Source of the DNA: Flavobacterium ginsengisoli
GTDB taxonomy: Bacteria; Bacteroidota; Bacteroidia; Flavobacteriales; Flavobacteriaceae
DNA length: 64,000 nt
Direction of reading: 5' to 3'
Assembly (NCBI RefSeq): GCF_029625315.1
Contig: NZ_CP121110.1
Span: 5,252,501-5,316,500, forward strand
Every line of letters starts with the position of its first letter. Positions within the stretch are counted from its first letter, which is position 1. Both the position numbers and the translations under genes were made by a program. Shown here in pieces: positions 1 to 64,000 of this stretch. The notes below the pieces were generated by a model, which did no database searches, was not told the DNA's origin, and saw only the letters and a list, made by a program, of their open reading frames with translations.

Positions 1-1839
1 ATTCTTCCAGAAGCATCGACTCCATAAGTGTCGTAGTATCTTTCAAAACTTGGCGTATAAGCATAAGTTATACTTGGACGCATTACGTGTCTAATTGACT
101 GAATTCTTTTGTCGTCTCCGAAGTTAAAAGTTCCGTAGATCGTTGTTCCTAAATTGGTACTGAAATTATAAGTTCTATAAGAGTCAAAACCGTTTATAGA
201 TTTATTAACTGTTTGTCCTGCAGTAGGATCGTACTCTTTTTGGATTGTTTTGTTAACCCATGTTTCTTGATAGGTTGTAGACGCTCCAGCACTAAAATAT
301 TTGAAAATCTTAAAGTTAGTGCTCAACGGAATAGTCTGTTGTAATCCTAATTGCGCATCGTCAAACATCTGCGGTTTAAAAAACAAAGAATCTTTTGTTT
401 TAAAGTAGTTTTTACCGCTTACATTATATTGTAAGTTGATGTTTTTGATTAATCCTTTCTTTACACCATCTTTTCCAACAAAAGGATAAACACGATCGAT
501 ACTTCCTTGTAAGGATGGAAGAGTCATAATAATGTCTTCTGTTTGCGTATTCTGGCTATGTGTTGCAGATAACGAAATACGTGAGCCAGGAATGGTGTTG
601 AAAGTTTTGTTATATGAAATAGATGAACTTAATGTGTTATTTAAATTTGATCCAATATTTGCTTGATTGATCGACTGTTTGAAATACTTACTACTACCCA
701 TGTTGACAGAAGCAGAAAAAGTTGAATTTGGATTTGATTTTGTGTCTTTAGAATGCGACCATTGTATATTATAGATACTTTGTTTTGAATAATCAGGATA
801 CCCGCGCTCACTGCTAATTAAATTCTCAAAACGGATATTGACATTTCCTCGGTACTTATATCGAGTAGCATATGCAGATTCAAAACGCATGGCGTAACTT
901 CCGTTGGTGTAATAATCTCCAAGTACAGTTAAGTCGTAATTGTCGCTTAACGCAAAGTAGTAACCTCCATTCTGCAATGAAAATCCACGTGTGTTAGAAT
1001 CGTTATAACTCGGAATAATAATACCAGAGACGCTTTTTTCTTTGCTTAAAGGGAAAAAACCATAAGGTAATGCAAGTGGTGTAGGAACATCAGCAATTAC
1101 CATTTGCGTTAAACCGGCAACAATTTTTTTGCCTGGTACAAATTTAATTCTGCTGGTTTTGAAATAATACTCAGGATTATCAATATCTTGAGCCGTTGTA
1201 ATAATTGCTCCTTTTAAGAAGTATACAGAGTCATTCTCTTTTTTGGTAACAGAAGCTTTAATATTTAATTCTCCTTGTTTTGTTCTTGAGTTATAAATTA
1301 AAGCTTTTTTAGTTTTAAAATTAAAACGGATCGAATCTGGCTGTACCTCACTTGATCCTTGTTTGAAGTTCGGAAATTGTGTTAGTACTCCTGCAGAATC
1401 CTTAATTCTTCCTGCATAAACTTCATCTTTTTCGTAATTAAGAACAATTATACCCGATTTTAATTCGACATCTTTATAGTATAATTCTGCTTCATTATAT
1501 AAAGTGATCAGCTTTTTTTTCTGATCAATTTTAGCATAGTCTTTTGCTTTGTATCTTACTTTTCCATCCAAAAAGTCTTTTTTGGTTTAACTGTATCTAG
1601 TTTTATGGTATCTGTAATTGCAGGATTTTCTTTATCTGTTTGTTTTACAGCAGGTAAAGGCTTTTTTTGTTTTTTATTTCTTGCGAGTATATATTACCAC
1701 AACCTATAGTTAGGAAAAATGATATTAAAACGATATTAAATAAGTTTGTGTGCAAAGGTTTAAATGCTATTTTTGTAAAATTATGGCTTGTTTTTTGACA
1801 TGTCAAACTTACATATAATTTTTTGGCAAAAATAATCAA
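1..1839 (-). CDS. lptD: LptD-like outer-membrane LPS assembly protein (C-terminus cut by window edge; two frameshifts)
   Basis: Outer-membrane barrel that inserts lipopolysaccharide, by family knowledge. The minus strand is one long coding frame from about 1575 down to base 1. It shows an OstA/LptD-type N-terminal region (residues reading YNEAELYYKDVELKSG) followed by a barrel rich in alternating aromatic residues. The N-terminus (1645-1839) carries a hydrophobic signal segment (NIVLISFFLTIGCG) but sits in another frame. Two shifts lie in homopolymers, a T7 run at 1662-1668 and the A5/T6 runs at 1570-1583, and correcting them joins all three parts. The true start is uncertain: an ATG at 1839 or a TTG nearer the signal segment. 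The gene is divergent from the amidase at 1889. Family assignment is fairly sure; the exact name rests on remembered Bacteroidota homologues. Confidence 0.8.
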
Positions 1840-1888
1840 TTCTAAAAATTATAACAGCTGCATTTTATTAAAATTAACTTTTAGATTT

Positions 1889-3010
1889 ATGAATAGAATT
1901 AACAAATTTAAGGTAATATTTACTTTATTTCTAATAATATCGTCCTTTTGTGCTCATAGTCAGTCAAATGTGTTTAAGGTAACACTTGATGCCGGACATG
2001 GAGATCATGACTTTGGAGCTGTTTACAGTGGACGAATTGAAAAAAATATTGCTTTAGCTATTGTTTTGAAGGTAGGAAAGATTTTAGAGCTAAATCCTAA
2101 TGTTAATGTAATTTATACTCGAAAAACAGATGTTTTTATAGATTTGGTAGAGAGAGCTAATATTGCAAACAGAGCAAATTCGAATATTTTTGTGTCTATT
2201 CACTGTAATGCAAACAAAAATACAGCAGCCGACGGAACAGAAACCTATGTTATGGGTTTAAGTAAAGTAGCATCAAACCTTGAAGTCGCGAAAAAAGAGA
2301 ACTCTGTAATTACATTAGAGAAAGATTATAAACGTAAATATGAAGGTTACGATCCTAATTCTCCAGAATCTATGATTGGTATGACTTTAATGCAAGAAGA
2401 ATATTTAGATAATAGTATAACGCTTGCTACCAAAATAGAGGAAAATTTTGAAAAATTAGGAAAAAAACTTCGTCATGGAGGAGTAAAACAAGCGCCTTTT
2501 ATGGTACTTCACAAAGCATATATGCCAAGAGTTTTGGTTGAAACTGGCTTTGTGTCGAACCCAACAGAAGGAAATATTTTGAATTCTGAAGAAGGTCAAG
2601 ATGATATTGCGAAAGCAATTGCAGAAGCAATCTTAAGTTACAAACGCGAATATTTTGGGACAGGAGCGGAAGCTACTGAGAGTCGGCCCGTAAGAGACAC
2701 TACTCCTGCAAAACCTAAAACAAGTGCGCCAGTTGCAGTAGCGAAGAATAGTCCAAAAGGGACTTTTTTTAAAGTACAGCTTATTGCAAGCATCAAAAAA
2801 ACACCTTTAGAACCTAAAAACTTTAAAGGATTGAAAAATGTAACGATGGTATATGAAAACAATATTTATAAATATTTCTACGAAGAAACTTCAAGTTACG
2901 AGACAGCCCAAAAATATCTGCAAGAAGCTAAAAGTAAAGGATATGGCGCTGCATTTTTAGTAGCAACTAAAGATGGTGAAAAAATCAGTATTCAGGACGC
3001 GATTAAATAA
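1889..3010 (+). CDS. N-acetylmuramoyl-L-alanine amidase with SPOR-like C-terminus
   Basis: Zinc amidase that cleaves the bond between N-acetylmuramate and L-alanine in peptidoglycan, acting in the periplasm. About 373 aa from the ATG at 1889; an upstream in-frame start at 1823 would place extra residues before the signal peptide and is less likely. The signal peptide ends near CAHSQ. The Amidase_3 fold is clear: DAGHGDHDFGA (zinc His), GRIEKNIALA (zinc Glu), VSIHCNAN (zinc His) and VLVETGFVSNP with the catalytic Glu. The last 80 residues (FFKVQLIAS onwards) look like a SPOR-type peptidoglycan-binding domain. MlaD follows 50 bp downstream on the same strand, as in many Bacteroidota. Confidence 0.92.
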   Translation: MNRINKFKVIFTLFLIISSFCAHSQSNVFKVTLDAGHGDHDFGAVYSGRIEKNIALAIVLKVGKILELNPNVNVIYTRKTDVFIDLVERANIANRANSNIFVSIHCNANKNTAADGTETYVMGLSKVASNLEVAKKENSVITLEKDYKRKYEGYDPNSPESMIGMTLMQEEYLDNSITLATKIEENFEKLGKKLRHGGVKQAPFMVLHKAYMPRVLVETGFVSNPTEGNILNSEEGQDDIAKAIAEAILSYKREYFGTGAEATESRPVRDTTPAKPKTSAPVAVAKNSPKGTFFKVQLIASIKKTPLEPKNFKGLKNVTMVYENNIYKYFYEETSSYETAQKYLQEAKSKGYGAAFLVATKDGEKISIQDAIK

Positions 3011-3060
3011 TAAGCTCAAGTTCGAATATTTATATTAATTTTGTACAAACACTTAGAATT

Positions 3061-4026
3061 TTGAAACTAACAAGAGAAATTAAAACGGCTATTTTAGTCA
3101 TCGTATCTATTTTATTATTTATCTGGGGATATAGTTTTTTAAAAGGCAGAGATCTTTTTACTAATTATACCGTATTATACGCTGAATATGATAATGTTGA
3201 AGACTTAGCACCATCAGCTCCAGTAACACTTAACGGACTTGCAATTGGTAAAGTAAGTAAAATTACAATTGATGAAGTAACTGGTAAATTATTGGTTGAA
3301 CTTCAGCTTAAAACAGATTTTCCAATTTCTAAAAGCAGTACAGCCGCAATTTATTCTCCAAGTTTAATTGCAGGAAAACAAATTAAAATCATTCCAAATT
3401 TTGCTGACAAAGAATTAGCTGAAGACGGACAGAAATTAACTTCTACTGTTGAATTGGGGTTGACAGAATCATTAGGAGGAAAAATAGAGCCAATTCAGCA
3501 AAAGCTTGATAAAATGCTTTTGAATATTGATAATTTGGTTACAGGATTAAACAATACTTTAGACAAGAATACTCAGGAAAATCTAAAGAAAACAATTGCT
3601 GAGTTGAGTCAAACAATGCAACAATTTCATAAAGCATCTGGCAGTCTTAACAATATCTTAGATACCAATAAAGGTCAGATAAATGGAATGGTTACAAACT
3701 TCAATAAAATGTCTGGCAACTTCAATAAGATTTCAGATTCATTGAACAAGGCAGATTTAGGTAAAACAGTTCGTAACTTGAACCAAACTTTAGCTAAAGT
3801 TGATGTTTTAATGAGTAATTTGAATTCTGGAAAAGGGACAGCAGGAAAAATACTTAACGATGAGGCATTGTACAATAACCTGACTAAAACTTCAAAAGAG
3901 CTAGAATTGTTATTGCAAGACCTTCGTCTTTATCCAACCCGTTACGTAAACGTTTCTCTTTTTGGAAAGAAAAACAAACCATACGTAGCACCAACAGAAG
4001 AAACAAACTCAACTGATAAAAAATAA
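3061..4026 (+). CDS. MlaD/MCE family lipid-transport protein (TTG start)
   Basis: MCE-domain protein, probably the periplasmic substrate-binding part of a phospholipid transport system between inner and outer membranes. 321 aa starting at a TTG codon; no ATG or GTG fits the start of the conserved N-terminus. One membrane anchor at about residues 9-26 (AILVIVSILLFIWGYSFL) is followed by the MCE domain (about 35-115, with APSAPVTLNGLAIGKV) and a long helical, Asn/Leu-rich tail. No Mla ATPase or permease gene is adjacent. It may be co-transcribed with the amidase upstream, and a TAATTTTG box at 3036-3043 could also serve it. Confidence 0.88.
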   Translation: MKLTREIKTAILVIVSILLFIWGYSFLKGRDLFTNYTVLYAEYDNVEDLAPSAPVTLNGLAIGKVSKITIDEVTGKLLVELQLKTDFPISKSSTAAIYSPSLIAGKQIKIIPNFADKELAEDGQKLTSTVELGLTESLGGKIEPIQQKLDKMLLNIDNLVTGLNNTLDKNTQENLKKTIAELSQTMQQFHKASGSLNNILDTNKGQINGMVTNFNKMSGNFNKISDSLNKADLGKTVRNLNQTLAKVDVLMSNLNSGKGTAGKILNDEALYNNLTKTSKELELLLQDLRLYPTRYVNVSLFGKKNKPYVAPTEETNSTDKK

Positions 4027-4032
4027 GTATAA

Positions 4033-5371
4033 ATGAGTTATTTAGATAATATTTTATTCGCAGTACTTCTTATAGTAGGTTTCGGTTTTTTTGCAGCTGA
4101 GCGTAAAAAAAATCATCCGAAATATTAATTTAGGAGTCGATGTAGATCGAAAAGATAATCCTAAAGCTCGTTGGAAAAACATGGCCTTGATTGCTCTTGG
4201 GCAATCAAAAATGGTGAGACGCCCTGTTGCTGGAATACTGCATATCTTTGTATATGTAGGTTTTATAATTATCAATATTGAATTACTTGAAATCATTATT
4301 GATGGACTTTTTGGAACTCATAGAATTTTCGCACCCTATTTAGGCGTGGTTTATGACGTTTTAATTGCTTCGTTTGAAATTTTGGCAATACTTGTAATTA
4401 TTGCTGTAGTAACGTTTTGGATTAGAAGAAATGTAATTCGCTTAAAGCGTTTTATTAATTCAGACTTGAACGGATTTCCAAAAAGTGATGCCAATTACAT
4501 TCTGTATTTTGAGACAGTTTTAATGATTCTGTTTTTATTGATGAATGCTTCAGATTTGCATTTGCAGAATGTTCCAGGTGGATATTCTCATTTTCATAAA
4601 GCAGGAAGTTACCCAATAAGCCAGTTTATTGCTCCAATTTTTAATGGTACATCTAATGAAGCTGTTGGATTATTGTTTGAAGTTTTTTGGTGGTTGCATA
4701 TTGTTGGTATTTTAGTTTTTATGAACTATTTATACTTTTCAAAACACTTGCATATTCTTTTGGCTTTCCCGAATACGTATTTTGCAAACTTAAAACCAGA
4801 AGGGCAATTTGATAATTTGGCTTCTGTGACAAAAGAGGTGAAATTAATGATGGATCCAAATGCTGATCCGTTTGCGGCAGCTCCGGTTGATGAAAACGCG
4901 GCTCCGAGTAAATTTGGTGCAAGCGATGTTCAGGATTTAAACTGGGTTCAGTTATTAAATGCTTATACATGTACAGAATGCGGACGTTGTACTTCGTCTT
5001 GTCCAGCAAATCAAACGGGTAAAAAATTGTCTCCACGTAAAATTATGATGGATACAAGAGATCGTTTAACAGAAGTTGGTAAAAATATCGATGCCAATAA
5101 AGGTGTATTTGTTCCAGATAATAAATCACTTTTAAACGATTATATTACTCCAGAAGAATTATGGGCTTGTACCTCTTGTAATGCTTGCGTTGAAGAATGC
5201 CCTGTAAATATTAGTCCGTTATCTATTATTATGGATATGCGTCGTTACTTGGTTATGGAACAAAGTGCTGCTCCAATGTCATTAAACGCAATGATGACTA
5301 ACATTGAAAATAACGGTGCACCATGGCAATATAGCCAGCAAGACCGTTTAAATTGGAAAAACGAGAATTAA
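4033..5371 (+). CDS. Membrane (Fe-S)-binding oxidoreductase subunit (one frameshift near 4096-4101)
   Basis: Electron-transfer subunit with a membrane b-type-like N-terminal part and two 4Fe-4S clusters. The start ATG at 4033 gives MSYLDNILFAVLLIVGFGFF, then the frame shifts by one base around 4096-4101, right next to a GCAGC, and continues to 5371. The corrected length is 445 aa. Several membrane helices lie in residues 1-240. Ferredoxin motifs are CTECGRCTSSCPANQ and CTSCNACVEECPVN. The next gene (5508) has the CCG cysteine-rich domains, so together they resemble an HdrD/GlcF/LutA-like split oxidoreductase. The physiological donor and acceptor are not visible from the sequence. Confidence 0.85.
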
Positions 5372-5498
5372 GATTTATTGTTTAATCGGTTAGTTGTTTA
5401 ACCGTTTGATCGATTTTAAAATAATATTTCGGTTTTTATAGAATTGTCATACTGCTTTTAGCAATTAAACAATTTCACGATTAACCGATTAAATAAAA
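5372..5498. repeat. Spacer made of GTTTAATCG/CGATTAAAC-type palindromic repeats
   Basis: The gap between the two Fe-S subunits holds tandem and inverted variants of TTTAATCGGTTA and its complement (around 5380-5415 and 5462-5495). The same family fills 47844-47994 and 49396-49490, each time just before a start codon. Function unknown. Confidence 0.6.
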
Positions 5499-5507
5499 GT
5501 GAGAGAA

Positions 5508-6300
5508 ATGTCAGAAAATTTAGTAGTACCAACAATGGCAGAAATGCTTGCCGAAGGAAAACAACCAGAGGTTTTGTTTTGGGTAGGTTGCGCAGGAAGT
5601 TTTGATGATAGAGCAAAAAAAATTACTAAAGCGTTTGTGCGTATTTTAAACCGTACTAATGTTTCTTTTGCAGTTTTAGGTACAGAAGAGAGTTGTACTG
5701 GAGATCCTGCAAAGAGAGCTGGAAATGAGTTTTTGTTTCAGATGCAAGCTATGATGAATATCGAGGTTTTGAATGCTTATGAAGCTAAAAAGATCGTTAC
5801 AGCTTGTCCACACTGTTTTAATACTTTAAAAAATGAATATCCTGAATTAGGAGGAAACTACGAAGTGATTCATCATACAGAATTTTTGAAATCATTAATT
5901 GATGATGGAAGATTAACTGTTGAAGGCGGACAATTTAAAGGTAAAAAAATCACTTTTCATGATCCTTGTTATTTAGGTAGAGCAAATAAAGTTTACGAAG
6001 CGCCAAGAGATTTAATTCAGAAATTAGACGTTGAATTGGTCGAAATGAAACGTTCTAAAGCAAATGGCTTATGCTGTGGAGCAGGAGGAGCACAGATGTT
6101 TAAAGATGCTGAACCTGGAAATAAAGAAGTAAACGTTCTTCGTACAGAAGATGCATTAGAAGTAAAACCAGATATTATTGCTTGCTGGTTGCCCGTTCTG
6201 TAATACAATGTTGACAGACGGAATTAAGCATCAAGAAAAAGAAGGACAGGTAAAAGTGCTGGATATCGCTGAATTAATTGCGAATGCACAGGATTTGTAG
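5508..6300 (+). CDS. (Fe-S)-binding protein with CCG cysteine-rich domains (frameshift at 6180-6185)
   Basis: Heterodisulfide-reductase HdrB/GlcF-like subunit with two cysteine-rich CCG domains. ATG at 5508 is preferred to the GTG at 5499. Key motifs: TACPHCFNTLKNEYPELG and GLCCGAGGAQMF, and, after correction, AAGCPFCNTMLTDG. An extra T in GCTTGC (6180-6185) shifts the frame and creates a false stop at 6202; removing it gives 263 aa ending in AELIANAQDL. It is paired with the membrane Fe-S subunit upstream, 136 bp away, and probably works with it in a respiratory or lactate/glycolate-type oxidoreductase. The substrate cannot be called. Confidence 0.87.
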
Positions 6301-6387
6301 TCTGAGGTTCTAAGTTACTAAGATGCTAAGGTTCTAAGACTAAATCTTAAAAATCTAAAATCAACAATCTAAAATCTAAAATTAAAA
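6301..6387. repeat. CTAAGGTTCTAAG-type intergenic repeat
   Basis: Short direct repeats of the form CTAAGATGCTAAGGTTCTAAG (6310-6340, one base variants), followed by AATCTAAAATC repeats. Close relatives lie at 24082-24117, 43662-43702 and 50400-50440. It looks like a dispersed intergenic repeat without coding content. Confidence 0.55.
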
Positions 6388-6871
6388 ATGTATATACCTT
6401 TTGAAAATTTACCAGGTGAATCTAGAGTTTGGATTTACCAGTCGAACAGAAAATTTTCTGAGGAAGAGTTTTCTGAAATCGAAACAGATTTAAAAGCTTT
6501 TGTAGAACAAATGGGCTGCGCACGGCACAAGTCTAGAAGCTTCATTTTTGTTAAAATACAATAGATTTATAATATTGGCAGTAAATCAAGATGTTCAAGC
6601 TGCTACAGGTTGTTCTATTGATAGTTCTGTTGAATTTATTCAAAGTTTAGAGAAAAAGTACAATGTTGATTTATTGGATAAAATGAATGTTACTTTTAAA
6701 CTAGGCGAACATATTGCGCATAAACCATTAATTGATTTCAAGAAAATGGTAAAAGATAAATCAGTTTCTGAGAATACAATTGTTTTCAATAACTTGGTAA
6801 ACAATATTGAAGAATTCAATGAGTCTTGGGAAGTTCCTGCAGCTGATAGCTGGCACAGCAGGTTTTTTTAA
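6388..6871 (+). CDS. Conserved flavobacterial protein, often labelled 'ABC transporter ATPase' (frameshift near 6510-6516)
   Basis: 160 aa after correcting one inserted base. The first half (MYIPFENLPGESRVWIYQSN) and second half (LKYNRFIILAVNQDVQAATG to SWHSRFF) are in different frames that meet at CAAATGGGCTGCG (6508-6520). There is no Walker A, signature or other ATPase motif, so the common database name looks wrong; cytosolic, function unknown. The shift is either one extra A or G just before or inside a GCTGC site, like many other shifts in the window. It lies downstream of the Fe-S gene pair on the same strand. Confidence 0.75.
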
Positions 6872-7020
6872 GAGTGTTTAAAATATATTTAAAAGGCATG
6901 AAATTTAGATTTTGTGCCTTTTTTTTATGGTTTGAAGTTTTAGGTTTCAAGTTTAAAACCTGTTAGGTTTAGTTGTGTAAGGAACTTTGTCAAAGTTGGG
7001 TAATGCTGTTTGTGAATTAA

Positions 7021-7049
7021 ACCCGACAGGTTTTTAAAACCTGTCGGGT
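7021..7049. terminator. Perfect hairpin, possible terminator
   Basis: ACCCGACAGGTTTT pairs with AAAACCTGTCGGGT around one T, a 14-bp perfect stem. It sits about 150 bp after the 6388-6871 gene. The same ACCTGTCG word recurs in the hairpin at 9256-9283. Confidence 0.5.
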
Positions 7050-7106
7050 TTCGTTGCTTAAAGAACTTTTGTAAGGGATGAATTATAAAGTCGGTTTGCG
7101 CATTTT

Positions 7107-7206
7107 TGTCATTTCGACGAAGGAGAAATCTCCGTTAGAAGCTCGACAAAGATTGCTTTTTCGTTGCGGAGCTACTTGTTGAGATTTCTCCTTCGTCGAA
7201 ATGACA
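7107..7206. repeat. Dispersed palindromic element, family 1 (full copy)
   Basis: A perfect 26-bp inverted repeat (7107-7132 against 7181-7206, starting TGTCATTTCGACGAAGGAG) flanks a 48-bp centre containing AGCTCGACAAAGATTG. A second copy with the same ends and the same centre word is at 43484-43585, and a half copy is at 43429-43453. It behaves like a REP/MITE-type repeat. Confidence 0.8.
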
Positions 7207-7302
7207 ATGATTGTGGTTATTTTGTGTAATACTAATGTTTCTTACAATCTTGGTTTTAAACTTTGGCAAGTAGGCAAGAAAGGCTCTTATGAAAACAAAA
7301 AC

Positions 7303-7410
7303 GTCTAATCTAGCCCCGATGGGAGCGGTATCTCCCGATTTAGAAAAACAAGGCTTTTTCAGCCGTAGTTTTTGTTGATCGGGAATTTAGCGGACAGCGG
7401 GACTAATGTT
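7303..7410 (+). ncRNA. Structured intergenic element, possibly Flavo-1-like
   Basis: TAGCCCCGATGGGAGCGG (7311-7328) is closed by CGGACAGCGGGACTA (7392-7406), and an inner helix pairs CCCGAT (7334-7339) with ATCGGG (7378-7383). This layout recalls a repeated intergenic element of flavobacteria and, from memory, the Flavo-1 RNA motif. That match was not verified. It has no coding capacity. Confidence 0.35.
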
Positions 7411-7544
7411 GTTTTGACCGATATTGTTCTGCTTCTAAAAAATATTTATCAACCAGAGTTAATCTAATTTTGTCAAAAATCTAACAATTTAAACGGTTAA
7501 TTAAACGCTATTTTTGAGTATTTTCGTAGAATTAAATTTTATCC

Positions 7545-8689
7545 ATGAAAATAGCAATAGTTTGTTATCCTACTTTTGGAGGTAGTGGTGTAGTAGCCAC
7601 CGAGTTAGGTCTCGAGTTAGCCAGAAGAGGACACGAAATACATTTTATCACATACAGTCAGCCAGTTAGATTGGCACTTTTAAATCCGAATGTTCATTAC
7701 CACGAAGTAAATGTTCCGGAATATCCATTGTTTCATTATCAACCTTATGAATTAGCGTTATCGAGCAAATTGGTCGATATGGTTAAGTTGTACAAAATAG
7801 AGCTTTTGCATGTGCATTATGCTATTCCTCATGCTTATGCGGGGTACATGGCAAAACAAATGCTGAAAAACGAAGGAATTAATCTTCCGATGATTACAAC
7901 ACTTCACGGAACAGATATTACACTTGTTGGAAATCATCCATTTTATAAACCAGCGGTAACATTTAGCATCAATAAATCAGATTATGTGACTTCGGTTTCT
8001 CAGAGTTTGAAAGATGATACTCTGAAATTATTTAAAATCAAGAATAAAATCAAAGTGATTCCGAATTTTATCGAATTAGATAAAGTTAAAAAAGACCCAA
8101 GTGCACCTTGTCATCGTTATGTAATGGCAAATGAGAATGAACGCATTATTACTCATATTAGTAATTTTAGAAAGGTTAAACGCATTCCAGATATTATTAA
8201 GATTTTCTATAATATTCAGAAAGAAATTCGGCTAAATTAATGATGGTTGGTGATGGACCTGAAAAAGAAAAAGCTGAAATTCTATGTCAAGAATTGGGAA
8301 TTTTAGATAAAGTGATTTTCTTTGGAAATAGCCACGAAATTGATAAAATCTTATGCATGACTGATTTGTTTTTACTGCCTTCAGAAACTGAAAGTTTTGG
8401 TTTGGCAGCATTGGAAGCAATGGCATGCGGTGTTCCTGTGATTTCTAGTAATTCTGGAGGTTTGCCTGAGGTTAATTTTGATGGTTTTTCGGGGTATTTA
8501 AGCAATGTTGGAAATGTTGAAGAAATGGCCGAAAACGCGTTAAAAATTTTAAAAGACGATGCGGTCTTGAGTCAGTTTAAAGCAAATGCTCTTGAAGTAG
8601 CAAGAAAATTTGACATCAAAAATATTCTGCCTAAATATGAGGCTTTATATCAGAAAGCAATTGATGATTACAAGTATGAAAAGCACTAA
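7545..8689 (+). CDS. bshA: BshA-type N-acetyl-alpha-D-glucosaminyl L-malate synthase (one-base deletion near 8230)
   Basis: Family GT4 glycosyltransferase joining GlcNAc from UDP-GlcNAc to L-malate, the first step of bacillithiol synthesis; cytosolic. 381 aa once one missing base is restored. The N-terminus MKIAIVCYPTFGGSGVVATELG is typical of BshA. LHGTDITLVG and the C-terminal PSETESFGLAALEAMACGVPV are the usual GT4 donor-site signatures. The frame breaks at ATTCGGCTAAA (8228-8238), where family members read IPAKL. This is a deletion, unlike most other shifts here. A PrcB-domain lipoprotein gene follows 14 bp later, so the two are probably co-transcribed. Confidence 0.9.
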
Positions 8690-8703
8690 TTTAAAAGGAT
8701 AAA

Positions 8704-9129
8704 ATGAAAAAAGTAATTTCTGTTTTAGCGATTTTTGTTTTGATTTCGTGTGGAGTAAAAAAAGTGGAAAGTTCAAATGCAGCATTGTATGAAGTTTTGA
8801 CAAAACAATCGGACGGCGGTGGAAATATTAAATTCTTCGAAATTTTGACCGAGCCCAATGAAATTAAAATGCTTGAAAATGATCCAAATTTGGCTCATAA
8901 GATGAAAGATCCAGATGTTCAAGATTACAACTATGTAATTTTGAATATGGGTGAAAAAAATACAAGCGGTTATTCTATTGATGTTGAGAAAGTAGAAGAA
9001 ACAGATAAGAATATCATTATTACGGTAAAAGAAAATAGTCCGGCAAAAGATGCAATGACGATGCAGGTTATTTCATATCCTTATACAGTGGTGAAAATTC
9101 ATTCTAAGAAAGAAATTATTATTAAATAA
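8704..9129 (+). CDS. PrcB-domain lipoprotein
   Basis: 141 aa. A lipoprotein signal (MKKVISVLAIFVLISCG, lipobox ending at Cys16) precedes a small domain. The C-terminal part GYSIDVEKVEETDKNIIITV followed by SYPYTVVKI matches the PrcB_C domain pattern known from Treponema protease complex subunits and many secreted Bacteroidota proteins. Probably anchored at the outer membrane facing the periplasm. The precise role is unknown. It starts 14 bp after bshA. Confidence 0.75.
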   Translation: MKKVISVLAIFVLISCGVKKVESSNAALYEVLTKQSDGGGNIKFFEILTEPNEIKMLENDPNLAHKMKDPDVQDYNYVILNMGEKNTSGYSIDVEKVEETDKNIIITVKENSPAKDAMTMQVISYPYTVVKIHSKKEIIIK

Positions 9130-9145
9130 AATTAAATTAAACTTG

Positions 9146-9224
9146 GCTTCGACTCCGCTCAGCCTGACATTGATTGTTTTTAGAAAGCGATTTCAAAGTT
9201 TGTCAGGCTGAGTGGAGTCGAAGC
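9146..9224. repeat. Dispersed palindromic element, family 2
   Basis: A 24-bp inverted repeat (9146-9169 against 9201-9224, one mismatch) with the core CTCCGCTCAGCCTGACA, followed by a T run at 9225-9231. A diverged copy is at 50488-50570 and a fragment at 48967-48980. With its T run it could terminate bshA-operon transcripts. Confidence 0.75.
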
Positions 9225-9255
9225 TTTTTTTTAAATTTCTTTAAAACCATAAAAA

Positions 9256-9283
9256 AAACCTGTCGCTTTTAAACGACAGGTTT
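9256..9283. terminator. Bidirectional terminator hairpin
   Basis: AAACCTGTCG (9256-9265) pairs with CGACAGGTTT (9274-9283), with A and T rich flanks. It lies between the convergent PrcB-domain gene and the barrel gene at 9310. Confidence 0.7.
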
Positions 9284-9309
9284 CTTCTTACAATTATTTT
9301 TTATTTTAA

Positions 9310-9807
9310 TTAGAATCTGAATTTAACGCCTAAACCAACGTCAAATCCAAAATTATCATCATCATAATATCCAGAACCAATTTCAGGTCTCGCGTCTAAA
9401 GACAAAGTAATTGGCACTTCTTTAAATCTATATTCAATACCGATATCTCCAGCAGCAAAAACATAAGTTCCGCTATCTTTATATTTGTAGTTGTTATTGT
9501 AGTAATCGTAATTCCAAGAAGCTAAACCTCCACCGACACCAGCGTACCAGTTAAAGCCTCCGTCAATGTTCCAAACCCATTGGTAAAGTGCCACACCTTT
9601 TACAGCGTCGACATCTCTACTGTTTCTCCAACCTAAATCGAACTCAAGTCTGTTCTTTTGGTTTAATCCTAATTGGTACGATATTTCTCCTCCAAATCCG
9701 TTATTGTCCCCAAGACGTAATCCTAATGCGTTTTTCGAAATTTCTTGTGATTGAGCCGTAAATGCTAAACCAAGAAGCATAATGGCAGATAAAAGTATCT
9801 TTTTCAT
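9310..9807 (-). CDS. Small outer-membrane beta-barrel protein
   Basis: 165 aa with a signal peptide ending near AQSQ. The rest shows alternating hydrophobic/polar strands, many Tyr, Gly and Asn, and ends in FDVGLGVKFRF, with the C-terminal Phe typical of outer-membrane barrels. Probably an eight-stranded barrel. No specific function can be assigned. Convergent with the PrcB-domain gene, with the hairpin at 9256-9283 between them. Confidence 0.8.
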   Translation of the reverse strand: MKKILLSAIMLLGLAFTAQSQEISKNALGLRLGDNNGFGGEISYQLGLNQKNRLEFDLGWRNSRDVDAVKGVALYQWVWNIDGGFNWYAGVGGGLASWNYDYYNNNYKYKDSGTYVFAAGDIGIEYRFKEVPITLSLDARPEIGSGYYDDDNFGFDVGLGVKFRF

Positions 9808-9946
9808 AAAAATGGTTAATTAATTTTTTTCAAATGTATTATTACAGTCAGATAGAGAACGTATAATATTTTTGAAAATTGTTATATAATTTACATTTTT
9901 AGAAATTTGAAGCGTTAAAATTCTTAAAAAACTGTTTCTGAGAGCT

Positions 9947-10768
9947 CTATTTTAGTATTATCGAAGAAATTAGCTGAGAAGTGAGAAGATCTTCCATTTC
10001 TAAAAGATTTTCTTCTTCAGCAAAATTACTAGCTTTATAAGAAAACAGTTTCCAGCGTTTTTTATGGTATTCCAACGCAGTTAAATTTTCTACCCAGTCG
10101 CCAGAATTCAGGTATAAAGTAGAACCATGTTTGTTTTCTTTGGTTACGATTTTTGGTTCATGAATATGTCCGCAAATTACATAATCGTAGTTTTTTTCAA
10201 TGGCTAGATCTGTTGCAGTGGTTTCAAAATCAGAAATAAATTTTACTGCTTTTTTAACACTTGCTTTTATTTTTTTCGAAAAAGAATACGGCTCGCGTCC
10301 TAGTTTTGCCAGACACCAGTTAGCAAATCGATTCATTAAAATTAAATAATCATAACCTAATCCGCCCAACTTTGCAATCCATTTTGAATGCTGAACAGAA
10401 GCGTCAAAGACATCTCCGTGGAAAATCCAAGCTTTTTTATCATCTAATTCTAAAACTAATTTATCAACAAGAGCAAAATTTCCCATATTCATATCACTGA
10501 ATTTTCTAAGTATCTCATCGTGATTTCCAGTAATATAGTAAACTTTTGTTCCTTTAGAAGCCATTCCGATTATGCGCTGAATAACTCGTAAATGCGCTTT
10601 TGGAAAATACGATTTACGAAACTGCCAAGCATCAATTATATCGCCATTTAAGACTAAAGTTTTGGGTTTAATGCTTGAAAGATAGTTGTTTAATTCTTTG
10701 GCGTGACTTCCGTAAGTTCCTAAATGGACATCAGAAAGGATGACCAATTCGACATTTCTTTTTTTCAA
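9947..10768 (-). CDS. Metallophosphoesterase, LpxH-like UDP-2,3-diacylglucosamine diphosphatase family
   Basis: 273 aa calcineurin-like phosphoesterase. Metal-binding motifs are in order: SDVHLG, LNGDIIDAWQF, TGNHDE, FHGDVFDA and CGHIHEPK. The sequence between GDIID and GNHD, and the C-terminal NSGDWVENLTAL, fit the LpxH-like group in Bacteroidota, which hydrolyses UDP-2,3-diacylglucosamine in lipid A synthesis. A different phosphoester substrate cannot be excluded. Cytosolic face of the inner membrane is expected. It is divergent from aroC, with a 188-bp gap. Confidence 0.85.
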   Translation of the reverse strand: MKKRNVELVILSDVHLGTYGSHAKELNNYLSSIKPKTLVLNGDIIDAWQFRKSYFPKAHLRVIQRIIGMASKGTKVYYITGNHDEILRKFSDMNMGNFALVDKLVLELDDKKAWIFHGDVFDASVQHSKWIAKLGGLGYDYLILMNRFANWCLAKLGREPYSFSKKIKASVKKAVKFISDFETTATDLAIEKNYDYVICGHIHEPKIVTKENKHGSTLYLNSGDWVENLTALEYHKKRWKLFSYKASNFAEEENLLEMEDLLTSQLISSIILK

Positions 10769-10956
10769 TTTTTCTTGATTTGAAGTTTTACAAATGAATA
10801 AAAATTTGTGAAGATTGATTTTATTAAAAGGTTATCAAAAAGTGGGTAATTTTACCAAATTGTGATTTTTATCCCATTTAATGTTTCGTTAATAATACCA
10901 GTTTTAAATTTTTTAATTTAATTCATAAAACTTACATTTGCTCAAAACAAAACACA

Positions 10957-12015
10957 ATGGCAGGAAACAGCTTCGGCACACTATATAAAGTAACTACATT
11001 TGGGGAATCTCATGGTGAAGCTTTAGGCGGAATTATTGATGGATGCCCTCCAGGAATACAATTAGATTTTGAAGCAATTGAAGTAGATATGGCTAGAAGA
11101 AAACCAGGTCAGTCAGCAATTGTTACACAAAGAAAAGAACCAGACAGCGTTCAATTCTTATCAGGAATATTTGAAGGAAAAACAACTGGAACTCCAATTG
11201 GTTTCATTATTCCAAATACCAATCAAAAATCAGACGATTACTCTCATATAAAAGATAATTATAGACCAAGCCATGCTGATTATGTTTATGATCAGAAATA
11301 TGGTTTACGTGATTATCGTGGTGGCGGAAGAAGTTCTGCAAGAGAAACAGCAAGTAGAGTAGTAGCAGGTGCAATTGCAAAACAAATGTTGCCTGAAATT
11401 AAAATCAATGCTTATGTTTCTTCTGTTGGGCCAATTCATTTAGATACACCTTATCAGGAATTGGATTTTTCTAAAATTGAAAGCAACCCTGTTCGTTGTC
11501 CAGATGAAAAATCTGCGGCGATTATGGAAGAATATATTCGTGATATCCGTAAACAAGGAGACACTGTCGGAGGTGTTGTAACTTGTGTAATTCAAAATGT
11601 TCCTGTTGGTTTAGGAGAACCTGTGTTTGATAAGCTTCATGCAGAATTAGGAAAAGCAATGCTTTCTATTAATGCAGTAAAAGGTTTTGAATACGGAAGC
11701 GGTTTTTCTGGTTCTGAAATGAAAGGAAGTGAACATAACGATTTATACAACCCTGACGGAACTACAAAAACAAATCTATCAGGCGGAATCCAAGGTGGTA
11801 TTAGCAACGGAATGGATATTTATTTCAGAGTAGCATTCAAGCCAGTAGCAACTATTATGCAGACTCAAGATTCTTTAGATAATAAAGGTAACATTACACC
11901 AATGACAGGAAAAGGACGTCATGATCCGTGTGTAGTGCCTCGCGCAGTGCCAATCGTAGAAGCGATGGCGGCAATTGTTTTGGCAGATTTTTATTTAATC
12001 AACAAAACATATTAA
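10957..12015 (+). CDS. aroC: Chorismate synthase
   Basis: Makes chorismate from 5-enolpyruvylshikimate 3-phosphate with reduced FMN, the last shikimate-pathway step; cytosolic. 352 aa, normal length. Signatures: [18 protein letters not shown] at the N-terminus, [31 protein letters not shown], and [15 protein letters not shown] near the end. ATG at 10957 with a TACATTTG -7-like box at 10933-10940 just upstream. No other aro gene is adjacent. Confidence 0.97.
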
Positions 12016-12067
12016 TAAAAGGTAAGACAGTGAGGGTCTTATATTTTAATAATTAAAAAATAATTTA

Positions 12068-13330
12068 ATGCAAGAAGTTACAGAAACTAAAAAACAATCA
12101 TTTCTTTCGGGATTAACAGGGCAAATTATAATTGCGATGGTTCTAGGAGCCGTTTTAGGCATTATATTGCACAACACTATTTCGCCAGAAGCGGCACAGT
12201 TATTTAGTGGCAAAATCAAAATGCTAGCAACGATTTTTATTCGTTTGGTGCAAATGATTATTTCTCCATTAGTTTTTACCACTTTGGTAGTAGGAATTGC
12301 AAAATTAGGAGATATTAAAACCGTTGGAAGAATTGGAGGGAAAGCTATTGGGTGGTTTTTTACAGCTTCATTTATTTCTCTTTTAATCGGATTGTTTTAC
12401 GTAAATGTTTTGCAGCCAGGTGTTGGTTTAAAACTAGAACACGTTGATATGGCAGCAGCTTCTGAAGTTACTGGTAAAACACAAAATCTATCTTTTGACA
12501 ATTTTGTTGAGCATATTGTGCCAAAAAGTATTGTTGAAGCAATGGCAACTAATGAAATCCTGCAGATTGTAGTCTTTTCTATTTTCTTCGGATTGGCAGC
12601 GACTTCTTTAGGAGAAACTGTAAAACCAATCATTGGTGCTTTTGATAAACTGTCTCATATCGTTTTGAAAATGGTAAACTATGTAATGAAGTTTGCTCCA
12701 ATTGGAGTTTTTGGCGCCATTGCAGGTGTGTTTGCGATTCGTGATGCTGAGGAATTGGTTATTACTTACTTTAAGTTTTTTGGTTCATTTTTAATTGGTA
12801 TCAGTACACTTTGGGTAATTTTAATCTTAATAGGATATATTTTCCTTAAAGGTAGAATGACAGAATTGTTAAGACGTATTACAGGACCTTTGGCAATCGC
12901 TTTTGGTACAACAAGTAGTGAAGCTGTATTTCCTAAATTAACAGAAGAGTTAGAAGCTTTTGGGGTAAAAGATAAAATTGTTTCTTTTATGTTGCCGCTT
13001 GGATATTCGTTTAACCTTGACGGAAGTATGATGTACATGACTTTTGCAAGTATCTTTATTGCTCAGTTCTATAATGTACATTTAGATTTAGGAACACAAA
13101 TGGCGATGCTTTTAGTTTTAATGCTTACTAGTAAAGGTATTGCAGGTGTGCCACGTGCAAGTTTGGTTGTAGTTGTCGCAACATGTGGTATGTTTGATAT
13201 TCCGATTGAAGGAATTGCATTAATTCTTCCAATTGATCACTTCTGCGATATGTTTAGAAGCGCAACAAATGTATTAGGAAATGCATTGGCAACTTCTGTT
13301 GTAGGACAATGGGAAGACAATAAAGAATAA
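12068..13330 (+). CDS. Dicarboxylate/amino acid:cation symporter (DAACS family)
   Basis: Inner-membrane secondary transporter of the GltP/DctA family, moving glutamate, aspartate or C4-dicarboxylates with Na+ or H+. 420 aa. Family signatures: FGTTSSEAVFPKL (first re-entrant hairpin, Ser-rich), GYSFNLDGSMMYMTFASIF (TM7 NMDGT-like region, here NLDGS), LTSKGIAGVPRAS (second hairpin) and DHFCDMFRSATNVLGNA (TM8 binding site with Asp and Asn). About eight helices are visible. The substrate cannot be decided from the sequence. It follows aroC by 52 bp on the same strand. Confidence 0.92.
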   Translation: MQEVTETKKQSFLSGLTGQIIIAMVLGAVLGIILHNTISPEAAQLFSGKIKMLATIFIRLVQMIISPLVFTTLVVGIAKLGDIKTVGRIGGKAIGWFFTASFISLLIGLFYVNVLQPGVGLKLEHVDMAAASEVTGKTQNLSFDNFVEHIVPKSIVEAMATNEILQIVVFSIFFGLAATSLGETVKPIIGAFDKLSHIVLKMVNYVMKFAPIGVFGAIAGVFAIRDAEELVITYFKFFGSFLIGISTLWVILILIGYIFLKGRMTELLRRITGPLAIAFGTTSSEAVFPKLTEELEAFGVKDKIVSFMLPLGYSFNLDGSMMYMTFASIFIAQFYNVHLDLGTQMAMLLVLMLTSKGIAGVPRASLVVVVATCGMFDIPIEGIALILPIDHFCDMFRSATNVLGNALATSVVGQWEDNKE

Positions 13331-13454
13331 TAAAAACGCTGAGATTTTAATTTTTTTATCTTAGTTATCGAAATAATATTTGAAAAGCTGTATTTTTTTA
13401 TGAAATGCGACTTTTTTTATTTTAAAGTGTATATTTGATCAAATTAGCCGATTA

Positions 13455-15639
13455 ATGCCCCAAAAACGGATTTTTTTACTATTATTCTTGGTTCTGAATT
13501 GCTTTGCCAATTCGGCAATTGCGCAATCTCATTGTAATCTCGATCCTAAAATTGATAAGACTGTAAAAGAAGCACTTTTAAATTTTAGGGAAGCTAATTT
13601 CGAAAAATCACTCATTTATTCCAGAGCAGCCTTAAACGCGGCAACAGCAATAAAAGATTATTGTCTTATTGCTCGTTCCTATAATATTATTGCGGCCAAT
13701 TATAACGAATTAACAGAGTTTGATAAAGCTATTTTTTTCTATAAGAAAGGCCTCTACTACGCTAACAAAACCAATAATGATTCTATAAAATGCCTTCTCT
13801 ATAATAATTTAGGGAATATGTATTGTTTTGAAAAGAAGCAATTTGATGAAGGGATTCGAAATTATAAGAAAGCGGTCGCTTTTGCTTTGAAAATTAATGA
13901 TTTAAAGGAAGTTTATTTTACTAATATCAATATTGCTTGGGCTTATTTTGATATTGGAAATTTCAATCAAGGACATCTTTTTTTAAAATATGTTAACAGC
14001 ACTAAATTAAAATACAACGACGGATCGACAGAAGTTATTGTTGATATGCTGAACGGTATTTATTCTAGTCATATAAAGGATGATAAAGCTGCCAATGCCT
14101 ATTTTTTAAGTGCTATTGAGGCAGGAAAAAAATGTCAAGAAAAATCAGATCTGGCGCATGCTTATTTAGAATATTCTCATTTTTTGAATAAAATCAATAA
14201 ACACAAAGAAGCTTACGGTGCTCTGGTTAATCATTATAATCTTTCGGATAACTTGTATGATGTTAAAAAGCTTAAAAGAGCATCTCAAGCAGGTTTAAGT
14301 CTTGAATTAGATGAATATAAAAGACAGATTGATAAAGTTGAAGGAGAAAAAGTAGAGCAATCTCAGAGTTTAAGAAAATCAAAAATCATTGTAATTCTTT
14401 TTATTTTGATTTCGCTAATTCTTCTAATTTTAATTGTCACTCTGGTAAAGAATATCAGATATAAGAAAAAACACAATTTAGAGCTTCTTAAAGCTAAAGA
14501 AATTGCAGAAGAAGCCTCTTTGCTCAAAACTCAATTTATATCGACGATAAGCCACGAATTAAGAACGCCGCTTTATGGAGTAGTTGGAATTACAAATATG
14601 CTTGCTAGAAGAGCATAAAGAAATTTCGAGAAGCCAGCATTTAAGTTCTCTAAAGTTTTCTGCTAGATATTTGCTGTCGCTCGTAAATGATATTTTGCAG
14701 ATCAATAAAATTGAAGAAAACAAAATCGTTCTGGAAAACCTGACTTTTAATATTTCTGATGAAATAACGGTAATTAAGAATTCGCTTTCTTTTCTTTCGC
14801 AGAAAAATAATAATAGCATTTCTATTGATATTGATCCACATATTCCAGAATATTTAATTGGAGATAAATTGCGTCTGGCTCAGATTTTAATGAACTTGGT
14901 TAGCAATGCGTTGAAATTTACTAAAGACGGGCAAGTTGAAATTATCATAAAACTAAATAAGGTAGAAGGGAAGCTCCATTATTTGGATTTCTTGATAAAA
15001 GACAACGGAATTGGAATTGCAGTTGTAGATCAGAACAAGATTTTTGAAAAGTTTGTTCAAGTTGGCCGAAAAGATGAAGATTATCAAGGTACAGGTTTAG
15101 GACTTAGTATTGTTAAAAGGCTTTTAGGTCTTTTTGGAAGCAGTATTACTTTGGATAGTGATTTAGGAAAAGGAACTTCATTTTCGTTTACAATTGCTTT
15201 TGAGCACGATTTGGCTAAAACAAAAAGTATTATTGATGAGATTGAAGTGGATTTAACTTCGAGCGAAGTTTATAAAATTTTAGTCGTTGAAGACAATTTG
15301 ATCAATCAGCTTGTTACCAAAAAGATTATTGAAAAAAACAATTATGCTTGTAAAGTTGTTGATGATGGTTTTGTTGCGCTTAAAATTTTAGAAGACGAAA
15401 CTTTTGATTTGATTTTAATGGATATCAATATGCCTTTAATGAACGGATTTGAAACTACGAAAAGAATACGTCTTCAAGGAATAGAAACTCCAATTGTAGC
15501 TTTAACGGCTTTTGATAAAGATGAAATTACAGATGAAGCAATTTCGTCTGGAATGAACGATATTATAATTAAACCTTTTGAGCCAGTTAAATTATTTAAA
15601 ATAATCAATTTCTTGATAAACGAAAAAAACGCTGTTTAG
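13455..15639 (+). CDS. TPR-containing hybrid histidine kinase/response regulator (frameshift at 14600-14605)
   Basis: 727 aa after correction. Order: signal peptide (about 1-23), TPR-like helical repeats (about 50-290), one membrane helix (about 311-333), a HisKA domain with [11 protein letters not shown] around residue 369, a HATPase with [16 protein letters not shown] and [10 protein letters not shown], and a receiver domain with [17 protein letters not shown] and IIKPFEP. The sensor TPR part is therefore predicted to be periplasmic. An extra T in GCTTGC (14600-14605) shifts the frame in the HisKA helix. A TATATTTG box lies at 13430-13437. The gene ends inside a terminator shared with the convergent helicase. 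Output target unknown. Confidence 0.88.
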
Positions 15640-15653
15640 TACCAGCGTTTTTT
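15624..15653. terminator. Bidirectional terminator containing both overlapping stop codons
   Basis: AAAAAACGCTG (15624-15634) pairs with CAGCGTTTTTT (15643-15653) around an 8-nt loop. The loop region holds the TAG of the histidine kinase (15637-15639) and the stop of the convergent helicase (complement of 15636-15638). The A and T runs make it work in both directions. Confidence 0.8.
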
Positions 15654-16884
15654 ATTTTTCTTAGCATTATTTGATTTTCTCGATTTATGAGCGCCACCGC
15701 TTCTGTTTGAGCTTTTAGGCTTTTCTCCAGCTTCCGGACTTCCAGAATGCCATTGATACGGATGATCTGCAATTGTTTTTACATCAACCTTAATTAATTT
15801 CTGAATGTCTTTCCAGTACGGAAGTTCGTCTTTTCCACAAAAAGAAATCGCAATTCCGCCGTTTCCAGCGCGACCAGTACGGCCAATACGGTGAACATAA
15901 GTTTCAGGAATATTAGGTAAATCAAAATTGATTACATAAGGAAGCTGTTCGATATCAATTCCTCTTGCGAGCAATATCAGTTGCAACTAGAACTCCAACT
16001 TCTTTATTTTTAAAAGCGTCTAGAACTCTTTGTCTTGCATTTTGAGATTTGTCTCCATGAATCGCTTCTGCGGGAATATCTTTTTTGCGAAGTGCTTTAA
16101 CAACATTATCTGCACCGTGTTTTGTACGTGAAAACACAAGCACGTTAGATAAATTCTCTTCTTTAATTAAAGTATAAAGCAAGTTTCTTTTTTCGGTTTT
16201 ATCTACAAAATAAACACGCTGCTCTACATTTTCTGCAGTAGATGAAACGGGAGAAACTTCTACTTGTGCTGGATCTTGAAGAAACATTTCTGCCAATTCG
16301 CGAATTGCAATTGGCATAGTTGCAGAGAAAAGTAAAGTTTGTCTGTTTTTTGGAGTTAGTTTTACGATTTTTTTGACATCGTTAACAAAACCCATATCTA
16401 ACATCTGATCGGCTTCGTCTAACACTAAAGTGTGCAAATGATTTAAATCAAGAAAACCTTGTTTATGAAGGTCAAGCAAACGTCCTGGAGTAGCAATTAA
16501 TATATCAACTCCGTTTTTTAAAGCATCAACTTGAGGATTCTGAGAAACTCCTCCAAAAATAGTCAGTTGCGTTAAGTTGGTATATTTTGCGTAAGTGTCA
16601 AAACTTTGTCCAATTTGTACAGCAAGTTCACGAGTAGGTGTAACTACAAGGGCGCGAATTACTTTTGCTTTTTTTGATGAACCGACAATTCGATGTAGTT
16701 GATGTATAATTGGAATAGCAAAAGTCGCCGTTTTTCCTGTTCCTGTCTGCGCACAGCCAATTAAATCACGACCTTCTAAAACAATAGGAATTGATTTTTC
16801 CTGAATTGGAGTCGGATTTAAATAGCCTTCTTCAAATACGGCTTTTTGTATACTTTTTGAAAGTGATAGATCTTCGAATAACAT
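15636..16884 (-). CDS. DEAD-box RNA helicase, RhlE type (frameshift at 15967-15972)
   Basis: ATP-dependent RNA helicase, cytosolic. 415 aa after correction, starting at the ATG at 16884 ([20 protein letters not shown]); the upstream in-frame extension to 16983 is not conserved in character. Motifs: Q motif [39 protein letters not shown] ([13 protein letters not shown]), SAT (FSATMP), VATDIAARGID after correction, and [10 protein letters not shown]. The tail is basic and low-complexity ([20 protein letters not shown]), as in RhlE proteins. An inserted base in GCGAGC (plus strand 15967-15972) breaks the frame in the conserved ATDIAARGID motif, an improbable site for a real lesion in a useful helicase. 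Confidence 0.92.
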
Positions 16885-17020
16885 ATCTTTGGTATTTAGT
16901 ATTTTAGTTTTAATTACTAAAATGCTGTGCAAAGATATGTTTATTCGTTCAATCGTTTGTTTGAATTTGCTTTTATTTGGCAAAGAGGCCTTATAGCATA
17001 ATCAAATAGAATATTTAAAA

Positions 17021-18058
17021 TCAAGCAGGTTCTATGTTAGCTTTGATAAAATCGGTTACCAAATAACCAATTAATTTGCCAATTAAATTATTGTTTGGAG
17101 AATTGTCTAAATCTGGCGCACCCTCGCAAATATGCAGATATGTGGCATTTTTATGTTCTGCAAAGAAAGAAACAAATTGCCTTAATTCTTCAACAGAAAA
17201 TCCGCTGATTGTCATGGCACTACTGGCGATATTAGGAATTGCATCTAAGTCAATTTCAATTCCGAAAGCATCATTTTTAATAAAATCCAAAGCTGTAATC
17301 ATTTCACGATTAAAGTCTTTTTCTTTTCTAATGTTGACACTGTCGTAAGTATTGTAACGAACGCGGTCTTCCAATTTTTTAATAATATCTAAAACACTTT
17401 TTGACGTGTAATTCTCGTGCAGACCAAAAATGAAATATTTCTTTAAAAAACCTTCTTCGTAAGCGTATGAAAATCCATTTCCGCTGTGACGGCCTTCTAA
17501 AATTCTAAAATCAGAATGCGCATCAAAATTAATGGCATTTACAGGTTTTCCTTTTGCAAGTGCAGCGCCTTTAATATTTCCGTAAGCATTATTATGGCCT
17601 CCGCCAATAATAATTGGTGTTTTTCCAGCTTTAATTATGGTAAAAATAATATGAGAAACTTCTTTGTCTATTTTTTCAACTAGCTGGCTTAATTTGGAAC
17701 GGTCGTCAATGTCGTTAAAATCTAAGTTTTCAACTTCACGCATTTCGTCAGCAACATTGATATGTCCTAGAATAATAATATTGCTTCCTTTAGCAAAACG
17801 ATTGTGCTGAATGTTTGCAATGCTTTTTATAGCGCATTGCCATGCAGAAGCAGCTCCAGGTCTTCCGTAATTGGCACGAACACCAATATCTTCAGGAATT
17901 CCTAAAAGCACATATTTAGCTTCACTTTCTTTAATAAAATTAATCTTATCAATTCCTGGCGGAATGACAATCATTTTTTCTCCGAACTTTATTTCACCAC
18001 TTCTGTGATTTGTGATTTTTGCTAAATCATTTATAGTGAATGGGATTAATTTTTCCAT
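17021..18058 (-). CDS. hutG: Formimidoylglutamase-like arginase-family enzyme
   Basis: Dinuclear-metal ureohydrolase-family enzyme, 345 aa. Metal motifs: GGGHNNAYG, NFDAHSDFR and IEIDLDAI, corresponding to the family's GGxHx, DAHxD and DxDxxDP regions, the last one modified. The HutG reading (N-formimidoyl-L-glutamate to glutamate plus formamide) is favoured because imidazolonepropionase lies about 1 kb away on the same strand, with one opposite-strand gene between. Agmatinase or arginase activity is the alternative. Cytosolic. Confidence 0.78.
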   Translation of the reverse strand: MEKLIPFTINDLAKITNHRSGEIKFGEKMIVIPPGIDKINFIKESEAKYVLLGIPEDIGVRANYGRPGAASAWQCAIKSIANIQHNRFAKGSNIIILGHINVADEMREVENLDFNDIDDRSKLSQLVEKIDKEVSHIIFTIIKAGKTPIIIGGGHNNAYGNIKGAALAKGKPVNAINFDAHSDFRILEGRHSGNGFSYAYEEGFLKKYFIFGLHENYTSKSVLDIIKKLEDRVRYNTYDSVNIRKEKDFNREMITALDFIKNDAFGIEIDLDAIPNIASSAMTISGFSVEELRQFVSFFAEHKNATYLHICEGAPDLDNSPNNNLIGKLIGYLVTDFIKANIEPA

Positions 18059-18156
18059 GAAAAAAATTTATTTTCCAAAAATAATATAATTGTAGAAACT
18101 TACGTTATTACCTTATATTAATTCTTAAATTTGTTATTAAAGAAAATTATTTAAAT

Positions 18157-19036
18157 ATGGAAAACCCAAAGAACAACAATTCAAGTCTAAAGGCGGTAAT
18201 CGCGGTTTTAGCAGTCCTACTGATCGGTAGCTTAGTGTATATTTTTAAATTATCTTCTGATACAGAGGTGGTTAAAACTGAACTTACAACAACCTTGACT
18301 GAAAAAGAATCTGTAATGAAAGATTTACAGGAGTTAAAAGCGACTTATGATGCTTGCTATTGCTGAAAACACTTCTATGTCTGACGAATTAATTCAAGAG
18401 AGAGACAAAGTGGTTGCTTTAATGGATGATTTGAACAAATCTAAAGGAGATGTTTCTAAATACAGATCTCAAGTTCAAGCAATGCAAAGCAAAATGAAAA
18501 CTTTAGTTGCTGAAAATGATGAGTTGAAAAAACAAAATGGTGTTTTAACTACTCAAAGAGATAGTACTATTGTAGTTTTAGGAGAATCTAAAAAATATAA
18601 CGAAGTATTAGTTGGTCAAAACGAAGAATTAGCTAAAACGGTAGAGAAAGGTTCTAAATTATCTGTATTAAATACTAAAACTTCAGCTTACAAATTGAAA
18701 AGCTCTGGGAAACAAATCGAAACAGATAAAGCAAGCCGTGCTGATATGTTGAAAGTTAGTTTTACAATTGCTGAAAATCAAATTGCAAAATCTGGAGATA
18801 AAACGTATTATGTTCAAGTTATCGATGCTAAAAACAATGTTTTAGGCGAAAAGAAAACAGAAAACTTTGGAGACAATACATTAACTTATAGCTTCAAAAC
18901 TACAGTAAAATATGAAAATAAAACTGTTCAAGTTAGTGAAGATTTACCAGGAAAAGATTTTGCTAAAGGAACTTATTTTATCAATGTTTTTGATAATGAT
19001 GAGTTAGTTTCTAAAACTAGTTTCAGTTTAAGATAA
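18157..19036 (+). CDS. Membrane-anchored coiled-coil protein of unknown function (frameshift at 18352-18357)
   Basis: 292 aa after removal of one T in GCTTGC. One N-terminal membrane helix (about 13-31, AVIAVLAVLLIGSLVYIF) is followed by a long charged coiled coil (about 35-170) and a compact C-terminal domain (about 185-290) rich in beta strands with MLKVSFTIAEN and YYVQVIDAKNNVLG. The topology suggests a periplasmic coiled coil carrying a small beta domain. I recognise it as a conserved flavobacterial type but know no function. A TAAATTTG box lies at 18126-18133 and a good terminator follows. Confidence 0.8.
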
Positions 19037-19070
19037 TTCTGCCGAAGGGAAAAATACCACTTAGATATTA

Positions 19071-19100
19071 AAGGTCTGTGATTTTCACAGACCTTTTTTT
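19071..19100 (+). terminator. Rho-independent terminator
   Basis: AAGGTCTGTGA (19071-19081) pairs with TCACAGACCTT (19085-19095), loop TTT, followed by a T run. It serves the coiled-coil gene. Confidence 0.85.
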
Positions 19101-19117
19101 ATGGAATAAAACTTGAG

Positions 19118-20354
19118 TTATATAATTTGACCCTCAACAAAAACAGATTCGATAAGATTGCTTCCAAATGCATAAGGAATCTGATAATAAGAAGAAATAG
19201 GTTTTGTTACGATCAAATTGGCTTTCTTGCCTTTTGTAATGCTTCCGTGAGTTTCTGAAAGCCCCATTGCGTAAGCGCCGTTTATTGTAGCCGCATTAAT
19301 AGCTTCTTCTGGTGTCAATTTCATTTTAATACACGCCGTTGCAACTACAAAATTCATATTTCCGGATGGAGTAGAGCCAGGATTAAAATCTGTTGCTAAT
19401 GCTATTGGTAAACCGGCTTTTATCATTTCGCGCGCTGGCGTGTACGGAATACTTAAAAAATAAGAGCAAGAAGGTAAGGCTACAGGCATTGTTTCTGTAT
19501 CTTTTAATGCTTGGATATCTTCTGGATTCATCACTTCAAGATGATCGACAGAAATAGCGTTAAATTTAACTCCAGCTTGGATTCCGCCAATTGAATTAAA
19601 TTGATTGACATGGATTTTTGATTTTAAACCAAAAGCTAAACCTGCTTCCATTATTTTTTCGGTTTCTTCAACAGAAAAATAACCGCTTTCGCAGAAAACA
19701 TCAACATAATCTGCAAGTTTGTTTTTGGAAATTTCTGGCAAGCATTTCGTTAATAATTTCGTCCAGATAACCCGCTTTATCATCTTTGTAATGTAAAGGA
19801 AAAGCATGTGCGCCCAGAAATGTCGCTTTAATTGCAATAGGATAATTTTCTGCTAGTTTTTGAATTACACGAAGCATTTTTAATTCTCCATCAACTGTCA
19901 ATCCGTAGCCAGATTTTATTTCTACGGCACCAGTTCCTAAATGCATTACTTCTTCTAAACGGATTTTAGATTGTTCGTAAATTTCTTCTTCAGAAGAATC
20001 ATTTAGTTTCTTAGCCGAATTAAGAATTCCGCCGCCGCGATTGGCGATTTCTTCATAAGAAAGCCCGTTGATACGATCTACAAATTCCTGTTCGCGGTTT
20101 CCTGCATAAACAATATGAGTGTGGCTGTCGCACCAAGACGGAAGAACAACTTTTCCTGTTGCATCAATTATTTGGTCGGCATTTATTTTTGGAAGATTAT
20201 CCATTGAGCCAAAATCTTCGATCAAATTGTCTTTTAGTATTAAAAAAGCATTTTTAATAGTTGGAAGTTTTGCCATTTCAGAACCTGAAACTTTAGCGAT
20301 TGAAGTTTCGCGAACTTGTAGTAACTCTTGTATATTTTTGATTAAAGTGATCAT
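19118..20354 (-). CDS. hutI: Imidazolonepropionase (frameshift at 19738-19743)
   Basis: Hydrolyses 4-imidazolone-5-propionate to N-formimidoyl-L-glutamate in histidine degradation; cytosolic amidohydrolase. 411 aa after correcting an extra base in GCAAGC (plus strand), which splits the ORF between EIINEML and PEISKNKLADYVDVF. Motifs: CDSHTHIVYAGNREQEF (metal His pair), ANRGGGI, EIKSGYGL, FLGAHAFP, HVNQF, VDHLE and ATDFNPGSTP (metal Asp). Works with the HutG-like protein at 17021; hutH and hutU are not in the window. Confidence 0.93.
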
Positions 20355-20448
20355 TAGTAAGAATTGTTATAAAACACAAATTTCACAAATTTTCACGGAT
20401 TAATATGTGAAAACTTGTGAAATTCGTAAAATTGTTTTTCTCTAAAGA

Positions 20449-21498
20449 TTATTCAGAAACTGTTATTTCGAACATTTTATCCCAATATTTACCAGTAACG
20501 AAAATAGTTTTAGTTGCAGGATTATATGCAATACCATTTAAAACTTCGGCATTTTTAGCTTTTAATGATTTACGTAAATCTGAAAGATTAAGAATTTTTT
20601 CAACTGCTCCAGATTCTGGATTTACAACTGCAATTGCATCTTTCTGCCAAACATTTGCGTAAAATTTACCGTCAATTAATTCAAGTTCGTTAATCGCTTT
20701 AATTTTTGAACTTCCAGAATATACATTGATATAATCAATTAATTTTTGAGTTGCAGGATCCATTTTCCAGATTTTCTCGGTTCCGTCAGAATGATAGATG
20801 TATTTGTCATCGTGCGTCATTCCCCAACCTTCTATATCTTTATCGTATTTAAATGTTTTTTCTAATTTAAAAGTCTTGGCATCGTAGATGTAACCTGTTT
20901 TTTCCTGCCAAGTCAACTGATATATTTTGCCACCAAAGAAAGTAATTCCTTCTCCAAAATATTCTTTCGGAAGATCAACTTGTTTGATCACTTTTCCTGT
21001 TTTGTAATCTACCTCTCTAAAGTAAGAATCACCTTTTTGTCCTGTACTTTCAAAAAGCCTTCCATCATGAAACTCTAAACCTTCTGTGAAAGCTGTAGTG
21101 TCATGAGGAAAAGTATTTACAATTTTATATTTTAATAATTTAGGCTCAATGTCTGAAACTACTTCAATTCTTTTAGTGGCATCAGAAGAATCTCCACCAA
21201 AATAAACCTTAGCTTTTAGGTATTGATAACCTAATTTTTGATCTATTAATTCAAATCTAAAATTTTCAGTACCTTTTGTACCTCCAACTCTTTTGTCGTT
21301 TACGAAGTAGGCAATGCTGTCAATTTCTTTCGATTTTGGGTTTAAAATTCCAATATTAAGCGCCTCTTTTTGGGTAAGATGAGCAGGAAAAGCAGAATCA
21401 TCGATAGTAAATAAAGAATTTTCACCTTTATTTTTTTCTCCACATCCAATTAATGTGATTCCTAATAAAATGACAGCTAGGAAGTTATATTTTTTCAT
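20449..21498 (-). CDS. Glutaminyl-peptide cyclotransferase (glutamine cyclotransferase family), lipoprotein
   Basis: Converts N-terminal glutamine of peptides to pyroglutamate, by family. 349 aa. The signal peptide has a lipobox (LLGITLIGCGEKN), followed by an Ig-like N-terminal part (about 30-105) and a five-bladed propeller-like glutaminyl cyclase domain with FPHDTTAFTEGLEF, ESTGQKGDSYF, EGWGMTHD, INELELIDGKFYANVWQ and LNGIAYNP. Cell-envelope location. A separate gene facing the hut side; no operon link is evident. Confidence 0.9.
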   Translation of the reverse strand: MKKYNFLAVILLGITLIGCGEKNKGENSLFTIDDSAFPAHLTQKEALNIGILNPKSKEIDSIAYFVNDKRVGGTKGTENFRFELIDQKLGYQYLKAKVYFGGDSSDATKRIEVVSDIEPKLLKYKIVNTFPHDTTAFTEGLEFHDGRLFESTGQKGDSYFREVDYKTGKVIKQVDLPKEYFGEGITFFGGKIYQLTWQEKTGYIYDAKTFKLEKTFKYDKDIEGWGMTHDDKYIYHSDGTEKIWKMDPATQKLIDYINVYSGSSKIKAINELELIDGKFYANVWQKDAIAVVNPESGAVEKILNLSDLRKSLKAKNAEVLNGIAYNPATKTIFVTGKYWDKMFEITVSE

Positions 21499-21554
21499 AG
21501 TTTAAAATTTGAATAAGGCAATATACGACGATATTTTTATTGCTCGCAAAGGTC

Positions 21555-21584
21555 TTGCAAAAATATAAAAAGGTTGTATATTTG
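21555..21584 (+). promoter_or_regulatory. Bacteroidota-type promoter of the SRP RNA
   Basis: TTG at 21555-21557, a 19-bp spacer, then TATATTTG at 21577-21584. This matches the Flavobacterium consensus TTG-N17-20-TAnnTTTG, and the RNA begins about 5 bases after the -7 box. Confidence 0.8.
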
Positions 21585-21587
21585 CAC

Positions 21588-21682
21588 CGGCAAGTCCTAC
21601 ACGACCAGCTCCTGCAGACTCCCCCAGGATGGGAACATAGCAAGGGTACGTGGTTGAGCGGTGCGATGTAGGTCGCTTGCCA
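21588..21682 (+). ncRNA. ffs: Signal recognition particle RNA, small bacterial type
   Basis: The 5' arm GGCAAGTCCTACA pairs with the 3' arm TGTAGGTCGCTTGCC. The apical part CCCCCAGGATGGGAACATAG followed by CAAGGGTA has the GGAA-type tetraloop region and symmetric loop of the SRP domain IV. An eight-T run right after (21683-21690) terminates it. Partner of Ffh in co-translational targeting. The loop sequence differs slightly from the common GGAAGCAGC form. Confidence 0.85.
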
Positions 21683-21862
21683 TTTTTTTTAGAATTTAAT
21701 TAGTTTGCAATCTTCCTTTCAGGAGGATTTTTTTATTTTTGACCCTATCTGAAGTTAGATGTCATTGGTTAAAAGTTAAATTTTGAGCATTAAATATACT
21801 GTTCAAATAAAACCATTTTCCAAAACTCATAACTCATAATTTATAACTTATAACTAAAAAAA

Positions 21863-22667
21863 ATGAGCAAAGTCGTTTTAATTACCGGAGGATCATCAGG
21901 AATTGGAAAATCTATTGGTGAATTTTTACATCAGAAAGGTTTTGTTGTGTACGGAACAAGCAGAAACCCTGAGAAAGTTTTAAATTCAGTTTTTCCTTTG
22001 GTTGCTTTAGATGTTAGAAATTCGGACTCTATTAAAACTGCGGTAGCTAAAATTATTGCAACTTCTGGGAGGTTAGATATTGTAATTAATAATGCTGGAG
22101 TTGGAATTACAGGGCCTTTAGAAGAAATTCCGACAGAAGAAATTAGAAATAATTTTGAAACTAACTTTTTTGGGCCAATTGAAGTTATGAAAGCGGCGTT
22201 GCCACAAATGCGCAAACAAAACTCGGGGCTTATTATTAATATTACGTCGATTGCCGGTTATATGGGACTTCCGTACAGAAGTGTGTATTCTGCGTCGAAA
22301 GGAGCTTTGGAGTTAATTACAGAGGCTTTAAGAATGGAAGTGAAAGCTTTTGGTATCGAAATTACAAATGTTGCACCAGGAGATTTTGCAACCAATATTG
22401 CAAGCAGGGCGTTATCATGCGCCGGTAATTAAAGATTCGGCTTACGAAAAAGTATATGGAGATGTTTTGGCGACAATGAATGATCATGTTGATGCAGGAA
22501 GCAATCCAAATGAAATGGCAGAAGCGGTTTATAAAATCATTCAAACTAAAAAACCTAACGTTCATTACAAAGTAGGCGCTTTTATGCAGAAGTTTTCGAT
22601 TGTTTTAAAACGTGCGCTTCCAGATAAAATGTATGAGAAAATGCTTATGAATCATTATAAGCTATAG
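21863..22667 (+). CDS. Short-chain dehydrogenase/reductase (frameshift at 22400-22405)
   Basis: NAD(P)-dependent oxidoreductase with a Rossmann fold, 267 aa after correction. Motifs: ITGGSSGIGKSIG (cofactor), NNAGVGITG, the catalytic ITSIAGYMGLPYRSVYSASKGA (Ser, Tyr, Lys) and NVAPGDFATNIA. The insertion in GCAAGC lies directly after this last motif; the other frame continues AGRYHAPVIKDSAYEKVY. Substrate unknown. Stand-alone gene between ffs and the aldolase. Confidence 0.88.
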
Positions 22668-22834
22668 AAAAATGTAAAATATACACTTATTTTTAACATA
22701 TAATTTTAAAATGGTTTTAATTTTAAAATCTTTATTGGTATTGATTTTGTAATTTTGCGACTAGATTTCTTTAAAAGAATTTATTTTAAAAGAAATTTAT
22801 AAATACGAACAAACCATTTTTAATTAAACAAATT

Positions 22835-23491
22835 ATGAAATTTTTTATAGACACAGCTAATTTAGCTCAAATTAAAGAAGCACAAGCTTTAGGTGTTTTG
22901 GATGGTGTAACAACTAATCCGTCATTAATGGCAAAAGAAGGAATTACTGGAAAAAACAACATCCTTAAGCATTATGTTGACATTTGCAATCTTGTTGATG
23001 GTGATGTAAGTGCAGAAGTTAACGCTCTTGACTTTGAAGGTATGGTTAAAGAAGGTGAGGAGTTAGCTGAATTACATGAGCAGATTGTTGTAAAACTTCC
23101 TATGACTAAGGAAGGTGTTATGGCGACAAAATATTTTTCTGATAAAGGAATTAAAACTAACGTTACTCTTGTTTTCTCTGTAGGACAAGCACTTTTGGTC
23201 GCAAAAGCTGGAGCAACTTTTGTTTCTCCATTCGTTGGGCGTTTAGATGATATTTCTACTGATGGATTGAATTTGATTCAAGAAATTAGAGAAGTTTACG
23301 ATAACTACGGTTACGAAACTCAAATTTTAGCGACTTCTGTACGTCACACAATGCACATTGTAAACTGTGCTAAAATTGGTGCTGATGTGATGACTGGACC
23401 ACTTTCTGCAATTTACGGTTTATTGAAACACCCATTGACAGATATTGGTTTAGCTCAGTTTGTAGCTGACTTTGAAAAAGGAAATAAATAA
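22835..23491 (+). CDS. fsa: Fructose-6-phosphate aldolase / transaldolase family protein
   Basis: 218 aa, the short form typical of FSA and TalC-type transaldolases. Motifs: [33 protein letters not shown] (Schiff-base Lys) and [25 protein letters not shown]. It either cleaves fructose-6-P to dihydroxyacetone and glyceraldehyde-3-P or acts as transaldolase in the pentose phosphate pathway; family members of both kinds are this short. Cytosolic. Followed by a terminator at 23513. Confidence 0.9.
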
Positions 23492-23512
23492 TCCTTAAAT
23501 ATTTACAAAATT

Positions 23513-23552
23513 AAAATCGTCTTTTTTCTAATGAGAAAGGACGATTTTTTTT
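23513..23552 (+). terminator. Rho-independent terminator
   Basis: AAAATCGTC (23513-23521) pairs with GACGATTTT (23540-23548), extended by the neighbouring CTTT/AAAG, and followed by a T run. Confidence 0.8.
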
Positions 23553-23582
23553 ACTTTTATATTGAATCTTAAATAGTTAAAT

Positions 23583-24080
23583 ATGAAAGTTGTCTTATTT
23601 ATGTTGTCGTTTTTTGTTGCGAGCTTTTCTGTAAACGCACAGGCCGCTAAAGTTATTACTTCAGTAAATGAAGCGGGAGATGTTGCTACTTATGAGCTGG
23701 ATTGTTCTGTAAAATTTCAAACTCTAGCTAAAGGGCTTCGTTATAATATTACGAGGCATGAATTTAAAGGGCCAGAACTAAAAAACAGCTATCGTCTTTT
23801 GCTTGTAATGGATGGATTTTACTCGAAAACATTAAATAGTGAGATGACGATTTCTGCAGTTTTAAGTGATGGCACCAAAATAGAGGCTAGAAAAACGATA
23901 GAAGATGATGGCTTTTTTGATGGAGCTTGCACTTTAAAAATAAAAGATCCTCAAGCGCTTTTAAATGCCGATATAGACAAAGTAATAGTTCACGCGGATA
24001 AAGATGTCGTTTATTCTTTAACAGCGCAAAATAAGGCTGTTTTTAAGAAAAACTTGAGTAATATTATTAATGCTAAATAA
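23583..24080 (+). CDS. Small secreted protein of unknown function
   Basis: 165 aa. The signal peptide (MKVVLFMLSFFVASFSVNAQA) is followed by a soluble domain with no motif I recognise. Predicted periplasmic. It has its own start after the fsa terminator and is followed by a CTAAGATTCTGAGATGC-type repeat and a strong hairpin. Confidence 0.7.
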   Translation: MKVVLFMLSFFVASFSVNAQAAKVITSVNEAGDVATYELDCSVKFQTLAKGLRYNITRHEFKGPELKNSYRLLLVMDGFYSKTLNSEMTISAVLSDGTKIEARKTIEDDGFFDGACTLKIKDPQALLNADIDKVIVHADKDVVYSLTAQNKAVFKKNLSNIINAK

Positions 24081-24136
24081 AAGTTGCTAAGATTCTGAGA
24101 TGCTAAGGCTTTAAGTTATTTCTTCTTTGAATAAAA

Positions 24137-24179
24137 AAAAAATCCAAATTCCAGTTTTAAAATTGGAATTTGGATTTTT
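24137..24179. terminator. Bidirectional terminator
   Basis: AAAAATCCAAATTCCA (24137-24152) pairs with TTGGAATTTGGATTTTT (24163-24179). Lies between the secreted-protein gene (+) and the MFS gene (-). Confidence 0.8.
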
Positions 24180-24201
24180 ATATATTGGAGTTTTTTAATT
24201 T

Positions 24202-25672
24202 TTAGTGTCCGCCGCCAGCACTTTCTATGTGACTGATACCTTGTCTTTTTAAGATTTTAGGACAGTAGAAACCATAGAATCCTAAATATGCAAAACCGAT
24301 AAGAGGTACAATGTAAGAGAAGTGAGTGTAAGTGATGCCGAAAATTCCACCTGGATTTGTTGCGTCTAAATCACAGATACTTCCTTGCACTAATGGAATT
24401 ACTCCACCACCAAGAATCATCATGATTAAGAAAGAAGATGCTTTTCCTGTATTTTTTCCTAATCCTGCAATAGCTAAATCGAAGATTGAAGGCCACATAA
24501 TTGATAAGAATAATCCGCCAGAGATAAAGAAGAATTTAGCAATTTCTGGGTTTGGCCAAACTAAACCTAATACCATCATAGTTAATCCTGAAATTCCGAA
24601 AAGCATTAATGTTTTTCCTGCGTTTTTACCACCAACAAAACTTACAGCGATAAACAGCAAAATCCAAAATGGGTAGATGTAAAATGAAGAAACGTCGTGA
24701 GCGACAAAGATGTTTGCGCCAATAATTACTCCAAATGCAGCAAGCAGGAACAATAAATTTAAGTGCAGTATTTACCAAGTTTGAAGTATTGAACACGTTT
24801 GCTCCACCATTCCAACGACCGATCATTAAACTACCCCAGTAAAGCGCAATAAACGGTGCAACAGCGTCTTCTAAGATGTTTCCGAATTCGTGAGTGTGTA
24901 ATAACGCAGGTAAATTACTGATGATTGTTACTTCAGTTCCTACATAAATAAAAATTCCTAACATACCCAAGTATAATTGCGGATAGTCAAGAATGTTGAA
25001 TTTACTGTGTTTGTCTTTTATTATAGCTTCTTCTTCTTTTACAGGATCTTCGATTTTTGAGAAATTCATAAATACTGCAACAGCAATAAATGCAAGACCT
25101 AAGATGATGAAAGGCAATTTAATATCTTCTAGTGAAAGAGCCGTTTTTTTGTTATCTCCCATTCCGAATAAAGCGATACCTAATAAGATTGCTCCAATTG
25201 TTGTTCCAAAAGAGTTGATTCCACCTGCAAGAGTTAAACGGTGTGCTCCAGTTTCCGGACTTCCCATTTTAATCGCCAAAGGATTGGCAACAATTTGTTG
25301 AATAGAAAAGCCTAAACCAACTGTAAATAAAGCTGTTAAAAAGAAAGGGAAGCTCTCGATTGTTGCAGCTGGAATGAATAAGAATGAACCTACAGCTGAT
25401 AAAATTAATCCTGCAGATAATGTTCTTTTGTAGCCATATTTTTGTAAAATATCTACTTTTAAAGAAACGATAAAGAATATAATTGATCCAACAAAATAAG
25501 CGACATAGAAAGCCCAAGCTACTAATTGAGATTGTACTTGCGATAGCGTAAATACTTTTTTGAATACTGGAATCAGGATGTCGTTAGCAGAACCAACAAA
25601 ACCCCAAAAGAAGAAGACGATTATCAAAGAGATAAATTGCCCCCATTTGGTTTGAACATTTTCTGAACTCAT
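24202..25672 (-). CDS. FucP/NagP-like sugar MFS transporter of the chitin locus (frameshift at 24740-24745)
   Basis: Inner-membrane proton:sugar symporter of the fucose permease (FHS) family, 489 aa after correction, 12 helices expected. N-terminal FFFWGFVGSANDILIPVFKK and FSIQQIVANPLAIKMGSPE are typical of the FucP/NagP/glucose-galactose group. The insertion in GCAAGC (plus strand) splits it at ALKFIVP/AAFGVIIGANIF. Given the chitinase, hexosaminidase and NagB genes nearby, N-acetylglucosamine is the likely substrate (inference from context). It is followed on the same strand, upstream of its start, by the LytTR/LytS regulators. Confidence 0.87.
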
Positions 25673-25844
25673 AATAATAAGGTTAATTTTTTATTTTATT
25701 GTTTTTTGAAGACCGTAAATATATTTGTTAGGATTATCAAAAAAATAAAAAGGTATAAATAATGTTAAATTTAAACCAACGGCTATGTTTTTTCAACAAA
25801 GTGTTAATTTTAACCTACTTAGAAAATGTAATTCGTAATTATAT

Positions 25845-26546
25845 TTATTCCAATATCTTATTTTTAACTTCTTTACTGTAGTTTCTGCCTATTGGAATGT
25901 TGTAAGATTGTATTTGAACACGGTTTCCTTCTATAGATTTTACCTTGTTTAGTGCAATTACATAAGATTTATGAATTCTAAGGAAGCGATCTGCAGGTAA
26001 TTCTTCTGATAATGATGTAAGAGATTTATGAGTAATATATGTCTTATCTGGTGTGACTACTTTTATATATTCTTTCATTCCTTCAACAAACAAAATTTCC
26101 TCAATATTAATTTTCATCATTTTTTTATCGACTTTAATAAAAATATGAGAATCTCCTTTTGAAGTTTCGACTTTAATATTGTTTTTGAGATTGTATTCGG
26201 TGGTAATTTTATTGATGCATTTTATGAATCTTGGTAACGGAATAGGTTTTACCAAATAATCTAATACATCCAAATCATAACTTTCAGCAACAAATTCTCT
26301 AAAAGCGGTTGTAATGATGACTTTGGTTTTGTTTTCGATAAGGCTAATAAGCTCAAAACCGGTCATCATAGGCATGTTAATATCTAAAAAGACAGCATCA
26401 ACAGGTGTACTGTTAATAAAATCGAGTGCCTCTAAAGAGTTATTGAATGTTGCTATAACTTCAAAATCTGTAAAATTGGTAAAATAATTTTGCAGGACCT
26501 TGATAGCTAAAGGCTCATCATCAATTAACACGCATTTAATCTTCAT
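25845..26546 (-). CDS. LytTR-family response regulator
   Basis: 233 aa. The N-terminal receiver domain has IDDEPLAIK and the phosphoacceptor Asp in AVFLDINMPMM near residue 54; the Lys is in YLVKPIPLPRF. The C-terminal LytTR DNA-binding domain (about 130-230) has IEEILFVEGMKEYIKV and RFLRIHKSYVIALNKV. The start codon overlaps the end of the LytS-type kinase gene by 11 bp, so they are co-translated. Its position beside the divergent SusC promoter suggests it controls the chitin genes. Confidence 0.93.
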   Translation of the reverse strand: MKIKCVLIDDEPLAIKVLQNYFTNFTDFEVIATFNNSLEALDFINSTPVDAVFLDINMPMMTGFELISLIENKTKVIITTAFREFVAESYDLDVLDYLVKPIPLPRFIKCINKITTEYNLKNNIKVETSKGDSHIFIKVDKKMMKINIEEILFVEGMKEYIKVVTPDKTYITHKSLTSLSEELPADRFLRIHKSYVIALNKVKSIEGNRVQIQSYNIPIGRNYSKEVKNKILE

Positions 26547-27588
26547 TATATGTAGGTATTTGTAATCGGATTATGTAGAAATTTAGCTTGGTTTGTTGTT
26601 TAAGGCGGAAATTGCTTCTGTAAATTAGTTTCAGTCTTTTTTTCGTATTAACCAAACCAATTCCTCTTTTCGGATTATGATTTTGTGAAATTACAAAATT
26701 ATTTAAGATTTCAAAATCGAGTATTTTATTGTCTGTAACTTTACAATTGATCTTTATTTTTAAATTTTTGTTGTTTAGACCTCCATGTTTAAAAGCATTT
26801 TCGACCAAAGAAATGAAAATTAATGGCGGTACAACAACATCGTCAATATTAGATTCTAGATTTATGGTGACTTCGACATTTTCAAAACGAAGCTTTTCTA
26901 TTTCAATATAGTTCTGGATATAGTCGATTTCTTTTATTAACGGAACAAATTTGGTTCCTTTAACATCATATAAAACATACTCCATCAAATTAGAAAGCTT
27001 TATAATTACATCAGGAACTTTCTTTGATGATTCTAACGATAAAGCATACAAATTGTTTAGCGTGTTGAAGAAAAAATGGGGTTGAATCTGGTTTTCAAGA
27101 TACTTAAGTTTAATCTTAAATTGGTTTTCTCGTAAAGATCTGTTTCTTTCTCGCTCTCTTAGCCAAGTTAAGGTAAGATAAATTGATGATGCCATTGCTA
27201 AGACATACAATTCTCCGATACAAACAGCAACAATGTGATTGATCTCAAAAGGATGATATTCTCTATTAGCTTCAGGCCATATATTTTCTGATATTATATA
27301 GTAGGTTAGAGCTGTTTTTAGAAGATATATCACAAATAGACTCAACAGAAGTAAAAAAGTATACATAATATACTTTTGTTTGAGTACATATCTTGGAACC
27401 AAAACAAATAAATTCAAATAAACTAAAGGAATAACCAAAGAGAATTCAATTAAGTTTGATTTGAATGCATAAGGATAATCATTAAAGTAAGCGCCCCATC
27501 TTAAAAAGTTTAAAGTAAAATAAACTCCCCAAAACCAGACATGATTTTGCAGTTTGATATCAAATTTAACTTTTCGTATTTCTTTCAA
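26536..27588 (-). CDS. LytS-type (His_kinase) sensor histidine kinase
   Basis: 350 aa. Four hydrophobic segments in the first 150 residues form the membrane sensor. The coiled linker LTWLRERERNRSLRENQF leads to the His_kinase domain with QIQPHFFFNTLNN (phosphoacceptor His) and an ATP-binding region with ISLVENAFKHG and GIGLVNTKKRL. It has no large periplasmic sensor domain, so signal input is through or within the membrane. Partner of the overlapping LytTR regulator. The gene is divergent from SusC (275 bp apart). Confidence 0.92.
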   Translation of the reverse strand: MKEIRKVKFDIKLQNHVWFWGVYFTLNFLRWGAYFNDYPYAFKSNLIEFSLVIPLVYLNLFVLVPRYVLKQKYIMYTFLLLLSLFVIYLLKTALTYYIISENIWPEANREYHPFEINHIVAVCIGELYVLAMASSIYLTLTWLRERERNRSLRENQFKIKLKYLENQIQPHFFFNTLNNLYALSLESSKKVPDVIIKLSNLMEYVLYDVKGTKFVPLIKEIDYIQNYIEIEKLRFENVEVTINLESNIDDVVVPPLIFISLVENAFKHGGLNNKNLKIKINCKVTDNKILDFEILNNFVISQNHNPKRGIGLVNTKKRLKLIYRSNFRLKQQTKLNFYIIRLQIPTYNED

Positions 27589-27863
27589 TTGATTCTAAGT
27601 TGTTTGAGAATTTTAGTTTTTCTTAACAGTATTTAAATAATGTGCAACTTTAAACAATTAACTGGTAAATGACAATTTTTTTGCAAAAAATTTCCAAAAA
27701 AAAGGATATTGGTGCTTATTTTTTGTATTAGAACGTTTTCGTAAAGCGTATTATTGAATAATTTATGTCGTTCGTTTAAATTTTGTTGCTGTTGGTTTAA
27801 TTTATTTTTTTTAACAATGCCTTAAGAATAATTTTACATCATAACTAACAAAATAAAATAAAC

Positions 27864-30800
27864 ATGAAAAAAATTTTCTTAATCTTTATGATTGTTTTTA
27901 CGGCGCAAGTTTCGCTTGCTCAAGTAAAAAGTGTCAAGGGTGTGATTACAGATTCTGATGGGATGCCATTACCAGGGGCTTCTGTTGCTGTACAAGGAGG
28001 TCAAAAGGGAACAACTACCGATTTTGACGGATTGTACACTATCGAAGTTCAAAAGGGTCAAAGTTTAGTTTTTACTTATGTAGGACTTGAAACTCAAACT
28101 ATAGTTGTAGGAGATCTTGCTACAATTAATGTGAAGATGGTTGCAGTTGCATCAAATGCTTTGAATGAAGTTGTTGTAACTTCTTTAGGTCTTAAGAAGT
28201 CTAAAAAATCATTGACTTATGCTACTCAAGAATTAAAAGGAGAAGAATTAGTTCGAGTAAAAGATGCAAACGTTATCAATACTATTGCAGGTAAAGTTGC
28301 TGGTGTTGCTGTTACTAAAAGTGCTGGTGGTACTGGTGGTTCTACAAAAGTAGTAATTCGTGGTAACTCATCTATTATGAATAGCCAGCCATTATATGTA
28401 ATTGATGGTATTCCGATGTATAATGGATCTTCAAGCCAACCAAATGGTACTTTTGGAGATACAAATGGTGGTAACCGTGATGGTGGTGATGTAATCTCTC
28501 TTGTAAATCCTGATGATTATGAAAGTATGACAGTATTAAAAGGTGCTGCAGCTTCTGTATTATATGGTTCTCAAGGAGCAAATGGTGTAATTTTGCTTTC
28601 TTCTAAAAAAGTAAAAGAAGGAAAAGGTAATTTTACAGCTTCATCTGTAACTACATTCGAAAATGCGACTTACTTGCCAAAATTCCAAACAGAGTACAAT
28701 AGTACTGGAGCAAAAGAAAACACAAAAGATCACGTAAAAGATTTTTTTGACACAGGTGTAACTCAAATTACTTCTTTCGGATTTACAACTGGTTCACCAA
28801 CTGCTACAACTAGCATTACTTATGCTAACACTTCTTCTTCTGGAATTATGCCAGGAAACGGTTTGAAGAAAAATAACTTTGGTATCCGTCAAACAGGAAA
28901 ATTCTTTAATGATAAATTAACCGTTTCTGCAGATGGAAAATATACTACTCAAACTATTGACAACAGACCGCTAAGTGGACTTAACTTCAACCCATTAACA
29001 GGTGTTTATTTAATGCCAAGAGGAAATGGAAATGACTTTAATTACTATAAAAACAATTTTGAAGTTTTTGATCCAGTTAGAAACTTAAATGTTCAAAACT
29101 TCCCAGTAATTAATGAATATATTCAAAACCCGTATTGGTTAATCAACAGAGCTAAATCTGAAGATAAAAACAACTTCTTTAACGGATCTTTAGCCTTAGA
29201 TTATAAAGCGAATAACTGGTTAAATATTACAGCAAGATATAGCTATAATAGAATCGAAAGCATTTTTGATAAAAAAATCTACGCAACTACTTCTGAAATT
29301 ATTGCGGCTCCAACAGGAACTTATATCAACATTGGTACATTAAGTACTCAGCGTTATGGAGATTTAATTGCAAGAGTAAATACAGATTTTAGTGAAGATT
29401 TCTCTTTTAATGCTGTTCTTGGTACAAGTATAAATAATACTATGGCTAACCAACAAACAATCTTAAACTCAGGAACAAATAATGGTGGATTAGTTAACAC
29501 AAACTGGTTTACTTTAGGAAACTTCGTTAACAATAAAGCAAATCAACAAGTTTCAGGTTCTAACAGAGAAGTACAATCTGTATTTGCATCTGCATCACTT
29601 GGATATAAAGGTATGTTGTATTTAGATTTAACAGGTAGAAATGACTGGTCGTCTACATTAGTTAATACAGGAAATGGTTCTTACTTCTATCCATCTGTTG
29701 GTTTAACAGGAATCATTAGTGAAATGGCTACAATGCCAGAGTGGATTAATTTTGGTAAAGTGAGAGGATCTTATGCACAAGTTGGTAACGACATTAACGC
29801 TTTCGTAACTTCTCCTAGATATACAATCCTTGGAGGGCAGTTTATTGCGCCAAGAGTTGGACCAAGACCAGGAGAAACATTAAAACCAGAATTAAAATCA
29901 GAGTACGAAATTGGTACTGAATGGAGACTGTTTAACAATAGATTAGGTTTTGAATTCTCTTACTATAATTCAGAAACTAAAAACCAATATGTTGAAGTTC
30001 CAGCGCCTTCTACAAACCCTTACGGATATACTAACTATGCATTTAATGCCGCAAGTATTGCTAACCAAGGTATCGAGATTGTGTTAAATGGTAAAATTAT
30101 TCAAGGAGATAAATTTTCTTGGGATACTACAGTAAACTATTCTCATAATAAAAATACAGTTAAAGAACTTCCAGAAGAATTAGGAGGACGTGTAATATTG
30201 ACAGATCCAGGATCTAATGCATATAGATTCTCATTAGTAGAAGGAAGACCATTTGGAGTTATTGAAGCTTACACTTTAGTTAGAGATGCTCAAGGAAGAC
30301 TTCTTCTAGACGATCAAGGTAAACCACAAGTTGATCAGAACTTTAAAGAAGTAGGTAATGCTAATCCTGATTTCATGTTAGGTTGGTCTAACACTTTCAA
30401 ATTCGGATCTTTCTTTGCAAATGTTTTAGTTGACGGAAGATTTGGAGGAAGTGTAATGAGTATGACTCAAGCTTTAAATGATTCTTATGGAGTTTCTAAA
30501 GCTTTTGGAGATGCTAAAAATGCTGGTGGTGTTACAGTTAATGCAATTGCAGCAGATGGAGTTACTCCAGTTAATAAAATTTCTGCAGAAGATTACTACG
30601 GAACAGTTGGTGGTAGAAGTGGAGCTTTAGCTGAATATGTTTACAAAGCAACAAACGTTAGCTTAAGAGAACTTTCTGTAGGATATACATTTAACCCTAA
30701 AGCAGTTCCATTCATTCAAAATGCAAGTATTTCTTTAATTGCTAGAAACTTATTCTTTTTCTACAAAGACGCACCGTTTGATCCAAATGTTGCTTTAAGT

Positions 30801-30884
30801 ACAGGTCAAGGTTTACAAGGTGTTGACATTTTCGGATTGCCAACAACTAGAAGTATCGGTCTTAATTTAAACGTTACATTTTAA
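27864..30884 (+). CDS. SusC/RagA-type TonB-dependent outer-membrane transporter, chitin locus
   Basis: 1006 aa. Signal peptide to AQVKS, then a carboxypeptidase-regulatory-like domain ([20 protein letters not shown], about 24-95), a plug domain ([40 protein letters not shown]) and a C-terminal barrel ending in LNLNVTF. It imports chitooligosaccharides with the SusD partner, powered by TonB. It starts the operon SusC-SusD-NagB-GH20 with a 12-bp gap to SusD. The AT-rich 275-bp upstream region holds a TAATTTTA box near 27827-27834 that resembles the -7 element. Confidence 0.93.
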
Positions 30885-30896
30885 TAAAAAAACATC

Positions 30897-32490
30897 ATGA
30901 AAAGAAAATATATACAAAAGTCGATTCTCTGCTTAGGCTTATTAGTCGCTATGAGCTGTACTGATAACTTTGACGAGATTAACTCTGATCCTCAAGGTTC
31001 TACTGCTGAACAATTAGCACAGGATTTTAATAATATCACGGGTTATTCAAAAGTAATGTTCAATTTTATTTTTGAACAAGATCCATTGTGGGGATACCAA
31101 ATCCAGCAAAACTTGCAAGGTGATGTATGGTCAGGTTATATGGCTACTCCAAATCCATTTGGAAGTAATAATAACAACATGACTTACAATCTTGTAAATG
31201 GTTGGAACGGTAGAGCATGGGATGATGCGTACACAAACGTAATGGCAAATGCTCTAAAAATAGAGCATGAGACTAAAACAAAAGGATTATATCCAGAAAT
31301 ATATGCAATGTCTCAGATACTAAAAGTTGAGGCGATGCATAGAATAACTGATATTTATGGACCAATTGTTTATTCAAAATATAGTTCTGAATCTTCAGTT
31401 AAAGAATACGATTCACAAGAACAAGTGTACACGCAGATGTTTGCAGATCTTGATGAGGCTATTGTAACATTAAGCAAAGCGAGCAGATTCTGGTGAAAGC
31501 TCAATTATTACTAAAGCTGATTTTTCTAAATATGGAGGAAGCTATTCTAAATGGGTAAAATTTGCGAATTCTCTTCGTTTAAGATTAGCAATGCGATTAG
31601 CTGTAAAAGCTCCAGCAGTAGCCAAAGAACAAGCTGAAAAATCTATTTCTCAGAAATATGGTGTAATGCTTACTAAAGACGATAGTTTTGTTTTCTTAAG
31701 TGACTTTACAAATCCTGTATATGGAAATAGTAATAGTTATGAAGATATTAACATGTCTGCAGATATGGAATCTATCTTAGTAGGATATAATGATCCAAGA
31801 CTATCAAAATATTTCGCTGTTTCAGTTAAATATCCAGGAGAATATAAAGGAATTAGAACAGGAATTGTTTTGCCAGTTGCTCCAGATGGAGCTACAAAAG
31901 CAGCTCGTAAAGATTTTTCTAAAGTTGGAGAAGCTATAAATGTAAAAGAAACTGTTTTCTTATCTACTGCTGAGGTTTTCTTCTTAAGAGCAGAAGGAGC
32001 TTTGAGAGGATGGAATATGGGAAGCGATGTTCAATCTTTATATGAGGCGGGAATCACAGCTTCTTTCGAGCAGTTTGGAGTTTCTTCATCAACATACAAA
32101 ACTAGTACAGCATTGCCAAAAGCTTATGTTGACCCGCTTGATGCAACAAATAATGTCGCTGCTGTTAATAATGTGACTGTAGCTTGGGAAGCAGGTGCTT
32201 CTAATGAAGTTAAACTTCAAAAAATTATTACTCAAAAATGGATTGCTGGTTTCCCTGACGGACAAGAGGCTTGGACTGAGTGGAGAAGAACTGGATATCC
32301 AAAATTATTCCCAATCACAAATAACACAAGTAACGGAGTTATTAGCTCTCAGTTAGGTGTTAGAAGAGTAAATTTTGTGGCATCTGAAATTGCTGGAAAC
32401 AAAGATGGAGTTGCAACTGGTATTGCTAAGTTAGGTGGACCAGATAACGGTGCAACAAGACTTTGGTGGGATACTGGAGTGAACTTCTAA
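30897..32490 (+). CDS. SusD-like chitin-oligosaccharide binding lipoprotein (frameshift at 31479-31484)
   Basis: 530 aa after correction. A lipoprotein signal (LCLGLLVAMSCTDNF) anchors it on the outer face of the outer membrane as a lid on SusC. N-terminal FDEINSDPQG is characteristic of the SusD-like_2 group. The insertion in GCGAGC separates LSKA from ADSGESSIITKADF. C-terminal helical repeats include TAEVFFLRAEGALRGW and KIITQKWIAGFPDGQEAWTE. Twelve bp downstream of SusC. Confidence 0.92.
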
Positions 32491-32522
32491 AAAAAATGGG
32501 ATATTAAGTTTGGTTAGTAGTG

Positions 32523-32552
32523 TGGTATAGATGGCGAAAGCTGTCTATACCA
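32523..32552 (+). other. 13-bp hairpin with GAAA tetraloop between susD and nagB
   Basis: TGGTATAGATGGC pairs with GCTGTCTATACCA (two G-U pairs) around a GAAA loop. There is no T run after it, so it is more likely an mRNA-stability or polarity element than a plain terminator. Confidence 0.75.
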
Positions 32553-32595
32553 TATCTTAAAACCATGATGGTAATTACTACAAAAAAGAAAAGAA

Positions 32596-34534
32596 ATGAA
32601 AAGTGCTTTAGAAATAAAACCTGATATCAGTTATAAAAGCGCGGGAAAATTTGAAGAAACTCGTTTTGAGAAAATTCATAACGAAATTTTCAAAAGTTCT
32701 ATTGAAGCTTCTGTAATTGTAGCGCAGGAAATTGCGCGACTAATTAGATCTAAGCAGGAAAAAAATAAATCTTGTGTTTTAGGTCTGGCAACAGGTTCTT
32801 CTCCTATCAAAGTTTATGAGGAACTAGTGAGAATGCACAAAGAAGAAGGACTAAGTTTTAGCAATGTAATCACTTTTAATTTGGATGAATATTATCCAAT
32901 GACTAAAGAAAATAATCAGAGCTATCATTATTTCATGCACGAGCATCTTTTTAAACATATTGATATCAAACCTGAAAATATTAATATTCCTGATGGTACT
33001 GTAGCAATTGAGGAAATCAATCAATACTGTATTGATTATGAAATGAATATTAAAAATGCGGGTGGTCTTGATTTTCAATTGCTTGGAATTGGTAGAACGG
33101 GTCATGTTGGATTTAACGAGCCTGGTTCGCACATCAATTCAGGAACAAGAATTATTACCTTAGATCATATCACAAGAGTCGATGCTTCATCTGCTTTTAA
33201 TGGTATAGATAATGTGCCGAAACGCGCCATAACAATGGGAGTTTCGACCATTATGAGATCAAAACGTATTGTTTTGATGGCTTGGGGACAAAACAAAGCA
33301 GATATCATCAAAAGAACTATTCAAGGAGATATCAGTTCAGAGGTTCCAGCTACGTTTTTACAAAATCATCCAAATGCAACTTTTGTTTTAGATCAGTCGG
33401 CAGCATCAGAATTAACCCGTTTCAAAACACCGTGGTTAGTCGGTGAATGTCTTTGGACTCCTGAATTAAAAAGTAAAGCAATTGTCTGGCTTTGTCAAAA
33501 AACAAAACAATCTATTTTAAAACTGACAGACCGTGATTACAACAATAACGGAATGTCTGACCTATTGGCTCAAGAAGGTTCTGCTTATGATATGAACATT
33601 AATATGTTTAATATTTTACAGCACACTATTACTGGATGGCCAGGAGGAAAACCAAACACAGATGATTCATTTCGTCCAGAAAGGGCAAATCCGGCAAAAA
33701 AGAGGATTATTCTTTTTAGCCCGCACCCAGACGATGATGTGATTTCTATGGGAGGAACATTTTCAAAATTAATCAAGCAAGGACACGATGTTCATGTGGT
33801 CTACCAAACTTCAGGAAATATTGCAGTTTCAGATGATGAAGCTTTAAAATTTGCAGAAGTTGCCAGTGATTTTATCGGAGAAGGTCAAGCTGATATCAAT
33901 TTCAAATCGGTTATCGAGTTTTTAAATAACAAATCTGAAAATCAAATCGATTCTTTGGAAGTTCGAAAATTAAAAGGACTTATAAGAAGAAGAGAATCTT
34001 ACGGAGCAACAAGATATATCGGATTGAAAGATGAGAATACGCACTTTTTGGATCTTCCTTTTTACGAAACAGGACAGGTTAAAAAGAATCCGTTAGGACC
34101 AGAAGATATTGCTATCGTAAAAGACATTATTGCTAGAATAAAACCACATCAGGTTTTTGTCTGCTGGAGATCTTGCAGATCCGCACGGAACTCATGAGGT
34201 TTGTTTAAATGCCATTTTTGCGACTTTAAAAGAACTAAAACCAGAACCGTACATGAATGATTGCTGGTTGTGGCTTTACAGAGGAGCTTGGCACGAATGG
34301 GACATTCATGAAATTGACATGGCCGTTCCGTTAAGTCCTTCAGAAGTATTATTAAAACGTCATGCCATTTTACATCACCAGTCTCAAAAAGACAGAGTAA
34401 TGTTTCAAGGAAATGATTCTCGTGAATTCTGGGTTAGGGCAGAAGATCGAAACAAAAACACAGCAATTTTATATGATGAACTAGGTTTAGCTGAATATGA
34501 AGCAATAGAAGCCTTTAAACGTTTTGATTATTAA
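32596..34534 (+). CDS. nagB: Glucosamine-6-phosphate deaminase fused to PIG-L deacetylase (frameshift at 34159-34164)
   Basis: 645 aa after correction. The N-terminal NagB domain (about 1-290) has LATGSSPIKVYEEL, NLDEYYPM and GRTGHVGFNEPGS. The C-terminal PIG-L/LmbE deacetylase domain (about 370-640) has FSPHPDDDVISMGG and, across the frameshift, GDLADPHGTHEVC. The fusion could remove the acetyl group and then deaminate, turning GlcNAc-6-P into fructose-6-P plus ammonia in one protein; this is inference. The residue at the E. coli NagB Asp141 position is Thr, while the His and Glu are kept. It lies between SusD and GH20. The frameshift is a T after the first G of GCTGC. Confidence 0.9.
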
Positions 34535-34679
34535 AGTTTTATGATTCTATAAAATGAATCAAATGACAAAATTCAGATGATTACTTGTAAAAGTGAGGTA
34601 TGCAGAAGTCATTCTGGATTTTGTCTTTTTATATAAATTAGGATATGGACTAAGAAACTATCCGACCAAAAAAAGAAAA

Positions 34680-36746
34680 ATGAAATATTTATTTGTACTA
34701 TTATTTGCAGGTATATCGGCAGGTGCTCAAGTCCAGAAAGAGCAACTGAATCTTATGCCTTGGCCTCAGAATGTTGTAATTAATGAAGGTAATTTTAATT
34801 TAACTAAAAATTTTAAAGTAAATATTACTGGTAATCCAAATGCTAGAATTTTTGGAGGAGTAACTCGTTTTTTGCGCCGTTTAGATGGTAGAACAGGTAT
34901 ATTTTTTGAACAAGGTTTTATTACCAAATTAAATGAAGTTCCAAATGCAGAATTACAAATTAATTGTAGTAAAAGCGGAAAAATTGGTTTGTATGAAGAT
35001 GAGAGTTATCATTTAGATATTACTTCAAACAAAATTATAATTAATGCAACCAGTGATTTGGGAGCTTTGCATGGCTTGGAGACATTGTTGCAACTTCTTC
35101 AAAACAATTCAAAATCGTTTTATTTTCCAGTTTCAAAAATTTCAGATTTTCCAAGATTTACTTGGAGAGGTTTAATGATTGATGCTTCAAGACATTTTCA
35201 GCCTGTTGATGTTATTAAAAGAAATATTGACGCATTGGCAGCAATGAAAATGAATGTTTTTCATTGGCATTTGGTTGATGATCAAGGATGGAGAATTGAA
35301 ATGAAAAAACATCCAAAGTTTACTCAATTAGCTTCGGATGGAATGTATTATACACAAGAGGAAATTAAAAATATCGTAAAATATGCCGATGAGCGCGGTA
35401 TTTTAATTGTTCCCGAAATAGATGTTCCAGGTCACGGATCTGCAATTTTAACGGCTTATCCAGAAATTGGCAGTAAAGTAATCAAGTTGACAGGAGGAAC
35501 ATCCGAAAAAAATATTCAAGGTACAGCAATCGCTACCTATGGAATTGAAAGAAATGCTGGTATTTTTTCACCAACATTAGATCCTTCAAATCCTAAAACG
35601 TATCAACTATTAAGTGAAGTTTTTGATGAGGTTTGCCCATTGTTTCCAGGTGCATATTTCCATATTGGAGGAGATGAAAACGAAGGAAAAGATTGGGATG
35701 AAAACCCGAAAATTCAAGAATTCATGAAAAAACATAATTTAAAGAACAATCACGAATTACAAACTTATTTCACGATGCAATTGGCTCCGATGTTAAAGAA
35801 GCACGGAAAGCAATTGATGGGTTGGGAAGAAATTTTGACGAAAGATTTATCTAAAGAAGCGATCGTTCACTCATGGAGAGGGCCAAACGAAGGAATGCCA
35901 GCAGGTAAATCTTTGGTAGAAGCTGTTAAAAAAGGATACAAAACCGTTTTGTCTAACGGATATTATATCGATTTGATGTACCCAATTGCAAGCCATTATT
36001 TAAATGATCCGATGCCAAAAGGAGCGAATTTAACGAGTGACGAAAAAGCAAGAATTCTTGGTGGAGAAGCGACAATGTGGACAGAATTGGCTACACCAAC
36101 AACTATAGATTCTAGATTATGGCCAAGAACTGCAGCTATTGCAGAAAGACTTTGGTCTGCAGAAGACGTAGTAGATGTAGAAAATATGCGTAAACGTTTA
36201 GAAACAGTTTCTTTCAGATTAGAAGAATTAGGAATTACTCATATACGTAACAAAGATGTTATTTTAAGAAATATTGCCAACAATCAAAGTATTCAACCGC
36301 TTGAAGAGTTTTCTAAAGTAAGCGAACCTTTAAAAGGATATACTCGTAACAAAGGAGGAACAGAGTACCAGATGTATTCTCCTTTTACTTTGTTTGCAGA
36401 TGCTTGCGGACCAGATGCAAAAGATGCTCTTGCATTTGATGCAGCGGTAAATCAATATTTAGCAAATAAATCGGCAGATAACAAAGCAAAAGTGACTGCA
36501 TTTTTTACTAAATGGATTGCAGTGCATAATGACCTTACAGCACTAAGTGCAAATGCTCCATTAGTACAGCCAATTTTACCATTGTCTAAAAAATTAAGTG
36601 ATGCATCGCAGGAATTATTACTTGTATTAGACAACAAATCGACTTTAAAATCAGCAGATTTAAAAAGTTTAATAGATCAATGTAATACAAAAGATCATGC
36701 TGACGTGGAATTGTCAGTTTATGAAAGTTTGAAAAAACTAATATGA
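34680..36746 (+). CDS. Family 20 beta-N-acetylhexosaminidase
   Basis: Cleaves GlcNAc from chitobiose and longer oligomers, probably in the periplasm. 688 aa. The ATG at 34680 gives a proper signal peptide (MKYLFVLLFAGISAGAQ); the GTG at 34593 would not. GH20b domain at about 25-150; catalytic TIM barrel with RGLMIDASRHFQPVDVIK, NVFHWHLVDDQGWRIE and the Asp-Glu pair in FHIGGDENEGKDW. GEATMWTEL and the C-terminal helical region follow. Same operon as SusC/D and NagB. Confidence 0.93.
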   Translation: MKYLFVLLFAGISAGAQVQKEQLNLMPWPQNVVINEGNFNLTKNFKVNITGNPNARIFGGVTRFLRRLDGRTGIFFEQGFITKLNEVPNAELQINCSKSGKIGLYEDESYHLDITSNKIIINATSDLGALHGLETLLQLLQNNSKSFYFPVSKISDFPRFTWRGLMIDASRHFQPVDVIKRNIDALAAMKMNVFHWHLVDDQGWRIEMKKHPKFTQLASDGMYYTQEEIKNIVKYADERGILIVPEIDVPGHGSAILTAYPEIGSKVIKLTGGTSEKNIQGTAIATYGIERNAGIFSPTLDPSNPKTYQLLSEVFDEVCPLFPGAYFHIGGDENEGKDWDENPKIQEFMKKHNLKNNHELQTYFTMQLAPMLKKHGKQLMGWEEILTKDLSKEAIVHSWRGPNEGMPAGKSLVEAVKKGYKTVLSNGYYIDLMYPIASHYLNDPMPKGANLTSDEKARILGGEATMWTELATPTTIDSRLWPRTAAIAERLWSAEDVVDVENMRKRLETVSFRLEELGITHIRNKDVILRNIANNQSIQPLEEFSKVSEPLKGYTRNKGGTEYQMYSPFTLFADACGPDAKDALAFDAAVNQYLANKSADNKAKVTAFFTKWIAVHNDLTALSANAPLVQPILPLSKKLSDASQELLLVLDNKSTLKSADLKSLIDQCNTKDHADVELSVYESLKKLI

Positions 36747-37209
36747 ATTTTGGTTGAGTTAGTGTTATTAGAGTTACATTAATTAGGCTTTTAATTATCT
36801 CTGCTGAAGTTCCTCGGTAGAGATAGTTATAGCCAAGATTTCAGAAATAATCAACACTTAACTTAATTAAATAACAAAATATAAGCCGTGAAATTAATTA
36901 TTAACATTTAAAACCAAATAGAAGAATAAGAATACAATAAAACATGACAAAAAAGTATAGATTGATGATTAGTCCCAAATTTATCATTTGTATTTAATAT
37001 TAATTTTTAAAATTATAAATAAATATCAATCACTACTATTTACTAATGATTATGAATGAATCAGAAATAGTAATATTTATCTATAGAATGTAATTTGAGT
37101 TTATTTTCAATCGATCGCGGGGTTCCAATCTGCTGTTGAGCGAAACCCAGAAGAATTTAAGCTTCTGTGGCCCAATTATTTATTTTCTATTAACTAATAT
37201 TTATTAACT
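36747..37209 (+). promoter_or_regulatory. 463-bp leader between GH20 and ChiA with strong hairpins
   Basis: No gene. A 15-bp hairpin follows GH20 at 36793-36828 (AATTATCTCTGCTGA against TCGGTAGAGATAGTT-type arm, loop AGTTCC). Nearer chiA, two small adjacent stems occur: GGGTT (37120-37124) with AACCC (37144-37148), and CAGAAG (37148-37153) with CTTCTG (37162-37167). chiA probably has its own promoter in this AT-rich stretch. Confidence 0.55.
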
Positions 37210-40200
37210 ATGAAACATTATTACAGATTGCTCTTTTTGTTACTGTTTCCCTTACTAGTGTTGGCCCAACCGGCTCACGGAAAAAAAGTAGTGGGGTATT
37301 ATGCGCAATGGTCTATTTATGCTCGGGATTTTAATGTTCCGAAAATTGATGGGAGTAAATTGACGCATTTAAATTATTCTTTTTATGGGACCACTTATGA
37401 TCCTGCCCATCCAGAGAATACAAAATTAAAATGTTTAGACACCTATGCCGATTTTGAGCATATGGAAGGCGGAATTCCTTGGGATGCGCCAGTTAAAGGA
37501 AACTTTTACGATTTAATGAAATTGAAAGAAAAGTATCCGCATTTAAAAGTTTTAATTTCTGTTGGAGGCTGGACAAAAGGACAAGATCTTTCTCCAATTG
37601 CCTGCAAGTCCTGTAGCAAGAGCGGCTTTAGCGAGCAGATATGGCAAACTTCATTATTACATATCCATTTATTGACGGTTTCGACATCGACTGGGAATAT
37701 CCTCTTTCGGGCGGAACTGATGGTACAGAAATAGTAAATGGTTCGCCTGTTCCTCCTCAAAAATATAGTCCTGATGACAATAAAAATTTAGTGCTTTTAT
37801 TAAAAGCTATGCGTCAGGCAATGCCAAATAAACTAATTACTATTGCTTGCTGGAAACAATGTTAGAAATGTTTCTAAACAGTATTTAGGACCAAATAACA
37901 GAGCACAATACGGAATGACAGAAGACATTTCGACTTATTGTGATTATATCACCTATTTCGGATACGATTTTGGCGGTAACTGGTATGATAAAACCTGCTA
38001 TAATGCGCCTTTATATGCAAGTGGAAATCCAAATGATCCGTTGTATGGTGCAACACAATCAGAATCATTAGACGAATTAACGAATCAATATTTAAATGTA
38101 ATTGGTTTTCCTGCGAATAAATTAATCATGGGATTACCTTTCTACGGAAAAAAATTCGACAACGTTGCCGCAAATTCAACAAACGGATTGTTTGTTTCAG
38201 CACCAAGATATGTAGTCCCTGGATGTACAAATCCGCAAAACCCAACAGGAACATGGGATGGTTCAGGAGCTTGTGAAAAATCTGGAAGTATCGAAATCTG
38301 TGATTTAGTTGGGAATCCAGTTACTAATTCGCATGCCTATTTAGATCCAAACACGATGATGGTAACGCCATCTGCAGCTTCGGCAGGATGGGTAAGATAT
38401 TTTGATAATACTACAAAAGTTCCTTATTTATATAATGCTACTTCAAAAGAATTTATTTCTTATGAAGATAAACAGTCAATGGACTTAAAAGTGCAGTATA
38501 TAAAATCAAAAAACTTAGCAGGAGGGATGATCTGGGAATTATCTCAAGATACAAGAGGTTCAATTCCCAACGCATTATTAAACCAAGTTGATACTTCTTT
38601 TGGAAGTGTTGTGCCAGGAACAGTTAGTATTTCTGGTTCAGTAAAAAACGGAGCAACTTTAGTTACAAACGTTACAGTTGAATTGCGAAATGCAAGCAAT
38701 GCGGTGATTCAAACAGTAGTTTCTGCAACAGGAAATTTCACATTCAACAATTTAACTTCTGGGCAAAACTATTCGTTAACAGTCGCAAAAGCTAGTTATA
38801 CATTTGTTCCTGTAAGTTTAACGAATGTTACAGTTAATCAGACAGGCGTTACAATCAATGGATCTCAGCCAACTTACACTGTAAGCGGAACCGTTCTAGA
38901 CGGAACAGTAGGAGTTTCTGGTGTTACAGTTTCAGCAGTTTCTGGAACTACAACATTAACAGGAGTTTCAAATGCAAGCGGAGCTTACAGCCTAGCAGGA
39001 TTAACAGCAGGTTTAAACTTTACAGTTACCGCTGCAAAATCTGGATTCTCTTATACGCCAGCGTCAACGGTTTACAATGCAATTGATGCTAATAAAACGT
39101 TGAACTTTACACAAGGTGCTGCAGTGGTAACGTATACAGTAAGCGGAACAGTTCTTAACGGAACAACTCCAGTTTCTGGCGTAACAGTTACTGCATCTTC
39201 TACAGCAGGAAATGTTACTGCAACAACCAATTCAAGTGGAGCATATTCATTGACTTTAGCTTCTGGCGGAACTTATACAGTAACGGCTGCTTTAACAGGT
39301 CAAACATTTACACCAGCTTCAACAGTATATTCTAATTTGAATGCGAATAAAACGTTGAATTTTACTCAAGATGTTGCAACTACAAGTAAAATTAGCGGAA
39401 CAGTTAAAAACGGAACAATTCCTGTTGCGGGTGCAAAAGTAGAAATCGTTTTGCCATGGACAGATAATGCACATCCGTGGAAAAGTGTTTTGGCAACAAC
39501 AGATGCACAAGGAAAATACAGTTTTGATAATGCTGTTACAGACGGTTATACAACTATTACAAGTTTAAAATTAAATACTTGGTCAAATGGAGAAGTAAAT
39601 TATTACCCAAATAATTTGGCAAATTTTCCTGTTCCATCAACTCCAACAGTTTACAACTTTAATACAAGTTCAACAGCAAAAGCGAGCATTGGCAGCGAGC
39701 GACAAACTTAATCAGCGGAACTGTGAAAAATGGTTCAACTCCAGTTGCTAACGCACAAGTTGAAATCGTTTTACCTTGGACAGATAATACACACAACTGG
39801 AAAAGCGTTCTGGCAACAACAGATGCATCAGGAAATTATACTTTCGATAATTCAGTTGTAGCAGGTTATACACAAATTTTAAGCTTGAAATTAAATTCAT
39901 GGCAAAACGGAGAAGTAGCTTATTATCCAAATAATCTAGCCAACTTTGCTGTTCCTACAACGCCAACAGTTTATAATTTCAATACCCAAACAACGGTTGT
40001 AACCAAGCCAGTTGTTGCTATTACAGCACCGACAACTTCGGCGATTGCTATAAATTTAGGATCAGCAATTAATTTTGTTGCAACTGTTGGATTAAGCGCT
40101 GCAGATGCGACTACAATTTCTTCTGTGGTATTTAGTTTAGACGGACAAAGTATAAGTGCGACAAACTCTTCTGGAACTTATACAGCGAGTTGGACACCAG

Positions 40201-41948
40201 TAGCAAATCAGTTTGGAGTTTCTCATGCCTTAACTGTTACGGCTACGGCATCAAACGGAACAACAGATTCAAAAACATATAGTTTTACATTAACTTGTTC
40301 AGGTGCAAACTGTCCAAATGCATTGCCTGTAATCACTTGGAATTCACCATCAAATACTACGGTATACCAAAGTTCTTTCCAAGCTGTGCCAATTTCAGTT
40401 ACAGCTGTTGATAGTGACGGAACAGTTTCAGGTGTTACGATTACCATAAACGGCGGTACATTTAACATGACAGCAGGTACAAATAATACTTATACGTATA
40501 ATTTTACGCCAACTGCTTATCAGGATTATCCAATTGTAATTAAAGCAACCGATAATAAAGCTGCCGTAAATACATTAAATAATACTATTAAAATTGCTAC
40601 AGTAAGTGGTAATAGATTTATTCCACTTCCATCTAAAATTATTTTAGGATACGCGCATTCTTGGGAAAATACTTCAGCTCCATTCTTATATTTTTCTCAG
40701 ATTAAGGGAAGTAAGTTTAATGTAGTGGATTATTCTTTCGTAGAAACCGTTAATCGCGATGGTTATACACCAATACTGACTACAAATGATGCTAGATATT
40801 TGACCAATGGCGTTTTCGATAAGCAATTATTGAAAAATGATATCAAAACTTTAAGAGATAGCGGCGTTCCTGTTATTGTTTCTATTGGAGGTCAAAATGG
40901 TCATGTTGTTTTAGAGAATGTAACGCAGAAAAATATTTTTGTTAATGGTCTAAAAGCCATTATTGACGAGTATCAATTTGATGGAGTTGATATTGATTTT
41001 GAAGGCGGATCTATGAATTTTAGTGCCGGAGGTCTAAGAGATATTTCTTATGCAGGAATTTCAGCTTATCCAAGATTGAAAAACGTAGTAGATGCTTTCA
41101 AAGAATTAAAAGCATACTATGGGCCTGGATTCTTATTGACTGCAGCTCCAGAAACACAATATGTACAAGGAGGTTATACTACTTATACGGATACTTTCGG
41201 TTCGTTCTTGCCAATTATTCAAAACTTGCGTAACGAGTTAGATTTGTTAGCGGTACAATTGTATAACACAGGAGGAGAAAACGGATTAGATGGTCAATAT
41301 TATGGTACGGCTAAGAAAGCAAACATGGTTACAGCCTTAACTGATATGATCATAAAAGGGTACAACATTGCTTCAACAGGAATGCATTTTGATGGCTTGC
41401 CAGCTTCAAAAGTTCTTATTGCATTGCCAGCTTGTCCGAGTGCAGCAGGTAGCGGTTATTTAACTCCTACAGAAGGAATTAATGCTATGGATTATTTAAG
41501 AAACGGAACCAATTTCACTGGAAGAACATATACTATGCAGCCAGGTGGACCATATCCTTCTTTAAGAGGTTTAATGACTTGGTCTGTAAACTGGGATGCG
41601 TCTTCTTGCGGAAATTCATCTGAATTATCTAAAGCATACGCGGCTTATTTTGCATCGCAAGGCACAGCAAAAACATTGGCTGTAGAAGATATAACTGCTG
41701 AAAGTAATACAACTGTTGCCTATTTCAGAAACAATACATTATCTGTAGCGAATGATACGGGAGATATTGCTCAAGTTGATGTATTTAATACGATAGGACA
41801 AACTGTTACAAGTCATAGAAATATTCAGAACAATAAAGAAGTACTGCTTAATAGTCCAAGTTTTGCTAGTAAACAAATTTTTGTTGTGATCGTAACAGAT
41901 AAATCTGGACACAAAAAGTCATTGAAAGTAATGAACTTTTTAAACTAA
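37210..41948 (+). CDS. chiA: Giant two-GH18 chitinase secreted by T9SS (five frameshift insertions)
   Basis: 1577 aa after removing five inserted bases at 37600, 37631, 37845, 39682 and 39695 (all in GCxWGC form). Order: signal peptide (1-20), GH18 domain 1 (about 25-470) with catalytic DGFDIDWEYP, three carboxypeptidase-regulatory-like/Ig beta domains (SGTVLDGTVGVSGVTVSA type), two near-identical modules with VEIVLPWTDN, Ig-like domains, GH18 domain 2 with DGVDIDFEGG, and a C-terminal T9SS sorting domain (about 90 residues) ending in KSLKVMNFLN. It degrades insoluble chitin outside the cell. The size and two-catalytic-domain layout match F. johnsoniae ChiA as I remember it. Last gene of the chitin locus. 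Confidence 0.92.
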
Positions 41949-42098
41949 AATAAAAGAATTAAAAATTTAGAAATAAGAAAGTTGGGACGGTTAAAATTGA
42001 GTTTGGTTATTTATTTTTTAACCTAATTTTTATTTCTTAAATGCTGTGAAGTGAGGTAATTTGTTATTTGGTTTTTGCCTCATGTAGCGCATTATGAA

Positions 42099-42128
42099 CC
42101 TGGCAATTTTTGTTGCCAGGTTTTTTTA
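42099..42128. terminator. Terminator after chiA
   Basis: CCTGGCAA (42099-42106) pairs with TTGCCAGG (42113-42120), followed by eight T. Marks the end of the chitin locus. Confidence 0.8.
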
Positions 42129-42148
42129 TCGGTAAAATAATTCCTTAT

Positions 42149-42379
42149 TTAAGCTTCCAAATAAGGATCTAAAACTTCTGCAAGTTGATTAAGCCAATAA
42201 AAATTATCATCGATATTCTTTATTCCCGATTCTATCGTTTCGCATTTTCTCATTACTGATAAAGAAAGCACATTATTTACTTCGCGTATCATTTTTGCCA
42301 TTTCCTTACAATCAATTTTGTCTGTAAAGAAATCGATTAACCTTGCTTTAATTTCATCTGAATGATTATTTGTAGTCAT
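42149..42379 (-). CDS. Small conserved-looking cytosolic protein
   Basis: 76 aa, mostly helical and acidic (MTTNNHSDEIKARLIDFFTD to LAEVLDPYLEA). No motif recognised. Supported by a clean ORF with normal codon use and by the terminator on its 3' side. Function unknown. Confidence 0.6.
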   Translation of the reverse strand: MTTNNHSDEIKARLIDFFTDKIDCKEMAKMIREVNNVLSLSVMRKCETIESGIKNIDDNFYWLNQLAEVLDPYLEA

Positions 42380-42524
42380 TGTCTTGTTTTTTTTAGCAAA
42401 TCTAAAGAATTACTATTTTTATTATGACACAAATTTGTTTCATAATGGAAGATTTTTGAGAACGAATCTTCTAAATCTGCAGAGTCTGCGAGAAACCCTT
42501 TGCGAACTTTGCGCATTCCTTCGC

Positions 42525-42542
42525 TCCCGATAGCTATCGGGA
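42525..42542. repeat. Perfect 18-bp palindrome
   Basis: TCCCGATAGCTATCGGGA, in a spacer that also holds TCTGCGAGAAACCCTTTGCG-type words similar to 43617-43650. Could be a protein-binding site or part of a dispersed repeat. Confidence 0.5.
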
Positions 42543-42598
42543 TTGCGGTTAAAAAACTTTCACTATTTTTGAGATCAAATACAATTGATTTAGAATCT

Positions 42599-43374
42599 AT
42601 GCAGAAATTCATTAGCTTAATTACACTACTTTTTATTTTTACAATAAGTACAGCTCAAAACAAATTCGGAAATCCAGAAGTTGATCCCACTCAAATTCAA
42701 AAAACTTACCCAGAATGGGCAGACTTATCAGAATAAAAAAATAATGCTTTCTAGAGACTTTATCGCTTTAGACGCATCTTCAAAAGAAATTACTAAAGAA
42801 TCTTTTTTAGATCAATTGGCAAATGGAAATTTCATTCCAGTTCGATTAAAATCAGAAGAAAGTGTATATGTCTATAAGCTTTTCAAAATCCTGCCAAAAA
42901 CAGATACAAGTATAAAAGCAACCATCAATCAAATTGGTTTTGATGCTTATAAAAACTATAAAATGGAAGGAACAGCTTTTCCGCAATTCTCCTTTAAAGA
43001 TTTAGACGGAAATCTGGTAACTAACGAATCCATGAAAGGAAAAATCATTGTGATAAAATGCTGGTACATTCACTGCACTCCTTGCATTAGAGAATTTCCG
43101 CAAGTCAATAAACTGACTGAAGAATACAAAGACAGAAAAGACATTGTTTTTATGAGTTTAGCCGAAGATTCAGCAGAACAATTAAAAGCATTTTTGGCTA
43201 GAAAACCCCTTTCATATTCTGTAATTCCAGACATGAAAGTTTATATGAATGAATCTCTGCAATTGAATTCTTTCCCAACACATTTTATTCTAAACAAAAG
43301 AAGGAATGATTGCAAAAGTGCTTCCTAATTTTGAGAGTCTGGAAGTGGCTTTGGCTAAAGAAAGTAAGCTCTAG
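42599..43374 (+). CDS. TlpA-like thioredoxin-family protein (two frameshifts)
   Basis: 257 aa after correction. Signal peptide MQKFISLITLLFIFTISTAQ, then a leader region and a thioredoxin fold (about 125-250) with the redox motif CTPC in WYIHCTPCIREFP and a cis-Pro region LNSFPTHFILN. Probably a periplasmic thiol-disulfide oxidoreductase. The first shift is an extra A giving GCAGAC (42719-42724); the second is one A too many in an A run (43296-43299), after which the frame reads KEGMIAKVLPNFESLEVAL. Confidence 0.82.
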
Positions 43375-45359
<1,985 letters not shown>

Positions 45360-45434
45360 TTTTTTGAAATTCCAATAAATTGTAAGTTCCAATTATTGAA
45401 ATTCCAAATTCCAAATTCCAATCTTTGACTTTAC

Positions 45435-45467
45435 AACTTTGTCAAAGTTTAAAACTTTGACAAAGTT
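45435..45467. repeat. Nested palindrome AACTTTGTCAAAGTT
   Basis: Two 15-bp palindromes, AACTTTGTCAAAGTT (45435-45449) and AACTTTGACAAAGTT (45453-45467), that can also pair with each other. The first 15-mer is also at 6983-6997. Confidence 0.6.
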
Positions 45468-45477
45468 CTATACCCAT

Positions 45478-45524
45478 AAAAAAATCCCAAACTCCAAGTT
45501 TAATTTGGAATTTGGGATTTTTTT
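45478..45524. terminator. Bidirectional terminator
   Basis: AAAAATCCCAAACTCCAA pairs with TTGGAATTTGGGATTTTTT with one mismatch; lies between the ABC-F gene (+) and the small lipoprotein gene (-). Confidence 0.75.
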
Positions 45525-45539
45525 ATTGTTTATTTAAAA

Positions 45540-45713
45540 CTATTTGCTTCCGAACATTTTAGCGAAAATCCAGATAATAATCGCAATAATAAAAATTACG
45601 ATAAAAATTCCGAATCCCATTCCGGCTTTAAAAATGTCTCCTATAGCTTCACAGCTTGTAAATGAAAACAGTATTACAAATACCATTAACAATCTTAGTA
45701 TTTTATTTTGCAT
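45540..45713 (-). CDS. 57-aa lipoprotein with C-terminal membrane helix
   Basis: Read on the minus strand from ATG at 45713: MQNKILRLLMVFVILFSFTS, Cys21, then EAIGDIFKAGMGFG and a hydrophobic helix (IFIVIFIIAIIIWIF) ending KMFGSK. The lipobox-like FTSC and the second helix fit a small envelope lipoprotein. Similar tiny proteins occur widely in flavobacteria, and I recall unreliable database names for them. Function unknown. Confidence 0.7.
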   Translation of the reverse strand: MQNKILRLLMVFVILFSFTSCEAIGDIFKAGMGFGIFIVIFIIAIIIWIFAKMFGSK

Positions 45714-45791
45714 GATTCTGATGTTTTAAATTGATACTTAAAATTACTTCAGGAATAGGCAAAATCTGTTATAGAATTTTTTGGAAATGTT

Positions 45792-46178
45792 TTAGGATTT
45801 GGATTTTATGATTTTCATTTCTAATGTGAGGAGCCCAATAATTATAGCCATTTCTGCTAGAAAGTAAATAATCCCAAAGACAGAAACGCTTTTATAATTG
45901 TAGATTAAAATACCAAATATTAGGGTGCAATAAAGAATGTTAGCTGTACAGATTATTTTTAAAAACGGTTTCCAATTTTGTTTGACTAAAAAATAACAAT
46001 TGATGGAATAGACGAAAAATGAGAATGCAATAATTGAAAGGTATTCGAAAATATCTTTTGGTAAACCGAAAAATTCGTTCAAGTTTTTAAGGATAAAAAA
46101 GAGTAGGATAGTCGTAAGCATAGCTCCGAAGCTGTCTATTAAGAATATGTTTTTTGGTTCTGTTGGAAAATGCTTCAT
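45792..46178 (-). CDS. Small four-helix membrane protein, unknown function
   Basis: 128 aa. Four hydrophobic segments at roughly 17-30, 45-62, 73-92 and 100-120. No motif recognised. It lies 20 bp downstream of the 46199-47125 gene on the same strand, so the two are probably co-transcribed. Confidence 0.65.
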   Translation of the reverse strand: MKHFPTEPKNIFLIDSFGAMLTTILLFFILKNLNEFFGLPKDIFEYLSIIAFSFFVYSINCYFLVKQNWKPFLKIICTANILYCTLIFGILIYNYKSVSVFGIIYFLAEMAIIIGLLTLEMKIIKSKS

Positions 46179-46198
46179 ATTTTTTATTTGCGAACCTT

Positions 46199-47125
46199 TT
46201 AAAATAATTTTTTATGTCCCTTATTGGTTTTAAATTTTCTCATTTCTGTCGCACTAAAGCCTGGCCAAATTAATGTAAATAAAAGAATAGAAAAACCTAT
46301 GCCAAAAGAGCCAAATATCCATTGAAATTTGTTTCCATTTCTTTTTTCATATTTTTCTTTTATCGGTTCTAAGATAACATAGTTTTCTGATTTTTTTTGA
46401 GCTCTCGCTTCTACTGCTTTTATGAAATTTTGTTTTTTATCAGATGTTGGCGTTCTCTCAAAATGATCTAATGAATAAAAATCATAATTTTTCATTCTAT
46501 CAAGACAATAATTATAAAACTCATTATATGAGCGTTTATTTTTTTCGTCATTTCTTGCGTTTCTCAATCGATCATGAAAACTTACACCATACCAATATTT
46601 TGGTAAACTATTAATATTTGTTTGCTTTCTGTCAAAAATTGGAACAACAAAATAAATGTCAAAATTTAGATCATTGCTTCTTCCACTTCGACTGAATGAT
46701 GTATAAGTACCTCCGAAATTAGTTGCAACAGAAAAATTAGCTAAATTATAATAACGGCTTTTTGGGGTTATCTCAATATCTGTTATTGTTGATAATTTTT
46801 GGAGCTTACCTGTTGCAGTAGTTAAATATTCTTGTGAATTTATTAGGCATGCGGTAATTGTAATAGCAGATAAAAATTGAAAAAAGAATTCGTGATGATC
46901 ATTTTTTAAAATAAGAATTTTAAACCTAGGACGTAACCATATTAAAATTGGAATCCATGGTAATAAGACTGGTAACCAAAAGTTCCAGATTTTTTCATTA
47001 AAATCAAAAATTTCAAATTCAATTGTAAATATCCAACGAATTATTAAAAGACCAATTATAATGGATAATGAAATCAATAAGAAGATTGGTAGAATGTGCC
47101 TTAGTTTTGTAATGTAGTTTTGCAA
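46199..47125 (-). CDS. Membrane protein of unknown function
   Basis: 308 aa. Three N-terminal helices (about 12-34, 46-64 and 80-97), then a soluble region (about 100-265) with many Tyr, Asn and charged residues (YWYGVSFHDRLRNARNDEKN), and one C-terminal helix (about 270-290). The N-terminal part reminds me of the region preceding the rhomboid domain in some Bacteroidota proteins, but no rhomboid GxSG motif is present. Function not assigned. Probably one transcript with the small membrane protein below. Confidence 0.7.
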   Translation of the reverse strand: MQNYITKLRHILPIFLLISLSIIIGLLIIRWIFTIEFEIFDFNEKIWNFWLPVLLPWIPILIWLRPRFKILILKNDHHEFFFQFLSAITITACLINSQEYLTTATGKLQKLSTITDIEITPKSRYYNLANFSVATNFGGTYTSFSRSGRSNDLNFDIYFVVPIFDRKQTNINSLPKYWYGVSFHDRLRNARNDEKNKRSYNEFYNYCLDRMKNYDFYSLDHFERTPTSDKKQNFIKAVEARAQKKSENYVILEPIKEKYEKRNGNKFQWIFGSFGIGFSILLFTLIWPGFSATEMRKFKTNKGHKKLF

Positions 47126-47303
47126 TGTTTTTGTTTTTTTGTAAAAGCAGAATACAAATTTATGGTTTAATTCTTACATTTTGTATTTTGGTACTTTTCT
47201 TTTTTGAGTTAGAAATTTTCGTCTAAAAATATTTCCAAGCTCAACACCCCAACAAATAAAATCAGATTCCGTATATTTGCGCAACCAAACATTACAATCA
47301 CTT

Positions 47304-47843
47304 ATGAGTCAAAAAGTATTACTTAATTCGAAAGAAGTTACTATCATACTCCATCGTTTGGCTTGTCAGTTAATCGAAAAACATCTTGATTTCTCTAATA
47401 CCATTTTGGTGGGAATTCAGCCAAGAGGTGTTTTTTTAGCTGAACGTTTAAAACAAATATTAGAAAACGAATACAAGGTTCCTGAAATTTCTTTGGGATA
47501 TCTGGACATCACTTTTTTTAGAGATGATTTCCGTCGTACTGATAAACCGCTTGAAGCCAATAAGACCCAAATCAATTTTATAGTCGAAGACAAAAAAGTC
47601 ATTTTTATTGATGATGTTTTGTTTACCGGAAGAAGCATTCGTTCGGCGCTAACTGCCATTCAATCTTTTGGGAGACCTTCAGAAATTGAATTATTGGTTT
47701 TAATAGACAGACGTTTCAGCCGTCATTTACCAATTCAACCCGATTACAGAGGCCGTCAAGTAGATGCTATTAATGGTGAAAAAGTAATTGTAAGCTGGAA
47801 AGAAAATGATGGTGAAGATGTTGTTCACCTAGTGACAAATTAG
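47304..47843 (+). CDS. pyrR: PyrR bifunctional regulator / uracil phosphoribosyltransferase
   Basis: 179 aa. PRPP-binding loop VIFIDDVLFTGRSIRSAL, plus VGIQPRGVFLAERL and DITFFRDDFRR, all typical of PyrR. In Bacillus it binds pyr mRNA with UMP; in Bacteroidota a UPRT-type function is equally possible. The ATG at 47304 is preferred to the TTG at 47277. A TATATTTG box at 47272-47279 would place the transcript start about 20 bases before the ATG, leaving no room for a leader attenuator. pyrB follows. Confidence 0.92.
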   Translation: MSQKVLLNSKEVTIILHRLACQLIEKHLDFSNTILVGIQPRGVFLAERLKQILENEYKVPEISLGYLDITFFRDDFRRTDKPLEANKTQINFIVEDKKVIFIDDVLFTGRSIRSALTAIQSFGRPSEIELLVLIDRRFSRHLPIQPDYRGRQVDAINGEKVIVSWKENDGEDVVHLVTN

Positions 47844-47994
47844 TTTAATCGGTTAACCGGTTAATTGTTTAATCGGAGAAACTCAATGATTAGACAATTA
47901 AAAATATAAAAAGTTGAACCGTTAAATCGGTTAACTGTTTAATCGCAAAGCAAACGATTAAACGATTAAACAAATAAACAGTTAAACATTAAAC
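47844..47994. repeat. pyrR-pyrB spacer of GTTTAATCGGTTAA repeats
   Basis: The 151-bp spacer is almost entirely direct and inverted copies of TTTAATCGGTTAACC and CGATTAAACG, the same family as 5372-5498 and 49396-49490. Self-complementary units could fold in the mRNA. Confidence 0.7.
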
Positions 47995-48920
47995 ATGAAA
48001 GAATTAAGCGTAAATCATTTATTAGGAATAAAATATATCAATGAGAATGATATTAACCTGATTTTTGAAACGGCAGATCATTTTAAAGAAGTCATTAACA
48101 GACCGATTAAAAAAGTTCCTTCATTACGAGATATTACCATTGCCAATATTTTTTTCGAAAATAGTACCAGAACCAAACTCTCTTTCGAATTAGCGCAGAA
48201 ACGCTTATCTGCTGATGTAATCAGTTTTTCTGCGACTCAGTCATCGGTTAAAAAAGGAGAGACTTTGATTGATACTGTAAATAATATCCTTTCGATGAAA
48301 GTGGATATGGTTGTAATGCGCCACTCTAATCCGGAGCGGCTTATTTTTTATCTAAAAATGTAAAAGCAAGTATCGTAAACGCTGGAGACGGCGCGCACGA
48401 ACATCCAACTCAGGCTTTATTAGACAGTTATTCTATCAGAGAAAAACTGGGTGATGTTGCTGGAAAAAAAGTAGTTATTGTAGGCGATATTCTGCATTCG
48501 AGAGTTGCCTTATCCAACATATATGCTTTGCAGATGCAAGGCGCTGAAGTTAAAGTTTGCGGACCAAAAACACTGATTCCAAGATATATTGAATCGCTTG
48601 GTGTTACAGTTGAACCAAACTTAAGAAAAGCATTAGAATGGTGTGATGTTGCGAACATGCTTCGAGTGCAAAACGAACGTATGGATGTGAATTTCTTCCC
48701 ATCAACGCGTGAATACGCACAACAATATGGAGTAGACAAACCGCTTTTGGATTCGCTAGGAAAAGAAATCGTAATCATGCACCCAGGACCAATTAACAGA
48801 GGAGTAGAAATTACTTCTGAAGTGGCCGATTCTGATCATTCGGTTATTTTGAATCAGGTAGAGAATGGTGTTGCGATTAGAATGGCGGTTATTTATTTGC
48901 TGGCTTCTAAGATTCAATAG
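47995..48920 (+). CDS. pyrB: Aspartate carbamoyltransferase catalytic subunit (one-base deletion near 48335)
   Basis: Joins carbamoyl phosphate and aspartate in pyrimidine synthesis; cytosolic. 308 aa when one missing base is restored. Motifs: FFENSTRTKLSFELA (carbamoyl-phosphate site), MRHSNPGAA spanning the break, HEHPTQALLD, VGDILHSRVALSN and HPGPINRGVEI. The break is at CCGGAGCGGC (48331-48340), a deletion in an otherwise intact essential-type gene. Linked to pyrR. Confidence 0.94.
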
Positions 48921-49062
48921 TTTTTTAGTTTTCAGTCACAGTCGCAGTTTTCAGTTTTGAAATAGGTGTCACACTGAGCGTAAAACTTGAAACCTGAAAC
49001 TTGAAACAACAAAAAAACTTAGTAAATTAGCATCATAAAATATAAGCCCCTCAAATTAAAAA

Positions 49063-49395
49063 ATGAAAGTAGATCAAAAAGGACATACCGTTACGATTAA
49101 AGATACTCAAGGAGATGTAAATGCTTTCTTGGAAAAAGTAACGCAACAATTTAAAACCTTTGAAAAACAAAATATTATAATCGATTTATCATCAGATTCT
49201 AATATTTCAGAAAATGATTTAAAAGCTTTTTTACCACTTTCTAAAGTTCAGAAAAAAGCGAAAAAATCGTTTGTAATTGTAGCAACCGATCTTGATTTTA
49301 ACGCTATTTCAGATAAATTGGCTGTAGTTCCTTCTCTTTTAGAAGCTCACGATATTATCGAAATGGAAGAAATCGAAAGAGACCTCGGATTTTAA
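49063..49395 (+). CDS. Small STAS-like protein next to rnz
   Basis: 110 aa, alternating strands and helices (IIIDLSSDSNISENDLKAFL, KSFVIVATDLDFNAIS). The fold pattern suggests a STAS-like or similar small alpha/beta domain; the evidence is weak. Conserved next to the ribonuclease Z gene in flavobacteria as I recall, hence sometimes wrongly called ribonuclease Z. Function unknown. Confidence 0.7.
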   Translation: MKVDQKGHTVTIKDTQGDVNAFLEKVTQQFKTFEKQNIIIDLSSDSNISENDLKAFLPLSKVQKKAKKSFVIVATDLDFNAISDKLAVVPSLLEAHDIIEMEEIERDLGF

Positions 49396-49492
49396 AATTG
49401 GTTTAATTGTTTATTCGTTTAACTGTTTAATCGATTTGATTTAATTTTAAGCCGATTAAACGATTTACCAAATAAACGAATAAACAATAAAA
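49396..49492. repeat. GTTTAATCG-type repeat spacer before rnz
   Basis: Inverted pair GTTTAATTGTTTATTCGTTTA (49402-49422, one base over the exact core) against AAATAAACGAATAAACAAT (49469-49487), with GCCGATTAAACG between. Same family as 47844-47994. Confidence 0.6.
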
Positions 49493-50399
49493 TTGAAACT
49501 AACTATACTTGGCTGTTATGCCGCAACTCCGAGAACACTTACTAATCCGACTTCGCAGGTTCTAGAAATTAAAAACAGATTGTTTTTGATTGATTGCGGA
49601 GAAGGAACTCAGGTACAGCTTCGCAAAAACAAGATTAAATTTTCAAAAATTAATCACATTTTTATCTCGCATCTTCATGGAGATCATTTGTATGGATTAA
49701 TAGGAACTATTTCGACTTTTTCGCTTTTAGGTAGAACTACAGATTTACATATTTATGGTCCGAAAGGAATTAAAGAATTAATTCTTATTCAATTAAAACT
49801 GACTGAATCTTGGACAACGTATTCTTTGTTTTTTCACGAATTAGAATCGAAAGAAAGTGAAGTTGTTTTTGAAGATAAAAAGGTCATTGTGAAAACAATT
49901 CCGCTAAAGCATCGTGTTTATACAAATGGATATCTTTTTCAGGAAAAACCAGATGAAAGAAAACTAGATGTTGAAGCAGTTCAGCGTTATGATATTCATG
50001 TTGCTTATTATCAGAAAATAAAAAATGGCGGAGATATTACGCTTGATGACGGAACAGTAATTGAAAATGAAAAACTTACTTTTGATCCGCCGCCAGCAAA
50101 AAGTTATGCTTTCTGTTCTGATACAGTTTACAATGAAGAGATAATTCCGATTATACAGAATACAGATATTTTATATCACGAATCTACGTTTTTAGAGTCG
50201 GAAGCAAGATTGGCCGAAAAAACACTGCATTCGACAGCAAAAGAAGCGAGCAAATATTGCTTTAAAGGCCAATGTGAAACAGCTTATTTTAGGTCATTAT
50301 TCAACGCGTTATGATGGTCTAGAGCCATTTAAAAAAGAAGCAGAAGAGGTTTTTCCAAATGTGCTTTTGGCTGATGATGGAGTTAGTTTTGAGTTTTAA
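49493..50399 (+). CDS. rnz: Ribonuclease Z (TTG start; frameshift at 50246-50251)
   Basis: Endonuclease maturing tRNA 3' ends. 301 aa after removing one base in GCGAGC. Zinc motif SHLHGDHLYGL, GCYAATPR at the N-terminus, PLKHRVYTNGYLF, FCSDTVYNEEI and HESTFLESEA. After the break the frame gives ILGHYSTRYDGLEPF, including a metal-ligand His. The start is TTG at 49493, since no ATG or GTG precedes the conserved KLTILGCY. Just downstream of the STAS-like gene. Confidence 0.92.
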
Positions 50400-50643
50400 T
50401 CTAAGGTTCTGAGATGCTGAGGTTCTAAGGGACTAAGTTTTGCTGTATTTGCTTCAAGTTTAAGTTGATGGAATCTTAATATATGATTGTCACACTGAGC
50501 GAAATCGAAGTGCTTTTTTTGAGTAGAACTTGCTTTGTAGTTGTGGGCTTCGACTTCGCTCAGCCTGACAAACTTCAAACCTGAAACTTGAAACCTGAAA
50601 CCTGAAACAAAAATCTAAAGTCAATAATCTAAAATAACAAATC
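50400..50643. repeat. Repeat-rich spacer with family 2 element
   Basis: CTAAGGTTCTGAGATGCTGAGG-type repeats at 50400-50440, a diverged family 2 palindrome at 50488-50570 (TGTCACACTGAGCG against CGCTCAGCCTGACA), then GAAACCTGAAACTTG repeats (50578-50606). The last type also occurs at 48985-49010. No gene. Confidence 0.65.
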
Positions 50644-51288
50644 ATGAACGATTTAAGTAATTATAGAAAATCTTACGAGAAGAGTGAATTATTAGAAAGT
50701 AATATTCCAGAAGATCCGATTAATCTTTTTAACCGATGGTTTCATGAGGTGGAAGATTTTGGTGGAAGCGGAGAGGTGAATGCCATGACAGTTTCGACAA
50801 TTGGATTGGATGGTTTTCCGAAATCGCGTGTTGTTTTATTGAAGAAATTTTCTGAGGAAGGTTTTATATTTTATACCAATTACAATTCGGAAAAAGGGAA
50901 AGCAATAGAAGCTAATCCAAATGTTTGTTTGTCTTTTTTTTGGCAGGAAGCAGAACGTCAGGTAATTATTAAAGGAATTGCCCAGAAAACATCTGAGATT
51001 GTTTCTGATAATTATTTTGATTCACGTCCTGACGGAAGTAAGCTAGGCGCTATAGTTTCGCACCAAAGTGAAGTTATTCCGTCGAGAACTTTTTTAGAAG
51101 AAAACTTAAAAAAAATAGAAACTGAATTTGAAGGTAAGACTATCCCTAGACCTGAAAATTGGGGAGGTTATATTGTAACTCCACTTCAAGTTGAATTCTG
51201 GCAAGGAAGACCTAATAGGCTTCACGATAGAATTAGATATACAAGTCAGTCTGATTTTTCGTGGAAAATTGAGCGACTATCTTCTTAG
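50644..51288 (+). CDS. pdxH: Pyridoxamine/pyridoxine 5'-phosphate oxidase
   Basis: FMN enzyme making pyridoxal 5'-phosphate; cytosolic. 214 aa, standard length. Signatures: EPDPINLF-like PEDPINLFNRWF, AMTVSTIGLDGFPKSRVVLLK, GFIFYTNYNSEKGKA, SRPDGSKLGAIVSHQSEVI and EFWQGRPNRLHDR at the C-terminus, where the substrate-binding Arg and His lie. No frameshift. Confidence 0.96.
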   Translation: MNDLSNYRKSYEKSELLESNIPEDPINLFNRWFHEVEDFGGSGEVNAMTVSTIGLDGFPKSRVVLLKKFSEEGFIFYTNYNSEKGKAIEANPNVCLSFFWQEAERQVIIKGIAQKTSEIVSDNYFDSRPDGSKLGAIVSHQSEVIPSRTFLEENLKKIETEFEGKTIPRPENWGGYIVTPLQVEFWQGRPNRLHDRIRYTSQSDFSWKIERLSS

Positions 51289-51450
51289 TTGTAAGAAAAT
51301 ACTTTTTTAAATAAAAATTATATGCATTTCATCGATTAATTTTGTAGTTTAACGGTAATTTGAATACGTTTGGTATAGAAAAAGCAAACGATATTTTATT
51401 CAAAAATAAATTTAAAGGATTTGCCCCAACATTTACTTTAAACCGCTAAA

Positions 51451-51965
51451 ATGCTGATGATTATGAAAAAGATTATGCGCACCATGTTGTTCATTGCGAT
51501 TTTGTTCGCAATGAACGCATGTTCTGCTGATAACGCCGAAGCAAGCTTGGATAGCACTCCAACAGAAGCTCTTATTGTAAACTACACTTATAACGATACC
51601 GAAATAGAAACTATGAAGCTAATAAACGAATACCGTGTGAGTATTGGTTTAAATGCTTTAGAGAGAATTAATCATATATCTTTTAAATGTGAAGAGCATA
51701 ATAAGTATATGATTGAAAACAATGTTGTAGATCATAATGATTTTGTTGCTAGATCAAGTAATATGACTAGTATACTAGGAGCTAAAAAAGTAGGCGAGAA
51801 TGTAGCCTACAATTATAAAACTGCAGAAGCGGCTGTACGAGCTTGGCTTGACAGTCCTGGGCACAAAGAAAATATAGTAGGCGATTATACCCATTTTGGA
51901 TTATCTGTAACAACAGATCCTGCTACGGGAAAAAATATTACACTAACATATTTGTTAAGATTTAA
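51451..51965 (+). CDS. CAP-domain (SCP-like) lipoprotein (one-base deletion near 51936)
   Basis: 171 aa. Lipoprotein signal with FAMNACSADN. CAP domain from about residue 50: LINEYRVSIGLNAL, HNKYMIENN, VGENVAYNY, AWLDSPGHKENIVGDYTHFGLSV. Family members end in YYTNIFVKI; here the frame lacks one T after AAAAAT, and restoring it gives KNYYTNIFVKI followed by TAA at 51963. Without the fix the ORF runs on to 52011 into the terminator. Secreted, role unknown. Confidence 0.85.
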
Positions 51966-51994
51966 AAGTTTATTGAACAGGTTGGTTTTTAGAG

Positions 51995-52028
51995 GTCGTT
52001 GTAATTCATAGAATTGCAACGACTTTTT
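51995..52028 (+). terminator. Rho-independent terminator
   Basis: GTCGTTGTAATTC (51995-52007) pairs with GAATTGCAACGAC (52011-52023), loop ATA, then five T. Confidence 0.85.
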
Positions 52029-52081
52029 AAATAAAAAAAGCCGCCATATCGGCAGACTTTTTTGTTGATCTATTTTTAATA

Positions 52082-54026
52082 TTACAAGGCTGTAATAATG
52101 AATTCGCTTCGTCTGTTTGCTTGATGTTCTGCTTCTGTACATGGAACTCCGTCTGAACATTTATTTACAAGTTGATTTTCTCCGTATCCTTTTCCAGTCA
52201 ATCGGTTAGGAGCGATTCCGTTTTTAACTAACCATTGAATAGTCGATTTCGCTCTGCGGTCAGATAAAGCTTCGTTATACTGATGCGAAGCTCTACTGTC
52301 TGTATGCGAACGGATATCTAGTTTCATTGTTGGATAATCATTCAGAACAACCAATATTTTTTCTAGATCTAAGGCAGCTTCGGTTCTAATATTAGATTTA
52401 TCCAAGTCGAAATAAATCATCTTGATGCCAAAGCATTTTCCTAAATCGTCGCCTACAGTAACCTTACAAGTTGATTTTTCCAATGCAATCGGTAGACTAG
52501 TTTTTCCGCTTGTTTTATCTATAGTAACAGGTAGCTCTTTTGTGGCATATTCTGGTTTTTCGGCTCTTACATAATAGGTTTTCCCGCATTCTACAGAAAA
52601 ACTGTATTTACCAGATGCGTCTGCAACACTAGAATTTTTGAGATTCATTTGGTCATCATATAAAGTAAGTTTGGCTCCAGGAAGAGCAATTCCTGTTTCA
52701 GCATCAGTTACTGTTCCATACAATTCCTGAATACATCTTAATCTTGTGGTTTCTAGAAATCCGTAAATGTCATCAGACCCTTGTCCTCCGTCTTTATTAG
52801 AGGAGAAAAAACCTCTTCTCGTTTCGGGATCAATAATATACGCAAAGTCATCTTTTGGAGAATTGACGTCAGCTCCAACGTTCTGTATATTACTTATTTT
52901 TCCGTTATTGTCAATATTGGCAACAAATACATCTAAACCTCCAAGTCCTGGATGCCCGTCTGAAGCAAAGTAAATTTCATTTTCAGAAGTTAGATACGGA
53001 AAAGTTTCTTTTCCTTCTGTATTAATTGTATTTCCGAGATTTTCTGGTGTACCATAACCTCCATTTGGATTTATGCTGACTTTATACAAATCTGACTGTC
53101 CAATTGATCCTGGCATATCAGAAGCAAAATACAGTGTTTTTTCGTCTGGACTCAAAGCAGGATGAGCCGTACTGTAATTATCACTATTAAAAGGAAGTTC
53201 CGCAATGTTAGTCCATTTATTATCTGGTCCAAGTTCTGCTTTGTAAAGTTTGATTAAAGTGATCTTATTTTCATCCTTTCCTTTCTTTCCGTTGATATAA
53301 TTATTTCTAGTGAAATAAACCGTTTTACCATCTTTAGTAAAAACTGGTGAAGCCTCATGGAATTTAGTATTAATGGCCGATTTAAATTTATTGACTTTTG
53401 ATGTGCTTCCTGTTGCAGGATCTAGATCAGCATCATAAATATTAGTAAAATATTCTCCTGTCCATTTGTGTTTGCGTTGTGTGAAATTCCCTGTATCTCT
53501 TGCAGAAGCAAAATAAATTTTGTTGTTGTAGACAAATGATCCATAATCGGAGTACTTGCTATTGATGCCTGCATTTTCTATTTGGTACCTCCCAGAGTTT
53601 GCTTTAATCTGATCCAAATAGTTTATGTCTTCTTTATAAAGTTTTCCTCTGCTGTCATTTTTTGATTTAGCATTAAACTCATCCAGAAGTTTATTTGCTT
53701 TAGCCATATCTCCGCTTGATTTTAGAGACTGTGCGTATCTAAAATAGTATTCTGGCTCAACATCTGTATTCATTGCAAATAATTCGCCATACCATTTTGC
53801 GAGCATTCTGAAAATCTGAATTAAAATAATAGGCGTTACCTAGTTTTTTAAACATGTCTTCAGACTTATAGCCTTTATTAGCAACTTTTTCATAAGTTTT
53901 AATGGCATCAACATAGGCATAACTGTCATATTTCTTGTCTCCAGAATTGACTTTTGCCTGTTGCGCATAAGTGCTAAATGAAAAAGCGCCTATAATTGTA
54001 ACGAAAAGTATTGTATAGTTTTTCAT
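52082..54026 (-). CDS. OmpA-family protein with TPR and PD40 repeats (frameshift at 53799-53804)
   Basis: 647 aa after correction. Signal peptide (AFSFSTYAQQ), TPR-like helices (about 30-150), a WD40-like PD40 propeller (about 170-420, with SPVFTKDGKTVYFTRN, HPALSPDEKTLYFASD), a carboxypeptidase-regulatory-like domain (YGTVTDAETGIALPGAKL) and a C-terminal OmpA domain (IYFDLDKSNIR, DIRSHTDSRASHQYNEALSDRRA) that binds peptidoglycan. It has the domain layout of the T9SS-associated PorE/SprE-type accessory proteins found next to PorP/SprF genes. It follows PorP/SprF by 12 bp. Confidence 0.9.
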
Positions 54027-54038
54027 GATACCTTATTT

Positions 54039-54956
54039 TTAGAAGAAACGAGGAGTTGTCATTTTGCCTTTGTTTGAGAAGAATTCATAACGCAAGAAGA
54101 TTTCGTGCGAACCTGAATTGTAATTATTCAATTTGGTAGTTTCTCGATCATATCCGTAACCTAAATAAAGTCCGTCTGTAATTTGAAATCCAACCATAGC
54201 ACTTAAAGAAGCGCTCCATCTGTAAGCTGCACCAATCATAAATTTATCATAGAACATAAAGTTGGCAGAGACATCTACTTGAAGAGGTGCTCCTTCGACC
54301 ATTTTAGTCAAAAGTGCAGGTTTAAATTTTATGTATTGATATTTATCAAGATCGAATACGTAACCTCCAATTAAATAATAATTGATTTTGTCTTTATAAA
54401 TTGCTACATCGTTATCATTGTAACGATTAGTTTCAATAAAGTTTGGAACAGACAAACCAATGTATGCTTTATCAGAGTGCCAATAAACCCCAGCTCCAAC
54501 ATTAGGACTGAATTTATTATTTAAATCCTGAAATTGAGGATCTCCTTGATCTGCAGGATTTAATTTGTTTACATCTAAGTTGAAGATATTTGCGGTTCCT
54601 TTAATACCAAATGAAAGTTTAAAATCTGCAGATGTCTGAATTGTATAAGATAGGTCTACAGAAATGTTGTTCTCATTTGTTGGGCCAATTTTGTCGTTAA
54701 CCAACGATGCTCCTATACCTAATTTGCTATTATTTATTGGTGTATTAATTGAGAAACTGCTTGTCTCTGGAGCTCCATCAAGGCCAACCCATTGGGTGCG
54801 GTACAGGCCGAATACACTAAATACTCCACGAGAACCTGCATATGCAGGATTTATGGTTATTGTATTGTACATATACTGTGTATACTGTGCATCTTGCTGT
54901 GCATACCCTGAACATGTAACTAACAGAATGACGAAGAAAAATAATTTTGTTCTCAT
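54039..54956 (-). CDS. PorP/SprF family type IX secretion outer-membrane protein
   Basis: 305 aa. Signal peptide to GYAQQ, then the family opening DAQYTQYMYNTITINPAYAG and LYRTQWVGLDGAPETSSFS, typical of PorP/SprF. Predicted 14-strand-like barrel ending in EIFLRYEFF. SprF-type proteins partner with a specific neighbouring giant adhesin carrying a type B C-terminal domain, and such an adhesin is at 55090. Likely operon: adhesin, PorP/SprF, OmpA. Confidence 0.93.
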   Translation of the reverse strand: MRTKLFFFVILLVTCSGYAQQDAQYTQYMYNTITINPAYAGSRGVFSVFGLYRTQWVGLDGAPETSSFSINTPINNSKLGIGASLVNDKIGPTNENNISVDLSYTIQTSADFKLSFGIKGTANIFNLDVNKLNPADQGDPQFQDLNNKFSPNVGAGVYWHSDKAYIGLSVPNFIETNRYNDNDVAIYKDKINYYLIGGYVFDLDKYQYIKFKPALLTKMVEGAPLQVDVSANFMFYDKFMIGAAYRWSASLSAMVGFQITDGLYLGYGYDRETTKLNNYNSGSHEIFLRYEFFSNKGKMTTPRFF

Positions 54957-55050
54957 AGTAGATTTTATTAATTTAATAATTACTATTGATTTTTTAAATC
55001 ACTGAAAATCAATGTCATATAAATCAAAATTAGTCAAAAAAATCATTTTT

Positions 55051-55083
55051 AAATACGCCGCAAATAACCTTTGCGACGTATTT
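55051..55083 (-). terminator. Hairpin after the adhesin gene
   Basis: AAATACGCCGCAAA pairs with TTTGCGACGTATTT with one mismatch, between the adhesin stop (55090) and PorP/SprF. May attenuate rather than end the transcript. Confidence 0.65.
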
Positions 55084-55089
55084 TAATTG

Positions 55090-58000
55090 TTATTTCGATA
55101 GATATAAGTACCCGTCTAATTTGTGATCTTGAGCATTGTTGTTTCCATCTAGAGATTTATAATTAATAATGTAAAAATAAGTTCCAGTTGGTAGTCCATC
55201 AGATTGCTTAACGGTTGTTCTTCCTCTTGAAGTTCCGTCGAAAGCATTTGTTGTATTATTGTAGTTTGTGGTTTCAAAAACTAAAACTCCCCAGCGATTA
55301 TATATTTCAACAGAATTGGTTGGATAACAAGTTGTGTCATCAATATTATCAATTTTGAAGAAATCGTTTATATTGTCACCGTTTGGAGAAAATGCATTAT
55401 GTACTAACACATCACCACAAGCTAAGACTTTACAATCATCATTGATTTCCATATTTAAAACTATATTTCTTGGACATCTTTCATCGGCTATTATATATTC
55501 GAAAGTGTAATTGCCCAATGCTAAACCAAACGGATTAAGAATACCACCCTGAAGGGCATTAGTATTGTTTCTATCTTGCCAAATTCCTGTTGAAGGAGTT
55601 CCTTCAGGAAGTAAGGTGCTTAGGTTAATCAATGTCGAATCATCGTTACATGCTGTGCCTCTTACTTCTACAACACCACTTGGAATTACTATAATGGTAA
55701 CAGTTGCAGAATCACAATTATCTGGACTTGATTTGTCACAAATTGTGTAACCGTAAGTATAAGTGCCAGCAGGCGTTAAGCTAGACACATTTACATTTCC
55801 AGAAGCATCAACAGTAATGTTTGGATCTGTTTTAGTGTTATTTCCTTCGGTAAGAAGCGTAAAGTTTACTAATTCTATCGTTACAGGTGTTCTTCCTTTT
55901 AAATCATTGCTGAAAATATTACCTACTAATCCGAATGAATTACAACCGATATTGCTATAAGTATCATCATTCGCAATTATAGGAGAGATCACAATAACAG
56001 TCACAATAGCTGTATCACAGTTTCCAAAATCGGCCTTTTCGCAGATTTGATACGTTAATGTATAAGTGCCACCAGGCGTATTTGTCGCAACATTTATAGT
56101 TCCGTCAGGGCCTATTGATATTGAACCTGTTGGGTCGGGAACTGTTGTTGTAAGTGTTACGTCATTTATATTTACCACAGAACCATTTAGTGTATCGTTG
56201 GTTAAAACGTTACCCACAGTAGTTTGTGTTGGGCTTGATATTATTGGTGCAGGATTATCATCATTGGCAACAATTGCAAATGTTGGTCTTGCAGTACAAT
56301 AAGGATCTGCCGGTGGATAATTAACTGTTATAGTCTCACTCGGATTTACAGATAGCGTTACATTAGCGGTTGGACGTAATTTCTCAAATCCATCAGCGGC
56401 TTCAATCCATTTGTTGTTTTCAAAAACCCAACCTGGCCAATCAATTCCTTTTCCTTGATCATCTACTACCGCTCCAGGCCATAATACGCGACCACTTAAT
56501 GGCAGATTGTTCATTGTTGTTACAACATTATTGTTGCTATCTGCCCAAGCAATAGTTACACCATTTACAGGAGTGAAGTTTACTGGTGTTACTACATAAT
56601 CAATGTAAGGAACATCATTAACACAAATTGAGGTTGCAGTAACTGTCATTACAGGAGCTTCTATTGTAACGGTTACAGTTGCTGTGTCACAATTGTCTGT
56701 CTGATCAGCTTCGCAGATTTGATACACCATTGTTAATGTTCCTGCTGGAGCATTTGGCAATACATCTACTGAACCATCAGGGTTTAGTTGTAAAAACTCA
56801 TTTGGTGTAACCGTTGTAATTATAACATCAGATGCTGTTATAGTATTTCCTTCTAATGTATCATTTGGTAATACATTCAATACATTGGTTGTTGTATGAT
56901 TTACACCAGGGATTGGACCAGCAGAGTCATCATTTGCAACAATATCTTTGTATTCTTTACAGCTAATTCCGAAATCATTGTCTAAATGAACTAAATCTTC
57001 TGGAGTAATGGTTACAATGTATCCGCTGTCTGTTGTGGTTTTACAAACGGTATGCAATTGCATTTTGCCTGTTTTACCAGCAATATTTTTAGCAGATATA
57101 GACGGAAGTACTTTTACTAAACCAGTTAATCCTAAGTTTGTCGCCATAGTATCGAAATTCGCATCTCTAACCAATTTTATAGTATATTCTCCATAAGGAT
57201 TTGCTATATCTGGACGGTTTCTCCAGAATCCTTCAATTCCCACAATTACTTCATCATGGTATCCGTTTGGACCATCAATAATTATATTTGCGTTCAATGC
57301 ATTTCCGAAACCTCCAGCATTTAATTCTCCAACATTTTGAGGTCCGGTATAGCTTCCGTCTCCGTTAAGATCTATCCATTCCCATTGGCTATAATCAATG
57401 TTTCCATTTGAGTCTGGTATATTTTTAGTTACAATTCCATCATTGTTCGCATCATACCATTCATCCTGAATTCCGTTACTATTAGTGTCAAACCAAACGT
57501 AATCTCCAAGAACAGGAAGTTTTGAAGCTCCATATTCAAAATTATGGGTTTGTATTTTACAATCTTCTAGAGTAGTAAAGAATAAGCTAGAGTTAACAGG
57601 GTATAATTGATATGCACTATTCAAATTAGCGTCTTGCACTTGAACTAAGTAGCTTCCAGCAGGCATTCCAGAGAAACTATACATTCCGTCTGCGCCTGTA
57701 ATGTGCATTTGTATTGGTCCTGTAGTAGTTCCCTGAGGAACTAAAGTAACAGGTACATTTGCGATTGGAGCGTTAGTATCTATATTGATAATCTGTCCAG
57801 AAATTTTTACAGTATACACAGGTTGTGTAATCACAACGGTAGCTGTAGCAGAACAAGTCTGATTTTCACCATTTATAGGTGCAGTTGCAGTAAGAGTATA
57901 AGTTCCTGCTGGTAAATTAGTATTGCCAACAACCTCATTTCTTTCATTAGTAATTACTACAGTTGAGCCTGCGCTGTTTGATACTGTAATTGAACCATCT

Positions 58001-61000
58001 GAACCACCAAAACAGCTGGTGTTTGTTGCAATTCCGCTAACTGTAACTTTACGTTCGACTGTGAAAGTTTGAACCAATTCGGTTTTATTTCCTGCACAGT
58101 CGGTTAAAGTGTAAGTTCTTGTTAAGATATATGGTTCTCCATCACATCCATTTCCGCCATTGTTTGTATCGTTAACGGTGATATTTACAGTAGGACTGCA
58201 ATTATCAGCAAGCATCTTTAATATCTGATGGATTTCCTACAGGTATTACATCTATACTAGCTAAGTTGGTTACACTTTCTGGAGCTGTTCCAGTTGGAGC
58301 AGTTTTATCTCGTACTGTGATAACTTGAACATGAGTAGTCGTATTGCCACCACAATCACTAATTTTCCAAGTACGAGTCAAGGTATAATTAGAAGGACAT
58401 TCATTTTCAATACCTGATTTCGTTTCTGTATAAACTATTGGTAAGTCTCCATTGCAATTATCAGAAGTATGCATTTCTGCTGGTTCAGGAACTGCATCAC
58501 ATGATACTTCAATATCTAAAGGAAGAGTGCCAGTAAATAGTGGAGCAGTAGTGTCCTGAATTGTAATTATCTGAGTAAAAGTTTCCGATGTATTTCCACA
58601 GTCATCTTTTACAGTCCAAGTATTGGTATATGTTCCAGCATTTGAACAATTTTCAGAAGCCACAAACTGTCCGCTTGCTTTGGTGATGTTTGTGACATCA
58701 GCATCGCATGAGTCAGAAGCAGTTGGGAATTTTGCCTGAGCGGCAGCAAGCCCTTCTGCATCGCTGCATTCTAAAGTTGCATTTAAAGATCCAGCCGCAG
58801 TAGTCCATGTCGGAGCTGTGGTGTCTTGAATCGTAATGATTTGTGTGAAGGTTTCCGATTCATTTCCGCAGTCATCTTTTACGATCCAAGTGTTTGTGTA
58901 TGTTCCCGCGTTAGCACATCCTTCAGAAGCCACAAACTGTCCGCTTGCTTTAGTGATGTTTGTAACATCAGCATCGCATGAGTCAGAAGCGGTCGGGAAT
59001 TTAGCCTGAGCGGCAGCCAGCCCTTCTGCATCGCTGCATTCTAAAGTTGCATTTAAAGATCCAGCCGCAGTAGTCCATGTAGGAGCTGTGGTGTCTTGGA
59101 TTGTGATGATTTGTGTGAAAGTTTCCGATGTATTTCCGCAGTCATCTTTTACGGTCCAAGTGTTTGTGTATGTTCCCGCGTTAGCGCATCCTTCAGAAGC
59201 CACAAACTGTCCGCTTGCTTTAGTGATGTTTGTAACATCAGCATCGCATGAGTCAGAAGCGGTCGGGAATTTAGCCTGAGCGGCAGCCAGCCCTTCTGCA
59301 TCGCTGCATTCTAAAGTTGCATTTAAAGATCCAGCCGCAGTAGTCCATGTAGGAGCTGTGGTGTCTTGGATTGTGATGATTTGTGTGAAAGTTTCCGATG
59401 TATTTCCGCAGTCGTCTTTTACAGTCCAAGTGTTTGTATATGTTCCTGCGTTAGCGCATCCTTCGGAAGCCACAAACTGTCCGCTTGATTTAGTGATGTT
59501 TGTAACATCAGCATCGCAAGAGTCAGAAGCGGTCGGGAATTTAGTTTGAGCATGACAGCAAGCCCTTCTGCATCGCTGCATTCTAAAGTTGCATTTAAAG
59601 ATCCAGCTGCAGTAGTCCATGTAGGAGCTGTGGTGTCTTGGATTGTGATGATTTGTGTGAAAGCTACAGATTCATTTCCGCAGTCGTCTTTTACAGTCCA
59701 AGTGTTTGTATATGTTCCTGCGTTAGCGCATCCTTCGGAAGCCACAAACTGTCCGCTTGCTTTGGTGATGTTTGTAACATCAGCATCGCATGAGTCAGAA
59801 GCGGTCGGGAATTTAGCCTGAGCGGCAGCCAGCCCCTCTGAATCGCTGCATTCTAAAGTTGCATTTAAAGATCCAGCTGCAGTAGTCCATGTCGGAGCTG
59901 TGGTATCTTGAATCGTAATGATTTGTGTGAAAGCTACAGATTCATTTCCGCAGTCATCTTTTACAGTCCAAGTGTTGGTGTATGTTCCCGCATTAGCGCA
60001 TCCTTCCGAAGCCACAAACTGTCCGCTTGCTTTGGTGATGTTTGTGACATCAGCATCGCATGAGTCAGAGGCAGTCGGGAATTTAGCCTGAGCGGCAGCA
60101 AGCCCTTCTGCATCGCTGCATTCTAAAGTTGCATTTAAAGATCCAGCCGCAGTAGTCCATGTCGGAGCTGTGGTGTCTTGGATTGTGATGATTTGTGTGA
60201 AAGCTACAGATTCATTTCCGCAGTCATCTTTTACAGTCCAAGTGTTGGTGTATGTTCCCTCGTTAGCGCATCCTTCAGAAGCCACAAACTGTCCGCTTGC
60301 TTTAGTGATGTTTGTAACATCAGCATCGCATGAGTCAGAGGCAGTCGGGAATTTAGCCTGAGCGGCAGCAAGCCCTTCTGCATCGCTGCATTCTAAAGTT
60401 GCATTTAAAGATCCAGCCGCAGTAGTCCATGTAGGAGCTGTGGTGTCTTGGATTGTGATGATTTGTGTGAAAGTTTCCGATGTATTTCCGCAGTCATCTT
60501 TTACGGTCCAAGTGTTTGTGTATGTTCCCGCGTTAGCGCATCCTTCAGAAGCCACAAACTGTCCGCTTGATTTAGTGATGTTTGTAACATCAGCATCGCA
60601 TGAGTCAGAAGCGGTTGGGAATTTTGCCTGAGCGGCAGCAAGCCCTTCTGCATCGCTGCATTCTAAAGTTGCATTTAAAGATCCAGCCGCAGTAGTCCAT
60701 GTAGGAGCTGTGGTGTCTTGGATTGTGATGATTTGTGTGAAAGTTTCCGATGTATTTCCGCAGTCATCTTTTACGGTCCAAGTGTTTGTGTATGTTCCCG
60801 CGTTAGCGCATCCTTCAGAAGCCACAAACTGTCCGCTTGCTTTAGTGATGTTTGTAACATCAGCATCGCATGAGTCAGAAGCGGTTGGGAATTTTGCCTG
60901 AGCGGCAGCCAGCCCTTCTGCATCGCTGCATTCTAAAGTTGCGTTTAAAGATCCAGCCGCAGTAGTCCATGTAGGAGCAGTAATGTCTTGAACAATTATA

Positions 61001-64000
61001 GTTTGACTGACAGGAAGCGAAACATTATCGCAAGCGTCTTTTGCAGTCCAAGTTCTTGTTTTAGTATATGATCCAGCACAATTTCCCTCTGTAATTGTAT
61101 CTACATAAGTTAATGAAGAAACTGTTCCACTGTCATCCGTTGCTGTGGCTTGTGTGAAAACTGGTTCCGCTGGGCAATTTATGGTTGTTGTTTCTGGTAA
61201 TGGATTTATAATTGGTTTAATAGAGTCTCCATCCAAAATCGTAAATGATTCTGAAATCTGGCATCCATTTGCATCAGTTATAAGAACTGTATAATTTCCT
61301 GTAGGAAGATTGTTGGCTGTAGCTCCTGTTTGAACAGGATTTGAATTCCAAGAATATAAATATGTAGGAGTTCCTCCAGAAACTGTTACAGTTGCAGAAC
61401 CATTATTACCTCCACCACAAGTTACATCAGTTTGAGATTTTGTAGCAGATAATCCTTGTTGAGGTTGAGATATTGTTACAGAACAAGTAGTAGTATAATT
61501 TAACTTGTCTGTTACAGTTACATTATGAACGCCAGCACTTAAAGCAATTGCTTGTGCAGTAGTTTCACCATTATCCCAATGATAAGTATAGTCACCATTA
61601 CCTCCTACAGCTGTAATAGTTGCTTTTCCAGTATTTTCTCCAAAACATTTTACAGCGCTATCTTGAGAAATACTGCAAGAAAACACATCTGGTTGAGTTA
61701 TAGTGACAGTACAAGTTGTTGTGCATCCTTTTGAATCGGTTACAGTAACAGAATGAAGACCTGCACTTAATCCAACTGCTTTTTGAGTAGTTTCACTATT
61801 ATCCCATAAATAAGTGTAGCCTACATTACCACCAATTGGAGTTACAGTAGCTTCTCCATCGCTTAAACCATTTGAAGTGACAGCTTTATTTTGAATAATA
61901 GAACAACTTAAAGCTATAGCTGGTTGTGATATGGTTACTGAATTGGATTGAGAAGAGCAAGAATCAGTAATTGTTAAAGTGTACGTTCCTGAAGGAAGGT
62001 CTGAAACAGTTGCTGTTGTTCCAACTTCAATTCCTCCGCTATTTTTCCAAGAGTAGTTTACTGTTCCAATTGCGTTTGTTACAGTTCCAGCCGTTACAGT
62101 TCCAGTGTTTGCTCCAAAACAGAAAACATCAGTTTTGGAAGATGCGTCTAAAGCTAAAGCCGCCGCAGGCTGTCCGATTGTAACAGAATTGGATTGTGAA
62201 GAACAGCTATCGGTAACAGTTAAAGTATAAGTTCCCGCAGGAAGATTTGAAACAGTTGCTGATGTTCCAACTTCAATTCCTCCGCTATTTTTCCAAGAAT
62301 AGGTTACAGTTCCAATCGCGTTTGTCACAGTTCCGGCTGTTACAGAACCAGTGCTTTTTCCAAAGCAGGAAGCATCTGTTTTAGAAGATATGCCTAAAGC
62401 TAAAGCCGCCACAGGCTGTCCGATTGTAACAGAATTGGATTGTGAAGAACAGCTATCGGTAACAGTTAAAGTATAAGTTCCCGCCGGAAGATTTGAAACA
62501 GTTGCAGATGTTCCAACTTCAATTCCTCCGCTATTTTTCCAAGAATAGTTTACCGTTCCAATTGCGTTTGTCACAGTTCCAGCTGTTACAGAACCAGTGC
62601 TTTTTCCAAAACAAGAAGCATCGGTTTTAGAAGATGTGCCTAAAGCTAAAGCCGCCGCAGGCTGTCCGATTGTAACAGAATTGGATTGTGAAGAACAGCT
62701 ATCGGTAACAGTTAAAGTATAAGTTCCCGCCGGAAGATTTGAAACAGTTGCTGATGTTCCAACTTCAATTCCTCCGCTATTTTTCCAAGAATAGTTTACC
62801 GTTCCAATTGCGTTTGTCACAGTTCCAGCTGTTACAGAACCAGTGCTTTTTCCAAAGCAGGAAGCATCAGTTTTAGAAGACGCGCCTAAAGCTAAGGCCG
62901 CCGCAGGCTGTCCGATTGTAACAGAATTGGATTGTGAAGAACAGCTATCGGTAACAGTTAAAGTATAAGTTCCCGCCGGAAGATTTGAAACAGTTGCTGT
63001 TGTTCCAACTTCAATTCCTCCGCTATTTTTCCAAGAGTAGTTTACCGTTCCAATCGCGTTTGTCACAGTTCCAGCCGTTACAGTTCCAGTGCTTGCTCCA
63101 AAACAGAAAACATCAGTTTTAGAAGACGCGTCTATAGCTAACGCCGCTGCAGGCTGTCCGATTGTAACAGAATTGGATTGTGAAGAACAGCTATCGGTAA
63201 CAGTTAAAGTATAAGTTCCCGCCGGAAGATTTGAAACAGTTGCAGATGTTCCAACTTCAATTCCTCCGCTATTTTTCCAAGAATAGTTTACCGTTCCAAT
63301 TGCGTTTGTCACAGTTCCAGCTGTTACAGAACCAGTGCTTGCTCCAAAACAGAAAACATCAGTTTTAGAAGACGCGTCTATAGCTAACGCCGCTGCAGGC
63401 TGTCCTATTGTAACAGAATTGGATTGTGAAGAACAGCTATCGGTAACAGTTAAAGTATAAGTTCCCGCCGGAAGATTTGAAACAGTTGCAGATGTTCCAA
63501 CTTCAATTCCTCCGCTATTTTTCCAAGAATAGTTTACCGTTCCAATTGCGTTTGTCACAGTTCCAGCTGTTACAGAACCAGTGCTTTTTCCAAAACAAGA
63601 AGCATCGGTTTTAGAAGATGTGCCTAAAGCTAAAGCCGCTGCAGGCTGTCCTATTGTAACAGAATTGGATTGTGAAGAACAGCTATCGGTAACAGTTAAA
63701 GTATAAGTTCCCGCCGGAAGATTTAAAACAGTTGCAGATGTTCCAACTTCAATTCCTCCGCTATTTTTCCAAGAATAGTTTACCGTTCCAATTGCGTTTG
63801 TCACAGTTCCAGCTGTTACAGAACCAGTGCTTTTTCCAAAACAAGAAGCATCGGTTTTAGAAGATGTGCCTAAAGCTAAAGCCGCTGCAGGCTGTCCTAT
63901 TGTAACAGAATTGGATTGTGAAGAACAGCTATCGGTAACAGTTAAAGTATAAGTTCCCGCCGGAAGATTTGAAACAGTTGCAGATGTTCCAACTTCAATT
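55090..64000 (-). CDS. Giant SprB-like T9SS adhesin, N-terminus beyond the window (three inserted bases)
   Basis: About 2,970 residues are visible and the frame is still open at the right edge. From N to C: at least eight 82-residue SprB-type repeats (NAIGTVNYSWKNSGGIEVG, 61945 to 64000), related diverged repeats, nine 90-residue repeats (58548-60985) each with four Cys (LECSDAEG, SDSCDADV, SEGCANAG, KDDCGNTS), then other Ig/SdrD-B-like domains (GDYVWFDTNSNGIQDEW), several DD-rich beta domains, and a type B T9SS sorting domain (HNAFSPNGDNINDFFKI, EIYNRWGVLVFE to GYLYLSK). Frameshifts: GCAAGC at 58208, and a doubled insertion in GCATGACAGC at 59550. Gliding/attachment surface protein by analogy. 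Confidence 0.9.
58548..60985 (-). repeat. Nine tandem 270-bp (90-aa) Cys-rich repeats
   Basis: Exact 270-bp spacing of the word GCATCGCTGCATTCTAAAG, at about 58757, 59027, 59297, 59567 (shifted by 2), 59838, 60108, 60378, 60648 and 60918. Copies differ at only a few positions, mostly Ser/Asn and Thr/Ala swaps (NTSETF or NESVAF). Confidence 0.95.
61945..64000 (-). repeat. Tandem 246-bp (82-aa) SprB-type repeats, at least eight
   Basis: GGCTGTCCGATTG recurs every 246 bp (62168, 62414, 62660 and onward to the edge). Copies are nearly identical at the DNA level, with two alternating ends (SKTDVFCFGASTG or SKTDASCFGKSTG). Confidence 0.95.

Follow-up and report, generated by a model that had tools for sequence, protein, structure and literature searches.

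The frameshifts in the subject genome (G000; 5.41 Mb, single contig) are very probably consensus errors of a long-read assembly, most likely nanopore-only, at methylated GCWGC sites. Real mutation and gene decay are imitated here, and almost certainly absent. A sequence-only reading of the window (the whole 64,000-base stretch analysed) had already favoured systematic misreading of a modified motif over decay; this is supported by a same-species Illumina genome, in which the sites are intact and the errors are lacking. That reference, Flavobacterium sp. IB48 (G103), was assembled with SPAdes from 150-bp paired ends; it belongs to the same species but to another strain, and a difference at any one site may therefore be genuine. 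IB48 and G000 are 98.6% identical over 266,561 aligned bases; of the window's 64,000 bases, 58,482 are included in the alignment.

Of the 373 GCWGC sites in IB48, 354 aligned cleanly, and these form the denominator of the within-species rates. In G000 156 are the same, 63 are one base longer, 133 are substituted, one has lost a base and one has gained two. Substitutions are about twice as frequent as insertions; the sequence-only reading had only the latter. In the reverse direction, 172 of 180 G000 GCWGC sites were clean in IB48 and 156 of these are the same. Ordinary control motifs agree at 94–96% between the two genomes: CCWGG at 152/158 sites, GGWCC at 75/79, GCWCC/GGWGC at 452/481, GCWTC/GAWGC at 1013/1064 and GATC at 624/651. 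Lower agreement is observed for GGCC (149/168), GCSGC (121/138), CCGG (102/124) and CCSGG (9/18). With the pentamers merged by strand (512 against IB48), GCWGC is the most changed (0.56; 0.09 in the reverse direction) and CCCGG the second (0.50, 18 sites). GCWGC was also expected to stand out in a tally of frameshifts against other pentamers, and it does: its one-base insertion rate is the highest within the species and, at 69/669, the highest of the 511 pentamers that have 40 or more sites in the relative G006, the control pair of relatives giving 0/271.

Within the window, with no flank filter applied, 99 IB48 GCWGC sites correspond to 41 unchanged, 40 substituted, 17 one base longer and one shorter in G000. 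Against IB48, 72 of the 113 one-base insertions in G000 fall on GCWGC. Of the 41 that do not, 23 lie in runs of at least 4, and part of the remainder falls where the motif itself differs in IB48. Runs of 4 or more also hold 36 of 60 one-base deletions. Such homopolymer indels are the background of a nanopore-type assembly, and a nanopore origin of G000 is most likely.

The motif is also scarce in G000, with 70 GCWGC per 100 kb (762 kb) against 129, 137 and 199 in three relatives; GCSGC is similar. The window by itself shows no depletion (67 sites against 63.9 in a dinucleotide shuffle). Among 61 genomes of the genus, GCAGCAA is least dense in G000, and its ratio of GCGAGCA to the reversed control word appears to be the highest in a set of 249 genomes; in G102, apparently the next highest, GCWGC is not depleted (36 kb sampled). 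Natural avoidance of GCWGC was rejected, as relatives carrying the same candidate methyltransferase (L014, below), G006, G015 and G008, have GCAGCAA at 234–274 per Mb and G000 at 66. Nonsynonymous change at GCWGC is 28.8%, against 15.6% in a control relative; the corresponding values at GCSGC, 21.8% and 10.8%, count against our reading, as does the GCSGC agreement of 121/138 with IB48.

Breaks affect 84 of 191 genes in G000; 57 of these genes carry a GCWGC insertion, and intact open frames for the broken genes are present in IB48. In IB48 the polymerase gene dnaE is a single frame of 1526 aa; in G000 it is split, with three insertions in the frame, all on GCWGC. The GAPDH gene is also affected. 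Insertions per GCWGC site are 60/337 in coding and 4/17 in non-coding sequence, so genes are not spared. The rpoC gene is unbroken, its locus having six GCWGC sites (four the same, two substituted, none longer). All five GCWGC sites of the 16S rRNA gene read normally, and the four of five copies compared are identical with their sites intact. From the flank rates (below) this has a chance of about 1 in 10 and, like the unbroken rpoC, counts against our reading; none of the five has the worst-failing right flanks AA, AT or TA. Completeness is 95.5 for G000 and 100 for IB48.

The words described in the sequence-only reading stand at its coordinates in the window (Table 1). Of the 21 coordinates it named, 20 are covered by IB48, and at each of these G000 carries one extra base within 8 bases. 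Placement of these insertions at GCWGC holds for 18 of the 20, an IB48 GCWGC lying within the same 8 bases, and fails at 39682 and 53799. For the 19 coordinates given firmly, 18 are covered, with an insertion at 18/18 and GCWGC nearby at 16/18. The suggestion that 6510 may be a further motif case does not stand: a lengthened A run there adjoins an intact GCTGC, which is an ordinary homopolymer error.

Table 1. Named sites in the window, from the observed words and the IB48 alignment (strand not given; +1, one extra base in G000; gene names marked a are those of the sequence-only reading)
Position	Change	Gene	Remark
4093..4102	one-base insertion		adjoins a GCAGC still present
6180..6185	+1 vs IB48 GCWGC	CCG (a)	
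6507..6519	homopolymer insertion		beside intact GCTGC; not a motif error
14600..14605	+1 vs IB48 GCWGC	histidine kinase (a)	
15967..15972	+1 vs IB48 GCWGC	RhlE-like RNA helicase	intact IB48 protein matches RhlE models
18352..18357	+1 vs IB48 GCWGC		
19738..19743	+1 vs IB48 GCWGC	hutI (a)	
22400..22405	+1 vs IB48 GCWGC		
24737..24745	+1 vs IB48 GCWGC	MFS transporter	IB48 protein matches MFS sugar transporters
31479..31484	+1 vs IB48 GCWGC	susD-like (a)	
34159..34164	+1 vs IB48 GCWGC	nagB (a)	
37600..37605	+1 vs IB48 GCWGC		
37631..37636	+1 vs IB48 GCWGC		
37845..37850	+1 vs IB48 GCWGC		
39682..39687	+1	chitinase (a)	no IB48 GCWGC within 8 bases
39695..39700	+1 vs IB48 GCWGC	chitinase (a)	same gene as 39682
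42719..42724	+1 vs IB48 GCWGC		
50246..50251	+1 vs IB48 GCWGC	RNase Z	IB48 protein is RNase Z
53799..53804	+1		no IB48 GCWGC within 8 bases
58208..58213	+1 vs IB48 GCWGC	adhesin (a)	
59550..59559	two extra bases (a)	adhesin, 270-bp repeats	outside IB48 alignment

The form of the changed words is informative. When the 198 changed sites are written on the GCTGC strand, 163 fit the pattern G[CT]nGC; in the control pair such words are limited to GCCGC and GTTGC. The words include GTCGC (62), GCTCGC (21) and GTCTGC (20), insertions account for 64 of the 198, and the duplicated-base words GCAAGC/GCTTGC for 18. The right flank matters: GCAGC is changed at 53/63 sites when followed by AA and at 1/12 when followed by CG. 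The pattern suggests garbling at the C–T step, which is what a modified C would produce. Among the readings considered, only a systematic misread of a modified motif fits the intact IB48 sites, the number of broken genes, the split dnaE, the unspared coding sequence and the garbled C–T step. We infer GCWGC methylation in the cell; the mark is most likely 5-methylcytosine and would sit on the first C of the motif in both strands. A base caller ignorant of the mark would turn the methylated C and the following T, probably on the GCTGC strand, into other C/T strings, and about half of all sites would stay garbled in the consensus. Against IB48, about 18% of the sites gain a base, seen as frameshifts, and about 38% are substituted, of which some 5% would be true strain difference. 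Which sites fail depends on the flanking bases, above all A/T after GCAGC.

Comparable errors have been described. The same pentamer, GCAGC/GCWGC, is the seat of nanopore consensus errors in four strains of Listeria monocytogenes ST87, for which Illumina/ONT hybrid assemblies served as the standard; in that report ONT-only errors survive polishing and a modification system is blamed (Commun Biol 2023, PMC10687267). The Listeria account concerns R9.4 flow cells and mza-carrying strains, whereas the host here is a Flavobacterium; it describes mismatches and reports that indels were not the source, whereas about a third of the changed sites here are insertions. Dcm methylation (CCAGG/CCTGG) likewise disturbs nanopore base calling, and the consensus errors described are dominated by 5mC within a short palindrome (Genome Biol 2019, PMC6591954); the motif and enzyme differ from ours, and CCWGG in G000 agrees with IB48 at 152/158 sites. 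C5 methyltransferases acting on the first C of GCWGC are reported, namely M.Pin25611FIII from Prevotella intermedia (PMC5608340) and M.BatI (PMC8936443), with specificities from bisulfite sequencing, unlike that of the enzyme proposed below. M.BatI is described as also half-methylating GCSGC, which in G000 is at most weakly affected; GCSGC was rejected as a target, since the 26/306 sites one base longer against G006 shrink to 2/138 against IB48. A literature search gave no paper on nanopore frameshifts at methylated motifs in Flavobacterium.

For the methyltransferase predicted by the sequence-only reading, G000 offers a candidate. A genome-wide search of G000 with PF00145 located two C5 methyltransferases, L013 (348 bits) and L014 (285 bits), both full-length matches containing PCQ, ENV and GNSV, the motifs of such enzymes; PF01555 had no match genome-wide. 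IB48 carries both (99% and 98% identical). L013 is followed in both strains by a RE_HpaII endonuclease, and HpaII cuts CCGG. One-base deletions occur at 5/19 CCCGG/CCGGG sites against 2/1268 other CCC/GGG runs, and at 2/108 CCGG sites without a further C or G. Judged from the alignment, errors also gather at CCGG when it is extended by C or G, a second error site, and L013 with its neighbour fits an HpaII-type restriction–modification system of putative CCGG specificity. A Dcm-like CCWGG second motif, suggested by distant relatives, was rejected, as CCWGG agrees with IB48 and the deletions belong to CCSGG (5/18). The adjacency of L013 to RE_HpaII and these deletions would make CCGG the second mark and leave GCWGC to L014, which adjoins Vsr and is by this elimination the candidate GCWGC methyltransferase. 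Relatives of L014 at 94–99% identity occur in 17 of 51 loci, all in Flavobacterium; among the best 120 of 7,991, the names give no specificity. We consider the chances about even that L014 makes Gm5CWGC, that the neighbouring Vsr is a mismatch nicking enzyme tuned to GTWGC/GCWGC and not to the Dcm word, and that the errors are an unintended record of the methylome. The mark may instead come from L013 or from an enzyme of another family, a less probable but still appreciable alternative; the whole-genome search covered PF00145 and PF01555 only, and the specificity of L014 is a prediction, whilst the RE_HpaII neighbour and the CCCGG/CCGGG deletions direct L013 to CCGG.

That the base caller fails at GCWGC itself, with no modification, is improbable. 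The flank dependence alone would also fit a pure sequence-context failure, but two other single-contig genomes of the genus (100 kb of each sampled), which may come from other platforms, have 111 and 122 GCWGC per 100 kb, and the garbling fits one strand's C–T step, where 5mC would be expected. Published motif errors, at Dcm sites (PMC6591954) and at GCAGC (PMC10687267), are moreover tied to methylation. It is more improbable still that the insertions are real, arising from in vivo cutting or mutation at GCWGC (one-base-overhang cleavage, fill-in and end joining, taking GCAGC to GCAAGC) with mass gene decay. Fill-in of a one-base 5′ overhang would match GCAAGC/GCTTGC, and was rejected as it accounts for these words only and leaves GTCGC, GCTCGC and GTCTGC unexplained. 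Nor do the damage to dnaE and GAPDH, the share of genes broken with coding sequence unspared, or the intact sites of IB48, which has both methyltransferases, favour real insertions. Programmed frameshifting or recoding would explain one word being common to breaks in many genes, but can be practically dismissed, as substitutions outnumber insertions, the frames are intact in IB48 and insertions occur outside genes too.

Extrapolation from 137.5 GCWGC per 100 kb (275 kb of IB48) and from the rates against IB48 gives about 7,400 sites genome-wide; an extra base would be falsely present at about 1,300 of them, and false substitutions would be more numerous. Spurious frameshifts, split proteins and altered amino acids of this kind pass into protein databases, pseudogene counts, trees and metabolic models, and the lower completeness of G000 is an early sign of them. 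Such errors also point, at little cost, to a methyltransferase for whose specificity we found no record. Should the assignments to L014 and Vsr be true, insertion-type errors, beyond mismatches, would be a read signature of the GCWGC mark in other unpolished assemblies, and the L014-bearing Flavobacterium clade would long have combined GCWGC methylation with a dedicated repair of its deamination.

The comparison with Flavobacterium sp. IB48 is the decisive one for a motif-linked error. IB48 is a different strain of the same species, assembled with SPAdes from Illumina 150-bp paired reads (PMC7975889); over the 266,561 bases aligned, the F. ginsengisoli genome (G000) differs by 3,612 mismatches and carries 113 one-base insertions as well as 60 one-base deletions. 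IB48 has 373 GCWGC sites, of which 354 with clean flanks were kept (19 dropped). G000 is the same at 156 of these, one base longer at 63, substituted at 133, one base shorter at one and two bases longer at one. In the reverse direction, 156 of 172 clean G000 sites are the same in IB48 (8 of 180 dropped). Control motifs agree at 152/158 (CCWGG), 624/651 (GATC), 75/79 (GGWCC), 1013/1064 (GCWTC/GAWGC) and 452/481 (GCWCC/GGWGC) sites; agreement is lower for GGCC (149/168), GCSGC (121/138), CCGG (102/124) and CCSGG (9/18). Ranking all 512 strand-merged pentamers bears out the proposed enrichment: GCAGC/GCTGC is the most changed (0.56), followed by CCCGG/CCGGG (0.50, 18 sites), with all others at or below 0.29. 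GCWGC accounts for 72 of the 113 insertions, and 23 of the remaining 41 lie inside runs of at least 4.

The disturbed words that the sequence-only reading reported are present in the window where it placed them. It took the frameshifts to be one-base insertions, and this holds at all 20 of its 21 named coordinates that IB48 covers. Its placing of the insertions at GCWGC stands for 18 of these 20, where IB48 has the motif close by; the other two lack it.

The same signal is seen against three relatives carrying the methyltransferase L014. From a match over a 900-base core of L014, these are likely F. anhuiense CGMCC 1.6859 (G006), F. chungbukense CS100 (G015) and Flavobacterium sp. 270 (G008). 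Among aligned GCWGC sites whose flanks are clean, G000 carries an extra base at 69/669 of those in G006, 28/280 in G015 and 9/100 in G008; the control pair G015/G006 gives 0/271 and 0/260. Against G006, GCAGC/GCTGC ranks first for one-base insertion rate among the 511 pentamers that have 40 sites or more, and its identity loss relative to the control is the largest among the pentamers tested. Within G006 genes G000 has 111 isolated one-base insertions (529 kb aligned) vs 6 in G015 (220 kb aligned); setting aside the extra base restores GCWGC in 68 of the 111.

Whole-genome word counts suggest that the effect extends beyond the aligned regions. GCAGCAA occurs 358 times in the whole G000 genome (66 per Mb), the lowest density of 61 genomes, the next lowest being about 134 per Mb; 23 densities were computed from rounded genome sizes and the rest judged by eye. 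GCGAGCA occurs 428 times, vs 149 in IB48; set against the reversed control word its frequency in G000 is, as read from the table, higher than in any other of 249 genomes. Whole-genome totals of false bases are extrapolated.

Substitutions are commoner than insertions at GCWGC, and they alter proteins: the amino-acid change at these sites is 28.8% in G000 vs 15.6% in a control relative. Five other motif classes were compared: G000 lies below the control in four, and GCSGC is the exception (21.8% vs 10.8%). Read on the GCTGC strand, 163 of 198 changed sites consist of G, two to four C/T and GC, the outer G and GC being kept: GTCGC 62, GCCGC 21, GCTCGC 21, GTCTGC 20, GTTGC 19, GCTTGC 18 and two single cases. 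The control pair has only GCCGC (27) and GTTGC (8) among words of this form, which we take for ordinary change. We infer that the C-T step of one strand is garbled, as expected of a caller facing an unfamiliar modified C.

The effect was also proposed to be partial, and 156 of the 354 sites are indeed unchanged. Partial failure is largely a matter of sequence context, because it depends on the bases after GCAGC: against IB48, 53/63 sites are changed before AA, 25/34 before AT, 1/12 before CG and 1/5 before GG, a trend also seen against G006. The five GCWGC sites of the G000 16S rRNA gene read normally, and none has AA, AT or TA as right flank. From the flank rates against IB48 we reckon the chance of all five being intact at about 1 in 10, which is therefore mild evidence against a motif error. 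Beside five full 16S copies there is a shortened sixth match (L020/L021, G000:C1:791505-792391), either a partial operon or an assembly fault.

Gene decay is very unlikely given the genes affected. The G000 alignment fully covers 191 IB48 genes that are 100 codons or longer; 84 of them carry a frame-breaking difference in G000, in 57 on GCWGC. Scanning the IB48 proteins for 30 of the 57 gave a family match in 19, among them GAPDH, 6-phosphofructokinase, RNase Z and polyphosphate kinase. A gene matching DNA polymerase III alpha is a single 1526-aa frame in IB48 and is split in G000, with three insertions within the frame, all on GCWGC; the second piece contains stops. No break was found in rpoC, which is whole in G000. 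Insertions per GCWGC site are similar in genes (60/337) and outside them (4/17). With the GAPDH and polymerase genes hit and coding sequence not spared, read error, as first suspected, is almost certainly the right account. G000 scores 95.5 for completeness, IB48 100. G000 is a single contig of 5,414,540 bases (window, 5,252,501-5,316,500); together with homopolymer indels and the motif errors, this points to nanopore-type long reads.

A methyltransferase of GCAGC or GCWGC specificity had been predicted. The families searched were PF00145 and PF01555; the former gave two C5 enzymes in G000, L013 and L014, and the latter no match in the whole genome. L014 is 94-99% identical to copies in 17 of 51 loci compared, all 17 from Flavobacterium, as are the nearest named relatives of its protein among the best 120 of 7,991 matches. 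An RE_HpaII endonuclease gene follows L013, an arrangement shared with IB48 (L205). The endonuclease DNA of the two strains has no match across most of its length beside the conserved methyltransferase; both nevertheless match RE_HpaII. HpaII cuts CCGG. Where CCGG is followed or preceded by a further C or G (CCCGG/CCGGG), one-base deletions occur at 5/19 sites vs 2/1268 other CCC/GGG runs (267 kb aligned), probably a second methylation footprint. CCGG would best be assigned to L013 and GCWGC to L014, since RE_HpaII adjoins L013 and CCGG-type sites are the second error site. At the L014 locus (G000:C1:4006013-4009936) a Vsr gene overlaps L014 tail to tail; if L014 makes GmCWGC, this Vsr-type mismatch endonuclease would need a word other than Dcm's. 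IB48 has both methyltransferases, so their mere presence leaves the sequence unaltered (IB48 methylation status aside). The start of L013 itself is affected too: its frame begins differently (391 aa in G000, 421 aa in IB48), and one GCWGC insertion lies within the aligned stretch.

Coordinates of the methyltransferases (genome) and tandem arrays (window)
Feature	Position	Strand	Description
L013	C1:3188408-3189580		C5 methyltransferase, PF00145
L014	C1:4007513-4008436 (match)	minus	C5 methyltransferase, PF00145
Tandem array	58542-60990	minus (frame)	270-bp units, 9.1 copies; large adhesin-like frame
Tandem array	61940-64000	minus (frame)	246-bp units, 8.4 copies; large adhesin-like frame

Earlier work has described miscalls by base callers at 5mC motifs, at Dcm sites (PMC6591954) and, in Listeria, at GCAGC/GCWGC (PMC10687267). 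The Listeria errors are described as mismatches, whereas those in G000 include insertions (63/354 sites). First-C methylation of GCWGC has been described in Prevotella (PMC5608340) and for M.BatI (PMC8936443). Narrow literature searches found no prior paper on nanopore frameshifts at a methylation motif in Flavobacterium; as far as they go, the host, the insertion share, the rule of a garbled C-T step and the two candidate enzymes are new. In the 270-bp array GCAGC recurs about every 270 bases and is absent near 59553, where the disturbed word of 59550 lies. This array could act as an internal control.
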